Assembly (NCBI GenBank): GCA_964023275.1
Contig: OZ029916.1
Span: 32,910,727 to 32,974,726, forward strand
Source: Norana najaformis
Lineage: Eukaryota; Annelida; Clitellata; Crassiclitellata; Hormogastridae
Direction: 5' to 3'
DNA: 64,000 bases
This document shows positions 1 to 64,000 of the stretch, piece after piece. The first letter of the stretch is position 1. Each line of letters starts with the position of its first letter. The notes beneath the pieces are model-generated. The model was given only the letters and a program-made list of their open reading frames with translations. It had not been told where the DNA came from and did no database searches. Both the position numbers and the translations under genes were made by a program.

Positions 1-70
1 TCTTGATAGAAGTTGATCAAAGAGTCACACAATAAATCATCTTTGATGCGATCTTGATAGAAGTTGATCA
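1..70. repeat. 51-bp tandem repeat cut by the window edge
   Basis: A 19-bp sequence starting TCTTGATAGAAG occurs exactly at 1-19 and again at 52-70, with 51-bp periodicity. The array probably continues to the left of the window; only about 1.4 units are visible. Confidence 0.7.
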
Positions 71-617
71 GGCTATAAATTCACGTAATGAAAAGCAAAA
101 TAAAGCTATCAATTGTCCCGAGCACAGACAACACACAAAATTTTATTTCCTATATCTGGCATGCAGTTTGGCCTCAGGCTCACCCGCTCGAAGCTAATTT
201 GATTTAGACGGATGGCCTGACCTTAATGGGATAGACAGCCAGAGAGATAGATGGACGGAACAATAAACAAACATAGCAGACACAGAGACCGTGTTCAGGC
301 TGGCAGGCAGACAAACAGATAGATGGACAGACATGCTGAAAGACAGATAACTCGATGGAAACGATCAATTTACGAAGAGACATATGGCAACTACATAAAA
401 CAGACAGTCCCTTGTCTTCCCATTTCTTCCTCTGGCTTCTCATTTCCCTCTGCCTACCCGTTTCTTTCAGTTTAAACTCAACTCACACGAACATCTCCTA
501 TCCCCCTTCTCTCTCTGGTATTCTGGTAATCGGACTTAGTTCTTGAATGGCATCTTTGTATAACCTTGACGAAAACTCTCGTGAGAAAGCTGGTGCCCAA
601 CGATTATCTTTTAAGTA
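71..617. other. No gene seen; degenerate GACA/GATA tract at 220-352
   Basis: An imperfect GACA/GATA tetranucleotide tract occupies about 220-352. The rest shows no recognisable protein, RNA or element. Short open frames here are explained by the low-complexity sequence. Confidence 0.6.
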
Positions 618-660
618 GTGATTAGAAATTTCGAGTTTACGATTACGATTACGACAAACG
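618..660 (+). repeat. Retroelement 3' tail, (TTACGA)n
   Basis: GAAATTTCGAG followed by three TTACGA-type units resembles the GAAATCTTG plus (GATTAC)n ends seen at 3290-3331 and 25890-25916. Only the very end of an element is recognisable. Confidence 0.5.
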
Positions 661-693
661 GACAGACGTGGGGAACAGGCGACAGGTTAGTCC

Positions 694-765
694 ATAATAA
701 TAATAAGACAATTTATACAGCGCCGTACCACAGCCGAGGCCGAAGAAAAGGGCGCTGTACAAGGG
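694..765 (-). mobile_element. LINE/SINE 3' end with hairpin and (TTA)n tail
   Basis: Read on the minus strand, AGCGCC is followed about 34 nt later by GGCGCTGTATAAAT and then (TTA)n. This is the shared 3' hairpin of the window, with six-base stem arms. No coding remnant is attached. Confidence 0.7.
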
Positions 766-775
766 TTCAAAAATC

Positions 776-1540
776 AACTGCAGTCATAAGATATCCTAAA
801 ACGCGGGACATGCAGTTGATTCCTCGTGTAAGACGAAACAGCCTGGACAAAAACTGCTTCGCAACAGAAGATGCCTGTCATGTTTACCGTTCGTTTTAGC
901 CTCTAATCATAGCAATTCGTCTTTGTTAAACCAACCATGCATCGTCAATCTTTCAGCACCTCGCCACCTATGCCCGCCCCTCCTTCGCTTTGTCCGTCCG
1001 TCAGTCTGTTAGTCCGTTTGTCCGCCTGTTTGTATAGGCCTACTCATCCGTCCGTCTGTTGGTTCGTCTATCCGTCCGTCCGCAATGACCTCTGTCCATC
1101 TGTCTTTCCATCCGTCGGTTCCTCCGTTTTTCCGCCAGCCATTCCAGAGGCAAAACGGGATATGCTCTAACCACCTGCAGCTACAGGGATAGCGTCGAAT
1201 AGCCGTCGATCATACGTGGAATGGTTCCAGAATCAACAACACTTGGGACTTGCCTCCTTCAGCATTCGCCTTTCTTCCAGTCATTTGTAACAATGTTACA
1301 TAATACATTATTTATGATTGCTTTGTATTACACCCATGTTGTATATATTGTATGTGTGATGAAGGAATCCGCTCGGAGCGCTCTAGACGTACATTCCGAT
1401 GATATATAGTTCGCGCTTGATGCTACTAATGGCTTCTTTCGGCGGACGATGGATTGATGTACGTTCGCCCCGTTTCCGCAGCCTGGTTATGCAGACCTGT
1501 AGCTAAAGATGACATATCTAACCATTAAATGTGAGGTTTT
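776..1540. other. No gene seen; degenerate (GTCC)n tract at 970-1132
   Basis: The TCCG/TCTG tetranucleotide tract at 970-1132 gives Ser/Pro/Val-rich frames that are artefacts. The sequence from 1133 to 1540 has no recognised feature. Confidence 0.6.
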
Positions 1541-1815
1541 AGTCTAGTCTGCTCCGATCTGCCAAGCTCGGTTGCAGTTCATTGAAGTCCCATGCACTTG
1601 ACTATATATGCAAGTGCGGTGTATATAGTCAAGTCCAATCCGGTTCAATCGAGTCCAGCCCAATCCAGTCCAGTTTAGATGTGATCTAATAATATATGAT
1701 ATCATCAGATTTGATCAGATCTAATCTGATATATGATCTGATATAATCCAATCCAAGATCAAATCTACACTAGCATCCAATCTGGTCCATTTCAGCCCAA
1801 TCCAATACAACCCGT
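1541..1815. repeat. Decayed pentanucleotide array (ATCCA/ATCTG/ATATG) with embedded hairpin
   Basis: The sequence keeps a loose 5-bp register of ATCCA, GTCCA, ATCTG and ATATG words for more than 200 bp. A 13-bp inverted repeat (1596-1608 with 1622-1634) lies at its left side, overlapping a second pairing (1594-1600 with 1611-1617). It resembles an old microsatellite tail that has accumulated mutations. Confidence 0.65.
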
Positions 1816-2684
1816 AGTCTGTCGTTATGTAGGCCCTATACGCATCAGATGACTTTCAGTCATAGATCGACGAAATTCTTGTCTTCTGGGGTGGCCTTCT
1901 TCCTTCGTGAATCCAATCAGTTTCAGTTTCAAGTTCAGTTTCAGTTTCATTTAATCCGCAATAATTGCAAAAACCGGTTCGATGTCGAAGATAGAAAATG
2001 GCAAAGTTCAAAATCTAGATCAGCCAATTCTAAACTACTGTAGATCACTTTGAAAGATGTCTGCAAACTGCTTTTATGCGCTGTTTTTACCACTGCCAAC
2101 ATCCAATCATCTCTGCAGAAATTAACCTGTTTCCATTAGAGCGTATATGATAATTGCAGAAAGACCCGTCTTAAGTCTTAGAGTAATGTTTAGAAATGGG
2201 CCACAGTATAATCGTGTTTATTAACAGAAAATATGTGTCTACACTTAGTTTCAACCCACGGGCAACTTGAAAATCGTCTATGTATAAATTGTCTCCTTTC
2301 AGTAGAAATTGTTTACAGGTAATACGCCCTGAAGCCACTGGCGGCGAAGGTGCACTCATGCAATGCCTTCTATGTACTGTACATGTAAAAGGCAGTGGCT
2401 CATGACGCTTCCAACACCTTTTAGTCTTTGCACCCCTTCAACTGAGGCTGCCTTTCACCCTCGAACCTCACAGCAAAATTTCGACCGCGGCCAAAATTTC
2501 AATAATCCAGCCCTGACGTCGATGGGTAGGTAAGCAGGTCGAATCTGATGCGACTCAAACTAGATCTGAATGACGTTAAAGAACACACGCTGGCCAACTC
2601 AATTCCACAGCTTCAGAGTGATTACGTGCGTGTATGTGGGTGCGTAGGTGTGTGTGCTTGTTGTGGATGTGTGATCATATACTT
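1816..2684. other. No gene seen; small (TTTCAG)n run at 1918-1950
   Basis: Five imperfect TTTCAG hexamers lie at 1918-1950. No open frame has recognisable domains and no RNA gene was found. Confidence 0.55.
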
Positions 2685-2756
2685 GGCATACATAATCCAT
2701 AATTATATAACTGTAATTATGGATTAAAGATGTCAATATCTTGGATTATGTATGCC
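2685..2756. repeat. Nested inverted repeat (alternative hairpins)
   Basis: Outer arms 2685-2699 and 2742-2756 are perfect 15-bp complements. Inner arms 2694-2705 and 2714-2725 are perfect 12-bp complements overlapping the left outer arm. The outer and inner stems are therefore mutually exclusive folds. Confidence 0.85.
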
Positions 2757-2833
2757 ATCTTGATTCCCTGAACTGTGTGGCTGAGTCTCTGATGCGACAA
2801 CAACGTAGTAGCTTCATTCATAATATAATTCTC

Positions 2834-2950
2834 CTAAGTAAGTAAGTAAGTAATGCATTTGTTAACACGCCATATGGCCATCGACTGAGCGAGGAATAGT
2901 AGGCGAAAATGATGTACGTTCCCCTGTGTGTTTACCCTCTCCTAAGATGT
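2834..2950 (-). mobile_element. Repeat copy with (AAGT)n end, paired with 56866-57000
   Basis: After (AAGT)n the sequence GCATTTGT.AACAC...CGACTGAGCGA matches the sequence after the (AAGT)n run at 56870. Both copies have the tetranucleotide on the left, consistent with 3' ends read on the minus strand. The family is not identified. Confidence 0.6.
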
Positions 2951-3216
2951 TGCGGCTCGTGTCTACATATTGGTCCCGAAAAAAGACGGCATTTGCTCTG
3001 TTTTATCGCTTATAACTAATTAATATTCAGTTAACTAAGTTAATATAACCTTCACACAGGAATGCAGCCGAATGCTGCATCTTTAATTTAGTATCGTCGT
3101 TCATTATAATCATCTACGAATCATTATTACTTCTAAATAAAACAAAAATATGGCACTTGTTTAAAAATATTTCTTTGTGTAGCTCTTCTGCCGCTTCCCA
3201 GAAAAGTGCCGCCCCC
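2951..3216. other. AT-rich unique sequence, nothing recognised
   Basis: This is AT-rich sequence with no long open frame, RNA gene or repeat that I can support. Confidence 0.5.
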
Positions 3217-3331
3217 TAGTTCGCCTAGTGGTTAAACCGGCCCTGAGCGCCTGTGAATAAGGTGGTTCCCGCGACTTAGCATTCGTTGGGCGCTGTAGAA
3301 ATCTTGAGCTTACGAGTACGATTACGATTAG
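3217..3331 (+). mobile_element. SINE/LINE 3' end, GTGAATAAG family with (GATTAC)n tail
   Basis: GAGCGCCTGTGAATAAGGTGG, then GTTGGGCGCTGTAGAAATCTTG, then GATTAC repeats. It matches 25830-25916 (+) and, in reverse, 9190-9250. The AGCGCC/GGCGCT stem is kept with a longer loop than in the other families. Confidence 0.75.
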
Positions 3332-3705
3332 CTAGTGAGATCAAGACAGTATGAGACAGCGCCTATACCGGACTATAAAAGAAATCTCCATGTTGTGCTG
3401 CAAATAATTGCAATCGGGTCTTTGTCTATTATTTCAAAAGTTTCAAATAATCTTTCACGCGCGAGTGTAGGCCTATACATTGTGTCCGCAATGAAGCAAA
3501 ACGGGATCAAGAAGCAGATCACGTGTCAAAAACTAATCTTAGAGAAAAATAATTTTCTAACAATACGACAAAATGATCTCTGTATAGAATGTCTTTTGCT
3601 GCGAAGCCCAGTTGCTTCCAACATCAGGTTGCACCTGACCGAAAGTTAATGTCCTCACATTTCTGTTGAAATAATTAAATAGCCTTTTAATGCATCTAAT
3701 AAGCA
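3332..3705. other. No recognised gene
   Basis: A 104-residue frame (3335-3649, +) begins at a GTG and has no recognisable motif or composition. I treat it as chance. Confidence 0.45.
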
Positions 3706-3995
3706 TATGTATGTATGTATCACTAAATTTATATAGCGCATTTTAGTAACTCACAAAGGCGCTACAGCACAGCTACCTAATGATCTCTAAAGAGGAACAT
3801 CTTGAGACGGGCAGAGAATGTTTCTTGTACTGTTGAGCAGGCAGGAGATCGGATGTCTGGTGGAAGAGTGTTCCAGAGAGACGGCCCCACAGTGGAGAAG
3901 GCAAGACCCGCCCGAACCATCGTCCGAGAAAGTAGTACGGTGAGATGGCCGTGTGTCGCCTATGCGCATTGCATAGGCGACATTGCATAGGCGAC
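3706..3995 (-). mobile_element. LINE relic: reverse-transcriptase C-terminal tail, short 3' UTR and (CATA)n end
   Basis: On the minus strand, about 3965 to 3785 translates to the LINE C-terminal pattern LAFSTVGPSLWNTLPPDIRS...FSARLKMFLFRDH. A short 3' UTR then forms TAGCGC...GCGCTA (about 3769-3740), followed by TATAAAT and CATA repeats to 3706. The PSLWNSLP...FKxxLKTxLF pattern is known from CR1/L2-type LINEs. The 5' part is missing, as expected from 5' truncation on insertion. Confidence 0.85.
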
Positions 3996-4023
3996 ATTGC
4001 ATAGGCGACATTGCATAGGTGAC
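3968..4023. repeat. 14-bp tandem repeat, four units
   Basis: ATTGCATAGGCGAC is repeated at 3968, 3982, 3996 and 4010, with only the last unit altered (GGTGAC). It lies at the upstream break of the LINE relic, so it may mark the insertion junction. Confidence 0.85.
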
Positions 4024-4547
4024 GCTGTGTTCCACATACGCATTGCAAAGCATAGAAAGGACTACTGACGTTGTGTTTTTCTGAACACCGAGTAGACGGG
4101 TCAAGCGAGGCTTAACAGTATAGTGGGTAGTTCGCCATTTCAACGATTACTGATCCCCAATCACTCTAAGTGCGGGATTGTTCGCACAATGCCATTATCA
4201 TCCTGGTTCTTTTCTGACGCCAGGAAGTGACGTACTCATTTACGGGTTGACCCTTCCCTTGAGCTCCTATCTACCTCTGTGCTCCCAACCCACCGACCAC
4301 CTCACCAACCGAGCGAGGGAGGGATGAGTTGATTAGCCGATGCAGAACTCAAGAGCATTTGCAGAAAATACGACAGTGCTGCCACATGTGAGATGACGGA
4401 GAGTAAGGAAGAGCTGTGATTCGTCACGGCCGACGTAAATGAGGAAAGTGTGTGATTGTTCTATGAAATTATGATCAATTATTATTAACTAATTAATTCC
4501 CTATGGCCCTACAGCCATGATCGCATTATTCGTCCTGCTGATAATTT
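4024..4547. other. Unique sequence, nothing recognised
   Basis: No open frame with domains, RNA gene or known repeat was seen. Confidence 0.5.
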
Positions 4548-4643
4548 AACGCGTGTTTTAATATTAGGATGTTATTAGGTTTTTCTTGTGTTCTTAAATA
4601 CTTGTAAGCCGATGTGCGATTAGCTATTGGTTGATAAAGAATA

Positions 4644-4689
<46 letters not shown>
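4548..4689 (+). mobile_element. Retroelement 3' end with (ACTT)n tail, copy 1
   Basis: AAATACTTGTAAGCCGATG, then GCGATTAGCTATTGGTTGATAA and (ACTT)n from 4646 match 24270-24445 closely. Both copies are in the same orientation. No coding remnant is attached, so LINE or SINE cannot be decided. Confidence 0.8.
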
Positions 4690-5392
4690 TTCCAACTTTG
4701 GCGTGACAACAAAGGAGGAGGAGGATGTGACGTCACCGTGATGACGATGACGGATGTCCAGAGTGGTCCAATGATTGCACAGCTTCAATTCGGGGTTGGG
4801 TTTGAAATCTATCACGTCGCAGAAAAACGACAACTTTCATTGAAAGTAGTATCGACACATATAGACCTATTGTTAATCTGAAAACCTTACGACTGAAGTG
4901 CGTGCAAGGTTCGAAGAAACGAGGAGCAGAGGAAGAAGACCAAAACTAAGCCTACTATGGATTTAAGATACAAATGAGGACATCATACTTAAATATGGGG
5001 AAAGCACTGGACTTCACGAACGACTGAAAACAATGGAGGTCATTGTACCAGGTATGAATGCATATATGCATATGAGTATGCACGCATTCATGTATAACTA
5101 CTGTATATCCATGCATTTGGATATTTGTATGTAGCGCCATCGACCAAAGTATTAGCTGAGCCTGAAGCGATAGTTAAGTTGCCATTGGCTGGCGTCCATA
5201 GCGAGCGTTAAATTGCCAATACCGAACTATAGCATCAGTTTCACTTGACAGGCCAGGAACAGGAAAGGAGGAAAAGCGATAGGGTGTAGGGTGCAGAGGA
5301 AGGGTGTTCGACACCAATCATGCGTAAACATTTCTCGAAATGCATGTAATAACATGTTTATTCTTCAGGCATTGCTGTCGCTTCATGCAGCA
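4690..5392. other. No gene seen
   Basis: Mixed unique sequence with a short ATGCATATATGC-like AT stretch near 5058-5075. No feature I can support. Confidence 0.5.
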
Positions 5393-5700
5393 GCGGACAG
5401 ACAGACAGACAAACGCACATATACACACACAAGCAGACACACAGAGGCTGCAGAGGCAGAGAGAGAAAAAGACAGAGGCGAAAACGGAGACACAGAGACA
5501 GGCACAGAAGAAGACAGAGTTAGAGAGAGAGAGACAGACAGACAGACAAAAAGAAAGACAGACAGACAAACAGATGAAAAAGGCGAGAGGTAGAAAAACG
5601 TTGAGATTGGAATTGAGACAGACATAATGTAGACATTCAGTCAAGCAGACAGACAAGCAGACAGACAGACATACAGGCAGATACAAACAAAAAGGCGGAC
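5393..5700. repeat. (GACA)n and GA-rich simple repeat
   Basis: Imperfect CAGACAGA arrays dominate, purest at 5394-5410, 5528-5575 and 5640-5680. The long open frames on both strands (up to 122 residues) are Ser/Leu/Cys- or Arg/Thr-rich artefacts. Confidence 0.9.
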
Positions 5701-5749
5701 ATAATTAACCGAATTGCACCATGGGAAGGCGTTATTGCGATATTGTTTG

Positions 5750-5797
5750 CTGTTTTGCGCATCTTAATAACGGCGCTATAGAAGTCATGTGATTAGA
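5750..5797 (+). mobile_element. LINE 3' end fragment (TTAGA family)
   Basis: TAATAACGGCGCTATAGAAG followed by TCATGTGATTAG matches the terminal sequence of the 26920-27255 element. Its microsatellite tail is reduced to about one unit. Confidence 0.65.
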
Positions 5798-5882
5798 ATT
5801 TACACACAGTTGCAGGCAAATCAAAGGAAGATAGAGACTGATAAAGACCGTCAAAATTTGTGAGATTTAGACCGACCAATAC

Positions 5883-5884
<2 letters not shown>

Positions 5885-5924
<40 letters not shown>

Positions 5925-6160
5925 AGAGAGGGAGAGTGACAGACAGACAGACAGACAGACCGGCAGAAGAGGAAAGAAAGATCGAAGAGAAGACAGATAG
6001 ACAGAATGAAAGAGGCAGAATGCCAGGGAAAAGAACGTGCTAACAAAGAGAGATACAGATATCGAGAGAAACAGAAGTACCGAGAGATAATTCGTAGACA
6101 GAGACAGAGACAGACAGAAATACAGAGACACAGACAGAGACAGACGTGAGGCTGTGAATA
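5885..6160. repeat. (GA)n then (GACA)n simple repeat
   Basis: A nearly pure (GA)n run covers 5887-5922, followed by GACA-rich sequence at 5937-5963 and 6095-6148. Confidence 0.9.
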
Positions 6161-6179
6161 AGTAGATGCAGAGTTAACG

Positions 6180-6660
6180 AATGTCGCTTTGTCTCACGTC
6201 TTCCCTTTGATAGTAGTAACCAATGGCTGACAGGAGAGCGGATGGGCCCAGCGGCTGACAACGGATGGGCCCCGCGGCTGACGACCGACCGACTGTTCAT
6301 AGCCTCTGTGCTCGCGCGGTCGAATCGCGTACTCTTCAGCGCTATAATCAGATCGGCTTAGGCTGCTGACTGAGAAAGACGCCTGCTTCCGATCGACCGA
6401 ACCCGACGTCAGATGGCGCGTGTTCAGAAAACGAAAGAGGTCGCTTCTCGGCGTGAAGATGGATCAAGAACGCCGTTTGCTGCGCGCGCAGCTCGACAAC
6501 AACTCGACACCAAGCGGAGAGATTCTTAACTATATAATCAGATGAGTTGTCCTTTGGTTGCGCGGACTGTGAAGGTTCCCACTCGGACTTTCCGGGAATC
6601 GTGCGTGATCTTGAAATCGTGTCGCCGAGTTTCACTCGAATCTACGGACTGGAAAGGACT
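6180..6660. promoter_or_regulatory. Candidate promoter: CpG-rich block with CCAAT, TATA-like site and 23-bp tandem
   Basis: The GC- and CpG-richness contrasts with simple repeats to the left and AT-rich DNA to the right. It carries AACCAATGG (CCAAT at 6220), two 23-bp units CGGATGGGCCC(A/C)GCGGCTGAC at 6239-6261 and 6262-6284, GACGTCAG at 6409 and CTATATAATC near 6532. No repeat family or protein is recognised. A 95-residue minus-strand frame (6348-6635) is unrecognised. The direction and target gene are unknown. Confidence 0.35.
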
Positions 6661-6719
6661 TTCGGTAGCCTATCTCAGAACAACTTAGCGGAAAGAGAAC
6701 TACTGCTTTGAGGGTCACT

Positions 6720-8489
6720 CTGCCTCTCTGCGTTATTCAGCCGTCAGCGGAACTGAAAAACAGTTTATAGAATCTTTCAGTAATATAACAGCATTCTTAA
6801 GCGTAGTTTAAGCTCGAATAATCTTACAGAGATGTCGATATTGACTTAGATGAATCGTACAGCGAAATGTAAAGGCATTTTAGAATAATCTCCATACATT
6901 TCAAAACAATCTCGGTACATTTTAGAATAACCAGCGCACAATTTAGAATAGAATGCGTTCATATGTTGCCGCATGTATGCAGTTCAACGCTGCATTGCTG
7001 GTTCATTTTGGAAGCGACCACAGACCGATGCTTTGCTTTTTTTGACAACTGCGCTTCAAAAGCCAACAATGTATAAAATAATCCTAACAGGATTTTGGGA
7101 AAAGTCACAGAATATTCTTCGGACGATAGTCGTATTGTCCTGCCAAAAGAATTCTCGCACGATCATAGACAGTTGAAGAAATCATCGAAGTTCATTGGAG
7201 AGGATTGGAAACGAAAGACTAGAAACATAACTTGACCTTCTACCGTTGCTAATAAACTTTGCTTCCTCAGAAATTTAGAAAGAGAAATCGTCTGCCTGTC
7301 GGAGTCTGTCCTACAAGGTACGCGTGATCATAGTCACCTTAATCGTAATTGCTAATGATTATGCCTAATCATAATTATTGTGATTTACTTTTATGATTAT
7401 TGTTTTTTTTAACCTTATAGAAGTATTTAACGAACGGTGACATAAAGGTATGCTGAAGAAAATGAAGGTTAGGTAAAAGTAAAATAATATCCAAAGAGAC
7501 AAAATAAGTTGCATTGCGTATAACCGCAAATTAGCAGAGCTATAGATTGTGAACAAATTAATACCAGTGCCATAACTCTCGGTAAAGTTAAGTAATAATA
7601 ATCAAATGAGGCAAAATTGAAAGTTCAGATGACCTAAAGCGATGGATATTGAGCCTTGGCACTCCCTTCTTCCAGACACTGAATGTTTTAGTCGCACAAA
7701 ATCCTATTGTTTCTATATCTGCTGTCTCTGAGCGGATGTGTTTCCTTGCCGTTACAACGTCTTACCGTACATATGAACAGCTGCGGTGAATCAACGTAGA
7801 TCTGAGTTTCTCGGTTTTATCTTGATTTACTTCCACACTTCACAACAATCGCGTTGCGTAGGCCTACTTCTGTTCGGTACTGGGTCATAACGGCTCGGTA
7901 CGCAAAGATCACGTTGGCGGAAGGCTTTCGGGAAGCCTATGGCGTCCACTGCCTAGTCTTTCGACAGCTCAGCTTATTATAATGTTGCGGTCATTTTATG
8001 TTGGAAAATAAGTTAAATCTGCCGCAAAATGTATAGTGCGTCGATTTTAATTGACGATCGGGAGAGGATGAGAACGTGGGCCGAGCAGGTATGCGCAAAC
8101 ATACACTCAGGCATACGCCTAGAGATAATGCACACTAAGACGAATGTGTGCGTGTAGCTCATCGCTCGTGCTGACCGCAGCGATATTTCATAAATCAGGC
8201 GATGCTACACTTGGCACCTGAGCATAGAGTCGTAAGTCAAGAAGGAAAATGGGACATAACGGCTTTGTTTTACTTATGCTTAACACGCCTCTGTCATGAC
8301 TAGTTTTGCTTTTAACTGCTTCAAGGACTTTATTGCACGACGTCTGTCCTTTGATAATTGTCACTGGCAGACTTATGAATGGGATGTCCGTAAAGAACGC
8401 TTGAATGCCCTCGGAAAACTGTGAGAACGAAACTGCGCAGTATGCACGTCAAGGGGATCATTCAACGACCAAGTCTGCCTTCCATGTCC
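6720..8489. other. Unique AT-leaning sequence, no gene recognised
   Basis: Repeated short words (ATTTTAGAATAA near 6880-6945) and scattered stops in all frames. The open frames at 6973-7176 and 7365-7556 show no recognisable motif. Confidence 0.5.
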
Positions 8490-8680
8490 CTAAGTACTAC
8501 AGGTGTATGACAGAGTTCTGGACATGGGCCAGTGCGTCGATGAACATGTCGTTTACTTCCCAGCCTTCGCAGGTCCAAAAATTATAGTGCTTGGTGAGAG
8601 ACAATTGTGTGCGAACAAATAGTCCAAGGTCGTTATCCGGAATATGTTCAGGAGGCTCGAACCTGCAACTGTTATTTTAC
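8490..8680 (-). mobile_element. tRNA-headed SINE, family C, copy 1
   Basis: On the minus strand the element begins with a B-box-like GGTTCGAGCCTCC (about 8655-8668). It continues through CTCACCAAGCACTATAATTTT, GGGAAGTAAACGACATG and CGCACTGGCCCATGTCCAGA. The same order of blocks occurs at 57244-57500 and 59895-60110. The 3' end on the left is worn. Confidence 0.7.
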
Positions 8681-9146
8681 ACGCTGAACTCTCCTTAAAT
8701 TTACGAAGAGTGTGTCGAAATTGATCGAAATTGACCTTGTTCGTGAACCTGTAAGAATTTACGTGTTCCTAAATTGCAGAGAAATACAGTGAAATTTTAA
8801 GAGTTATTGTTCAGTAGCAAATTAAGTTCTTTGCTGCTTCTGCCATCTTTATGCCGAGCAACGGATCTTAAACGCAACAATTCAATGTTTACACCGGCGG
8901 TTGAAGTGATATAACATTCTTTATCAAGTTACATCACCTCAGGAGATATATAAGTCGGATAGCTTATAGAATTAGAAGCCTAATAGCAATGTCTATTTCC
9001 GGAAAATGACAGCTTAAAATGTTCCATTTCAAGTTATCATTTCTCCATTACATTACATTACATTAGGATGTAAATAAAATTTCTGTGAGCTGACTATCCT
9101 GAAGCCTTCGTCAACATACACATATTTCTTCTGCTGACATGAGAGT
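8681..9146. other. No gene seen; short (TTACA)n at 9048-9065
   Basis: AT-rich sequence with a three-unit TTACA run. Nothing else is recognised. Confidence 0.5.
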
Positions 9147-9350
9147 GTGCTTGACAAAAGCTTCAGTATCTCCGGATCTCTTCAGCTCCAAGAAACTAAT
9201 TCGCGGAAACCAGCTTATTCACAGGAGCTCAGTCAAAACAAAATCGGTGAGGCAGGTAAGACCAGGATAGGTTTAAAGTCGAGATCCAAAGATCAGGCAA
9301 GTAGAAAAAACGACGGCTACGGTGGATGGTGGACAGTACGGATGAATTTA
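9147..9350 (-). mobile_element. Retroelement fragment, GTGAATAAG family, reverse of 25690-25870
   Basis: Read on the minus strand, CCACCGTAG..., GATCTTTGGATCTCGAC, CGATTTTGTTTTGACTGAG and CCTGTGAATAAGCTGGT match 25740-25860 in order. The (GATTAC)n tail is absent. Confidence 0.7.
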
Positions 9351-10109
9351 ATATGGACTCTTGCGACTATTAAAGAAATCACTTTGACTACTTATTTAAT
9401 TTGACTCCGTGTTCTAAAATGAAACCGCGATGTAAACCATGTCTGCAACACTCAGTTGTTGGATGTAAATTTTATAAGAGGTTTCGCTTTATAGACAAGT
9501 TTTGCACCGATTTGTGATTGGTCATATTAGGTCATTTCATAATTCTTCCCAGTGATGTCACAGTCAGGCTTCTAAAAATATCAAGGTCGCAAACATACCC
9601 TGCGTCTGCCATGCATCCGATTGACCGGCTATATTTAGGTAGCTTAGTGAAGTCCATATCCCTCCCGCAGTAAATCCCAGCTTTGCCATACAACGACCCG
9701 CCAAGTAACCGCCTAATTGGAGAAAATCGGCATTCTTTATTTACGCGATAGGACGAAGACTGGATAAAAGACGAAGGATTGGGGAAGTACCGTGGAAATG
9801 GACCATGCTTTAAGACGACGTGCTTATGGTAGGAGTTTTAGGTTCAACAGTTGGAGCCATCGGGTGTAAGTCTACAGAGCAGCCAGCCGTCTCGGGGCGA
9901 GGATCTTGAGGCATGTAGGTGTTTAGCGGAGGACGGCGCTTCGAATATTATGTTTTGAAGTGCATGAAGTAATCTTGGCAACAAAGTCCGTGAAGTCGAC
10001 GATGCCGTCCGTGGTTACAGTATCTCCTACGTCTTGTATCTCGATGTCTATATATGTGAGTCTGTGTGTGCTTGTATGTGTCTCTTTATGTCTATGTGGT
10101 TATTGGTGT
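9351..10109. other. Unique sequence, no gene recognised
   Basis: No open frame with recognisable domains, no RNA gene and no repeat that I could match elsewhere in the window. Confidence 0.5.
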
Positions 10110-10425
10110 GTTTCTGGTTATATGTCTTTGTATGTGTGTCTGTATGTGTGTCTGTATGTGTGTCTGTAGGTGTGTCTGTATGTGTGTCTATATGCGTGTA
10201 TGTATGTGTGTCTGTATGTGTGTCTATATGCGTGTATGTATGTGTGTCTGTATGTGTGTCTGTATGTGTGCCTGTATGTGTGTACGTGCATATGTGTATG
10301 TGTGTATGTAACTGTGCCTGTATGTGTGTACGTGTATATGTGTATGTGTGTCTGCATGTGTATATGTTTGTCTGTATGTGTGTACGTCTGTGTCATTATG
10401 TAGGTCTATGTCTTTGTATATATGT
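10110..10425. repeat. 12-bp repeat array (TGTATGTGTGTC)n
   Basis: About 25 imperfect copies of TGTATGTGTGTC or TGTATGTGTACG. All long frames on both strands (Cys/Val- or Thr/His-rich) arise from this array and are not genes. Confidence 0.92.
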
Positions 10426-10557
10426 CTGTGTTTGTATCTTTGCGTGCCTTTATTTGTGTTAGCGAATTTTATAGCATCGTTTGATGATGCAGACGGAAGA
10501 GTTGGGTCTATCGATTGTGTTTGATTACGATATTGATTGACTTTGATTACAATTGCT

Positions 10558-10655
10558 CGTGGCGCCATATGGCGACTTTTACAGTGGACAGGCTTAGCTG
10601 GTTGCTTCTTCTGTGCCACAGAAGGCGCTAGATAAATTTTTGATTATATTCCGTT
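10558..10655 (+). mobile_element. LINE/SINE 3' end
   Basis: GAAGGCGCTAGATAAATTTTTGATTA is the shared 3' terminus. An upstream TGGCGCCATATGGCG forms a local palindrome, so the fold is more complex than in other copies. Confidence 0.6.
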
Positions 10656-10734
10656 TCCAGATGAACAAGAATATTGAAACTTAAGGATTGGGCTTTCGTA
10701 TTTTACGACAATGGATGCCCACCGTCGATGTCAA

Positions 10735-11020
10735 TGTATGTATGTATACATGTACCTATGTTTGTATGCAGCATGTATGTATGTATGGATGGATGTGTGG
10801 ATGTATGTATGTATATATGTATGTATGTATACATGTATCTATGTATGTATGTATGCATGTATGTATCTATATATTTATGTAGGTATGGATGGATGGATGT
10901 GTGGATGTATGCATGTATGTATGTATGTATGTATCTATATATTTATGTATGTATGTATGGATGGATGTGTGGATGTATGTACGTATATATGTATGTATGG
11001 ATGAATGTATGTGTGTACGT
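10735..11020. repeat. (TATG)n/(GGAT)n tetranucleotide array
   Basis: Mainly TATG units interrupted by GGATGGATGTGTGGATG blocks, recurring near 10789, 10885 and 10957. This suggests a higher-order unit of about 70-95 bp. Confidence 0.9.
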
Positions 11021-12129
11021 ATTACACAAGACAAATTTTATGTTCTTTTGTTCAAGTAAAAGTGTTGCTACTGTAAGTTCATGTATCTTATACTGACACT
11101 CAACAAATTGCTGAAGTGGCTTCAGGTAACTCTTATGGTTTTTTCAACTAACTAATCTACGCAAATTACTAGAAACGTTGGCATATCAAACCGCGCTCAA
11201 TATGATACGTTATTTCACAGTACATTCTGCATTATGTGTATAGCTTATTAAATATCCAGACATCTCTGACTGCAATCTCATTTGGGCTTAGAATTACGTC
11301 TCAAAAGCTTATCTACATGTATAAGTGACTGCGCCTGAACCCTCACAAAGTCGCAAAACTCAAATTGAATTTGATACCGCACTGGAATTGGCTGTAATTA
11401 CTGAACAATTAGGTGAAATCCTCATGTTTATATTGCAAAAATAGTGACAATTTATAATTTTTTAAAGGTGTAGGCCTCTTCGAGGTTACTTTTGAAAATC
11501 GCGATCTAACGTTTGCCTTAACTATGATGCAACTGAATTTGCTCTGTGTATAGGGTTCCTGGATGTTTCTGAATATAGTAAACTGAAGAGTAGTCAATGA
11601 AACCTCCATAAAACAGGTTTAAATGAATATTTACACTACTTGGTCATTTGCATAGTAATCTAAGTTACTTACAAACGAAACAAAACTCACATGGAGAAAC
11701 AAGACGTCGTCGACCACAGGCGACAAAACCAGCGAAACAGCTCACGAAGAAAAATATAACGTCCACCAACAGACGTCGAAGAAAAACGGCTCAGAAGAAC
11801 CAAAACGACTCAAAAGAACCAATTAAGTCATCCACGTAGGGAGACTAAGCACAACTAGTTGAGGAACTGGCAACAATACGGCCAAGCAGGATCAAACCAA
11901 ACTCCAGTTGGAGCCAAAATTCAACACAGAACTTTTATATAAGGTCGGCTTTCCCGCCAAACTGTATAGAGGCGTAGATCTACAACGCACAAAAACTCAA
12001 CCTACTCAGTGTTATCAAAAGCTCCGTATGTAACATACCCCAAACAGAAGGTAAGGAAACCTGTAAGGTTACCGAAAATATCCTAAAAATTCTTAACTAC
12101 TACGCAAGAACATCAGAATTTTTATCATA
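11021..12129. other. No gene recognised
   Basis: Unique AT-rich sequence. 11690-11830 is rich in ACGAC/AAGAA words without clear periodicity. It might be extended 3' sequence of the LINE at 12130-12718, but no match was seen. Confidence 0.45.
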
Positions 12130-12718
12130 AAAATGTCCTCTTGTTTAAACCAACGCAGTTAGCATGTCGACTAGGTTGACTAGGCACCGTGAAAGTTCCG
12201 GCCAGAGGAACAACCAGATCACCCTATGCAGCTGAGCGAAGGAATCTACGACCAGGAATGAACGAGACCGAGACACATAATTCTCTAAGAGATAAGATGG
12301 AGCGCAGCTCCGCAAGTCAATTACGCATAAGTATTAATATCTTAAACTTAATTAAACGTTAACTTAACGAATTAAGCACAAAGCTAGATATTGGCCCAAA
12401 CTTAGTTATACCTCTAATAAGCCTGGCGTCAGCGTTCAATTTAAACTTCAGTTAGTTAATGCGGAAAAGAGTTAGCCATGCATAAATAGCGTTGCCATAA
12501 TCAATCCTAATGCGCATGAACGCATGCGTCAGAGTCGTGGCGGCTCGAGTTGTAAGCGAACGGCGTATTGCGCTAATCTGGCGCAGATGATAAAAGCACG
12601 TTCGACAAACGCTTCTCACATGCTCTGAGAAGGATAGTTTCTGATACAAGGTCACACCCAGTTCACTCAGCGTTGTAGAAAAGGAAATACCAGGAAAGCT
12701 ATGCCGCAAATTAGGCAC
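12130..12718 (-). mobile_element. LINE relic: RT palm/thumb to C-terminal segment (same family as 37898-38275)
   Basis: The minus strand at 12718-12452 translates to SELGVTLYQKLSFSEHVRSV, then HLRQISAIRRSLTTRAATTL and HAFMRIRIDYGNAIYA: the LINE pattern LGV-LD--L-F--H followed by A---SRLDYCN. Downstream in shifted frames come RLIRGITKFGPISS and LRELCVSVSFIPGRRFLRSA then GDLVVPLA. The last block is nearly identical in order to the 37898-38275 relic, so both come from one CR1/L2-like family. Stops and frameshifts make it a pseudogene. Confidence 0.88.
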
Positions 12719-13134
12719 ATCGATTTACGGATGTGGCCAAGGCTACCAGGGCCAGATGAACTGAGTTTTCTCGTGGTTCATCAGAGGAGGTTGGACGACG
12801 TCCAGGTACTAAAGGACTCCGACGTCTGAAGCATTTTCCCGACTAAGCAGATAGCCTGGGCCATGGGCATATGCCTGAAGAAGGCCCTGGCTTAAACCAG
12901 CGGTACAATGTCATGTATACAACACATATGTATACACGACATGCTTGAGGGAATTGTAGATAAATCCAATATGCACTGGTTTGGCATTTGAACGAAGGGC
13001 ATCACAGATTGATCACGTGGTTCAAAGTAAACAGAGTAATAATTTCGGAGGTCGATCACTTGGCGCCATCTATCAACCGCCGACCACACACAGCAGAAGG
13101 TCAAAGTGCAACATTAATCACAGTGCAGCACTGA
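12719..13134. other. No gene recognised
   Basis: Contains a palindromic CATGTATAC...GTATACACGACATG stretch at 12912-12943. No supported feature otherwise; it may be eroded upstream sequence of the LINE to the left. Confidence 0.4.
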
Positions 13135-13860
13135 TGCTTCCTCTTGCTCCTTCTGCTGCTTTTGAGTATTCTTAACTTACTCATCTATCCTCTCCTTGCT
13201 CCTGCCTCCTCCTGGTCCTTCTCCTGGTCCTCCTTCTCCTGGTCCTCCTTCTTCTGGTCCTCCTTCTCCTGCTTCTCTTTGTTCTCTTGCATCAGTTCTT
13301 CCTCCTCGTCCTCCTCTTCCTCATCTCTCTTTAACATGATGCTATAATCCAAATCCTTAAGTCATTGCATTAGCATCCTCAAAGAAAAAAGAATTTCCTG
13401 TGAAGACTGTACTAATCATCTACAAGTACAATGCTTGGCATTTCAGCCAACCTCGCTTCTCCTCTTCCTTCTTGTTCTCATTAGGCGCCTCTTTTTCCTA
13501 TCAGGTCTGCCCTGATGTCCTCCTCCTATTTCATCTTCTTTCTTCTTCTGTCAGTGTCCCCTTGCTCCATTTCTTGTTGTTCCGTCTTTTCCACCTTTGC
13601 TGTTACAATATCCTCCATTCACTCCTTATTCAGGTTCAAATTTCTCCTCACTCTTCTACCTGCTCCTCGTCCTAGCTTTCTCTTTCTCCTCTTCTTCATC
13701 ATCCTACCTTCCTTCTCTTTATTTTCATACCAACTCTCCTTACTCTTATTCTTCTCTCCTACAATCCTCCTCCTTCTCTTCTTCCTCTCCTTCTACGTTT
13801 TATCTCCATCCTCTTTCATCCTCTGCTACCTCCCCCTCCTCCCTCTCCATCACGGGTTTC
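13135..13860. repeat. Polypyrimidine (CTT/CCT)n tract
   Basis: A strongly strand-asymmetric C/T tract with a TCCTGGTCCTCCTTC minisatellite at 13203-13275. Ser/Leu/Phe-rich open frames of up to 149 residues here are compositional artefacts. Confidence 0.88.
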
Positions 13861-13917
13861 AGACGGGATCATCCATCACGCTCTGTCACTCTAGACTAAA
13901 CAGGACCCGACGAATGA

Positions 13918-13962
13918 ACGATGGATGGACGGATGGACGGACGGACGGACGGACGGAAGGAT
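13918..13962. repeat. (GGAC)n tetranucleotide
   Basis: Repeated GGACGGAC with a few GGAT units. Confidence 0.9.
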
Positions 13963-14187
13963 GAAAAGATAGTCTTTGAGAACAACTGGTGCCGTAAACA
14001 TAGCAAGCGAGCGGAGACTGACTAGGTTGAAGAGGCAGTCGAAATCAAACGGATAATGACACGGGGTGCGGAATGACAGACGTTTATTTATATTTACCCC
14101 TTGGTTCACAAGATGTTCTTAACGTATGTACACGCTTTTTACAGCGACCATATGAACTTGACTCTACTCATTCTTAATTTATCGAGT

Positions 14188-14400
14188 GTGATGTATGTAT
14201 GTATGTATGCATGTATGTATGTATGTATGTATATATGTATGTATGTGTGTGTATGTATGTATGTATGTATGTTTGTGTGTGTATGTGTGTATGTGTATGT
14301 AGGCATGTATGTATGTATGTATTTATGTATTTATCAGTGTTTGTTTCTTACTATTTAGATAGCGCCTTTTAAGGCCTCCGAAAAGCGCTTCACCACAGCT
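14188..14400 (-). mobile_element. LINE/SINE 3' end with long (CATA)n tail
   Basis: On the minus strand AGCGCTTTT...AAAAGGCGCT (14384-14356) forms a stem, followed by ATCTAAAT and then about 150 bp of imperfect CATA/CACA repeats. The tail length far exceeds that of most copies. Confidence 0.75.
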
Positions 14401-14607
14401 GCCAAGTGAATAGGTGCACCGACAGTTTAGGTCGACGTGCACGAGCCGTGTTAGATATGCGAGATAAAAATCTATGAAATATGTTGTCACAACCGATTTC
14501 TTATGCACAGAGGCGTCTAACGCATCCTAACGCTCTTATCAGTGGAACTGACGAGGCCTGTATCAGCTGGCATAGTTAGGATTAGGAATTTAGGAATGAA
14601 GCTTGGA

Positions 14608-14670
14608 TTTGTGGTTAGTTAAGGGTGGAGTTCACCTCTGCGCTCTGGGTTCGTATCCGGCTGGTGGTTC
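14608..14670 (+). mobile_element. tRNA-like SINE head fragment
   Basis: GTGGTTAGTTAAGGGTGG resembles an A box and TGGGTTCGTATCCGG a B box at tRNA-like spacing. No complete cloverleaf forms, so it is a SINE head or tRNA relic rather than a tRNA gene. Confidence 0.4.
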
Positions 14671-16375
14671 TAGCAGAAAGGTCTTCCACGTCTAGGGCTA
14701 CAACTGTTAGAAGCCGGCAGAAGCGCATAGCCCCAAGTAGACGAACGTTTACTTTACTTAATCTTAATAAAACGATGTCAGAGTTTGGTTTTGAATCTTT
14801 TGTTCTACCTAAATTCCAGAAGCGGTAGGTGAAGCCGTTGCTTCGAGTTTCGATTGGGTTTATTAGCCAATCCTGTGCGGTGCCGTTTGCCTAGCCTCCT
14901 ACCCTACTGGTAAACAACACTGGATGGCGTGATTTATTCAACGAGTGACTGGTCCGTGAGAACCGAATCAGAAGGGACATTAAACCGTAGGACAGGTGGC
15001 GCTGTGCACCATCGGCTTCCGGAAGTTGTTGTGGGGATCGTAAACATTTCAGAGAACGAGAGGCGCAGCGAGTAAGAGGAACAAAGGGGTCGAGGATAAA
15101 AATGGTAACCCCGTTTGAGAGGATGAAAGCCGCTTTGATGTCATCGACTGTGGTTTATTGGCGGTAGATGGCGGCACAATATTATGTCTTCGATGGGGGG
15201 AATTTGGAAAGGCAGAACCTCATGTCGACTGGTTGACCATGTAGTTGTGAAGCATTCGTTTCGTGCTTCCGTTGAGCGCCCACATTCGATGCTGTCATGA
15301 AAAAGATGAGAGAATTTGACGGTTAAACATGGATTGTCGTGATTCCAGTATCACTGATTCAAAATATATTCAAGCCCACAATTATGCTGTTATGATATGA
15401 AATGACGATATTGTGCGGTAGCCGTTTGTACGTAACTTCGCGGGGCTAGGATGACTCCGGTCCAGTTCTGCGCTCAGAGCTACCCATTTCACTGCCCTTT
15501 CTACTTTCAACTTAAAATTGGCCGTCCCCTACCATCGCTGCCAATTCTCTCCTAGGAAGAATCAGGATTGGCCGCTTTCTTTAAAAAGGTCAAACTGTAA
15601 AGCTCTGTCTTAGTATCCGACTTCGCCTCTTCCACGGTCGCCGGATGGACAACATCCTGAGCATGGTTACTTTCTCAGAACAGGATTCGTTCCTTTACTA
15701 GCAAAAGTCATTCCCTTTTTATGCGGTCTATTTACCACGGGTTATATCTTCACCACCATTTCTGGTAACTCTGAAACTATCACCATTAATCTGAGACGCA
15801 AGTCGTTCTGAGACAGGGAAGTCTTAAGACACGTCTCTGCGTCTTTCCGACCTAGAGACGTATAGTATCGTCTCCAACACTGACCAGTTTTATATCTGGA
15901 AACGCATCTTCTCATTATCATGCGTCTCTCGCTACATTTCCACGTGTAGGACTTACAGCCTCACCCGCATCCTTGACCGGAAGGGGTTGACAGGGTGGCA
16001 TGTTTCCGTATGTGTTGGTTTTAAATATTTTGTCGCACTTAACATAAATTTTTATCGTTTTAAGCAGTTAAGTTATAAATTCTATTCTTAACCTTTTAAT
16101 TTTCGAACTAGTTTGTCTTTTTCGCTGTCAGATAAGTTTTAATTATTTACTCGTATTTTATATCGATCTTCGTGTTGTTGCGCATGGCCCTTACCTGATC
16201 TGTGCTTTCTATGCCTTTTAATCTGGATGGCACAGGCAGTTTTCTAACCACAATCTCTTAATTTTTAGGTCCTAACTAATACTGGCTGGCACTTTTTTAT
16301 TTATCTGCGTTCATGGGTCACCGATAAACTGTAGAACTGTTCTCGTCTCTTTGTGGTCACGTCTTTTCATCTGCT
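14671..16375. other. No gene recognised
   Basis: Mixed unique sequence with all frames broken. 16000-16375 is T-rich and directly precedes the LINE relic, so it could include that element's 5' UTR. Repeated GAGACG words near 15790-15860 have no obvious unit. Confidence 0.45.
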
Positions 16376-18070
16376 GTGCCCGGTTTCCTTGTGTTTTCAA
16401 TTTCTGAATCACACATTATGGCTGCCTCATCATGTTGCTGGCTTTTTTACTGGATTTTGTTCAAGTTACTCGTCCTTGGCAGATCTGGCGGAGACAGGTT
16501 TGTTGCATCCCTGAGGTCTGCCCTATTTTTGAATTTGATTCAGGCCCATTCATTTTATCTGGTTCCTAGCGTTGCTTTTTCAATACAGTCATATGTTCCG
16601 CAGCCATGTGATGCCAGTAACATTAATTTCCCTCCTGGATTGAATGTAAGTTCATGTAGAACATCTCAGGCTACACGTCATAGGGTGTCTATACATTTGC
16701 TTCTGATGCTTCTTTTGACTGGTGATGTTGACATAAATTCAAAACCAGTTAGATTTCTACATCTTGGTCACTTAAACATTAATTAAACAAACTAAATTAA
16801 ACAAAAGCTGCAGCTGTACATCTTAGTGAGATTCGTTGCATACACTTGCTCTTACCGAGACCTGGTTTCAACCTGGTTTCACATCAGCTTTCATCTGTGA
16901 TCTTACTTTCCCGACCTATTCTATGCTGAATGAACATCGGTGTAGTGGTAAAGAAAGGTAACTTGCTTTTCTTTTTCGGTCTTACCTGTCACCGAATTAG
17001 TTTAACTTTGCCTATTATTACATCCAAATCATTCTCTCATTTCTGACAACAAACAGGACTTGCTTGTGAATAATTTATCGCCCACCATCCTTATCTTTGA
17101 CTGATTTTCTTAGTAAATTTTAGTCAATACATGAATATTTGATTTTCTGCCCTTCTGATTAGTTATTACGGGTGACTTTGATATTCATCTTGATGTAGCT
17201 GGTCATTGTTTCTTGATATGTTGGAAGGGTTTGACATGAAAAAGCTAGTTATTATCTTACCAACCCATAACAAATGCCAAACCCAGGATGTTCTGATAAC
17301 TCTTTCTGATTCGCAATCGCTTAATTCGGTTACTCCCACTGAATCGTGTCCTTCAGACCAGAGTGTCATTTCGACAAATTGTAACTTCCCATTTAAACCA
17401 ACTCCAAATTACGACATTGTTAGATTTTGCTCCTGGCATAAAATTCAGTTAAATGAAGTAAACCATAATTTTTAGCATCTCCGTTATGATTAGCTCCGGC
17501 AGAAACTGCTAATGAGCTGGCTATGCAGTTCCAGTTAACTGAGCTCCTTGAGGGTAAAATTTCTTTAAGAACTAAGAGAGTAAGTATATCATAGCGCACA
17601 CCGCAGCCTTAGTTTTACTCTGCCATTTCTGAAGCTATAGACGTCACAGAAGTCAGTTAAAGCAGTCTGGGGTTTCTGGTTCGTTTTCTACTCATTGTAA
17701 TCCACGCACTATATTTAAATGGTAATTATTCGTCTAGTGATTTGTTGACATGTGGTGTTCCTCAGGGTTCCGTACTTGATGCTCTTTTGTTCTCATTATA
17801 CAACACATCACTAGGTACACACTGATCATTCACTGGGATATTATTTCTATGCTGATGATACTCACACTACGTGTCATTTAACAGTTTGTCTTGCCGTCTT
17901 GCACTCGTCTGTGCAGCTGTTGTCCGGTGCCTTTGAACAGGTGCAGAGTTGGATGATGGCTGATAAACTCCTCCATAGCCCATCGAAAACTGAACTTCTA
18001 CGACTGGCATTCCACAGAAACTTAAGAAGTCTGAATGGCTTAGATTCTTAAAACTGGGTGACCCACTTGT
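16376..18070 (+). mobile_element. Internally deleted CR1/L2-type LINE relic (endonuclease + reverse transcriptase)
   Basis: Element landmarks occur in order on the plus strand: LLTGDVDINSKP then HLGHLNIN (about 16710-16785), LALTETWFQPGF (16845), VITGDFDIH (17162-17188), PTESCPSDQSVIS (about 17335), CGVPQGSVL (17751-17777), YADDT (17848-17862) and QVQSWMMADKLL...KTELL (17939-18001). The first four are APE-type endonuclease motifs, the rest reverse-transcriptase motifs. Spacing between endonuclease and RT is far shorter than normal, so the RT fingers are deleted. Frameshifts and stops separate every block. It is the most complete LINE here. Confidence 0.9.
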
Positions 18071-18239
18071 TGAGTTGCTGGTGCTTCTCGTGACTTGGGC
18101 ATTGTGTTATATTTTACTACGTCTCTAAGCGACTATAAAAATATATAAATGGTATTTATGAGTCGTAATTCATATATATTCGTGACATACACAGAATTTG
18201 GCGTTATTTTCACATAACTTCAACGTATTGGTCTCCAGT

Positions 18240-18370
18240 CGCCTGATTACAGTAAATAACTTTTGTTGAACGCAAAGACAAACATAGGGATTAATTCATA
18301 GAAAAATGAGGAGGGTCGAGGCCATTCGGTCGCTGTAAACAACGTGTACGTTTACGTTCATTTAGGGAAA
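18240..18370 (+). mobile_element. SINE family B, 3' part only
   Basis: GAAAAATGAGGAGGGTCGAGG, CATTCGGTCGCTGTAAACAACG and GTACGTTTACGTT match the ends of the copies at 39235-39300 and 41370-41420. The tRNA head is missing. Confidence 0.7.
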
Positions 18371-18691
18371 CACTTGATACGAGCATCGAATTGATCTAAG
18401 GGCGCCCTAAACTTAGACTATTACTGGACTTACCCGACTGCCGGCGTCTCTTTGATCAAGCGGAGTCCTAGGATCAATTAATTATTGGATGGGGAAGGTA
18501 AACTGAAGGTCAGTAATTACATTCGATTAACAAAATAAAACAGTAAAAATTTCGGAAACAAACTGAAGCGAACGAAGCAAATTAAACAGCAAACTATCAT
18601 ACAGTTCGTGAATCACATAAATAAAATAATTATTAGCCTATTTATAAATCCTATCTATATATAGACAGACCTTGTGACCAATCCGCCAGAG

Positions 18692-18812
18692 TGATATGAT
18701 CTGATATGATATGATATGATATGATATGGCATGGCATGAGATGATATGATATGATGTAATGTGATGTGATGTGATATGATATGATATGGTATGGTATGGC
18801 ATGGTATGGTAT
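18692..18812. repeat. Pentanucleotide array (ATGAT/ATGGC/GTGAT)n
   Basis: About 24 five-base units run in clean register through subtypes GATAT, GGCAT, GATGT and GGTAT. A related TATGC-type pentamer run follows at 18855-18912. Confidence 0.93.
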
Positions 18813-18920
18813 GAATTATTGAAACAACTTTAAAACGATTATGCAATTAGATGTTACTTTATGTTATGTTGTTTAATTTTATGCTATGCAGTACTATGCT
18901 ATGCTATCTTATATGAAGAT

Positions 18921-19127
18921 GAATTACTTTTGATTTTGGACTCAATATTTTGAGTTTTAAATGAGTTCGTTTGCTTGCTTGACCTGCTTTTATATATATA
19001 TTTATTTATATATATATTATATATATATTATATATATATATAAAAGAAGGTCAAGCAAGCAAACGAACTCATTTAAAACTCCAAACTTTTTTTTGAGTAT
19101 ATTTGAGTCCGAAATTAAAAGTAATTC
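18921..19127. mobile_element. Foldback (hairpin) element with TA-rich loop
   Basis: GAATTACTTTT...GGACTCAA at the left returns in reverse complement at the right end (19091-19127). The inner arm GAGTTTTAAATGAGTTCG...GACCT (18952-18986) is matched at 19048-19082. The arms span about 85 bp each around a TA-rich centre. One arm carries small insertions. No coding sequence or clear target-site duplication was seen, so it is a MITE-like foldback or an inverted duplication at a TA tract. Confidence 0.85.
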
Positions 19128-19195
19128 TTCTTCTTCTTCTCTTTCTTTTTCTCTTTCTTCTTCTTCATTGTCATAATCACCATCTTTATCCTATC

Positions 19196-19245
19196 CTGGA
19201 CATTTATACAGCGTCTTTAAAAACGACCATTCAACGTGTTAGTGC
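19196..19245 (-). mobile_element. Worn LINE/SINE 3' end
   Basis: ATTTATACAGCGTCTTTAA on the plus strand is the reverse of the common ...GCGCTGTATAAAT terminus. A (TTC)n run at 19126-19166 lies beside it. Confidence 0.5.
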
Positions 19246-19764
19246 CCTCCAAACAACACTAAATTGAATATTGACTCCACGTTTTCGGTAAGCAGTGAAC
19301 CTTCTTGGCCACTCGACTGAAACGGTGTCACAGTTTTGAGACAAATCGGTAACACACATCGTCAGACAAACAGACCGACAGCTACAACACGCTGGTGCAA
19401 TTATTACAGATCGAGGCTAAAAATGATTAGTTTGTGTCAAGTATCAGAATTCCCATACTTGGAAACTGGCTGTGTGGATACGAGGACTTGCAGGCCACAG
19501 ACTGAGAAAGGAAACCGTGGGGGCAGAAGACTTGGTAGAAAAGACTCTTGGGCGTTACCTCTTCATCCTATTGTGTCAAAGTCAAAATGGCGGGCGCCTT
19601 CCTAGGGTCTTGATCTTTGTCTGTGAATGGGTGTCTGTGCGTCTGTGTCTGTGTCTCTGGTATTGTTTATCTGCTTCGGTGTCTTTCTGCGTTCTCGCGT
19701 TGGGTGAAATTATCACCAGCTCTGATCATGTCTTCGTCTGTGTCTATGTCTCTGGCGTTGTCTT
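19246..19764. other. No gene recognised
   Basis: Unique sequence with frames of up to 138 residues that run into the (CT)n tract. No motif is recognised. Confidence 0.45.
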
Positions 19765-19785
19765 TCTCTTTCTCTTTCTCTTTTT

Positions 19786-19832
<47 letters not shown>
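19765..19832. repeat. (CT)n dinucleotide tract
   Basis: CTCTTT units pass into an uninterrupted (CT)n of about 42 bp at 19791-19832. Confidence 0.95.
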
Positions 19833-19835
<3 letters not shown>

Positions 19836-19895
19836 CCGCGTTCTGTATGTGCATGACATCATCGCCAGCTTGTAGCGCTATGGGTTGAAAGGTTG

Positions 19896-19945
19896 AATGA
19901 TTGATTGAAGGAATCATTGAATCAGTAAATCAATCAATCAAACAA
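19896..19945. repeat. (TTGA)n facing (TCAA)n, inverted tetranucleotide
   Basis: GATTGATTGAAGG is followed by AATCAATCAATCA, so the two short runs can pair as a hairpin. Confidence 0.7.
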
Positions 19946-20274
19946 GCAAGCAATAAGAAACAAAAACACTATGACGTGCCTCATTTCTCATAAACGCTGC
20001 GACATACACGAGGGAGCTCTGCGTTTTTCTCACTAGTCGGCCAAGTCGGCAATCGTTGCGCTCTCTAGCCGTGGAGATATGCAGGTGCTTAACGATCGCA
20101 AATCAAATCGGATCCATCGTGTGTCTTCTGCTGTGGCGAACTGTCCTCGAGAGCAGTCTTCCACTGCATATTAGAACTGTTTCATTCGACTCTGCACAAC
20201 ACATATTTTCTGTATTGGCCACACTAAGTTGTATCTGTTTAGATCCTTTCTACAGCCACGTGTGCAGCGCTTTT

Positions 20275-20545
20275 CAGATGTATATATACCGTATATATAT
20301 ATGTATTTATATATGTATGTACGTACGTATATATGTATGTATGAATGTATGCTAGTATCTGAATAATTGTATAGCGCCTGTAAAAGATCTCACAAAAGCA
20401 CTATGCAAGAGAGAGTTCCTGAATGAGAGGCAATAAAAAGCGCTATATTGTTTTCATACATAGCTACAGACACATACAGACATACATACATACATACATA
20501 CACATACATACATACATACGCATACAGACATACATAAAAGGCATA
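20275..20545. mobile_element. Two retroelement 3' ends back to back, flanked by (TATG)n and (CATA)n
   Basis: Left: (TATG)n to 20350, then GTATAGCGCCTG (minus-strand 3' end). Right: AAAAAGCGCTATATTG at 20436 followed by (CATA)n to 20540 (plus-strand 3' end). Only about 75 bp separate the two GCGC cores, giving a mirror-like unit with complementary microsatellites on both sides. Confidence 0.7.
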
Positions 20546-20614
20546 AAAGCAGGGAGTGTGTACATAAATATGCGTCTATGTTACAATCCAACGCCTGTGT
20601 TTCTCTCTGTTGCC

Positions 20615-20900
20615 TTACCTTTATAAAGCATATTTCCATGGTGACGGTCGTTGTTTCCTAGGCAACGCGGACAGTCCTCCGGTACATCTCCTTCGTCGAA
20701 TTCTGCGTAGAAATAAATCGCCTGCTTCTGCAGCATTTGCATGGAAAGCGGGAGAAACTCGTTTCCCCTCCCCTCTGTCCATGACCCTTTCGCCACTTCA
20801 CAACCCTCCCTCTTTCGAGGCCCCAGCAGAGGCTCCCGCGGGGCCATCCCCGAGGGACGGCCCATCCGGGCGATGCATCGCTTCGAGACGACATTTGTCC
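20615..20900. promoter_or_regulatory. Candidate ciliary-type promoter/enhancer: two RFX X-boxes plus octamer in CpG-rich DNA
   Basis: Two sites fit the X-box pattern RYYNYY-N2-RRNRAC: ATTTCCATGGTGAC at 20632-20645 and GTTTCCTAGGCAAC at 20653-20666, starting 21 bp apart (two helical turns). TTTATAAAG lies just upstream at 20620 and an octamer ATTTGCAT at 20735-20742. The block to 20900 is GC- and CpG-rich between microsatellites. X-boxes bind RFX factors that drive ciliary genes. No recognisable coding exon follows, so the target is unknown. Confidence 0.45.
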
Positions 20901-20939
20901 ATCTCCTATTAAAGATTCACTCGATATGGAATAATTCTA

Positions 20940-21460
20940 CCTCACCCACCCCAACTCCACTCCACCCCACCCCACCATCATCTCCTCTTCCTCCTCGTCT
21001 TTCCTCGTTCCGGTCCTCCTCCTCCTCCGCTTCTTCTTCATTATCGTTCTTCATCTCCTGTTCTTCCTCCTCCTCTTCCTTCCTCCATCTCAGTGACCCC
21101 TTCTTCCTCCACGTTTCATCGTTAGTCTGCATCTGCAAATTCTGCTTTTCCTCTATTTCCTCATTGTTATCAATGTCATTGTCATCGTCGTCGTCGTCAT
21201 CATCATCTTCTTCTTCTCTTTCTTCTTCTCTTTCTTCTTCTTCATTGTCATAATCACCATTTTTATCCTATCTAAAATCATCATCGTCGTCATCGTCATC
21301 ATCACCATCGTTAATCATCAAATTCAACACCAAAGACAGCAACAACTTCATCATCATCATTATTATTAACAACATCATCATTATCAAAAACGACAACACA
21401 ATCATCATCAACAACAATATCATCACCATCGTCGTCGTTCGTTGTCATCATCATCATCAC
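20940..21460. repeat. Pyrimidine-rich then (CAT/CGT)n trinucleotide tract
   Basis: TCC/TTC-rich sequence passes into CATCGTCGT and CATCATCAT runs at 21180-21225 and 21275-21445. The open frames are Ser- or Glu-rich artefacts. Confidence 0.85.
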
Positions 21461-21539
21461 CTTCAACAAAGTTCCTAATCAGCGACCGTCCCAGCGGAAC
21501 GTCGAACCTGCACAACCTGTCTTACAAGGAAAGTGTTTG

Positions 21540-21615
21540 ACTGTGTGCGTGCTTGTGTGTGTTTGTGTGTGTGCGTGTGTGTGTGTGTGCGTGTAGGTGT
21601 GTGTGTGTGTTTTTG
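21540..21615. repeat. (GT)n dinucleotide tract
   Basis: Alternating GT with occasional GC or TT interruptions. Confidence 0.93.
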
Positions 21616-22354
21616 TTATAAGCCATCAAGGTGTATCAACCGCGGCTGACATATGTCGGAAGCTTTAAGACGACTGTTTTTACCAGCCACGTTATTAGAC
21701 GCACAGTGCACCCAAAAAACGTGGACAGTCGACTACGGTCTCTTAAGTCGGCCGATCTCGCGTTCTCCAATACTCGGCCATTTGCTACAGTTTGCTCAGT
21801 TAAAAGTCGGCAGTTGCAGTCATCTCACATCCGTTTATAGATTCTGTACAAAGACGTATACACCTGTACGTGTAATAAATCAGAGAGAAGCAAACTGATT
21901 ACATATATATACAGATATATGTGTTTTAATATACCTATAACATATATATACCCTACCCGATTGAGAATTGTAAATTTTTATATACAGGTACTGCGAGACA
22001 TGCATTTGTATGATACATATGCTAAATTGTTACACATTATGCACATAGAGATTTTGAGATATGCTTTCTAAACTGTTACCTCTATATCTTTTTCTTCTAT
22101 CTATATCTGTAAACGCTTCTGCATGTATAAATTATATATACACATAGAAAGACTGGAATATTATTTCTGCTAACTTGTTATATATACAAATGCAGAGACA
22201 CATGCACATAATAATCGCTACACGGGTATAGGCTGACATAGCAATTCAATAGACGAACTAATCTGCTACAAGGTACAGCGTCGACCAATACATAGCTCTT
22301 TAAAAGTATACTTCTACAGACCGGTAGATTCATAGTAATTCATAGCAAGCACAT
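21616..22354. other. No gene recognised; AT-rich from 21900
   Basis: 21620-21900 is more GC-balanced with two overlapping 70-80-residue frames of no known type. 21900-22200 is TATA-rich. Confidence 0.5.
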
Positions 22355-22470
22355 AATGTGTCTCTGTCCGTCCGTCCGTCCGTCCGTCCTTTCGTCCTTC
22401 CGTCCGTCCTTCTGTCCGTCCGTCCGTCCTTCCTTCCTTCCGTCCGTCCGTCCGTCCGTCTGTCCGTCAA
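22355..22470. repeat. (GTCC)n tetranucleotide
   Basis: Near-pure GTCC with TTCC interruptions. Confidence 0.93.
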
Positions 22471-22690
22471 TCTTCATCAGATAGTTTCTTCCTCCTTCCA
22501 TCCGCCCATCCAATCAACGTTGATGACGGAGACGACGATGATGTCAACAATACCAGACTACATAAAAGCCGTTTCAATTGTTCGGCACAAGCACGAAGAC
22601 TGAAATCTACGAATACACTTCTCTTCGAAAGCAGTGTCATATATATACCTATAGCCACACTATGTATAGCGTCACTTCAACAATCAACAA

Positions 22691-23370
22691 AGGAAGTGCA
22701 AAGCACCCGACAGGTATATTAAGTGCGAGAATACTGTAAAAGTACACTTATCCTGGTCCAACTTCAAAGAAACTCGTCGGTTTACGCGAAGAAAATGATA
22801 TATCATATATTATAATATACTCTATTATAGCCAGCATATACCTATGTGTGTGCTTAGATGTAGCTTGCGATTTGTCATGGGTGCAGCGGGGAGAGACATA
22901 TATATATATATGTATATATATATATGCATAGCTAGCAGCATAATCCATGGGGACTCCGTGTGGGGGAATAGTCTGAGGCGACATGTTCCTTTCCCCTATG
23001 CGAAAGAGCAACCTACCAATGTGTAAATACTTATATGATATGCACGTCGCAAGAATTGATAAAATATTATATTCATATTGATTAATCCATGCATCTGCCC
23101 ATCTTATAATCCTCTTCTTCATTACGTAGGCATATATGCTTATGAAATGTATTGTAATGCAGCTAGAAATTTGTATAACGCCTTCTAATTATCTATGGAA
23201 ATCGTTACCCGAGCTGAATAGATATAGGCTATAGGATGCATAAATCGCAGTTGTTGATGTTTTGATGCTATCCTGGAGTTAATTTTCGTCGTATGGCATC
23301 ATCATCATCAATAACAGGATCCGGGGCTTCTTGTGCTGCTGCTGCTGCTGCTGCTATTGCTGCTGCTGAG
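22691..23370 (-). repeat. Left arm of inverted duplication (about 680 bp)
   Basis: Its reverse complement matches 31686-32351 almost base for base from AAGGAAGTGC at the outer end to the CAGCAG run at the inner end. Differences include a 10-bp indel (in the right arm near 32063), a shorter CAG run on the right and scattered substitutions. Both arms contain the same 46-residue stretch MKKRIIRWADAW...; it has no homology I recognise and probably reflects DNA identity only. Confidence 0.95.
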
Positions 23371-24028
23371 GTTGTTTGCGTTGGTCTATCGTCTTTCGGC
23401 TCAGTTGAACTTGTCTCGTGTGCATCTGGACATTTATATTGCGCACTGTGATCACATAACCGGAACTGGCCTGCAAAGTGAATTCGTCCGTGTGTCCTAG
23501 GGCTTGGACGATAAAAGGCGGCTGAAAGCCATGGCGTATAATGCATGCACGGTCGATTAATGTCCGCTTTTCTGCCTTGTACTGATAAAATACTAGATAA
23601 TTGGTCAGCTACTTAATATAATGTATGAGATACTACAAACACATTGTATGAAGTACTATATGTAATTTATGATATACCAAATAATATAGAATATTATGGG
23701 CTATGCGTAAAAATATAATATATATACATACAGTACATAGTACTTTAGGCCTATATATCGTTTGCAGATACAGATAAAACAATTTAAAGCATTATATATA
23801 TATTTTAAATTTATTTATTTATCCTATAGGCTGTGCAATGCATAATAATAGGTAGATATTATGGAATATTATAGCATGGACTATATAAATATATAGACAG
23901 AAAATGCAATATATTTAATATATTGTATATTTGCACATTCACAAACAGTTTATAAACTGGCCTAATATTGCGGCACATTTATAACACGTGTATAATATAT
24001 AGTATATATATATTATATATGTATACAT
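23371..24028. other. AT-rich sequence; one LINE/SINE 3' end at about 23428-23450 (-)
   Basis: ATTTATATTGCGCACTG is the reverse of the common terminus. A 92-residue minus-strand frame (23268-23546) runs through it into the left arm; see findings. 23580-24028 is TATA-rich with no other feature. Confidence 0.5.
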
Positions 24029-24245
24029 GTGGGACGTGGTGGTGTAATGGTATGTTCGATGCCTCGTAACCGGAGGGTCGCGGGTTCGAAACTAGCTCAC
24101 GCCACTGGGTATAGCGATCTTGGACAAGTTGCTCACCCACAATTGTCTGTGAGGAAGGCAATGGGAAACCACCTCACTCATCTCATCCCCGGGTGGCATA
24201 AAGCCAATGGACCTGCCTTCGGGCAGAAAACTCATCATCATCATA
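24029..24245 (+). mobile_element. tRNA-headed SINE, family A (tRNA-Val-like head)
   Basis: The head GGGACGTGGTGGTGTAATGG has an A box (TGGTGTAATGG), and GGGTTCGAAACTAG carries a B box. Between them CCTC-GTAACCG-GAGG forms an anticodon-like stem with a seven-base loop reading AAC. A conserved-looking body follows (TTGGACAAGTTGCTCACCC, GGCAATGGGAAACCACCTC), then a (CAT)n tail at 24234-24245. This is RNA polymerase III-type organisation. The body marks it as a SINE, not a tRNA gene. Confidence 0.85.
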
Positions 24246-24267
24246 TATATTATAATATATAATATAT

Positions 24268-24445
24268 AGTTTAACGCGTAAATCTTTTATTAGTAGGATG
24301 TTATATGCCTGTTAAGTTTTTCTTTTGTCATTAAATACTTGTAAACCGATGTGCGATTAGCTATTGGTTAATAAGGAATATATTTACTTACTTACTTACC
24401 TACTTTCTTGCTTAGTTACTAACTAACTTACTTACTAACTTACTT
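24268..24445 (+). mobile_element. Retroelement 3' end with (ACTT)n tail, copy 2
   Basis: AGTAGGATGTTATATGCC, TTAAATACTTGTAAACCGAT and GTGCGATTAGCTATTGGTTA match copy 1 at 4548-4689, followed by a more broken ACTT/ACTA tail. It directly follows SINE A, separated by a TA run. Confidence 0.82.
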
Positions 24446-24559
24446 ACTTATTTATTATGGAATAGTATAAGGAGCCTCACGGATCTTACCTATATGGCCC
24501 TGTCAAATGGATTGCGATTTGGAACGAGATTCTGCTTAGAAGCGACCACCGCTGAACGC

Positions 24560-24640
24560 ATTATGCATTAGGATAAAGGTGCTATAGAAAGTTACTATAA
24601 TATATATGCATATATATATGTATATATGAATGTATAGTAT
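24560..24640 (+). mobile_element. Worn 3' end plus (TA)n
   Basis: AAAGGTGCTATAGAAAG is a diverged form of the GGCGCTATAGAAG terminus; a TATATGCATATATATG run follows. Confidence 0.45.
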
Positions 24641-24863
24641 TATATATCAGTGACCGTGAGACCTGAATGTAGGAAAGGTTAAGCTGAGCTAAGTCAGGAA
24701 TGGTGTGGATTATCTGGGAGTCTAATTGTACGTCAGATCTGAAATCCAACATTGACGAATGACTGTTAATTTGCCCCTTGGAACTCATTTCTCGTTCCGC
24801 TACATTGCGACCGCCTTTCGCTCCCTGCAATCATCCACGCTGTTGGAACTATTTTGGTTGATA

Positions 24864-24904
<41 letters not shown>

Positions 24905-25689
24905 CCAAGGAGGCAGCCAGCCAGCACAGACGCGTGCACTCCAATGTGCTGTAATGACTAGTTTAGTTGTTTATCTGTGTTTTTATAAGCTGTTGCATTA
25001 CTGCTACGTATATATATATATGTATATAGTTGTGTATGTATCAAGACACTGATTGTAGCGACTTTTAGTTGCTTGCAAAAGTGCTGCACACATCATAATT
25101 TAACTGATTTGAATAGATACGTTTTAAGGTGGTTTGAAGGTAGTTTTTTTTAATGTATGCTAAACAGTCAGATGCATTAGTACATATGTTTATTGCAAGA
25201 CTGTACCAAGAAGCAGGTCTAACACAGGAAAAGGCACGATGGGCTCGATTTGATGTGCAAAAGCGTGGCTCTTGCATACCTCCATTGGCAGTTGAGCGTA
25301 ATAGTCGCCTATCCGACTGCGCATAAATAGATCATACATGGTTTCGCAGCCAGGGGCAGGGATTGATTTGCATATGCGAAGTGACCAATCATAGTTACGG
25401 AAAAAACACCTGTCAGCTGCTGCATTGCAGATGCGCGTAGTTTGATTTAACATCAATAGTAAATTGCCGATCCTGAGAGGAAGCGATAATAAAACGTCTA
25501 ATACACGCTCAAAGAAATAGACCCCTGTTGTCAAGTATTCACTAATGACGAACTGTGAAACACTACTGCTGCCCTCAACGGGTTGCATTTGATTAACACT
25601 TACATGCGTTAGATACAGATTATTTAATGTCAGTAACCACAAAAGGCGGTCATTTGAAAGTTGTATACATTCTGCAGAAATTCCGCAAG
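24641..25689. other. No confirmed gene; (CA)n at 24868-24902
   Basis: Includes the (CA)n run and a TATA run at 25008-25028. A 188-residue minus-strand frame (25190-25756) lacks an ATG near its start and recognisable motifs; see rejected items. Confidence 0.5.
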
Positions 25690-25916
25690 GAATAGGCTTC
25701 TTCCTCTTATCTGCCTCTGCTCTCCAGCCCCAAACATCACCCACCGTAGCTGCCACGCTGTCTCTCTCTGCCTGACTCTTGGATCTGGACCCGGAACCGA
25801 ACCCTTTTGCCTATCGATTTTGTTTTGACTGAGCGCCTGTGAATAAGCTGGTCCCCGCGGCGCGGCTTTCGTTGGGCGCTGTAGAAATCTTGGGATTACG
25901 ATTACGATTACGATAG
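25690..25916 (+). mobile_element. SINE/LINE 3' region, GTGAATAAG family, with (GATTAC)n tail
   Basis: CGATTTTGTTTTGACTGAGC, GCCTGTGAATAAGCTGGTCC and GTTGGGCGCTGTAGAAATCTTG precede four GATTAC units. It is the best copy of the family also seen at 3217-3331 and 9147-9350 (reverse). Confidence 0.8.
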
Positions 25917-26034
25917 ATATTTCTATATTAGGCCTATATCTCAATATTACAATGCCACGTCACTTTATTTACCAAAGCAATTTCCTCTCTGTAAGAAATT
26001 ACTGTTACGCTCTCTACTCACCGCCGTAGCACAA

Positions 26035-26440
26035 TCACAAATTGCAACGCAGTAGTGGATTGGTTATTGATTTAGTTAACAGTCTGTCATAATAACCTTG
26101 AGAAGAGGAGTTTTCAGTGACCAAACGAAACATGTAAGTGCATATGGCTGTTGAGACAAGTTTACGGACAATAGGGCACGGGCGCCTAAATCTTAGGAGT
26201 TGAATATAGGTCAATGGGCGAGGACGTCGCCAACACCTTTCAAACCTGCTGCGCAGCCTCCTGGCATCGCCAGCGTCTGAGTTGTACCAGGGCTGCAACC
26301 TCTTAGACTTAGTAGGTATGTGCCTACAAGTGGTACTTGGACTTAATATGTGCTGATCCAGGATTTCAGATAGGGTTGAATTTAGTTGGGCAGATAGTTC
26401 GGTAACTGTGCAGGGGACGACCACAGGGGGAGGCAAGAAT
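26035..26440 (-). mobile_element. LINE ORF2 relic: endonuclease-RT linker
   Basis: A 133-residue open frame reads TELSAQLNSTLSEILDQHI, then KSKRLQPWYNSDAGDARRL and RRFERCWRRPRPLTYIQLLR-like basic sequence, then a block resembling K---FYS-K. In CR1/L2-like LINEs this is the linker between endonuclease and RT (LD-HAP...PWY---L---KR--R--ER-WR). It is a genuine element fragment with an intact local frame but no flanking RT. Confidence 0.82.
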
Positions 26441-26480
26441 ATCAGCTTTGAAGGTTGAAATGTCGAACATTTTACAAGGG

Positions 26481-26600
26481 CGGTAACTAATCTAATCTAA
26501 GAACTTCTATAGCGCCACTGTAATAATGCTCAAGGTATGGTCGATGCTAAGCAAAATCATTGTCCAAACCAAATTCCATGGTGAGTCCGGAATAGGTAAC
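26481..26600 (-). mobile_element. LINE 3' end, TTAGA family
   Basis: On the minus strand: CATCGACCATACCTTGAGC, GGCGCTATAGAAGTTC, then TTAGATTAGATTAG. Same terminus as 26920-27255; possibly the 3' end of the relic at 26035-26440 after rearrangement, though that lies downstream of it on this strand. Confidence 0.75.
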
Positions 26601-26919
26601 TGATAACTGATTGGTAAGTTGAAGGCGGCTTATGATTGAAAGAAACCTGAGCAGTAGGCCTAATGGCTGTATATATGGTCAGACAAATATGACTCAGGAG
26701 TGAAATTTTTAACAATAGAACAGAGTGGAATGTTTAACTAAAGAACAGTTGGACCAAGTTATACAGTAAGGAAATCAGATCACGTCTCATTCCCATGACA
26801 TGAATTGGGAAGAAACTATTGAACAAAGAACCCAGTTTAAAATCTTATAGTTTACAAATTACTGCATTGAAATCAGCCGACCTATCTATGTTCCATGGTC
26901 ACAATTCATGTCAACAAAT

Positions 26920-27255
26920 ATAGCACTCGATCAACTGACCCTGTGACACTTGTTGTGCCTCGTACCAAGACAGTGTTGGGCTGTCAACCGTTCTCAGTAG
27001 CTGGTCCGAAGCTTTGGAATTCGCTGCCCAGTTCAGTGAGATCTGTTAGTTCTTTCATGTCATAAGACTCACCTTTTTCAACTCGCTTACCCATCGTAGC
27101 CCAACTTCTGATTTCTCTGACCTACCAGAATTTTACATGGCTTTACAAACGGATTCTGATCATTGATTACGATTTTACTCGAAGTGACCATCGACTGAAG
27201 CCTTGAGCATTATGAATACGGCGCTATAGAAGTCATTAGATTAGATTAGATTAAA
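26920..27255 (+). mobile_element. LINE relic: RT C-terminus and complete 3' end, TTAGA family
   Basis: 26925-27055 translates to LVVPRTKTVLGCQPFSVAGP, KLWNSLPSSVRSVSSF, the LINE C-terminal signature. The 3' UTR runs through CATCGACTGAAGCCTTGAGC to GGCGCTATAGAAGTC and ends in (ATTAG)n. This is the reference copy for the TTAGA family (others 26481, 33455, 39385, 5750). Confidence 0.88.
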
Positions 27256-27293
27256 CAATTGTGCGCGAAGAAATTGCCCATCGTTGTTACACA

Positions 27294-27358
27294 TAAGCTC
27301 GAAACCGTAATCGTTGGATTACAGACCAAGAGCTCTAACGAAAAGACCACAGTGCCGC
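27294..27358 (-). mobile_element. Possible tRNA-like SINE head
   Basis: The minus strand reads GTGGTCTTTTCGTTAGAGC, then ACGGTTTCGAGCTT, in A-box/B-box order. Pairing is imperfect and no body is matched. Confidence 0.3.
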
Positions 27359-27366
27359 ACTCTGAT

Positions 27367-27495
27367 ATAAATTGTCTGGTAAAAAAAACATTTGTGAGCC
27401 AATGTACAGTCAAGCACTAATGTGACCCCAGCTTTAAAGACAAATATGGCTTTTAGCAGAAGCAACGACTGCTGTCAAACGACCAGACAATTTAT
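27367..27495. mobile_element. Small TIR (MITE-like) element, copy 1
   Basis: Perfect 14-bp terminal inverted repeats ATAAATTGTCTGGT and ACCAGACAATTTAT enclose about 100 bp without coding capacity. Sequence after the right end (CAAGAGC) is shared with copy 2, so the true boundary may lie further out. Confidence 0.7.
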
Positions 27496-28529
27496 GCTCA
27501 AGAGCTTTACAGCCGTACTACCTTCAAGTACACGTTTTTTGAGGTTGGAGTTCAAGCGTGATGAAATATCGGATTAGCGCAGCCAACATACGATTAAATA
27601 TCCATTCGCCATATTAGATTAAATATGGCAGCATTTCTCTTCCTTCCTTCTGACCATCCGGGATTTATTTTGCACCAGCGAAGACCTTATTTAAAACAGA
27701 TCCTATCTCGTGCCTACTTTTTGTTAGGCGAACGAACTTTGACAAGAAAATTGCTACAGGAAGTGAATTCTCGACTGCTACATCCGATTGGAAATATAAA
27801 CTTTGAAAGCCGACCGGATGCTTAAATGTATTTGTCAAACGGGTGCGGAGCAGTCAGCAATAACATCTTCAGTTATGCTCACTTCTTCCTGAAAATGGCT
27901 CCTGCTTCCGTTTCGAGAGAGCGGTTCCTCGTGGGATAGACGATGACATTTAAAGTACTGCTTGATTGAAGATTATGTCAACAACCTCAGATGCATTAAC
28001 ATCATAGATGTTGTCCATAGCAGTGGCTGTTGTTCTGTTTCAAAGCATACATGAAAAATGTATAAATGCAATAGATGAACGTATGCATTTGTGTTTGTAA
28101 TTATGTATACGTGGCGGATCGGCCAAAAGGCTTGTATATAGTCAGGGTTTATAAATACTAATAATTTACTCAGTGATGCACGAATTATATACAATAGTTT
28201 CTTATTCAGCACCCCCTCCCCGCTGTTCAAATATCGCGGACTCCGTTGATCAAAAGAGAACCGACAGCCAGTAATAGCTTAATTTTATGGCGCCCTTATG
28301 TAAATAAATCCAGGATGATGATAAGGGCTCTATACGCAGGAGAGATCGTGCAACAAGATGTTTTCCACAATAAGTGTTAGATAGTAAGTAGACAATAATC
28401 GTCGCCCGAACTACAATACAGGATGCAGATAGAGCATAATGCATGACTTTAGTCGTAGAGCGGCGACGCGGGGCTCCACATGTAGACGATTCAAGGCAAC
28501 TTGATATCGTTTGGTTACTGATGTATATT
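27496..28529. other. No gene recognised
   Basis: Unique AT-rich sequence. Frames of up to 85 residues without motifs. Confidence 0.5.
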
Positions 28530-28585
28530 TTGCGCTTTTGAGAGATGCTTGAAAGGCGCTATATAAATGCTTGTTACATTACAGA
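28530..28585 (+). mobile_element. LINE/SINE 3' end with (TTACA) tail
   Basis: GCGCTTTTGAGAGATGCTTG followed by AAAGGCGCTATATAAATGC forms one of the clearest copies of the 3' hairpin. TTACATTACAG follows. Confidence 0.8.
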
Positions 28586-28689
28586 TGTCAAGAAGTTAAA
28601 CTGGTTGCCATGTTATTGTATTCCTGTTGTGTTGTTTCTAAGTTGAGAGGCGTCAACAGAGCACGATTACCTACTTCACTAACCAATCA

Positions 28690-28922
28690 CTAACATTATG
28701 TAAGTATGTATATATGTATGTATGTATGTATGCATGAATGCATGTATGCATTCATGCATATATTTGTAGACGATATTTCCTATACAAGGCCCGCTTCAAA
28801 CTTGCTGATAATATTACCTTCTCATTATTTATTTGTGTTTGTTTTATTTATGTATGTATATATGTATGTATGTATATGTAAACATTTATATAGCACCTTT
28901 TAAGAAACTGGGAAAGGCGCTC
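28690..28922 (-). mobile_element. LINE/SINE 3' end with (CATA)n tail, and nearby TATG array
   Basis: Minus strand: AGCGCCTTT...AAAAGGTGCTATATAAAT (28920-28884) is a nine-base stem with one G-T wobble, then CATA repeats to 28845. A separate TATG/CATG array lies at 28690-28760. Confidence 0.8.
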
Positions 28923-28925
28923 ATG

Positions 28926-29509
28926 CTTTATTAGGTACTTGTTTGCCAATATATAGACTGGTTTGTTGAACGAACTTGCCTTGAAAAACGGTATCTCAAA
29001 TGTGGTCTATATCCAGACACAACTCAATAGCCAGACATTTGTGCGTGACTCACAGTCAGATGCCACATTAACAGCTAACTTTTGACTTTTCAAACTTCTG
29101 ACGTAGCTACTCTCAAGAGATCTTGCCGCTGATTCTTGACGACCATGAAATAACTTGGCGTCCATGAATCATCTTGACCTTTGAACTGACCTTTGCGATG
29201 TTTAACCGAACCAATAAAGAATGAATCGTACGTCAATTGGGCCAGAACTCGGTATAGAAGCGCAAACATGGTTCTTTTTCATTTCTTCTTCGTATCGAAT
29301 TGAACTCATTTCACGCCTGATACACATTTCGCAAAAGGGACCCAGACTCATTTATCGTCGTCAGTGTATTAAATATTTAGGTCTGAATACATGTCAATTT
29401 ACCATCGCATAGGGTCTCTATATATCCTCACTGATCCATTTCCAGCCTAGACGTAGTTTTTTTCTTATTTTCACGGCGCCAAGTTCAAGAGAAAAAAACA
29501 TTGGGCATA
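28926..29509. other. No clear feature; may hold eroded LINE C-terminal sequence
   Basis: It lies downstream (minus strand) of the LINE RT relic at 29510-30115. A basic stretch near 29250-29345 might be the RT tail but is too degraded to claim. Confidence 0.4.
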
Positions 29510-30115
29510 AGTTGTATTAGTTACTCAAGCACCTCACTTCGCGAAGCGAAGTTGAACTACTTTAACTTTTATGATATTGGAGACAGTGTGGGGTGACCAG
29601 ACATGTGTGCAGTATTCCAAAATTGACTGAACAAAGGTAACAGAGGCCCGAACGAGAATTGCTGGTTTTCTTAAATAAAAGTACAAAGTGTCAAATAGGC
29701 TCTGACATTTTTAGAGAAATGTGATTATTGAAATTCAGTTTGGAATCAACAAACACACTCAAGTCTCTCGCTGCTTGTAACACAGGACAGGTCAGCCCTA
29801 GATAAGAAATAGCTGCAGATAACCTGGGACTCGAAACGACAATTTGTGATTCTCAGAGTGAAGCATTTTGTTAGTAGTAGCTGGTAATTGCCACATGTAT
29901 GTCCAGTCAATAAGTGTTTGTAAGGCTAAAGAAAGATCAACATAATGACTTCACGTGAAAGAATCATGCAGTTTAATATCATCGGCAAATAACTGTAGTT
30001 TAACACTGAGTTTCCTTACTGTTCATGGCATAGATATTATAAGCATCTCTAGATATATGCCAGCGTTTCCACGAGCAGGTTTTGCGATTCAGCATCAGTC
30101 GTACATTTTTTTTAG
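29510..30115 (-). mobile_element. Ancient LINE reverse-transcriptase relic
   Basis: In shifted minus-strand frames: LQLFADDIKLH (FADD catalytic motif, 29966-29989), YVDLSLALQTLIDWTYMWQL, LQAARDLSVFVDSKLNFNN and ILVRASVTFVQSILEYCTHV then WSP (about 29680-29591). Order and spacing match jockey/CR1-like RTs: F/YADD, D---W---W, RDLGV--DS-L-F, A---FV--ILEYC---W-P. It is distinct in wording from the other relics, so a different LINE lineage is likely. Confidence 0.85.
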
Positions 30116-31320
30116 GTTTCAATCATTTCCATCTTAGAGCAAAAATTTTAAACTTTATTTTCGTAAGAATTAGAGAATGAAACATTATTGATTCTCAAAG
30201 GCCACAGCATATGTTCTCTTTCGTCAGACGATTTATTCACTTCAGCACACTATTACTGATATCCTATGCAGAATTCGAAGTCCGTTTTATAAAAGGACCT
30301 AGGAACGATAAAAGGATCGGATGTCGACCGAAGCATAAACTCAGCGGACCATTTGAAAACCTTTTTCCTCCAGGCACCGCTTGAGGAATGCGCACCGCAT
30401 GTCGCGTAGACGCCTTGTAAATGGACATTGCATGAAAAGCATTCTTTTACGCACAAAGCATTTCAATTTAGATTTTATGCAGATCTTTACTCACAAACAC
30501 TACAAACGTACACCAAATACAACTAATACTACTGCAGTGTAATGTAGTGTAATGCGATGTGATGAGATGTAATCTAATGTAATCTAAGCTAACGCATTTA
30601 TAGAAGTTTCGGGCGCCACCAGCAAATCACACCACCACCAACACCACGTGCTTAATGCGTGCCATCCAACACATGATCCGAGCATGTAGGCCTACAACAA
30701 TGACTTGATGACTTCTGGAAATTTCCTATGCAAATGCTCGCTTAAAAGTGGGTGACTAAGCAGCGCCATATTACGTTCACACACACAATATATATATATT
30801 TATATTGCTTACATATACGAATAATATGTCGTATTCGTATATGTAGGCCTACGCATACAATATTTATATGTACATATTGCATACGTGTATGTCAAATCTA
30901 TCTAAATGCATATATAGCATCGTAGAAGTGAATTTTTATATCATATTTACAGTTTCGCTCATTATATGGAAGAAACTGTTTAACTATGGATTCCAAATTA
31001 TATCAAGATTATATCAAAATGATATATGATGCCAGATTAACCTCTCGGGGCCCCATGCAACTATGGAAGAGGGGATGAGGGGCTATATATTGCTGCGCAC
31101 GGGACGATGGTATGCCGTAAAGACATGCCATAATCGAAGTGTATTATTATTCTGAGCCAGTGTTGTATATTGTGCTGTTCAACAAACGCTGGATTGCTGA
31201 TTTGAAGTATAGTCAAATGTATATAACAGATGAAGTCAACGCTGTGCATTTTGGAGGCTGTCAAATTTTTTCCAATTGTTTGTTACACTGACAGCATATA
31301 CATCTATGGCAGAATATGCA
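30116..31320. other. No gene; pentamer run at 30536-30590 ending at a worn LINE 3' end
   Basis: GTGTAATGTAGTGTAATGCG-type pentamers lead into ATTTATAGAAGTTTCGGGCGCC, i.e. a minus-strand terminus with (TTACA)n tail. 30780-30850 is TA-rich. Confidence 0.55.
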
Positions 31321-31470
31321 TGTCGGCGCATGCGCAACCTTTTCGCCAGGTCGTCCAGTGCCTGGAAGAAACTGAGGGATCTGGAAGGCGCGAAGCCCCT
31401 AAGGGCATGACCATCTGGAGAAGTGTCGTAAGCTCCCGGCCGAGTCCGGGGGCAGAACCCCGGACGCCAG
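31321..31470. other. GC-rich island with strong hairpin (31444-31465)
   Basis: A 150-bp GC-rich block inside AT-rich DNA. GTCCGGGG (31444-31451) and CCCCGGAC (31458-31465) form a perfect eight-base GC stem with a six-base loop. Function unknown; it could be part of an unrecognised repeat. Confidence 0.5.
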
Positions 31471-31685
31471 AACATTCTGATTCATTTAGTATTAAATTGA
31501 GCACATTTGGGCTATTTATACTGGTGCTGCTTTTTATAACATTTACTGTTAAAAAATTGCCTGGAGGAAAATTATTGCAAGATACTCGTTATCCATGCAT
31601 GGGCAGAGCAAAGGCTAGTCACTGATCGGGGTGGAGTACACCTTAAACATACCATCGGATCTAAATGAATCCCAAGAGTCTTGGA

Positions 31686-32351
31686 CTCAGCAGCAGCAGC
31701 ACAAGAAGCCGCGAATCCTGTTATTGATGATGATGATGCCATACGACGAAAATTAACTCCAGGATAGCATCAAAACATCAACAACTGCGATTTATGCATC
31801 CTATAGCCTATATATCTATTCAGCTCGGGTAACGATTTCCATAGATAATTAGAAGGCGCTATACACATTTCTAGTTGCATTACAATACATTTCATAAGCA
31901 TATATACGTACGTAATGAAGAAGAGGATTATAAGATGGGCAGATGCGTGGATTAATCAATATGAATATAATATTTTATCAATTCTTGCGACGTGCATATC
32001 ATATAAGTATTTACACATTGGTAGGCTGCTCTTTCGCATAGGGGAAAGGAACATGTCGCCTCATGAGTGCTTCAGACTATTCCCCCACACGGAGTCCCCA
32101 TGGATTATGCTGCTAGCTGTGCATATATATATATATATATATGTCTCTCCCCACTGCATCCATGACAAATCGCAAGCTACATCTAAGTACACACATAGGT
32201 ATATGCTGGCTATAATATAGTATATTATAATATATGATATATCATTTTCTTCGCCTAAACCGACGAGTTTCTTTGAAGTTGGACCAGGATAAGTGTACTT
32301 TTACAGTATTCTCGCACTTAATATACCCGTCGGCTGCCTTTGCACTTCCTT
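31686..32351 (+). repeat. Right arm of inverted duplication (about 666 bp)
   Basis: See the left arm at 22691-23370. Outer ends face away from each other and enclose 8.3 kb. Each arm contains one GGCGCTATACA/GGCGTTATACA retroelement-like end (31853 here), so the duplicated unit itself includes an older repeat. Confidence 0.95.
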
Positions 32352-33160
32352 CTATAGGGCCCCTCCTGACCAGATACGCCACTGACTGTTCGTATTACTA
32401 CAGGAAGCTGTATCAAACGAAAATACACAATAAACGCAGGTAGGCTACCACAAAAACTTTCTTAATGATAATTTCTATGACATAGATGCTCTATGTCTAC
32501 CTCTATCTCTATCTCTAATTCTCTATATCTAATTCTCTATCTCTATCTCTAAACCTATCTTAAACTAAAATGTCAATCTAAGAACGTCAACAAAACTCTA
32601 TGTACGCGTTCAAATGAAAAAAAAAACAAATGCAAAATCAGCACAGAATACAGGATGACAAAAACCTTCGACTACAAGAAATGTTGTAAATCCAGCTGGT
32701 TACATGGTTGACTTTTTAAATTCTGCAAGATTCAGCCAATTGTTATTTCAAATTAAAACTAATGAATAGTTACCACGAACAAATAGCCGATAAAATGAAT
32801 TCTGTGCGCGGATTTTGTCACTGCAGAAAAATTCTGACTCCAGCAGGTGGCCCACAAACGATGGCATATTTTACATACTGATTAATCCGGCTCTGTATCG
32901 ATACATGTATGTATATATGAATTGATACAAATATACATGAATTGACACATACACATATGAAATGAAGCAATGCATGTCTAGGAAATATACACATACTGGA
33001 CTACAAATGTATACAATTGTATAGGATATATATGTGGACTTGTATGGGTGAAATAGTTCCTCGTGAAATTATTAATTCGAGCGAGGGCAAAGGCGACCGT
33101 TTTGTCTCCGCGGCGTCGTCGAAAATAGTAGACGTCCAGATATGATGGCTGGCCGGCGGC
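32352..33160. other. No gene; (CTATCT)n at 32488-32570
   Basis: The only clear feature is the imperfect CTATCT/CTCTAT hexamer run. The remainder is AT-rich unique DNA. Confidence 0.55.
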
Positions 33161-33450
33161 AGCGAATACAGATGCAGGATGCGGAGATGGAGTGGGGAGG
33201 GGATGCAAAAGAGGAAGAGGAGAAATAGAAGGGGTGAGGAGAAGGAGGAAGAAGCGGAGGAAGAAAAGGAGTAACGACAAGAGATGGAAAGATTGAAGGC
33301 ATCGGAGTAGAAGGATAGGAAGAAAAGGAAAAGGAGGAGGTGAGGAGAAGGAGGAAGAAGCGGAGGAAGAAAAGGAGGAACGACAAGAGATGGGAAGATT
33401 GAGGGTATCGAAGCAGAAGGAAAAGGAAAACGAGGAGGGAGAACATCTAA
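33160..33450. repeat. Purine tract containing a 106-bp tandem duplication
   Basis: The unit starting GGTGAGGAGAAGGAGGAAG at 33233 is repeated at 33339 with few changes (period 106 bp). Both units share the non-purine landmark AACGACAAGAGATG. Confidence 0.88.
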
Positions 33451-33454
33451 TCTA

Positions 33455-33600
33455 ATTTAATGACTTTGAGAGCGCCGTTATCACATCGCACAAAGCATCT
33501 ATCGATGCCGCTTCAAGTGAAGCCGTAGTTAAAATCGTTATTCGTTGAAGAGGCCAGGTCGAAACCCGATATCTCAAGGAAAACCAGAAGTCACGTTACG
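33455..33600 (-). mobile_element. LINE 3' end, TTAGA family
   Basis: Minus strand: GTTACGTGACTTCTGG-like 3' UTR, CTTGAAGCGGCATCGATAG, AACGGCGCTCTCAAAGTC, then AAATTAGATTAGATG. It aligns with 27080-27255 and 39385-39560. Confidence 0.78.
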
Positions 33601-33890
33601 TTGGGTAAGTAAGTTGAAACAGGTAAGTCGTAAGTTTAGACTTGAATTGTCAGTAAGAACTGACAAAACAGAAGAGGAGGACGAAGAGGAAGATGGACAG
33701 GGGGATGGACAGGATGAATAAGAGGTGGAGGAGGATGAAGGGAAGGAAGAGAAAGAACAGATAAAGAGGATTAGGTGAAACAGAAGGAGCAGGAGTCGGA
33801 CAGAGCAACGCGGCGACGATTTATGTGGCTGTACCAGTCTGGTCTTTTACTAAAACGAATGGAAATGAAAATTTGTCAATTACAACTTGA
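33601..33890. repeat. Purine-rich (GGA/GAA) tract
   Basis: A GA-rich simple-sequence stretch, mainly 33660-33800, without a defined unit. Confidence 0.6.
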
Positions 33891-33894
33891 CTAT

Positions 33895-34224
33895 CTATTT
33901 TGTTGTTTCCTTTCTTCTTTTGTTCGTTTCTTTTTGCCGTTCTAGTTCGCATTCTAGATGTTGTTTCGTGTTCTTGATCTTATTTGTGTTCTTAATCTTA
34001 CGTGTGTTCTTAAACTTGTTTGTTTTTCTTAATCCTTGTTTGTGTTCTGCTTCTTCTTCTTCTGTCTCGCGCTGTTGCTGTTGTTGCTGTTGTTGTTGCT
34101 GTTGTTGTTGCTGTTGTTGTTGTTTTTGCTGTTGTTGTTGCTGTTGCTGTTGTTGTTGGTGATGGTGGTGGTGCTGCGGTTGTTCACGTTGTTGTCGTTG
34201 TTCTTGGATGTTTGTCTTATTCAT
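33895..34224 (-). repeat. (CAG/CAA)n tract reading as a polyglutamine ORF
   Basis: The minus strand has an ATG-started 109-residue frame (34224-33895) with a His run, about 30 Gln, an acidic EEEEAE block and NTRKIKNTNKIKNTK repeats. The DNA is a (GTT/GCT)n array (34063-34203) followed by 24-bp repeats. It could be part of a low-complexity exon. No domain, splice context or conservation is visible, so I classify it as a repeat. Confidence 0.55.
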
Positions 34225-34264
34225 CAGTAGTTGTTTTACGTTACTTCCGTTGTTGGTTTGCTAT

Positions 34265-35010
34265 ATATTCTTTCTACTCCTCTTCTTCCCCTCTATTTCC
34301 TTTTCCACCTTCTATTCTTCTTCTTCCTCAATCCTCATCTTCTCTTCCTCCTCCGCTTCTCCTCCTCCTTTTCTTCTCTTTACTCCTCCTCTTCTTTTTT
34401 CCAACTCCTCATGTTTTTCTCCTCCTTTCTTCGTCCTCCTCCTCTTTCTCTTCATCCTCTTCTCCTCCTCTTTCTCTTCATCCTCTTCTCCTCCTCTTTC
34501 TCTTCATTATTTTCTCTTCCTCTTCCTCTTTTCATCCTCTTCTCCTCCTCTTTCTCTTTATTGACTTCTCTCCCTCTTCCTCTTTTCATCCTCTTCTCCT
34601 CCTCTTTCTCTTCATTGACTTCTCTTCCTCTTTCTCTTCATCCTCTTCTCCTCCTCTTTCTCTTCATTGACTTCTCTTCCTCTTTCTCTTCATCCTGTTC
34701 TCCTCTTCTTTCTCTTCATTGACTTCTCCTCCTCTTTCTCTTCATCCTCTTCTTCTCCTCTTCCTCGCCTCCTCTTTCTCATCCTCCGGTCCTCCTCTTC
34801 TGCATGTATTTCTCTATTCGCCTTCACCTTTTCTTTTAAAATTGCGTTCTCCGCAGTTGCGTTTTTTCTTGCTGCGTCTCCTGTTGACTCTTTCTTGTTT
34901 TCTTCTTTTTATTCTCCTTGCCTACTTCTCTCTTCTCTCTTCTTCCGTCTCCTCCCTTTTCCTGTTTTCTTTGCCATCATCCTTCCCTCATTTCCCTTGT
35001 CCAGTCTGTC
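34265..35010. repeat. Polypyrimidine minisatellite (about 54-bp units)
   Basis: TCCTCTTTCTCTTCATTGAC and TCATCCTCTTCTCCTCCTC alternate in imperfect 50-60 bp units between 34436 and 34775. Frames of up to 216 residues (Ser/Leu/Phe) are artefacts. Confidence 0.9.
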
Positions 35011-35019
35011 ATAAGCGTC

Positions 35020-35070
35020 AATGTTTTTTCTGCATTTATATAGCGCATTTAAAGAAATCCACTTTTAGCA
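35020..35070 (-). mobile_element. LINE/SINE 3' end
   Basis: GCATTTATATAGCGCATTTAA is the reverse of the standard terminus; no microsatellite tail is left. Confidence 0.65.
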
Positions 35071-35149
35071 TTCTGTTTTATCTTATTCTTCTAAACGTTT
35101 ACTCATTCTCTTCTTTCTCAAGTCGACTTTAGTGGCCAAAATCTCACGG

Positions 35150-35215
35150 TAGGTGAGACAGTCTGTTGGTCAGCTTGCGAAACTACTAACCCACAAGAAT
35201 GGAGTTCAAATGCCT
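35150..35215 (+). mobile_element. Possible tRNA-like SINE head
   Basis: TGGTCAGCTTGCGAAAC and GGAGTTCAAATGCCTGCC lie in A-box/B-box order. The B box is imperfect. No body match was found. Confidence 0.3.
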
Positions 35216-35814
35216 GCCTGGGCAGAAAGATCGATCAAGATTTCTGTTTCATCATCACCTTTAAAAGGGGGGTTTCTTCAACACACTACTGATGGAAAGA
35301 TCATATTGCTAGGAAGTGGATTGGCCTGTATACTGAGGCTAAGAAAATTAAGTCGCTATAACTACATACACATGAGTTGGTTTACTGAGGAGAGTCCTCC
35401 AGATATACTGAGAAGTCGCAATGAAATTTTGCTATTCGCGTTATATAATTACATTACGATAAGCCGCAACAACAATTTCCTGTAATTCTAGATACAACTA
35501 TCGTACTCTAGTAGACCACTGTAGCACTTTTTTTTACAAAAGTATGGTAGAACATAGCTGCCATTTTCAGATGCAGCTGTGAAAGGCCATTGTAGCTATT
35601 TAAGGAAAAAACTCATCATATGCCAGATAGTTTGACACACTGGCTGCAGCTACGGTAGGCAGCGTTTAGCAGACAAAACCACCAGAATTTTGTTGCCATT
35701 TCCCGATATAGCTACAGTAGCCCGGTGTGGTCACTTCGATTTCGTTCTCGGTCCACTTCATCGAAGGGCCTATAGAACAATTCTGAATTGTCTGCAACAT
35801 TGAAAAGCCTACGG
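35216..35814. other. No gene recognised
   Basis: Unique DNA with several GTAGCTA/TAGCTAC-type words (35575-35720). No coding motif was seen. Confidence 0.45.
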
Positions 35815-35970
35815 CAGATCAGCGCCGCCATATTGTCGGCTCTTCAACGCCCATGCGCGCGGCGATATCTTTCTACGACCCTCTTGTGCTCTTGCCACGT
35901 CGTTAGGCAAACTGTCGTACCGGAGCGCTGCATTACATGGCGCGATATAAGCGCCTCTAGCGGGCAAAAG
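35815..35970 (+). promoter_or_regulatory. Candidate CpG promoter / 5' non-coding exon
   Basis: CAGCGCCGCCATATTG contains a YY1-type GCCGCCAT, CCATGCGCGC an NRF1-like site, in a CpG-rich 150-bp block. The sequence AAAA|GTAAGT at 35970 is a near-consensus 5' splice site. The frame through it (35788-35973) has no ATG, so any exon would be non-coding. Downstream exons were not found. Confidence 0.3.
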
Positions 35971-36239
35971 TAAGTTGCAAATACAAGAAGCTACAAGCGC
36001 GCCATTCGTAAATCTCCGAATACGATCGGTGCCGGGCGCAGTAAGACCAGAGGCAGGTTGGTAGAAGGATGGGCGAGGGATTTGCTTGGAGGGATGTTTT
36101 GGAGATTGAGGGGAAGACGAGAATAGGCGACAAACGGGACTAGAAATTCATCTGAAAGAAACTGAAGAACAGTTCTCGATCAGCGAATTTAAGACTCGAC
36201 AGTTTCGCGAGGATTTATCTGCCTAGACGGAGCGGAGAA

Positions 36240-36530
36240 AGTGGGAAGGAGGAGGAGTAGGAGGAGCAAAAAGAGGAATATTAAGAGAAGGAGGAAGTCT
36301 AATAAGAACATTCAGAAGAGGAGAAGGTGGCTGACGAATGAGAAAAATAAAAGGATAAGGTGGAACAGAACTGAGATAGTAAAAAAGGAGAAGAGTACAA
36401 CCACATAGAATACGAATAGGAGAAGGAGCAAGAAGAGGAGGCTGAGATAAAGAGGAGGATAAGGAAGTGAAGAGGGGAAGAGCAGCATATGAATAAAAAG
36501 AAGGAGGAAGACGCAGAGGACTACGAAGCG
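36240..36530. repeat. Purine-rich (GGA/GAAG) tract
   Basis: A strand-asymmetric A/G-rich stretch similar to 33160-33800, without clear units. Confidence 0.7.
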
Positions 36531-37117
36531 GACAAAGTATAGGTCAATTCTGCTTGACCATCTGTCGCATATTGAGAAGGGTCAGAACGACCTTTCATCC
36601 TTAAGTCCTTCTGTCCATCCATTTCACCGTCAGTCTTGCATGGAGGGATGTTATAGCATAATTTTTTTGCCTCATTTGATAACTGCTCACTGCTGGCGAC
36701 TCCTGGTTTATGCGGAAGGGACGAAGGTGCAGTCCTTGTGCGCCGTAAATCTGCGGCCTGGAGCCACGAATAAATACTGACCCCAGTTTCGACGTTCCCT
36801 TTACCCCGGACGATAGGTTAACGAGGAGGCGACATTCGTCTCTGACGCAGAGACGTAACCTGCGGCGCGTTGACGTCCACTTTTAATACGTCGCAGGTGG
36901 CGCTAGAGTCGTTTACGAACTCGCAATTGGTAGCTCGATATGTGTGCCCGTGTCCAGTCTTAAGATTAAAGTTTGGCCACAGACACTAGTCCAGAAAGAA
37001 CGTTCGTATAACAAGACTGTGATTCGAATCCTTGGCCTTTCTCAGCATCTTCTCTATAAGCTTTTAAAACTATTCTTTCCTATTGTGGATTTGTCCTGTC
37101 GTATCGGAAGCGTCTCT
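36531..37117. other. No gene recognised
   Basis: 36700-36930 is CpG-containing unique DNA with GAGACGTAACC and GTTGACGTCC words. No open frame has motifs. Confidence 0.45.
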
Positions 37118-37175
37118 AAGGCGTTTCTTTCAAAAAGGCGCTGTATAAATTAATGATTACAATTACAAATTACAA
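37118..37175 (+). mobile_element. LINE/SINE 3' end with (ATTACA)n tail
   Basis: AAGGCGTTTCTTTCAAAAAG, GGCGCTGTATAAAT, then GATTACAATTACAAATTACA. Confidence 0.8.
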
Positions 37176-37179
37176 AGAG

Positions 37180-37670
37180 CCCGTTATGTCGTTGGTCGGT
37201 CTGAACAAATTAGTCTTGCGCGTCATTTTTTCTAAGAGCAGAGATCATTCAGGCTGCAGCGGATCGGTCAGATTCGTGCATGGCTCTAAGCGGCTGACTT
37301 CCCGCATGATTAGTCGAGCTGCTGACAGGCCGGACACGACGGTCTTGGTAATCTGATGACGGGCTTGGACGGCAGCTCGTTCGGAGATTAGACGCCAACG
37401 AAGAGAACCCGCCTTCCGTTGATTAGAGTACAACTAGGTAGCCATCCATTGCCTGCGAAGTTCATATAATGACGACGGCGTCGCTGAAAGGCGCTTAACT
37501 AAGCGATAAGCGAAGGGCTCGGCGTCGCTAGGGAATCGATCTGACAGGCGGATAAGTGATGCGGGTGACGAACGCCTAATCATCGATCTCACTGCGTTCG
37601 ACAGCGGTGTCCGCTTAATTTGGCCACATTCGGCGAAATATCCGATGACAATCGATCATTTTACGATCGA
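37180..37670. promoter_or_regulatory. Candidate cis-regulatory module
   Basis: Non-repetitive and CpG-containing. Sites: TAATC/GATTA at 37308, 37349, 37386, 37421 and 37577 (K50-homeodomain type); ATCGAT at 37535, 37582 and 37651, two of them in the Onecut form AATCGAT; GATAA at 37505 and 37551. Three exact ATCGAT hexamers in 125 bp is well above chance. It lies between a LINE end and a (GTAT)n array. No target is visible. Confidence 0.3.
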
Positions 37671-37740
37671 CACCCGTCACCAGCAGAAGCCATGGACTGA
37701 ATGCACAGTGGCGGATCAATCATGTTTTCAATGGGAACAA

Positions 37741-37890
37741 GTATGTATACAGGTATTGTATGTATGTATGTATGTCTGTGTATGTTGTATGTATGTATGT
37801 ATGTATGTATGTATGTATGTGCATGCCTGTATGCATGTATTTATGTATGTATGTATGTATGTGTATGTATGTATGTTATGTGTGTATTTA
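37741..37890. repeat. (GTAT)n array
   Basis: Imperfect GTAT tetranucleotides directly abutting the LINE 3' tail at 37898; probably an expanded extension of that tail. Confidence 0.9.
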
Positions 37891-37897
37891 TGTATTT

Positions 37898-38275
37898 ATC
37901 GTAATCGTAATCAAAAACTTATAAAGCGCCACTTCAAGATAAAACTCATCAGAGGCGCTCCCGGCCCAATTTCCCAAAACTAATGGGGAATAACACGGTC
38001 TTCAAACGCTTGCGGAAAAGAGATGGAGTAGGAGAGAGGAATTCCCGCCTAAGGTCACCAGGCAGGTTGTTCCAAGAGGCAGGGCCAACAACGGCGAAGC
38101 TGGGACGCTGTGCAGTAGTAGTGCGAGCCATAGGAACTACCAGGTCTCCCTGGACTGTCGATCGCAACAGTCGGCGGCCAGGGACAGAAGAAACAGGGAC
38201 ACAGAGCTCCCTTAGATAAATAGGTGCACTGCCAACAAGGCAGCTGAGCACAAGGGCCAGAATTTTAAACTTCAT
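37898..38275 (-). mobile_element. LINE relic: RT C-terminal 108-residue open frame with full 3' end and (GATTAC)n tail
   Basis: Minus strand 38275-37949 is open: LSCLVGSAPIYLRELCVPVS, RRLLRSTVQGDLVVPMART, then SFAVVGPASWNNLPGDLRR and SLFRKRLKTVLF. The 3' UTR carries AGCGCC...GGCGCT, TTATAAG and GATTAC repeats at 37898-37912. The intact frame suggests fairly recent insertion. Same family as 12130-12718. Confidence 0.92.
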
Positions 38276-38450
38276 TTATGTATGTATGTGTGTATGTATG
38301 TATGTTTTTGTGCATCCATTCATGCTGTATGTATGCAAGCACGAATGTATGTATGTGTATACGTATGTTTATATATATTTGTATGTATATGTAGGCATAT
38401 ATGTATGTATCTGAGCTTTTGTATAGCGCACTGAAGGACCTTCCACAAGT
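38276..38450 (-). mobile_element. (CATA)n tail and worn 3' end of a second element
   Basis: TATG repeats (38276-38412) lead to TTTTGTATAGCGCACTG at 38417, the reverse of a terminus. The two LINE ends are thus arranged in series, each behind a TATG array. Confidence 0.7.
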
Positions 38451-39050
38451 GACCTTGACCTTTTCTCTGCGTTTCTCAGATGATCCTTTTAGTTTTCCAG
38501 TTTTCATGGTCTCTGTCTAGTTCATTACCAGTTAGTTAGCTTAGCTTTCCAGTTTCATCGTGATATTATAAGTTAACATTATAAGTTAAGTAGACAACTC
38601 TCGCTACAGCGGCTTTGGTACGAATATATTGACGTGACCCTAACCTGAATAGGGCATATCCGGATTGCTTTACCCTAGATCCGCCATTGGCTGAATATAT
38701 GCCCTTGCTGGCTTTGCTGGGCGGCTGGTTCGGTTAGTAGGACACTTTCCAAAGTGGAGCCAGTGCAAGGTCTGCGTGGCATTCAACAAGGCGTCGAATA
38801 TTGCATGAAAGGTTGATGTTATGGCTAGGAACTAAAAACACAGACAGTATAGAAACTCCCTGTGGAGTTTTAAGGGATTCATTTTACCCTCCTGCTTCCG
38901 ACAGTTAATGCTACCGTCCTATTGTCCACGACGCATTTGATCCCTGTTCTAATCTACACGTACCGAGTTCCAGTCTAAGGTGCGACTTGCAGGAGGAAAC
39001 TTGACCATCTCTTGTTTAGGCTTCTTTTAAAGACACAATTAGCCTCTCCC
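38451..39050. other. No gene recognised
   Basis: Unique DNA. GGGCATATCCGG (38649) and ATATATGCCC (38693) form a loose inverted pair. Confidence 0.45.
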
Positions 39051-39057
39051 TCTATAC

Positions 39058-39300
39058 TGAGCTGGTTTGCTACATTGGTTAAAGAGTACGCCAAGTCGCC
39101 TCTAGGCAAGAAGATGCCGGTTCGCATACCCATAGTGGCTGTATTTTAGAGATTTTAATCACGGTTTAGCAAGGTCCGTACACGGGAACCTTGAGTGACG
39201 CGGTGCCCATTTAAACGGGCAGCGGTGGTGAAGGATTTCACCCGATAAATTCATTTTAAAATGAGTAGGTCGCTATAGAAAACATGTACATTTACATTTA
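39058..39300 (+). mobile_element. tRNA-headed SINE, family B, near full length
   Basis: Head GAGCTGGTTTGCTACATTGG (A box) and GCCGGTTCGCATACCC (B box). The body shares ACACGGGAACCTTGAGTG, GGCGGTG-CCCATTTAAACGG and CGATAAATTCATT with 41215-41420. A (TTTACA)n end follows TCGCTATAGAAAACATG. Confidence 0.85.
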
Positions 39301-39384
39301 CAGTATATATAGTGCGGTTCGCCAGTTGTATAATTCGCCTGATGTGTGATCCATCTTTTGTGATGCCAGCCTCTCGTGGCTCAA

Positions 39385-39560
39385 TCTAATCTAATCTAAT
39401 AACTACTATAACGCCGTTATAGGAGTGCAAAAGGCTTCAGTCGATGGTCGCTTCAAGTGCAATCGCAATCAAAAGTAAGGTTCCGTTGGAGAAGCCCGCT
39501 AGGAAACCGATAGGCTAGTGAAACCAGAAATCAGGCTGCGGTGGGTAAACAAGTTGAAAC
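39385..39560 (-). mobile_element. LINE 3' end, TTAGA family
   Basis: Minus strand: TTACCCACCGCAGCCTGATT, CTTGAAGCGACCATCGACTG, AACGGCGTTATAGTAG, then TTAGATTAGATTAGATTG. Best match to the 26920-27255 copy. Confidence 0.82.
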
Positions 39561-39650
39561 AAACAAGTTTCAAGTTAAATAAGTTTAAGCTTTGATCAGA
39601 ATGACAGAATGCACAAAAACTGGGCCGTGAATTTCAGTCAGTTAAGACGG

Positions 39651-39722
39651 GGTCTGTTAGCACATGGTCTGTTAACACATGGTCTGTTAGCACATAGTCT
39701 GTTAACACATGGTCTGTTAGCC
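39651..39722. repeat. 15-bp tandem repeat (30-bp higher-order unit)
   Basis: GGTCTGTTAGCACAT and GGTCTGTTAACACAT alternate at 39651, 39666, 39681, 39696 and 39711. Alternation of AGC and AAC implies amplification as a 30-bp dimer. Confidence 0.92.
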
Positions 39723-40768
39723 GTTCCGCTTCCAATCATCTTTTAACGCCCTTGATCGACAATCCAATCCCATGCCCTGCACTTACGTCAATACTAAGCC
39801 ACCTGGGCGCTCTAGTTTCTAAATCCGAAGATTACCTACCACGCAGAATAATAACCCAAAAGAAATGCAATTATGAGCGAACTTCGGCTTTCGTTTTAAA
39901 CCAGTCTACCGGCTACTCAACAGTTTTCTTCGCACTCATCGATTTTGCATCAATCATTTTTCCAATGCCCGCTGGCCACAGTCCATGTTGCACTTATACG
40001 GCAAACAATTTATCGCTTCGCAATACTCTGTCAGACGCTTGTTTGGAGTAGTGGTGGGTCAGTTAAACTTACATGTATACAGAATCGATATCGCGATATT
40101 CAGAGAAGCCGAAACCTACACCGAAGTCGATATTCGGAAAACCGAAAGATACAAAAAAAATGAAAAACCGACAAAACTGAAAAGTCGGTATTCGCAGAAT
40201 GCAAATATCAAAGTTTCTCACATACTGTAGATGTTCCTCGTATACTGAAATTTCTTAACATTTTGAAAGTTTCGATATTGACTGATAGCCTGCGTACCAC
40301 CATTGAAAAAAAACAACGATGTCTTAAATATATATGAAGGGAAGAAATAATAGTAGCGTGCCTTCTGTATGCTTTTAGCAAATGACGCACGTCATACATT
40401 AAAGAAGATTGCTTAATAAGTATGCTAGAGACGTTGCGTCGTGCACTTGAGCCGCGTTAGATGCAATCATTTTATATTAGTTTTTAATTGCAAAATTTTT
40501 CGGACGACGAATAAACGAAGACTTTTTGGGCAAATATTAGACAAACGTATTGTTCTATAGTATTAAAGATGCCATTCAATAAATTGCTTTATTCCGTATG
40601 AGCCGTCGTGTAGAAAACCAAAGAAATTTTAATTAAGAAATGAGAAGACAGTTGACACAAAATGCAATTTTAACTTTAATATACAAATTTATTACAGTAA
40701 AAAACCACTTGGTTGCAAAGTGTAAACGCACAACAGTAGGTCGGACTAAAAACTTGAAGCATAACACG

Positions 40769-40785
<17 letters not shown>
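39723..40785. other. No gene; CCGAAA-rich repeat at 40085-40195
   Basis: 40085-40195 carries ATATCGCGATAT (40088-40099) followed by ACCGAAA/GTCGGTAT words. Similar sequence with the same palindrome lies at 40833-40880. The rest is unique AT-rich DNA. Confidence 0.55.
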
Positions 40786-40807
<22 letters not shown>

Positions 40808-40880
40808 GAAACGAAAACTGATACCGATAGCGATATCGCGATATTTAGAAAAAAGAAGCTGAAACCGAACTGACTTTTTA
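40767..40880. repeat. (CA)n followed by second ATATCGCGATAT repeat copy
   Basis: (CA)n at 40767-40805, then ACTGATACCGATAGCG and the palindrome at 40833-40844, with AGAA-AAG--GAAACCGAAC matching 40101-40117. Confidence 0.7.
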
Positions 40881-40990
40881 AACAACGAGAAAAATACAGC
40901 AAACCTATACTGACTTAAACAACCGATGCAAACCCAGCTCTATCTTGGATTCGGCATAGCGTTCACACATTTAGGATGATGTCGGGGCTA

Positions 40991-41425
40991 CTGGCCTGGT
41001 TAGCTACACTAAAGCGTACATCAAGGCACTACACTTGGTCTGACACACATTGACGTCACAATCGTCGCCATGGTATCTCAGCTGGCCTGGTTATCTACAT
41101 TGGTTAAAGAGTACATCAAGGCGCCTCACTTGGCCTGGCACACATTGACGTCACAATCGTCGCCATGGTATCTCAGCTGGCCTGGTTAGCTACATTGGTT
41201 AAAGCGTACGTCAAGGCACCTCTGCGCGTGAGAATGCCGGTTCGCATATTGGCTATTAATTCAGAGATTTAAATCTCTGGTTGACACAATCCTTACACGG
41301 GGACCTTAAATGGCGTGGCGCCCATTCAAACGGACAGCGGTGATGAAGGATCCCACTCGATAAATTCATTGAAAAATGAACAGGGTCGAAACCATACGGT
41401 CGTTATTGAAAACACGTACAGTTCG
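40991..41425 (+). mobile_element. SINE family B with tandemly repeated head
   Basis: CTGGCCTGGTTAGCTACA starts at 40991, 41082 and 41177 (periods 91 and 95 bp). The first two units each carry ATTGACGTCACAATCGTCGC. Only the third continues into the B box (GCCGGTTCGCATATTGG) and the body shared with 39058-39300. The element ends at TCGTTATTGAAAACACGTAC. Confidence 0.85.
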
Positions 41426-41880
41426 TTAGTCATACGCATTAATTTTTAACTGGGCTCTTGAAATCGTTCCGTTTACATTTTCTAAGTTCATTCGTTCTGT
41501 TAATTTTTGTAGCGCTACTTCGAAATATTCTGTCCACCTTTCGTTTGTTTCGTTTTTCGATGCGTTGGACAATACAGAATTACATTTTAAAAATTTTCTA
41601 GTATGAGTTTCATTCGTCGCTGGTGACCAATAAAATGACTTGAATTGACGTAATTTCTTCTTGGAGAAACATGTAGAACACTGAAATTAAGATGAAATGG
41701 CTTTCTACCACTAGGTGTGTGTTCCACTGACCAGGGTCACAGGGTCACTGAAATCATATTTTACCAACCAACACTTAAACACTGGTCTCTTGCGCCGGAT
41801 ATATAAATGCAGGTAGCACTTCCAAGTGAAGTCCAAGTTGGCGCTCTACAAGTATTATGAATAATTGAAAGAAAGACCGA
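41426..41880. other. No gene recognised
   Basis: Unique AT-rich DNA; nothing supported. Confidence 0.5.
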
Positions 41881-42320
41881 GCAAACGAACGAACGAACGA
41901 AAAAATTAACGAATGAATGAACCGTTGAATATACAGGCCCCCTTCCTGTATGTGTGTATGTATGTCTGTTTTTGCATATATGCATGTACATGTGTGTGTA
42001 TGTCTGGGTTTGTATGTCTGCATGTACATGTATGTGTGTGTGTGTGTATGTGTGTATGCGTGTGTGTGTGTGATGTATTGGCGTGTGAAGGAGAGAGCCG
42101 AAGAATTCGTTTATCGTTCCAATCGAGAAAGCTTTGCTGTACGATCGTCAGAAATGAGACAATTTTCCTATTACCTGTGGATACAGCGATCCATCTCCTC
42201 TGTCATGCTCATGACGTGCGTCAGCATATTCGTGTGAGTGAAAGAGGCAGACAGACAGACAAACATACACACAGGCAGACAAACAGACACACAGACAGAC
42301 AAACAGACACACAGACAGAG
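41881..42320. repeat. Simple repeats: (AACG)n, (GTAT)n/(GT)n, (GACA)n
   Basis: (AACG)n at 41883-41902, GTAT/GTGT at 41948-42072 and GACA/ACAG at 42246-42320. 42075-42240 between them is unique with no motif. Confidence 0.85.
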
Positions 42321-42655
42321 ACGTGCCCATAACGTGATTTGGGCGTTATGCTAGAATTACTGTTTAAATTAATGGATTATGTCACGAAAGATTTTCGTCT
42401 GTTTTATCCACAACAAGCCCATCAGGGCGAATTATACGAATCTTCACAACACGAGGTAATAAATAGAACTAATATACAGCGGCGTTGAATTGAATCAGCC
42501 ATGTTCCTCCCTTCGGAACCTCCCTTCATAATTTCTTCCCATCTAAATTTGATCTATCTACCCTTTGTTTCCCCTCCTCTCTCCATTCCCTCTCATCGCT
42601 TATGGTATCTGCCTGAGAACTTGTTATAAAAATATTTGGAGTCTAGGCACATGAA
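42321..42655. other. No gene recognised
   Basis: Unique sequence, C/T-rich at 42500-42600. Confidence 0.5.
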
Positions 42656-42998
42656 TGTAGATATGTATGCATGCATATATGAATGTACGCATATGTATAT
42701 GTATGTGTGTATGCATATATGTATGTATATGTGTATATGTATATGTTTGTGGATTTATGCATGTTTGCATATATATATAAATATATATGTATGTGTTTCT
42801 GTATGTATGTGTGTATGTATGTATGTATGTATGAAAGTATGTGTATGTATGTTTTTGTATGCATGCATATATGAATGTGTGCATATGTATATGTATATGT
42901 GTATTCATATGTGTATGTATATGTGTGTGTATGTGTTTATGTATTTATGTATGTATGAGTGTGTGTGTGTTATGTATGTGTGTATGCATATATGTATG

Positions 42999-43032
<34 letters not shown>

Positions 43033-43140
43033 GGCAGGTAGATAGGTAGATAGATAGATAGGTAGGTAGGTAGGTAGGTAGGTAGGTAGGTAGGTAGGTA
43101 GGTAGGTAGGTAGGTAGGCAGGCAAGTAGGTAGGTATGTA
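42656..43140. repeat. (GTAT)n array merging into (GTAG)n
   Basis: Imperfect GTAT units to 43030, then almost pure GGTA to about 43130. All long open frames here on both strands are array translations. Confidence 0.95.
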
Positions 43141-43540
43141 TGCAAGATTGTACATGGCGATGATCTTGGCTACTCTCTCTGTTTGGTCGGCCGCATGTAT
43201 CTTTCACTATCCAGCAACGCCCCATCGCCGTAAAATGCAGATGGAGGAAAGAAATGAGGCGTAGTTGCTGGATCCGCCAGTGCTTCGAGGGTGGATGGTC
43301 GTGCCTTCTCAGTGGTTCGGACTTCAACGTGAAAGTTCCTTCCTCGACTTTTGCATCTTCCCTGGCTACCTTTTATAAAAGCTTGAAAACTGCAGGCTGG
43401 TGCTTCTGAACAACATTCAAGCACTGAATGAATGTTAGTATTCTCATACTGCATGCGAGTAAGTAAGCGTGATTCTACCACCTTCGAATAGCACGAAACG
43501 GGTTTCGTGCGTTACATAACGACTTTACTATTGTGCATTT
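43141..43540. other. No confirmed gene; 103-residue minus-strand frame
   Basis: The minus-strand frame at 43170-43481 has an ATG and a TATAAAAG about 100 bp inside it, but no recognisable domain. GC content is higher than in the flanks. Confidence 0.4.
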
Positions 43541-43710
43541 GAAGGTTCAAAAGGCGCTATACAATTATTCAGAGACCAATAGTCAAATAATAGATATACA
43601 GAAGCATGCATACACACATTATACACACATACACATACACATACAATCATACAAATATGCCTACATACATACTCATACAATCACATAAACATACATACAC
43701 TCATACTTGG
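43541..43710 (+). mobile_element. LINE/SINE 3' end with (ACAT)n tail
   Basis: TTCAAAAGGCGCTATACAATT at 43547 is followed by ACACAT/ACATAC repeats from 43608 to 43710. Confidence 0.7.
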
Positions 43711-44290
43711 AATTTCCCAAAAACCCGCTGACTCATCAGAAAATAAGCTTGACGTTTTTCCCGCATGAGAGCCCACGTGGTACATTGCGCGTTGACAAGA
43801 ATCACTGTTGACGTCAGCTTGCCTGGCGCCGCCAATCAGTCACAAAGCAATGAACAACCTGACGACTTATCGCCATGACGTCATGGAAACTTCCAATACA
43901 AACGCGCTTAAAATATGCTGATTCATCCGCAGAAAACTCACGCTCACACATACATACATGCAAACATATACATATATACAACATAGCCTCCATTTTTATG
44001 CAGCATTTTGTCATTCAATCCATCACTAGCAAAATAGGATTAGAATGCACTTTGTCTGTATTTTGTCATTCAGTTGCCTTTCACCTCTGCGTCCGCTGGG
44101 CCTCGAACACATCCTGTGAGTCTCATATGAATTTGACGATTCATAGGTTTATGGTGTTGTTTGGTTGACGCTGTCGTTTCTGTGCCTCAGCCGTGAATTC
44201 GTTCAAGCCACGGACTGCGCCGCAGAGGAGTTGTAATAACTGTAATAAATCGACGATTAGCGGTCTCGACGCATTTCTTGGGAGATGGGG
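43711..44290. other. No gene recognised
   Basis: Unique DNA including GTTGACGTCAGC (43809) and CATGACGTCATGG (43874). 43875-44168 is open for 97 residues without motifs. Confidence 0.45.
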
Positions 44291-44420
44291 ACAACCAGAC
44301 AGACGGACAGACACACAGACAGACCAACTGAAAGACAGGCAGACAGGCAGACATATAGATAGACAGACAAACAGACAGATAGATAGTCACACACAGACTC
44401 ATAGACCGACATACGGGCAG
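44291..44420. repeat. (GACA)n tetranucleotide tract
   Basis: Imperfect GACAGACA with GATA interruptions. Confidence 0.92.
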
Positions 44421-44514
44421 ATATCCAGATAAAGAACCAGACAGAGCCACAAAAGCAGAAACTCGGGTAGAAAAAGCAAGCTTCAGACACAGACAATATG
44501 TATGCTCTATGCGT

Positions 44515-44580
44515 ATCTGAACATTTATGAAGCGCCTTACAAGGGCCTAATAACTGCGCTATATAAACATATTTAACCTC
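44515..44580 (+). mobile_element. LINE/SINE 3' end, symmetric copy
   Basis: ATTTATGAAGCGCC and GCGCTATATAAAC face each other across 22 bp, so the terminus reads from both strands. Confidence 0.65.
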
Positions 44581-44738
44581 ACAGAGACTATCTGTCGTCT
44601 CTTTCAGTTTACCTGTACACGTCTCTCTGTAAATCGTTTTGTATGTTTCTCTGAAAGTCTGTCTTTCCGTATGTTTGTCTGTATCTGTTCGACTAAACCG
44701 TAGCCGACACCGTGGATATTTCGTAAGACTTGCAACTG

Positions 44739-44774
44739 AGTCTTCGGGCGGAAGGCGACTTCCGCCGGAAGACT
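44739..44774. other. Strong hairpin with GCGA tetraloop
   Basis: AGTCTTCGGGCGGAAG (44739-44754), GCGA loop, CTTCCGCCGGAAGACT (44759-44774): 15 of 16 base pairs, GC-rich, with a GNRA-type loop if transcribed. No gene is attached. Confidence 0.75.
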
Positions 44775-44979
44775 GTACTAACGGCAAGAGCGGGAACAAG
44801 TGCATCATTGGTTGCGGCATCACGCAAGCCAAGTGTCTGTCACGTGACAGGGATGAGATGGGATGTAAGGAAGGTAGGAATGAAACAATGGACGAGTTGT
44901 CGAGTGGATGGAAGACGAGAATGGAACAATGAAGGAATAGATTAATAATCACACTAATCAGAGCAGATATGATTTGTTT

Positions 44980-45030
44980 CTCTTGAAGCGACGCTATATA
45001 AATATCCTATTCCAATTACAATTAAACTAA
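44980..45030 (+). mobile_element. LINE/SINE 3' end with (ATTACA)n tail
   Basis: GAAGCGACGCTATATAAAT followed by CCAATTACAATTAAAC. Confidence 0.65.
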
Positions 45031-45529
45031 TAATTAATGTATGTCGTATTTTTATGCGTAGCTTTTGTGGTATTGGTCTTTAGCAGTTGTACGTGTGTGT
45101 CTCTCTTTGTATGTGCCTAACTGTTTGTGTATGAGACTCTTACGTCTCCGTGTGTGTTTGCCTCCGTGTATGTGTATGTGTGTGCGCGCGCCCGTGTGAA
45201 TGTGACGTTTTACAAATGTAACTCTGAGTATTTGGCGTTTTGTGTCTGATTTTGTGCTTGATTCGTTGTGAGTTTGAGTCCGTTTAGCTATAAAGGAGTT
45301 TGACTCTGTGTTTTGGACATTCCACTTATGAATAGCATATATGCGTCTGTCTGCGTGTATTCCACGCCATACAGCGAAAGATGTTTATGCCCAATGTTAG
45401 TTAACAGAAAGCATAGTAACAGTCAAGTAGGAAAGAAGAAACTGACTAAGTTAATAAGTTTCAATGCAACAACGTCAACGCAACAGCCAAAGATAAAGAC
45501 AATATAACAGGATATGACAAAATTCGAAC
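45031..45529. other. No gene recognised
   Basis: GT-rich at 45085-45195, otherwise unique. Confidence 0.5.
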
Positions 45530-45842
45530 TCGCAAACAAGGAAGGAAGAAAAGAAGGAAGGATGAAGGAAGGAAGGAAGGAAAGAAGAAAGAAAGGAAAA
45601 AAGAAAGAAAGGAAGGATGGAAGGAAGGAAGGAAGGAAAAGAAGGATGAAAGAAACTAAGTATGGAGGGAAGAAAGAAAGGAAGAAAGGTTGAAGGAAAG
45701 AGGGAAGGAAGGAAGGCAGGAAGGACGAATGGGAAGAGGGAAAGAAAGAAGAAGGAAAGAAGGTATTAAGATAGGAAGGACAGAAGGAAAGGAGAAAGGG
45801 ACTGTAGATGGAACGAGAGAGAGGGGAGAGGAGAGGAGAGAT
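45530..45842. repeat. (GGAA)n purine tract
   Basis: GAAGGAAG/GAAAGAAA repeats throughout. The 152-residue minus-strand frame is a Ser/Phe/Leu artefact of it. Confidence 0.93.
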
Positions 45843-46104
45843 GATGATCAGTGAGTCTCCTGAATGCCATAAACTGGACACGAAATCCTAAGAGGGAGGA
45901 ATCTGTGGTTGAGACGGCACTTAAACATTTATGAGACGAACATTAGGTCGTTCCCTCACTGCAGCCGCGAATGCATCAACGTCCATTAGGATTAACATCG
46001 CCCCCAATATTCTATTTTTGTATGTGGCTCATTGTAGTGTAATGTATTGTAACAAAAACTAACGCCTCTACCTCTCCTCTTCGCTTCACCATTTTGCAAT
46101 TTGA

Positions 46105-46155
46105 ATATACATTTATATGGCGCCGTCTAATAACCTTTTGAAGGCGTTCTCGTCA
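46105..46155 (-). mobile_element. LINE/SINE 3' end
   Basis: Minus strand: AACGCCTTCAAAAGG, then GACGGCGCCATATAAATG. Confidence 0.65.
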
Positions 46156-47345
46156 GCCATAATGTTGCTAAAGATATTGCTAAAGACGACAAGTTCATCC
46201 GTAGAAATTTGCAGCTGGGAAAGTTCCCATTTGTAGGCTCTCGCACACTCGTAGGAACCACACAGCAGGTTCTCCAAGGATAGGGAATTACGTATTCTTT
46301 AAATTTAGGCTATTTACGTTCTATTGAAAGTTACTTGTGTGCTTCATCTCATTAACTTTTACAGTTGCTTGATCTTTGTTGCGATCTGTGACTAAGCTTA
46401 ATTTACTATTTTATGTGTTAAGAAAATATATCGTCTCGGACAGTATTTTTGAGAAAAATATTCAGTGATAGCAAATTATTACTATCGTTACATAAAGCAA
46501 TGCTTGAAACATTCGTCATGTATAAATCTATGTGTATATGTATATTCGACAAATGTTTTCGGCAAAATCTGACCATAGCTATGACGTTCCATAGAAGTTT
46601 GTGGAAAACTGGAGGTAACTTTGTCTTCAGCTAAATTGTTTTGGCAAACAGGATGCACTCATGCGACAAAGTTCACAGTCAAAATAACGCTTTCACTAAT
46701 TTATTCATTGTAATAATATTCGTCTCCATAAATGAGACGAATGTAGTATTTCTGATGTACGAATTACGCCTCTGAAACAATTTTCTTACGACTGCGCCGA
46801 CTTTCCCGCAGTTTCTACCCTTTTCTGGACTGTATAACTTGATCCTCATGCATGAAGAACAATCAGGCCTATATTCCTCTATCTGTAGACGAGGCGCGAA
46901 AGCAGAAAATCGTGCCAGTCTGTCATATTATAGGTTCTGCCTTAAAACTTTATAGTATAAGACCGCTTGTCATTTAGTTCTTCTCGCGTTCTTTATTGCA
47001 CGGCGAAACTATATCTGATCGTCTTATCTGAATGAATCGATATCAATCAGTAAGGAATAATATGCATTGACTGTCTTTTCGTTATTCAATCACGCAAATG
47101 CGAACAGGTTAGGTTCAGACGAATTGCTGTGAATTGCGTCAATATGGCAACGGGTCCTTATCACCGTCTTGACGGCGATTTGCATTTGGTTTCGGGACGG
47201 ATTGAAAAAGAGAGCGAGACAGACAGATGCGAGGAAATACAAACTGCCAAAACACGTATCAGACGAAGATAAAGACGGAGGTTTCGAAGCAAATATTGAC
47301 ACAGAGGTACGAATACAGGCGCAGATAAGATAGATATAGTCCAGA
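46156..47345. other. No gene recognised
   Basis: Over 1 kb of unique AT-rich DNA without coding motifs or matched repeats, one of the longest such stretches in the window. Confidence 0.5.
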
Positions 47346-47640
47346 AGAGAGACAGAGAGAGACAGACTGACAGACAGACAGACTGACGGAGACGATCGAA
47401 GTGCTGTAGACGATGGACATTTTGACACACTAATAACCGAGCGCTGGACGATGGCCATGTATGCGGTTGACCATGAAGACTGACCATGCTTCCGGCCGAT
47501 CGACAACGGAAGTTGCCAGAGCTGACCAGAGCGATTGATGGAAAACGTCTAATTGAGAATAATTCCTTCTTTTCGGGATCTCGTTCCAATTACATTCACT
47601 TGCATGTGACGTGTGTATAGTATGCATTACGAATTTACAG
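47346..47640. other. (GACA)n at 47346-47386, otherwise nothing
   Basis: The GACA run is short. The minus-strand frames of up to 142 residues crossing it show no recognisable domain. Confidence 0.5.
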
Positions 47641-47646
47641 GCCTAT

Positions 47647-47730
47647 GTATGCACTAGGAATGTATATGTATGCACTAGTAATGTATTTGTATGCACTAGG
47701 AATGTATTTGTAGGCACTATGAATGTAGTT
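47647..47730. repeat. 21-bp tandem repeat, four units
   Basis: GTATGCACTAGGAATGTATTT units start at 47647, 47668, 47689 and 47710. Being a multiple of three, the array keeps an open frame with a seven-residue period. Confidence 0.92.
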
Positions 47731-47803
47731 GTATATATAAGATTCATATATATGTATACGTATATAATTGCATGTATAGATGTATATGATTGTCAAAAAT
47801 AGA

Positions 47804-47878
47804 CACCATACAGCGTATATATAATTGTATACTATATATACACGGTTATGTATACATACATATACACGCTGTATGGTG
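47804..47878. repeat. Inverted repeat with TA-rich loop
   Basis: CACCATACAGCGT (47804-47816) and ACGCTGTATGGTG (47866-47878) are perfect 13-bp complements around 49 bp of TATA-rich DNA. A diverged arm (GTACAGCGTGTATATA) recurs near 48002. Confidence 0.8.
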
Positions 47879-48150
47879 CATTGTCATTTGTCTCATATTT
47901 AGACCGTTGTATATAATATACATGTAATATTTAATAAGATTATAGTGGCCAAATTATAAAAATGTTAGATGCATAAATATTAAGAAAAATGGCAATGCAT
48001 TGTACAGCGTGTATATAATACTATACATGTATACGTATACATATATATGCGTCTATAAATACGCCTTTTTGTATATAGAGAGAATCAAATAAATTTATAA
48101 AGCAAATACTTTTATTTGTAGCTGATAGTTTCGGACAAGAAGACATAGAT
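47879..48150. other. TA-rich sequence, no gene
   Basis: Mostly TATA-rich; no feature beyond the diverged arm near 48002. Confidence 0.5.
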
Positions 48151-48362
48151 AGAAACAGACAGACGGACAGACAGACAGGCAGACAAAACTGAAGGCATAA
48201 AGGAGGCAGTCAGAAATAGCATAAATGTGCCGTCATGTTCATTGAAGTGAGAGAGAGGTATACAGGCTGTGGAAGAGACAGACAGAGACGGATACAGAGA
48301 TCAGACAGATAGACAGACAGACAGACAGACAGAAAGACAGACAGACAAACAGACAGACAGAC
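48151..48362. repeat. (GACA)n tetranucleotide tracts
   Basis: Purest at 48157-48186 and 48303-48362. Confidence 0.92.
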
Positions 48363-48984
48363 TCACGCAGTATAGCGGATTACTGATTCTTTATGAAATG
48401 TTGAGTATCAATTTGTCAATGACGCTACAGCTGCGCTTTTCCAGATCGCGTGCTGCCAAAGATTATCGCTATTCAGGGCCTGCAGGCTATTGAAAGGGCT
48501 TTTGGTGCAGGCCCATTATTCTAGCGCCCGATATTTCATCGCAGTCTTGGGAGTTCGATCATCGGGTCATCATGTGAAATTGGTGCATTATTATCAAGTC
48601 ACGCATTCGGCGATTAAGGAAAGTTTTTCACGGTCGGTTGTTATGTTGCAAGTATCGTTTGTACTTCAGCCACCAGAGTGCGATTTGTGGAGGGAGAAAG
48701 GGTTCCAATGAAACCCCCTAGTTGACGCGATTTACAGAGGGCCGAAGGTGGAACTTCGCCCCTGCACTGATTCACACTAACTACACCATTCAGGATGCAT
48801 TCTCTACATATACATTTCGCACTTGCAGCCCATAGTTCTCTTCCCCTCTCCGTTGGATATAGGCTCTACTTGTGCGCGAGAGCACGCCAGTGGTGACTTC
48901 TAGTCATCTGAGTAATATTATTCGCTTACAGATTAACTTTTGTTCTTAATGAAATTCAACACAACATATGCTAGCATATGCAGC
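48363..48984. other. No gene recognised
   Basis: Unique DNA. Frames at 48269-48493 and 48490-48711 show no motifs. Confidence 0.5.
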
Positions 48985-49200
48985 CTTTTGTGAGGTGCTT
49001 AGAAGACGCTATATTAAGATGCATACATAAATACATACATACATACACACATACAAAAACACAAAGTACATACATGCATACATACACACATACATACATA
49101 CATGCATACCAAAATACATGCCTACATGCACACATATAAAAATACAAACATACATACAAACATGCGTACACACATACATACTTACATACATACATACATA
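48985..49200 (+). mobile_element. LINE/SINE 3' end with long (ACAT)n tail
   Basis: TTTTGTGAGGTGCTTAGAAG then ACGCTATATTAAGATGC at 49007, followed by ACATACAT repeats to 49200. Confidence 0.8.
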
Positions 49201-49404
49201 AACGTGCTTTCAACCATAAATCGCACCCTGACTTCATCAGCATAAGCCTATGCAATTCCTTTGCTGTATTCAATGAAATGGCTTCCAATCAGCGAGGCAT
49301 CGGCTTTAGGGACCCAAGGGATCAAGTAATTGAACAGCTCCGACTGATCAGGCGATCTGATGTTGCCATAATGCTTCTTATGCACGTGTCTCGATCATGA
49401 CAGG

Positions 49405-49445
49405 AATTGCTGTATAGAAGGGCGCTACATAAGTTACATTTCCAT
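49405..49445 (+). mobile_element. LINE/SINE 3' end
   Basis: GTATAGAAGGGCGCTACATAAG followed by a single TTACATTTCC. Confidence 0.5.
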
Positions 49446-49524
49446 GCTGTCGTTGGAGGCGATCAATATGTGCCTTGAGTTGACAGCAGATGACGTAAGT
49501 GAATTACTATATGGCACCGTCTTC

Positions 49525-49796
49525 GTTATATGTATCTGTACATTTATATAGCGCCTTTAGGGTCCTCTTAGATGCGCAGTCATCGCAGCAGAGGTTCTAG
49601 TGTTGAGGTCTCTTTCGGCTGAGGCACAAACACAACGACAACAGAAAGACAGCAACGTGACAACCTCTCCATATGAATCACGTGGCCAGAAAAACAAACG
49701 GCCAAATTCTGAAGGACGCATTCATCGGGATTCGAACCCAGGACGCAGAGGTCAAAGGCAGACGTGCTCACCACGGGTCACACTGTCCCGGACAGG
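49525..49796 (-). mobile_element. Complete tRNA-headed SINE (family E) with LINE-type 3' tail
   Basis: Minus strand from 49796: GACAGTGTGACCCGTGGTG (A-box region), CCTGGGTTCGAATCCCG (B box, about 49741-49725), a 130-bp unique body, then CTAAAGGCGCTATATAAATG (about 49560-49541) and ATACAT. A tRNA-like promoter joined to the same 3' terminus as the LINEs is the classic SINE/LINE partnership, in which the SINE borrows the LINE machinery by sharing its 3' end. Confidence 0.88.
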
Positions 49797-50240
49797 AAGC
49801 GATCGTAGGACGGAAGGAGACAAACGTGGACAGTGGGAATTTCGAGTGAGACGGGGAGAAAGAAGGAAGACCTGTAGCAGGAGGGTGAAGGGGTGCAGAT
49901 AATGAGGTAGAAGAGAGGGAGGACGGATCATAGGGAGAGGTGGAGGGAGGGAAGGATGGGACGAAAAGAAGCATGTAGCATTTCCAGATTGATATATAAA
50001 AGGTAGCGACTCCTAAGGTATTCTGATAAATTTGTCTCTCGGATGTAGGTATAATGCAGTAATTGATGCTGCAAACTGATTAAGAAGTATCATATTTGGG
50101 CGGTTCTTTGAAAGCAATTAAATATACTTTAAAATATATATATATTTAGTTATTTAATTAGGTAAGTATTTAAATAAGTATGCATATGTAGATCGGCAAG
50201 AATGCAAAGCCTGTACTAAAAAATGTAGATTCCAGCTTAC
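49797..50240. other. GA-rich at 49800-49975, then AT-rich; no gene
   Basis: GGGAGAGG/GGAAGG words at 49850-49975 and a TATATA run at 50135-50150. Confidence 0.5.
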
Positions 50241-51105
50241 TGTAATGAACAGTGACTGTTCAGTCCCTACGCGTATAAATCAGCATTGATTTTGCGTCGA
50301 GGTTGTATCTACCCTCGCACTCGCCACGTGGTCGGCATTTCTGATGTCATTAAGCTACAGTATATCCTTTAAAAAGTGTAGGTCTAGTGTCGAATCATCT
50401 GAATTCTCCTTAGTTGTCAGATTTTTTAGCCTAATTCGATGGCCGTGTCGAATCAGTTCGTGTACACGTATCGCCCAACAACTGAGATCGACTTTCGGGT
50501 TATTTATGAGCGTAATATCAAGCGTCTTTTACAGTAAGAACGAAACCTTTCGCTTAACTTTAATGGCTCTGCGCAAGGAGGTGGGTCCCGTTGTTTGTAC
50601 AAGGCAGACAAATAAAATGCGGCGCCAGAAAGTGTGCGACGTTGTAATGCTGCCATTATTAAGTCTGAGACAGAGACAATGGTCGAGGCTCTCGCTTCAG
50701 CTGATTCACTGATCTCCGAATGCGGGCGAATAACGCGAATTTATGTAGCGCCTGCCGGAGAACATCGTCGAAAGTGGACGAGAATGAGCGGGGGCTGTAA
50801 AGTCACGGACAAAGCCTAATTGTTATGAAGTGGGAAAACTCGCGGGCAGGCGCTCTTCGTATCGTATACTCGGGAGGAGGGCCTGAATTGGAGCGTTGAC
50901 AGGGTCGCCAGCTACCTTTGGTGTAACAACAAAGATTTCAATCCACTGCCATTTAGGCCTGCATAGTGTCTATAGGGCAATTGTTAGATTTTATAGTTTG
51001 CACGCATGAATCACACGTTGGGTCAGTTCCGATGCTGAGTCAAAATCCTGATCCCCGGATTCTGACCTAACACGGAAACTGAGTCAACAAATGGCACTCG
51101 TGGAC
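50241..51105. other. Unique upstream DNA with possible TATA site (50274)
   Basis: GAACAGTGACTGTTC (palindromic arms, 50247-50261) and CGCGTATAAATCAGC (TATA-like at 50274-50280) precede CpG-containing DNA to about 50900. Lying 1.2-1.9 kb upstream of the receptor ATG, it could hold the receptor promoter. TTATGTAGCGCCTGCC at 50740 hints that a retroelement end has intruded. Confidence 0.3.
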
Positions 51106-51109
51106 TTTA

Positions 51110-51445
51110 CTTAATATAGCGCCGGTCTCCCTGACTCAGCTCTTGTGTGACTCTGAGAAATTTCACATTACATTACAAAGCCCTCCTTATATTGTATTAT
51201 TTCTGATCATTTGGCCGAGGCACAAAGTAAGACAAATCAATCCAACGACAGTTGATCTTCTGCCTACGGTTCTACGGTTCCCTCTCGATGTAACGGGTTA
51301 CTTACCGGAGGATCTTCTGGCCGTTGCTTTTGATTTGGAAAGATGAACAAAGTAGAGCATTGTAATTGTAATTGTAATTTAAGATTTATAAAGCGCCTTT
51401 TAGAGAATAAACTCAACAGGGGCGCATAGTGCATATATATGCATA
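51110..51445 (-). mobile_element. Two minus-strand LINE/SINE 3' ends
   Basis: TAATATAGCGCCGG at 51114 is a worn end. The clearer one has (TTACAA)n-type tail ATTGTAATTGTAATTGTAAT at 51360-51380, then TTTATAAAGCGCC and GGGGCGC (51420). Confidence 0.7.
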
Positions 51446-51539
51446 TATATGCATATATATGTACATATATATGTATATGGGTTTTCTTATATGTTGAGGC
51501 TGATGGCGGCAGTGGTCCTGAGGTTCGGTAGCGCCCAGC

Positions 51540-52050
51540 AATCGCCCGGGATTGCATGAGCGGCCTACAACGAGGACTATGGAACACTAACATTCGCCTG
51601 AACACGAAAATCCGCCTGTTCAAGGCATATACAGTATATTGCCAGTACTCTTATATTGAGCAGAGACTTGATCGCTTACCAAGGATCTGCAGACGAAGAA
51701 CGACGCCTTTCAGCGATGGTGCCTCAGGAAGATACTGTGCATTTCCTACACAGCGCATGGCAGCAAAGCAGAGATATATCCCCCAACGATGCCCATCCCA
51801 CTGTTGGAGATGATTCAAACGAGAAAGGCTACGTTGTTTGGACACATTGCGCGCTCCTTAAGTGACCAGGACCATGCCAAGGCCTTGCAAGCGATGATTT
51901 CTGGCCCTTCGAGAGGTTGGAAGAGACCTGTCGGACATCCTCACCACATATGGACAAGAACAGTGGAAGCTGACAGGCACCCACTGAATTTTGGATTACA
52001 TACGACCTGAAGACGAGCCCGGAACAGTAGTGGAAAATGCAACGCTCCAC
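51540..52050 (+). mobile_element. RTE-like LINE relic: RT C-terminal region just upstream of the receptor
   Basis: 51556-51640 reads LQRGLWNTNIRLNTKIRLFK. After a frameshift, 51695-52010 reads DAFQRWCLRKILCISYTAHG, TLFGHIARSLSDQDHAKALQ, GPSRGWKRPVGHPHHIWTRT and VEADRHPLNFGLHT. Known: (F/H)QRCLR-ILGI-W-D, LFGH(I/V)-R and RGR-R--W--T are the C-terminal landmarks of RTE/BovB-like and related LINE RTs. It lies in the receptor's presumed 5' intron or promoter. Confidence 0.88.
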
Positions 52051-52090
52051 AGAGGAGACTTATTTAATATATCTACCTAAGTAAATGCTG

Positions 52091-52133
52091 GCTTATATTG
52101 CTTGTTTTAGATTTGCAACATTATAACGTCACG
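52091..52133 (+). promoter_or_regulatory. Probable 3' splice site and 5'UTR stub before the receptor start codon
   Basis: The pyrimidine-biased run ending CTTGTTTTAG at 52110 resembles a splice acceptor 24 bp upstream of the ATG at 52134. This suggests a non-coding 5' exon further upstream. No matching donor was identified with confidence, so transcription could instead start close by. Confidence 0.5.
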
Positions 52134-52677
52134 ATGAACAATTCAACGAATCTGCAGTCGCTAGGCGTCGACACCGCGCCTTACCAGAATGACGTCATGG
52201 GCGACAGCGGCCTCCGCGTTCTCTTCATCTCGATGTATTGCGTCATCTTTCTGCTAGGAATTTCTGGAAATTCTCTCGTTGTCTACGTGGTCGTGTGCAA
52301 CCACGCCATGCAGACGATTACAAATGTATTCATAACAAACCTGGCCATTTCGGACATCATGATGTGTCTTCTGGCCGCACCATTCACGCCTCTGTCCGGC
52401 CTGCTCGAGTCGTGGGTGTTCGGGGAAGCCCTCTGCAGAGTGGTTCCGATGAGCCTCGGTATCAGCGTGTACGTCTCGACTCTGACGTCAGTCGCTATCG
52501 CCATCGATAGATATTTCGTCATCGTTCATCCTTTCAAGTGAGGGCGCGTTTTCGTCCATCCGCTCGATCCGTTGTAGACGTCTTTGCATGCACTTTGTTG
52601 ATCTCCTTGCTGGTTTATTTGCAGAGTGCGCAATTGGATGCATTGGGAGGGTATAGTGGCAGTTCCAAGGGCAGACC

Positions 52678-52733
<56 letters not shown>

Positions 52734-53839
52734 GTTGTTGTTGTCGTTGTCGTTGTCGTTGCCGTCGTTGTATACAATATTAATTGGGGCGTTATAGAAG
52801 TTTAACGTAGATTTGCACTTTAGAATTAATACTAAATAATAATCTAGTCGGTTATATAAAACTTATACAGTTGAGAGGTTATATAAGTTTATCTAAATAT
52901 TTGCGATATATAGAACAACTGCAAAATAATAACTCGTCATAATTATGTCCTACAGTGCATTGGTGACGAACTCTAGACAGTCTACACCAAATCGTTGCAT
53001 TTTTCAGACCACGTATGAAGATTCCGGTGTGTGTGGCCTTGATCATCTCGATCTGGATCGTGTCCATCTCCGTTTCTCTTCCACTGGCCGTCTACCAGGA
53101 GGTCTCCTGGATCCCGACGGAACAGATCTACGTCTGCCGCGAAGCATGGCCTCACCCTGCCGCCCGCAAGTTCTTCACCGTGGCCAGCCTCATCCTCCAG
53201 TACATCATCCCGTGCAGCCTCATCATCTTCTGCTACGCACGCGTGTCCATCGCCCTCAATCGCCGCGCCCGCTCCCTTGTGCGTCGGGGCATGCGCACTA
53301 AGGCGGCGAGCGAACGTCACCAAATGGCCATCGACCGGAAGCGACGTACGAACCGGATGTTGATCGCGATGGTCGTCATCTTCGTCCTGTGCTGGCTTCC
53401 GCTCAACGTAGTCCTGCTCATACTCGAGTACCACGAGGGCCTCGAGAAGTGGAACTACTTCCTGTTGACGTTCTTCACGGCGCATGTCACGGCGATGAGC
53501 TCAACGATCTACAACCCGTTCCTCTATGCCTGGATGAACGAAAACTTTCAGACAGAGTTTCGGAGGGTCCTGCCTTGTCTGATCTCGAGCGGGCGCGTCG
53601 TCAAACGTCCCACACAAACCGGGGTCTCCATCTCGCTCTATTCGGTCATGGAATCCCAGATTCCTCTTCAGCGAACACTGTACACCGTGCCCAAATGCGA
53701 GAACGGAAATTACCCGGTCCAGCACAAACTGGCAGAAGACCCGCAGGAACCGGAAGTGGCGTGTGACCACGACAAGAAGCAGTCACGTGATCAGTTGGAA
53801 TTTCCCGTCGACACGATGAACGGAAATTCAGCGCGATGA
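52134..53839 (+). CDS. sNPF/PrRP-type neuropeptide G-protein-coupled receptor, two coding exons (join 52134-52537, 53008-53839)
   Basis: Seen: joining the exons gives 411 residues. The start ATG at 52134 follows a likely splice acceptor at 52110 and puts two overlapping N-glycosylation sequons (N2, N3) in a 28-residue extracellular tail. TM1 carries GN (N46), TM2 NLAISD (D74), C101 precedes TM3, TM3 ends in DRY (125-127) followed by HPFKPRMK, TM4 has W151, the ECL2 cysteine is C178, TM5 P203, TM6 CWLP (263-266), TM7 NPFLY (304-308), and C325 is a possible palmitoylation site before a serine-rich tail. Known: HPFxPRMK, KRTNRMLIAMV and the AMSS...YNPFLYAW(L/M)NENF stretch are typical of short neuropeptide F receptors, orthologous to vertebrate PrRP receptors. 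Inferred: a plasma-membrane receptor for an amidated neuropeptide, coupling to heterotrimeric G proteins. NPY-type receptors are the nearest alternative. The frame is open with GC-rich codons, unlike the AT-rich surroundings. No clear AATAAA was seen downstream. Confidence 0.94.
52538..53007 (+). other. Phase-2 intron of the receptor gene
   Basis: The donor GTGAGG at 52538 and acceptor TTTTTCAG ending at 53007 join AA to A, making Lys135 and restoring the conserved HPFKPRMK stretch. Without splicing, exon 1 stops at TGA 52539-52541. The intron sits just after the DRY motif. It contains an (ATT)n microsatellite (52679-52731), a GTTGTC-rich stretch (52732-52765) and a worn LINE 3' end (GGGGCGTTATAGAAG, about 52775-52805). 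Confidence 0.9.
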
Positions 53840-54139
53840 ACCGAAACTGGAACCGATTTTATTTGAAGCCGCATTTAAATATTGCCTTGAACCGTTATTT
53901 CCTTCCCTAGGCCATTTCGCCTTATTCTTGATGTGGTTGTGCTTCAGTGAACGCCGTGTCCAAGGACCCATGACGACTCCACATTCGGCTGAAATTCAGA
54001 CTTGAACGATAAGCGAATTGAAATGTAACTGAGTTACGATTTCGCTGCGTCACTGCAATTAACTTCAGACTATAAGTATTCAGACAATCGCTCCTTCATT
54101 ACACGTCTCTATTAACTTTAGTAATCGTCGGCGGCTTAA
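53840..54139 (+). other. Receptor 3' flank / probable 3' UTR
   Basis: Unique AT-leaning sequence after the TGA at 53837-53839. No canonical AATAAA was seen before the LINE fragment, so the polyadenylation site is undefined or could be donated by the insertion. Confidence 0.4.
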
Positions 54140-54415
54140 TCCTAATGGTGAAGGAGCTTTTGGCTGAAGCGCAAACAGAACAACGTCGTAACTTTTCAGA
54201 GGTTGGGCCGTCTACCTGGAATGCTGGGATGGACTCCCGCTTGATCTGCGTGTCCTTCATCGACCCTACGAACGCCTTTCGTCAACACTTGAAAAGTATT
54301 CTTTTTTGTCTGGTCGGATTAGGAGCACCCATGAGTAGGGGCGCTACACAAATGAATTAGTGAAAGAACGAAGGAACGAACGAGTGAACGAACGAACGAA
54401 TGAAGAGCAACTGGA
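54140..54415 (+). mobile_element. LINE 3' fragment with (AACG)n tail, 300 bp after the receptor
   Basis: FSEVGPSTWNAGMDSRL...FRQHLKSILF (about 54200-54310) is a worn LINE C-terminus. AGGGGCGCTACACAAATG at 54340 and (GAAC)n to 54405 complete the 3' end. Confidence 0.75.
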
Positions 54416-55330
54416 CGACCGTTGTTTATGTATTACAAGGCGTGGAAACAAATTTTATGTTTCACATTATGCACTGGGTTTCGAACCAAGTAACTCATCG
54501 CCAAGGAAGACTTTCCAGTTGACAGAGTGGAGGAGGATTCTTTCCTGCACTTCAATCGAAAATCCTACAAACTCAAGGCCTCGCCTCCAAGTTCCGTCGT
54601 CGATGTATTTGCGTATACGCTCTAGAATCGTCTTCAAACCGCACACAATAATGCTGCCAGAACGCTCTTATAAATATCAACTGTCTGTTAGTAAAACACA
54701 GTCACTGTAGCCTAAAGCCAGACATTACTGAGGCCTTTTGAAGAAATTCAACAAATAAGGGTCACTTTTGAGCTATCTTATAGCATTATTTGCTTAAAGA
54801 CGAAGTTGTCCTTAATGAACTTTTACACCATTTAGACTTAGGATCTTTTGATATACATAACATACGCCATATTGCGTCTAGATACACACACAAGTACATA
54901 CACCTACATATATATATATATACGTGTGTGTGTGCAAACAACCATACAAATATACACATAAAACTGTATGGCAGCAGGCAATGTGCTCTGACATCGGACA
55001 TTTTATGCTTATAAGCGTTCTTCCCATACTGGTGTCTGCTCTTGGCAGACAATTCTTCAGAGTATACAGAAGAAATCCGATCATCTAAATTTACCTCATG
55101 TAAAGTGACATGATTTGACAGCTATGATTAACAAGTATACTGAGCGTATAACCGAATTTTACGGTCTTTTAGGTACCTTTCGAGTTAAAGGCCTCTAAGC
55201 GAATTATTATATAGAAGTGTCGGGTCAGTGAGTGCCTGATGCACAACAGAGTATCCGATGAAGTATATAATTACGGGGTGCCGAATGAGGTACTGTTTAA
55301 CAAAGTGTACATTATTATATATAAGTATAT
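54416..55330. other. No gene recognised; TA run at 54905-54925
   Basis: Unique DNA with a small TATATA microsatellite; frames of up to 116 residues lack motifs. Confidence 0.5.
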
Positions 55331-55334
55331 ATCA

Positions 55335-55645
55335 AGACGTAAGTCTGTATTTAAAGCTTTACACTGGCTTCTTGTTTAGCAAAGGATTTGTTCCAAGTTT
55401 GGGGCTTATAGTTTGTGAAACTTTGAACTATGGCTAACCACAATATTTACAATCAGTCTTATTCTCATCATTCAATCAAATTATCTGATTGCCTTTCTGT
55501 GTCATGCCTAAGACTAGAACTGCTTTTGATGAAGGGGTTTTTCGGTTGCTGGACTTAGATTTTTAAACTCTCTTCCTGTATCCGTTCGTTCTGCTCAGTC
55601 GCATGTGTCATTTCGTTCTCAACTTAATACTTGCATTTAAAAAAA
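55335..55645 (+). mobile_element. Worn LINE RT C-terminal relic
   Basis: In shifted frames: FKALHWLLV-QRICSKF (55338), MPKTRTAFDEG (55503), then VAGLRFLNSLPVSVRSAQSH (about 55550) and VSFRSQLNTCIF. This is the LHWLP--QRI...RTAF-E--F-VAGP--WNSLP--VR pattern with several substitutions. Confidence 0.78.
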
Positions 55646-56489
55646 TTACTTATCCACCATAGGCTGCGTCTCTGTCGTAGAAGCTGACCTTCTTGATTGC
55701 GGCTTGGCTGTGGTCCGCCATTAGAACCTGCGTGAGAGAAGTTTCTAATTAACTAACTAATTTACCTATGTGACATAGGCCTCTATATACATCCAAACAT
55801 ATCAAACATATATATATATATATACACAAGAACTCTACTAGGCAAATTGTACCTATACTTGGCACAACATTTTTACTTAACGTGCTTTGAAAGTTCTTAA
55901 ATGTTTTTGCTCCTTTAAGTATTCTAAAGTACCATGTTCTATTTTCCATCCTTTCCTCCTCTCACCGTTTTTGGATTGTATGGTTTACCATCGCTGTCAT
56001 TATTATAATCGTCGTAGTCGTTATCATCATGTATCCTAGTTGTTCTCATGATCAACGTCGTCGTCATCATCATTATCATTGCTTTCATTATCAGCTGATT
56101 ACTGTGTTAATGACTATTGTTGATTATTCTGTAACCTGTAAACATTGTCGCTAAATATATACGGCATAGCTCGTGTTATATTGTTATCGTGTTTTTTCTA
56201 TGGCATTCTTGTCAAGCTATTAACCACACGTGCATCCAACGTTATATTAGACATAGAGATCGGATATGTTTTTATTAGATTCCTGTGTTCTGTTTTAATG
56301 TTCTTGTGATAATATAGCGCCATATTATCTAATGACACGGCATGCATAAACCACCTGATGGTGCTAGGATTTGCTCATATTAAAGTTCCCTACTGTCTCA
56401 TTCGAGGATCTAAGGGCGCCATATAAATAGCCAGCTACATACATACTGGCTCCATCCTATCTCTCCAGATTCTGCATTCTGATTGCGAC
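55646..56489. other. No gene; (TCATCG)-type run and two LINE/SINE ends
   Basis: TA run at 55808-55822, CATCATCGTCGT words at 55995-56100, a minus-strand end TAATATAGCGCC at 56313 and a plus-strand end AAGGGCGCCATATAAATAG at 56411 followed by CTACATACATAC. Confidence 0.55.
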
Positions 56490-56705
56490 AGTTCCTGGTC
56501 GATCTTGCTTACGTTCTGCGACCAACCGAAATCTCATAGTTTCAAAGATTTACACTGCATTTGTTCTCGTGGATTTTGTTACTCTTGCCCCACAGTGTGG
56601 AATGCCTTACCGACTAGCATCAAAGGTAACAGTCTTCCATTAACAAGTTTTAAAAAGAAGCTTAAAACTAACATGTTTAATAGGTTTGCATCGATTTCTG
56701 TGCAT
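56490..56705 (+). mobile_element. LINE RT C-terminal relic
   Basis: The open frame 56505-56714 reads SFKDLHCICSRGFCYSCPTV, WNALPTSIKGNSLPLTSF, KKKLKTNMFNRF, the WNxLPxxIK...FKKKLKTxxF signature. Its 3' end is diverged and followed by (TAA)n. Confidence 0.82.
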
Positions 56706-56814
56706 TCGTATTGATCTATAAAACATGATATTACTCGATATGAGGTAGGAATATTTTAGGGTCGTTGCACGCAATATGAGGCTGTTGTTAATTGAGCGAG
56801 TTATAAATGTCTGT

Positions 56815-56816
<2 letters not shown>

Positions 56817-56865
<49 letters not shown>

Positions 56866-57000
56866 TACATGAGTAAGTAAGTAAATAACGCATTTGTCGA
56901 CACATAAAATACCCATTAGCTGAGCGAAGATTCATAGGCACATGCAAAATCCACTCATCTTCATTCGCCTTCATTTATTTAACCCTCTAAAGTTCGACAA
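56817..57000. repeat. (TAA)n and (AAGT)n, with repeat copy paired to 2834-2950
   Basis: (TAA)n at 56817-56864, AAGT units at 56872-56886, then ACGCATTTGTCGACAC and CCATTAGCTGAGCGAAG, which match the copy at 2834. Confidence 0.75.
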
Positions 57001-57213
57001 AGACACAAGGTCAATACAAAGTGAACAGGAATTGGGATAAAAAATGTTGACTCAGAAGGGAACGTTTAGTCCCGCTTAATTAGAGCCACCTTCTAACGAG
57101 CAATACAGATGGCGACGAAGAATTTCAGAAAACATTTAATATATCTGTAGCACCTGGGTGTGGTCGATTTTGATAAAATTGTCATATTTAATGCGTTTAA
57201 GTATACTAAAACA

Positions 57214-57500
57214 CTAAGTAAAGTAAAGTAAAGTAAGTAAGTAAAGTTCCCATGAGGAACGTAGAGGAGACGCACATTTTCTTGTCTTAGGCATTTGAGC
57301 CGGCAATGGACGAATCCCAAAGTTCTAGATACCGGGCCAGTGCACCGCAGGATTTGCCGTTTACTTTCCAGCTTACGCCGGTACCAAATTATACTGCTTG
57401 GTGACAGAGGCGTGGTGTGCGCAAACAACTTGCCCAGGGTCATTGAACGGAGTCGAACCCGCAAACGCATTATCATCGATCAAACGTGTTACAGATAGAC
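57214..57500 (-). mobile_element. tRNA-headed SINE, family C, best copy
   Basis: Minus strand from 57500: TTTGCGGGTTCGACTCCGTT (B box), GACCCTGGGCAAGTTG, CGCCTCTGTCACCAAGCAGT, GTACCGGCGTAAGCTGG, TGCACTGGCCCGGTATC and CCATTGCCGGCTCAAATGCC, ending in a TTTAC/TTAC tail at 57247-57214. Other copies: 8490-8680 and 59895-60110, all on the minus strand. Confidence 0.85.
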
Positions 57501-57644
57501 CGTGTTGCAGCTTGACAGCTTGATGTTAAGTCGAACATCAGCGCCTACTATGCGACGGAATACTACTACATCTGAAAATCTTTCTGAGAAAATCGCTAGT
57601 AGTAAAACTCAGTGTCCAGTGCGCATGCGTATTAACGTCACAGT

Positions 57645-57672
57645 TATATAGCGCATTACTACATGAGGGTCA
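57645..57672 (-). mobile_element. LINE/SINE 3' end fragment
   Basis: CAGTTATATAGCGCATTAC is the reverse of the standard terminus. Confidence 0.5.
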
Positions 57673-57799
57673 CGGTCACGGTTTCTACATGCTAAGGATA
57701 CAGAGGTCCAGTCCATCTCTTGTAATAATTAGTGAAATCGTGCACTTGTTTCGTCGGTAATTAAGGGGTTTGGGTAGAAAGTCTAAATATTTACAAGAA

Positions 57800-58640
57800 T
57801 TGGATTTTGCTCTCCCCATGAAGTGACAGGCAAGTGGTCAGAAACATCATTCATAACAATGCATGAATCTGAACATATTGCCTGATTATGAGAAAATATA
57901 TTACCAATTAAGGAGGCTGTAGTAGCAGTAATTCTGGTAGGTCGAAGATGGGGAAGGGAGGAGATGGTAGGATGTAAGGATATTTAAACAGTTATGTGTG
58001 GGGCATGTTCCCCGATAATATAATAATATAATCATGTACTCATATATAATCATATATCATATATATATAATCGATAATATAATCAATTAGGAGACAAACT
58101 ATCGTTTTCTGTCTTTGAAACATTAAACAGTAGCTGCTCAAAACTCGTTGTTAAAAGGTTAGAGTGCAGATCCTGATGGACCTACCATGACCGGAAATAC
58201 TTTTCTCCTTTGTTTTGGTAATAATTACATACAAACTCTCACATGTAGAGTGATGTGGTAGAGATTCGAACGAATCCAGGGTCTTACATCTTCTCTGGTG
58301 AAGAAAGTAACACCTCCATCCATACCCGCTGCTCGGCACTTGGATATAAAGTGATGAGCTGGAACTAATATACTATCGGCAGAAGCGACGTCGAGCTAGG
58401 TCTCAGTTAAAGACAGAATAAAAACCGACAGCTTCGAAATGATTAGAGTGATCTCGGATATCATAGACGAAAGACTTTCACAGAGTTTAAGTGTATAATA
58501 CTAAAAGAGGGATTGAAATTTGCAACCCAGATCATCAGGAGTTTTGTATAACTTGCACAACAGTTGCTTCAATAGTAATTTTCATCGCAATCTAGATCAT
58601 GGTCATTTAGAAGGATACGTTTCTCTTCCTCACCGAAAGG
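57800..58640 (-). mobile_element. L2-like LINE relic: N-terminal linker and APE endonuclease
   Basis: Minus-strand motifs in order: NDHDLDCDENYY (about 58625-58590), FSIIHLNS (about 58510), GGVTFFTREDVRPWIRS (58310-58260), CESLYVIITKTKEKSI (about 58235), PTRITATTASLIGNIF (57943-57895) and VMNDVSDHLPVTSW (about 57860-57815). Known: D-DxNxF, FSIIHLNxRSL, GG---F-R-D, ESLFVEI, PTRIT--TA-LIDNIF and DISDHLPVF mark the endonuclease of L2/CR1-superfamily LINEs. Frameshifted and RT-less. Confidence 0.85.
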
Positions 58641-59389
58641 TCAATTTTCGGCATTTTCCAAAGCATCTGTAAATTAGGTGAAGCGTCACTCCGTAAAAAA
58701 ATAGCATCACCAAATGAAACATCATCAACAATATAGTGACAAAACCAGCGATTGTTTGCAGTTTTCATCAATGAGCTGTGTGGTGTGGATTAGACTCAAC
58801 ACGACGAGCATGTGGCGACCTATTATAACATAATGCGCAATAATGATAATCTACAAAAGACTGGGTAATAAAAACTACCAATCGGATGCGCACAGGGTCA
58901 TAAATAAGCAATAAGCGCCACCTTATTTTCCTCCAACATTGATCGAGTCTGCATGGTCGTGTGAGAGTTTGAATTGGATCTCGATCCCTTCTTTTGTACG
59001 GTCTCCTCAAGTGTCGGCATAGACTTTGATGTTAAGCTAGTAAACAGATGCTCGGGGCAGGGTGTTATAAGTGCCTTCAGGCAAGAAACTAAGGTGTCGA
59101 AACACGGTCATCTAAGGCCAATTCGATGAGATCATATACTTTCATCTCTTTAATCGCAATTTAAACTTAAAGAGTACAAAATAGCTGAATGGGACATCAG
59201 CGCATCAGGCAATCTAATCCAGTTCGCTAGCTTACTGTTCTAGAACATACGAGAAAACAGCGTAAAAATCCCAGCAACTCCAACACTGTCGTCATCATGA
59301 TACTACTCGGTCATCTTGACATATTAGTAATCTACATGTATACATACGCATTACGCATCCAACATATACGCCATACTGTGCCTGGTCAG
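58641..59389. other. No gene recognised
   Basis: Unique DNA; a possible upstream extension of the LINE relic was not recognised. Confidence 0.45.
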
Positions 59390-59393
59390 TATG

Positions 59394-59500
59394 TACGCAT
59401 GTATGCATGTATGTATGTATGTAATTATGTACGTATGTATGTATGCATGTATGTATGCTTACATGCATGTATGTATGTAAGCATGTACGTACGTCCATAC
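59394..59500. repeat. (GTAT)n/(CATG) tetranucleotide array
   Basis: Imperfect GTAT with ACGT and CATG interruptions. Confidence 0.9.
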
Positions 59501-59599
59501 GTACAAATCAAACCCAATGAAGACAGTTTTAAAGACTGGCATTTAAAAGCATCTTCTAAGAGTAGACACCAGCATGATTAAGACGCTTGCAGATTTATA

Positions 59600-59727
59600 T
59601 TGTCTGGTGTCAAAGCACATTACTATTATCACCTGATGCCTAATTACTTCAAATGCATAACTTACTTACAAATGCCACAGTAATGTCTGGCTGTAGACCA
59701 CAATGGCTGTGTGTATTACCAGACAAT
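59600..59727. mobile_element. Small TIR (MITE-like) element, copy 2
   Basis: ATTGTCTGGT (59600-59609) and ACCAGACAAT (59718-59727) bound 128 bp. The right flank AT.AATG..CAAGAGC resembles copy 1. Confidence 0.7.
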
Positions 59728-59894
59728 TAATGTCCAAGAGCATTCCGACTATATTAATTTCTGCTGTTTCGAGACATTACTTTTAGAAGCATAAACTATA
59801 GTGACTACGCTCTTTACAGTGATTCGATTAAATTGCTAGACAGCAGTTATTGTCGAATAAAAGGAAAAGCTGCCATGTTCTATGCAGTGGAACG

Positions 59895-60110
59895 TAGGCA
59901 GCCTCTCATTTCCTGCTCTTAGGCTCCTAAGCCGGAAGTGGACGAATTCCAAGGGGCCAATGCATCGCAGGACTCGCCCTTTACTTCCCAGCTTACGCCG
60001 ACACCATAATACTGCTGCATGCTGAGTTACTTATAGTAGAGTGCACAAGTACAACTTGGCCAGAGGCATTACACGGAGTCCGCACAGCAGTCTCGAACTC
60101 ACAATCGTTG
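59895..60110 (-). mobile_element. tRNA-headed SINE, family C, copy 3
   Basis: Minus strand: GTGAGTTCGAGACTGC (worn B box), TTGGCCAAGTTG-like block, TGTCGGCGTAAGCTGGG, AAGTAAAGGGCGAGTCCTGC and CCACTTCCGGCTTAGGAGCC, parallel to 57244-57500. Confidence 0.75.
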
Positions 60111-60147
60111 ATATAATAATACTTATTAAAGTGATGTATATATACAC

Positions 60148-60175
60148 TTTAAGAGTGCACATGTACACTCTTAAA
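60148..60175. repeat. Short perfect hairpin flanked by TA runs
   Basis: TTTAAGAGTG (60148-60157) and CACTCTTAAA (60166-60175) pair around CACATGTA. TATATA sequence on both sides extends the stem. Confidence 0.75.
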
Positions 60176-60339
60176 TATATATATATAGATATATATAAAA
60201 TCAGCATATATATTTCGGATATATTTAAAATGAGCTTGCAATGGAATTTGGGTTTCAATGAATTCTCACCGAAGGCGGAATTTTTGATGAACTTTGTTTA
60301 TTGACATTTGACGTACATGTCCGTGAGATGACGCTCGTG

Positions 60340-60410
60340 AGAGTCAGCCAATCAGAGTGCGTCATTTACGACGCTCCTTTATTCTGCTCCTTCCCTATAT
60401 AAATAAAACA
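60340..60410 (+). promoter_or_regulatory. Compact CCAAT/TATA promoter-like unit
   Basis: CAGCCAATCAGAG (CCAAT at 60348-60352) stands 44 bp upstream of CCCTATATAAATAAA (TATA at 60396), with GCGTCATTTACGACGC (CRE-like) between. The only frame after it (ATG at 60415) runs 31 codons into GACA repeats, so no product is evident. TATATAAAT also occurs in retroelement ends, but no GCGC precedes it here. Confidence 0.35.
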
Positions 60411-60464
60411 TCTCGATGAGGATTGGACAAAACCTGATTGCACAGTTAGTATGTACGTACTGTG

Positions 60465-60545
60465 TGAATAAGAGAGACAGACACACAGAGAGACAGACCG
60501 AGAGATACTAAGAGACATGGAGAGACAGAAAGAAAGAAACTGAGA
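60465..60545. repeat. (GACA/GAGA)n tract
   Basis: AGAGACAGACACACAGAGAG-type sequence; a related TCCG run lies at 60700-60745. Confidence 0.8.
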
Positions 60546-60745
60546 GATAAAGAAACAGGAAGAGATATGTACATGTGCGGTGACTTCCTGGCTGCAGAAT
60601 CGATGCGAGATAAAGTTGCTGAAATTGAGTGCGACTGAGAATAGCAGATGGAAAACTGATACGGACGCAGGAAGGAGGCCGTGAAGCCGCCTGCCTCTCC
60701 GTCCGTCCGTCCGTCCATCCGTGCATCCGTCCGTCTGTTCGTCCG

Positions 60746-61234
60746 GCAGTAATTAACTCTCCATTAGGACATACAGCTCCCGTTTCCATTAATTTTTCCT
60801 TCTCCGCATCTCATGCAAACAGAACTTCCCAGCCAATTTGCACTGCTAGCCATATATAATAATGTGCATATGAAATAAAATATATATTTAGGTATATTTT
60901 TATAAATATATCCATTATATTCATTATATTTCATTATTATGAAATAAAAAATATATTTAGATATGTTTTCATATATATATATAAATGTGTATATATATAT
61001 TCATTATATAAGTCCCGTTATCGCAAAAGAAATCCTATAAATCTTTGCAAATGCTAATGACTGTTTTAATGCAGAGTTCCATTTGTGGAGTGAATGGAGC
61101 TTAGCTCTTGATTGGTTCAGACTACACCCTTCCCTAATAGGAATATAGTTTCATCCGCCTCTTCCATCCTCACTTGACATTGATGCATCTGGCTGTTTGG
61201 CCATCGGGAAAGATTCTGAGACAGCAACGCCGTA
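60746..61234. other. AT-rich, no gene
   Basis: TATATTTAGATATATTTTT-like repeats at 60880-61010; otherwise unique. Confidence 0.5.
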
Positions 61235-61315
61235 GACTACAACCTAGTGGCAAAATGGCAGATTGATATTGTGTTTGCCTTTCCCCTCTACGCCTGGGGT
61301 TCGAACTCTAGTGTA
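61235..61315 (+). mobile_element. tRNA-like SINE head fragment
   Basis: CTAGTGGCAAAATGGCAG and CCTGGGGTTCGAACTC lie in A-box/B-box order. No matching body was found. Confidence 0.4.
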
Positions 61316-61499
61316 TCTTGTAAACTTGACAATTCGTTGTCAAATGAGGTAAAGGTAATTCACAAATACTCGTTGAATTCTTGTCTTCGAAAAGATACTT
61401 CAACTATATTTCCATGCCTCTGAGATTAAAAATGACATATAATTGATTACCATACCTTTCCTATGAGAAAGATAGAGTATATACACATGGTTTTGTTTC

Positions 61500-62215
61500 A
61501 GTTATTTGGCCATAAATTTAGATAACTCTGAGGCGATCTTGTTTGGCTGAAATCAGCGTCTGCGTTCTCTCCCTTCACATTCCAGCATTGACCTATAAGC
61601 TGGCACTGCTGTTCAGCTATCAAACATGATCAAAATACTTGGGCAATTTTGGGCAGCAATCTCACATTTCAACTCCACATAACAAACCTTTTGCAAATCT
61701 TGTTTCTCTCATATCAGGGCATTACGTAACATCAGGTCTGCTCTGACCAAGACATGACACAAACTGTAGCCTGTTCTCTAGTCTGCTCTCGCCTTGATCA
61801 TGCCAACTCGGATTTTACAGGTATCTCAATTCTTGAACTCAAAAGATTTCAACACATCTAAAATTCCCTGGCTCGTGTGGTGCTGCTTGCACCTCCTCAC
61901 ACAAATTCCTTAGCACTATTAAGCCAGCTGCATTGGCTTCCTGTGGAATTCCGGATAAGATTTAAACTATAGCCTGTATGACCTATAAAACTCTCACCAT
62001 GAGCACTCCTCCCTACCTTCAGTCAATAGTTTCTCCTTACGTCCCTCCCCGCAGCCTACGATCTTCAGGTATGGGTCTCTTGGCTGAGCCACGTTGCAGA
62101 ACTGTCCTGGGCTCTCGTGCATTCCACACCGCTGCCCCGAAGGAATGGAACCGTCTACCAATGTTTCTCCAAAACTCGAACTCCTTTTCTTAATTCAAGA
62201 AACGCCTGAAAACTC
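61500..62215 (+). mobile_element. CR1-type LINE relic: RT thumb to C-terminus
   Basis: In-order, frameshifted motifs: NSEAILFG (61520), AGTAVQLSNMIKILG (about 61600), HIRALRNIRSALTK (about 61710), VACSLVCSRLDHANSD (about 61770), LARVVLLAPPHTNSLALLSQ, LHWLPVEFRIRFKL (about 61930), MTYKTLTMSTPPYLQSIVSP, PPRSLRSSGMGLLAEPRCRT and FHTAAPKEWNRLP (about 62130). This is the full run from the KTE-LFG block to the C-terminal WNRLP signature. An (AAT)n array follows at 62330-62398. Confidence 0.92.
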
Positions 62216-62329
62216 ACTATTTCTCACTGGCTTTCAAGCATCTGGATATCTAACTCTTTTCACTTGGCAACTGACTATCCGCGCCTCCAATCGCATTTCT
62301 GTGTAACTTTGCGCGCATTAAAAATTGTC

Positions 62330-62398
<69 letters not shown>
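62330..62398. repeat. (AAT)n trinucleotide array
   Basis: About 22 uninterrupted AAT units. Confidence 0.97.
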
Positions 62399-62814
62399 TA
62401 GGCATAAATAAGTTCCTGACGCCATCTATTTGATGGTTAGGGTGCGAATAAATTACCTCCAGTCTTTTCGGTCGTTTGTTAACTCTAGTGCTGTTCTCGT
62501 GTTTAATCCAAGCCTTGTTATGTCTTCGTTAATATTGTCTATGCAGGGTAAAGACAAGCTTAATTCATAACCTTATTTCATTTCGAACACGAAGTTGTCT
62601 TTCCTTTTGGTTTACTTTATGTTAATTATCACTTGTGTCATTTTCTGTAACTCAGTATGCCTTATCTTGCAGAGCCTTACCTGGAGTTGTACCATACCGG
62701 TCCTTAACTTAAGCTCTAACTTAATTACCTTTTCTTATCTGGCTTCACCTTTTACCTACCATAGACCTACCAATTACTCGCTGTAGGCGTTACACTGGCT
62801 GAGATCATCTAGTA
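62399..62814. other. No gene recognised
   Basis: Unique T-rich sequence with one 63-residue hydrophobic frame (62595-62786) lacking support. Confidence 0.45.
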
Positions 62815-63180
62815 ATTCTGCAGGGATTTTGTGAGGCTCTAAATGGGGCTACATAAATGTTAAGGTACATACATTACGTTACGCTTTGTTTTGTTTTGTA
62901 TCACCTATCCTAACCGTGCACAGAACCTCATGTGACTTTCGACGTAACTTAGACGATGTTACCTTACTTTACCTGACCTTACCGTGACTCATTTGATGTC
63001 ACCATGCCTCAGCTGATGGAGTCGTACTTCAGTTCACTTTGCTTACCTCGCCTAACCTGACATTACTTACTTCATCAGACATTAACACTCTTTTCCTGAC
63101 ATTATCCAGCCTCTTCTGACATCATCTTGCCTTGGCTGACGACTTGCCTTGCCTAGCATTCTCTACTTAACCTTGCCAAA
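62815..63180 (+). repeat. Worn LINE/SINE 3' end followed by a decayed (TTACC)n pentamer array
   Basis: TTTGTGAGGCTCTAAATGG, GGCTACATAAATG, ACATTACGTTACG, then about 300 bp in which CCTTACTTTACCTGACCTTA-type words keep a 5-bp beat (62930-63170). Interpreted as a long pentanucleotide tail in decay. Confidence 0.7.
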
Positions 63181-63231
63181 AGTCGTCACTTCTTTAACTG
63201 TCCAGGGTTGAGTAGCATACTCACGACATCT

Positions 63232-63275
63232 GAGAGCTCTAAAAGACGCAATATAAGTGGCCAGATACATAGCTA
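63232..63275 (+). mobile_element. Worn LINE/SINE 3' end
   Basis: GAGCTCTAAAAGACGCAATA then TAAGTGGCCAGATACATAGC parallels the end at 56400-56445 (GGCGCCATATAAATAGCC...CTACATAC). Confidence 0.5.
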
Positions 63276-63537
63276 GTTGAACTCTCACACGTATTCTGGT
63301 CAGAATACCGAGAGACGCAATTTGTCTGGTATATTGCAGAACGTGGCCAGTAACGAGACACTTAACATTTTTCACATACGCCACAAGAACTGTAAGGCAC
63401 AGACTTGCGCTCTGTTACACTCGCAATGTCTGGTTACACTTATTACACCAAGAACTAGGATCTCTAGAATACACTTTCATACGCGCTTAGCAGTGATTCT
63501 GATAACATGATACACTACTGTGCCTGAGACTGCGAAC

Positions 63538-63645
63538 ATTGTCTGGTATCTACACATTCGGTTTTTCAACAGTTATGAGTTCTATTAAGTTACTACGCAG
63601 GCCATAATATATGTCTGCATTGAATGTGCTTCATCACCAGACAGT
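63538..63645. mobile_element. Small TIR (MITE-like) element, copy 3
   Basis: ATTGTCTGGT (63538-63547) and ACCAGACAGT (63636-63645) bound 108 bp. Isolated TGTCTGGT words at 63318 and 63426 suggest further broken copies nearby. Confidence 0.6.
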
Positions 63646-64000
63646 TTTATCTATGAGAAATCTGGCTACAATAGCACCTAGTGGGTTACCCGACAAAAGC
63701 GCATCGACTTAAGAGCGAGTCGATAAAAGTGCTCCGGACAAAAGCTCGCAGCCGAACATTTAATGTTTTAATATAACTGAGAGCAAAACAATATATTGCA
63801 ACATACCTTGATTTAGTTCTAAATTTAAGACATTCAAATAAAAAATCTGACCCCCTATAGCGTGATGTTGTTGGCTATTCTACGCAGATGCTCATCAGAA
63901 GGAATTAGTGTTCTTAGGCCACGATTAAGCTGCGTGTATTTTCGACTTCAGTGCTCCGGTAAGAATTGCTTTTGAACTTGAAGCACCGCTTGACTTTGAT
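63646..64000. other. No gene recognised
   Basis: Unique sequence up to the window edge; repeated ACAAAAGC words at 63693-63745 are minor. Confidence 0.45.

Follow-up and report, generated by a model that had tools for sequence, protein, structure and literature searches.

A shared 3'-terminal box, LINE C-termini and microsatellite tails in a 64,000-nucleotide window of the Norana najaformis genome

The window analysed here, a stretch of 64,000 nucleotides of Norana najaformis (contig OZ029916.1, positions 32,910,727 to 32,974,726), contains a recurrent 14-nt box, approximately GGCGCTATAYAAAT, together with fragments of LINEs and a GPCR gene (Pfam 7tm_1, plus Srsx and Srx models under their cut-offs). 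Scored with a position weight matrix, the box reaches at least 12 bits at 44 sites, against 2.97 expected, and at least 14 bits at 36 sites, against a mean of 0.63 and a largest count of 2 in 30 dinucleotide shuffles of the window; the ten seeds of the matrix are window copies or were modelled on them, so that the match of those sites is built in. By itself, GGCGCTATA occurs 10 times (0.30 expected; largest count 2 in 100 shuffles). The 44 sites represent 41 places: 711/751 and 44523/44555 are each the two arms of a single hairpin, while 23169 and 31855 belong to a single inverted repeat that is present in duplicate. All seven termini named in the original prediction are present. The pattern GCGCYTT-N5-30-GGCGCTATATAAAT matched no stretch in viral_contigs and three in genome_contigs, two of them from Thalassospira and one from Persicobacter, which we take as chance, the hand-estimated chance number being about 6. 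A salmon probe with box letters was judged irrelevant to these termini; two of seven salamander microsatellite loci in an excerpt of PMC3002275, each with a box-like primer end ahead of an array of (ATAC)n or (TACA)n, lend outside support to reading the termini as LINE tails.

Beside the boxes lie copies of the motif WN.LP…F..RLKT.LF, which, just before a 3' end, we take to be the C-terminal motif of CR1/L2-type LINEs. Seven copies were found at E<1e-3 with an HMM that five of them had built (best decoy in the shuffled window, E 0.83). A same-strand box of at least 12 bits follows within 250 nt in four of the seven, and an opposite-strand box in none (random mean 0.63; P 0.002), which bears out the proposal that many of these termini are 3' ends of CR1/L2-type LINEs. 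On the minus strand, a C-terminus used in the HMM (3780–3953; WNTLP ... FSARLKMFLF) is followed by a stop and then by a hairpin and box (3727–3766) with a CATA tail toward lower coordinates. A second, also used (37976–38152, minus; WNNLP ... FRKRLKTVLF), has its stop codon within the region of the hairpin and box at 37917–37962 (minus). At this terminus (37921–37960 in the original prediction) the element's own unit is GATTACG, as (GATTACG)2. The CATA array beyond it we read by eye, as we do element nesting generally, as belonging to the tail of an older element that the insertion interrupted; a CATA-tail terminus of 11.4 bits whose array is seemingly split by the 37917 element lies at 38277–38430 (minus). 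On the plus strand, a C-terminus of family F1 used in the HMM (26940–27095; WNSLP) leads into the box GGCGCTATAGAAGT with an (ATTAG)n tail (27220–27253), which is without a stem by the GCGC-arm and pairing rule, and an ORF with a C-terminus detected by the HMM at 54175–54309 (E 3.8e-4) runs on into the box GGCGCTACACAAAT with a (GAAC)n tail (54340–54404). The other three C-termini, all on the plus strand, have weaker relatives of the box downstream, below 12 bits: 56523–56690 (WNALP ... FKKKLKTNMF, used in the HMM) precedes the divergent terminus AGCGAGTTATAAAT with a (TAA)16 tail (56795–56865, 7.4 bits), 62071–62235 (WNRLP ... FKKRLKTHYF, one stop, used in the HMM) precedes CGCGCATTAAAAAT with a (TAA)22 tail (62312–62397, 8.4 bits), and behind a decayed copy detected by the HMM at 55515–55634 (E 3.9e-5) there is only a weak box of 9.3 bits, at 55779, a distance of 145 nt.

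The remaining termini vary in stem and tail. Hairpin and box with a CATA tail occur on the minus strand at 20365–20405 and 44523–44563, with a CATA array downstream at 14353–14392, and with a GGTGC right arm (G-T) at 28884–28924, where the tail is CATA by eye and TAA by script; 49542–49581 (minus) has a box, a weak 4-bp stem and a short CATA-like stretch by eye, in which the script found no unit. An ATTACA tail follows hairpin and box at 37106–37150 (plus) and at 51384–51429 (minus, with an AT-rich array adjoining the 5' side), and the tail at 28528–28568 (plus) is without a clear tandem unit. The hairpin at 711–759 (minus) has a 9-bp stem, TACAGCGCC/GGCGCTGTA, and the tail TTATTATTA. The box GGCGCTCTACAAGT at 41840–41901 (plus) carries an (AACG)n tail, F1 boxes lie on the minus strand at 39383–39415 (11.5 bits, (AATCT)n tail) and 26503–26516 (GATTA tail, followed by a same-strand LINE fragment with a tail-binding-like peptide), and a new covariance-model match with a decayed stem lies at 43529–43566 (plus, E 5.7e-5). 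Family F2 is represented on the plus strand by a copy that is apparently hairpin and GATTACG tail alone (3243–3328) and by one whose hairpin and tail are preceded by more upstream sequence (25829–25914). F2 was considered as a SINE and rejected: the GTTCGCCTAGTGGTTAAACC that precedes the 3243 copy is absent from the 25829 copy and from a remnant at 9202–9331, and no tRNA was called. V-SINEs, including the molluscan RUDI, are reportedly SINEs with LINE-like tails, and those tails are of the L2 kind; in contrast to V-SINEs, the window yielded no tRNA by ARAGORN, and no tRNA, 7SL or 5S-derived SINE head family among Rfam matches up to E 5, although decayed or truncated heads could escape both searches. 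The suggestion that SINE families are among the termini is thus without support.

The hairpin belongs to a subset of copies. A GCGC left arm lies 8–50 nt upstream of the box at 16 of the 44 sites, as compared with 2 of 44 in an equal-length downstream control and a mean of 4.1 of 44 at random positions (maximum 13 in 300 draws). The original prediction of one hairpin shared by about thirty ends therefore holds on a smaller scale: boxes are in excess (44 against about 3), but the arm is found at those 16 sites only. One could envision that what is conserved as terminal signal is just the box, GGCGC plus TATAAAT, and that in some families a hairpin arises incidentally where this palindromic, GC-rich box faces a similar upstream sequence. 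The 28 boxes without left-arm GCGC count toward this, as does site-by-site pairing, which surpasses a site's own shuffles at P≤0.05 in 6 of 44 cases (two of the six being arms of one hairpin) and leaves 38 of 44 no better; a narrower pairing rule, applied to an overlapping hand list of 44 sites, gave 5 significant. Own arms of the window hairpins show no pairing advantage over swapped ones (P 0.22), compensatory stem change, tested three ways, was not found, and both arms are nearly invariant, so that pairing is hardly tested by variation. The G-T wobble claimed at 28884–28920 is real (GGTGC), and C-to-T decay of a CpG gives GGTGC as well. Against the box as the whole signal stand the enrichment of the left arm over the downstream control, the alignment of that arm and of an AG block in the loop between copies with mostly unrelated DNA upstream, and the possibility that 5' truncation and CpG decay strip arms. 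We consider it rather unlikely that the box alone is the conserved signal. In aggregate, pairing exceeds that of shuffled flanks (mean best-helix energy −10.42 at boxes versus −8.78 ± 0.40; lowest of 100, −9.87), so that paired stems are borne out in part.

Two further measures of the stem call for caution. The hairpin alignment has 84.6% paired cells, a value biased upward because clear hairpins were chosen and the structure was bracketed by hand. At E≤0.05 the covariance model, which scores the box itself too, returned 13 training copies and 9 new rows, 22 in all. Among the new rows, 44528+ is site 44523 read in the opposite direction, 23169 belongs to the duplicated inverted repeat, and 44984–45003 cannot hold a hairpin because it is only 20 nt long; we count neither these rows nor the training copies as stem evidence. 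Since the alignment of copies with mostly unrelated upstream DNA extends over the box, the stem and part of the loop, the families look as though they descended from one terminal structure, in agreement with that part of the original prediction; its claim that loops differ is partly true, but the AG block is common to the aligned loops. Neither outcome that the original prediction named as speaking against it, termini standing apart from LINE C-termini or stems pairing no better than shuffled flanks, was seen in the window.

Tandem repeats other than poly(A) are present at these 3' ends, their units including CATA, GATTA, ATTACA, ATTACG, TAA and GAAC. Of 73 short-period arrays, 16 start at a box in the direction of its tail and 3 lie on its wrong side (random mean 4.3; maximum 10 in 200 draws), so that about a quarter of the arrays, rather than most of them as had been proposed, start at a box. 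None of three TAA arrays has a box of at least 11 bits, no box was found at CAGA, GTCC or TACT arrays, and of the three arrays of TACT type two terminate an element that has no box. The AACG tail described at 49541 is not a tandem array; AACG arrays do adjoin a box at 41884 and 54362. If elements of this kind prefer existing microsatellites, the arrays would have come first, as targets rather than tails. Microsatellite-selecting LINEs are known (PMC4640811, in excerpt), the 37917 copy is flanked on both sides by CATA arrays, with what may be a 10-bp duplication, ATACATAAAT, seen by eye, and the 51384 copy adjoins an array. However, the unit follows the family (GATTA in four F1 copies, ATTACG in two F2 copies), and only 3 of 73 arrays are found in the 70 nt that lie 5' of a box; we regard arrays as targets as quite improbable. 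A reading of the inverted repeats as termini of short DNA transposons (MITEs) with unrelated microsatellite neighbours is highly improbable: arms like TATATAGCGC/GCGCTATATA have the same sequence on either strand, and 20365 and 20439 form an outward-facing pair flanked by CATA arrays, but arrays are mostly one-sided (16 toward the box, 3 away), LINE C-termini are located upstream of boxes, and F2, the one family checked, combines a common box and tail with a variable 5' extent rather than fixed ends.

Evidence on clade comes from protein motifs. GVPQGS and YADD, presumably reverse transcriptase motifs, occur in the window, but no intact reverse transcriptase was found there. Clade membership rests on motifs because Pfam finds neither reverse transcriptase nor endonuclease in the LINE fragments tried, where the lone match other than to the GPCR was zf-C2H2 (E 0.058, under its cut-off). 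Of two PDB sequence searches with short reverse transcriptase-like pieces, one gave no match and the other a single match, at E 0.82, to an unrelated protein. Among 120 Rfam matches up to E 5 in the window there was no LINE 3'-end family, the one sought being UnaL2, which we take to be Rfam's LINE 3'-end RNA. The sole six-frame match to PW.{13,17}E..W is a peptide resembling a tail-binding region, PWYNSDAGDARRLRSRFERCW, at 26230–26292 (minus), on a fragment tied to no single hairpin; a looser pattern also matched at 39371 (minus). Its P-W-x15-E-x2-W has the spacing of the tail-binding residues of ZfL2-2, Pro324, Trp325, Glu341 and Trp344, as numbered in the excerpt of PMC4176376.

Taken together, the window very probably holds many 5'-truncated, decayed copies of related L2/CR1-type LINE families with inherited stringent 3' tails, even though three of the seven C-termini, which have no box of at least 12 bits, count against this reading, as do the boxes without an arm, the stemless 27220 box behind a C-terminus, the missing compensatory change, the negative Pfam and Rfam results and the boxless TAA arrays. 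Each family terminus would consist of an inherited box GGCGCTATAYAAAT just past the ORF and then a family-specific tandem unit, the box forming the 3' arm of a GCGCC...GGCGC hairpin in better-kept families. By analogy with published L2-clade work, at the RNA stage the protein region between endonuclease and reverse transcriptase may make generic contact with the stem and specific contact with the loop. Reverse transcription would then begin within the tail unit and slip along it, so that every new insertion would carry the seed of a microsatellite.

This terminus design is already known, and the window is an otherwise ordinary, well-populated example in which several families stand side by side. 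In the excerpt of PMC4176376, the L2-clade elements ZfL2-1 and ZfL2-2 have a 3' stem-loop, with a generic stem and a specific loop, beside a tandem-repeat tail, and UnaL2 ends in TGTAA repeats (PMC3747384, in excerpt). The window shares with these a tandem tail, beside a candidate 3' stem-loop in a subset of copies, and four tail-binding residues at matching ZfL2-2 spacing, but differs in having several tail units and loop sizes within 64 kb and no Rfam LINE match; the comparison is one of layout. The element-specific loops of the two zebrafish LINEs, in the same excerpt, argue against free sharing of one structure. The cyprinid HAmo LINE, also of the L2 clade, is described in the excerpt of PMC2653535 as having a stem-loop 3' tail with a variable number of TAAATG repeats and as forming a LINE-SINE pair with the HAmo SINE; the window termini resemble it in the tandem unit and in the putative stem-loop, and differ from it in their units and in its LINE-SINE pairing. 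Lepidopteran RTE elements also seed microsatellites and have in common with the window elements the C-terminus, the many 3' fragments and a 3' UTR that is extremely short and made of SSR units; they belong to another clade, however, and the abstract of PMC2887409 mentions no hairpin.

Loop size may go with tail unit. Loops are 11–12 nt with CATA, 16–17 nt with ATTAC(A/G), 20 nt with TTA and 31 nt with GATTACG (F2). With tails assigned by eye, six CATA-tail hairpins have loops of 11–12 nt, as against 12–31 nt in seven others (exact P 0.0023, relatedness ignored); with the labels of the script, which gives none, TAA, CATA and none for 711, 28884, 37917 and 49542, where our own assignments differ, P is 0.077 (relatedness again ignored). 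Retaining one F2 copy gives P 0.0043 by eye and 0.125 by script. Coexisting L2-like lineages with a constant stem and TATAAAT box and a covarying loop and tail could represent a natural recognition code that spares relatives interference, but because the association weakens with the script labels we think such a code unlikely; if it is true, the hairpin-plus-tail copies would be its smallest passengers. The stem-loops of two zebrafish LINEs have been swapped by hand to study RNA discrimination (PMC4176376, in excerpt); if the pairing of loop and tail holds genome-wide, it would offer many natural variants with which to test how stringent LINEs discriminate their own RNA. For the microsatellites themselves, the preferred reading of inherited LINE tails gives the CATA, GATTA, ATTAC, AACG and probably TAA arrays a source, and sets the CAGA, GTCC and TACT arrays apart.

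The terminal box, a 14-nt motif of the GGCGC plus TATAAAT type, is a real feature. A position weight matrix built from ten 14-nt strings, drawn from or modelled on copies in the window, was scanned over both strands of the window. At ≥14 bits it returned 36 sites, where 30 dinucleotide-preserving shuffles gave 0.63 on average (largest 2); at ≥12 bits it returned 44, where such shuffles gave 2.97. These 44 include 711/751 and 44523/44555, each pair being both arms of a single hairpin, as well as boxes at 23169 and 31855 that lie within one inverted repeat (22690-23347 and 31688-32351; 672 nt, 94% identity, 8.3 kb between, with the box-like motif inside). Because the two hairpin-arm pairs and the duplicate each collapse, 41 places are left, consistent with the original estimate of about thirty termini, each a GCGC(C)...(G)GCGC hairpin with TATAAAT or TATAGAA and a simple repeat after it, whose seven named copies could all be read. 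Another long inverted repeat, near-perfect and MITE-like by eye with a TA-rich centre, occupies 18910-19120.

A six-frame search of the window found five stretches of the form WN.LP...F..RLKT.LF, which we take to be the CR1/L2 form of the LINE C-terminus, and an HMM built on those five identified two more (E values of 3.9e-5 and 3.8e-4, compared with 0.83 for the best hit in a single shuffled decoy window). Four of the seven C-termini are followed within 250 nt on the same strand by a box of at least 12 bits, as compared to none of seven on the opposite strand (random placement: mean 0.63, P 0.002). Behind the remaining three C-termini stand weaker relatives of the box, at 62312 (8.4 bits) and 56795 (7.4 bits), each with a long TAA array, and at 55779 (9.3 bits, 145 nt downstream). 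In the copy at 37976-38152, the stop codon of the ORF falls within the hairpin region. An intact reverse transcriptase was not found in the window, and Pfam and PDB searches of fragments returned none. The ORF at 26035-26496 (minus strand) contains PWYNSDAGDARRLRSRFERCW, the sole six-frame match in the window to PW.{13,17}E..W, with 39371 (minus) also matching a looser version; its residue spacing is identical to that given by Hayashi and colleagues (PMC4176376) for four tail-binding-region residues of ZfL2-2, Pro324, Trp325, Glu341, and Trp344, and is a pointer toward the L2 clade, short of a phylogeny.

The DNA upstream of the boxes is mostly without mutual likeness. The main exceptions are the duplicated pair 23169/31855 and two families, F1 (27220, 39402, and 33463, with weaker likeness at 24578 and 26503), in which four of five copies have a GATTA tail, and F2 (3243-3328 and 25829-25914, 88% alike over 86 nt, with a GATTACG tail, and a remnant near 9202-9331). 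Because the likeness between 3243 and 25829 starts at CTGAGCGCC, the hairpin base, the former resembles a copy of hairpin and tail alone; both 3243-3328 and 51384-51429 are apparently of this kind, cut at the hairpin base. Descent of the termini from one structure, as originally proposed, is supported; the proposal that SINEs share it is not, and no tRNA was found in the window.

As a class, the hairpin in which the box forms the 3' arm exceeds chance, with lower helix energy and more frequent GCGC left arms than in the controls. With the right-arm core required to be part of the helix, mean energy over the 44 sites was −10.42, versus −8.78±0.40 for shuffled flanks (lowest of 100: −9.87), −7.78 for random window flanks, and −9.43 for flanks exchanged among sites. 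GCGC occurs 8–50 nt upstream of the box at 16 of 44 sites, compared to 2 of 44 in an equal-length downstream control and an average of 4.1 for randomly chosen positions (maximum 13 in 300 draws). This excess over shuffled, random, and downstream controls does not extend to every copy, however: a convincing stem is absent at many boxes, including that behind the LINE C-terminus at 27015, and only six of the 44 sites, two being arms of the same hairpin, individually reach P≤0.05 against their own shuffles (five sites under an earlier, narrower helix rule and an overlapping hand-made list of 44).

The claim that the stems stay paired carries little information past the near-constancy of both arms, given the outcome of the compensation tests and the pattern of G-U and CpG changes. 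In 16 selected hairpins, own arms formed 139 pairs versus 136.1±3.08 for re-dealt arms (P 0.22 overall; by position, P 0.051 for the inner three pairs, 0.78 for the outer four, and 1.0 for the core). A 13-sequence alignment had 84.6% of cells paired, a value reached in 49 of 500 shuffles, and both-side change at one pair only; RNAalifold predicted five core pairs, with both-side change in none. In columns 5–8, every departure (3 of 52 cells) is G-U, all three being C-to-T transitions, two at CpG, and the 54340 copy, excluded from the alignment, carries a pair-breaking change (GCACC).

The loops are, as their sequences read, constrained rather than free; the consensus retains an AG near the start of the loop, a few positions in. 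Loop length is 11–12 nt in six hairpins whose tail was read by eye as CATA, and in seven others is 12 (tail unclear), 16, 17, and 17 (ATTACA or ATTACG), 20 (TTA), and 31 and 31 nt (F2, GATTACG). Loop length seems tied to tail unit (exact P 0.0023, with tail labels partly by eye and kinship uncorrected), which is a lead and no result: by-eye labels depart from those of the script at 711, 28884, 37917, and 49542, and the association has P 0.077 with script labels and P 0.125 with one F2 copy only.

Among 73 merged arrays (period ≤8), 16 have a box of at least 11 bits within 70 nt directed at them and three have one directed away (random placement 4.3; maximum 10 of 200). Tails therefore account for about a quarter of the arrays, not for most of them as had been predicted. 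By unit, boxes accompany ACAT (5/11, with weaker boxes at two others), AATCT, AACG, and AATCGT (2/2 each), AATTAC, ACACAT, and AGC (1/1 each), AAG (1/2), and AT (1/8), and at this threshold are absent from ACAG (0/7), ACGG, AAGT, and AAT (0/3 each, two AAT arrays having weaker boxes). One of the five ACAT arrays, 37741, is read as a split array of an older element, and the AATCGT array at 637-654, assigned by the script to the 711 box despite the wrong orientation, appears to be the tail of a degraded F2 copy. Two of three TACT-type arrays terminate a boxless element (4541-4687 and 24266-24424, 82%), a distinct tail class. The 37917 element, which adjoins the 38417 box, is flanked by CATA arrays on both sides, with a possible 10-bp duplication, ATACATAAAT, seen by eye and weak evidence in sequence so simple. 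At 20365-20536, two outward-facing boxes, one of 16.8 bits at 20365 (minus) and a weak one of 5.4 bits at 20439 (plus), lie about 60 nt apart with a CATA array outside each, and could represent two insertions or a twin-primed single one. Other repeats include a TAT array between the two probable exons of a rhodopsin-class GPCR gene (52068-53839; 7tm_1 profile parts 1–92 and 92–260), a 95-nt tandem repeat at 40991-41379 and 39057-39264 (two copies at 41010-41199, 93% alike; 41182-41379 versus 39062-39264, 77%), and long minisatellites with purine/pyrimidine bias at 34332-34786 and 33212-33430 (periods 52 and 106 nt).

In stringent L2-clade LINEs, according to PMC4176376, the region between endonuclease and reverse transcriptase shows general binding to the stem and specific binding to the loop, and exchanged stem-loops abolish retrotransposition. 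The zebrafish elements have been assayed in vitro in this way, own hairpins being compared with exchanged ones. Tandem tail units are thought, in PMC2653535 and PMC3747384, to aid slippage as reverse transcription starts. The anatomy seen here, with near-constant stem and box, family loops, and family units, is compatible with this mechanism, under which the corresponding protein region would bind stems in general and loops selectively, the tail units would permit slippage during initiation, and families might compete for one structure. According to PMC2887409, RTE elements of Lepidoptera seed microsatellites in a similar manner. In a passage of PMC3002275, primers for the salamander loci Dicten27 and Dicten20 contain GCGCTATATAAATCC preceding (ATAC)18 and CGCACTTTATAAATCCC preceding (TACA)18, respectively, a selected example with the box letters as query, covering two of the seven loci in that passage, six of which are CATA-type. 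These primer sequences suggest that the box with a CATA tail is ancient and widespread. We conclude that the feature is real and mostly ordinary: several L2-like LINE families, now decayed, have inherited stringent 3' tails and carry microsatellites specific to each family.
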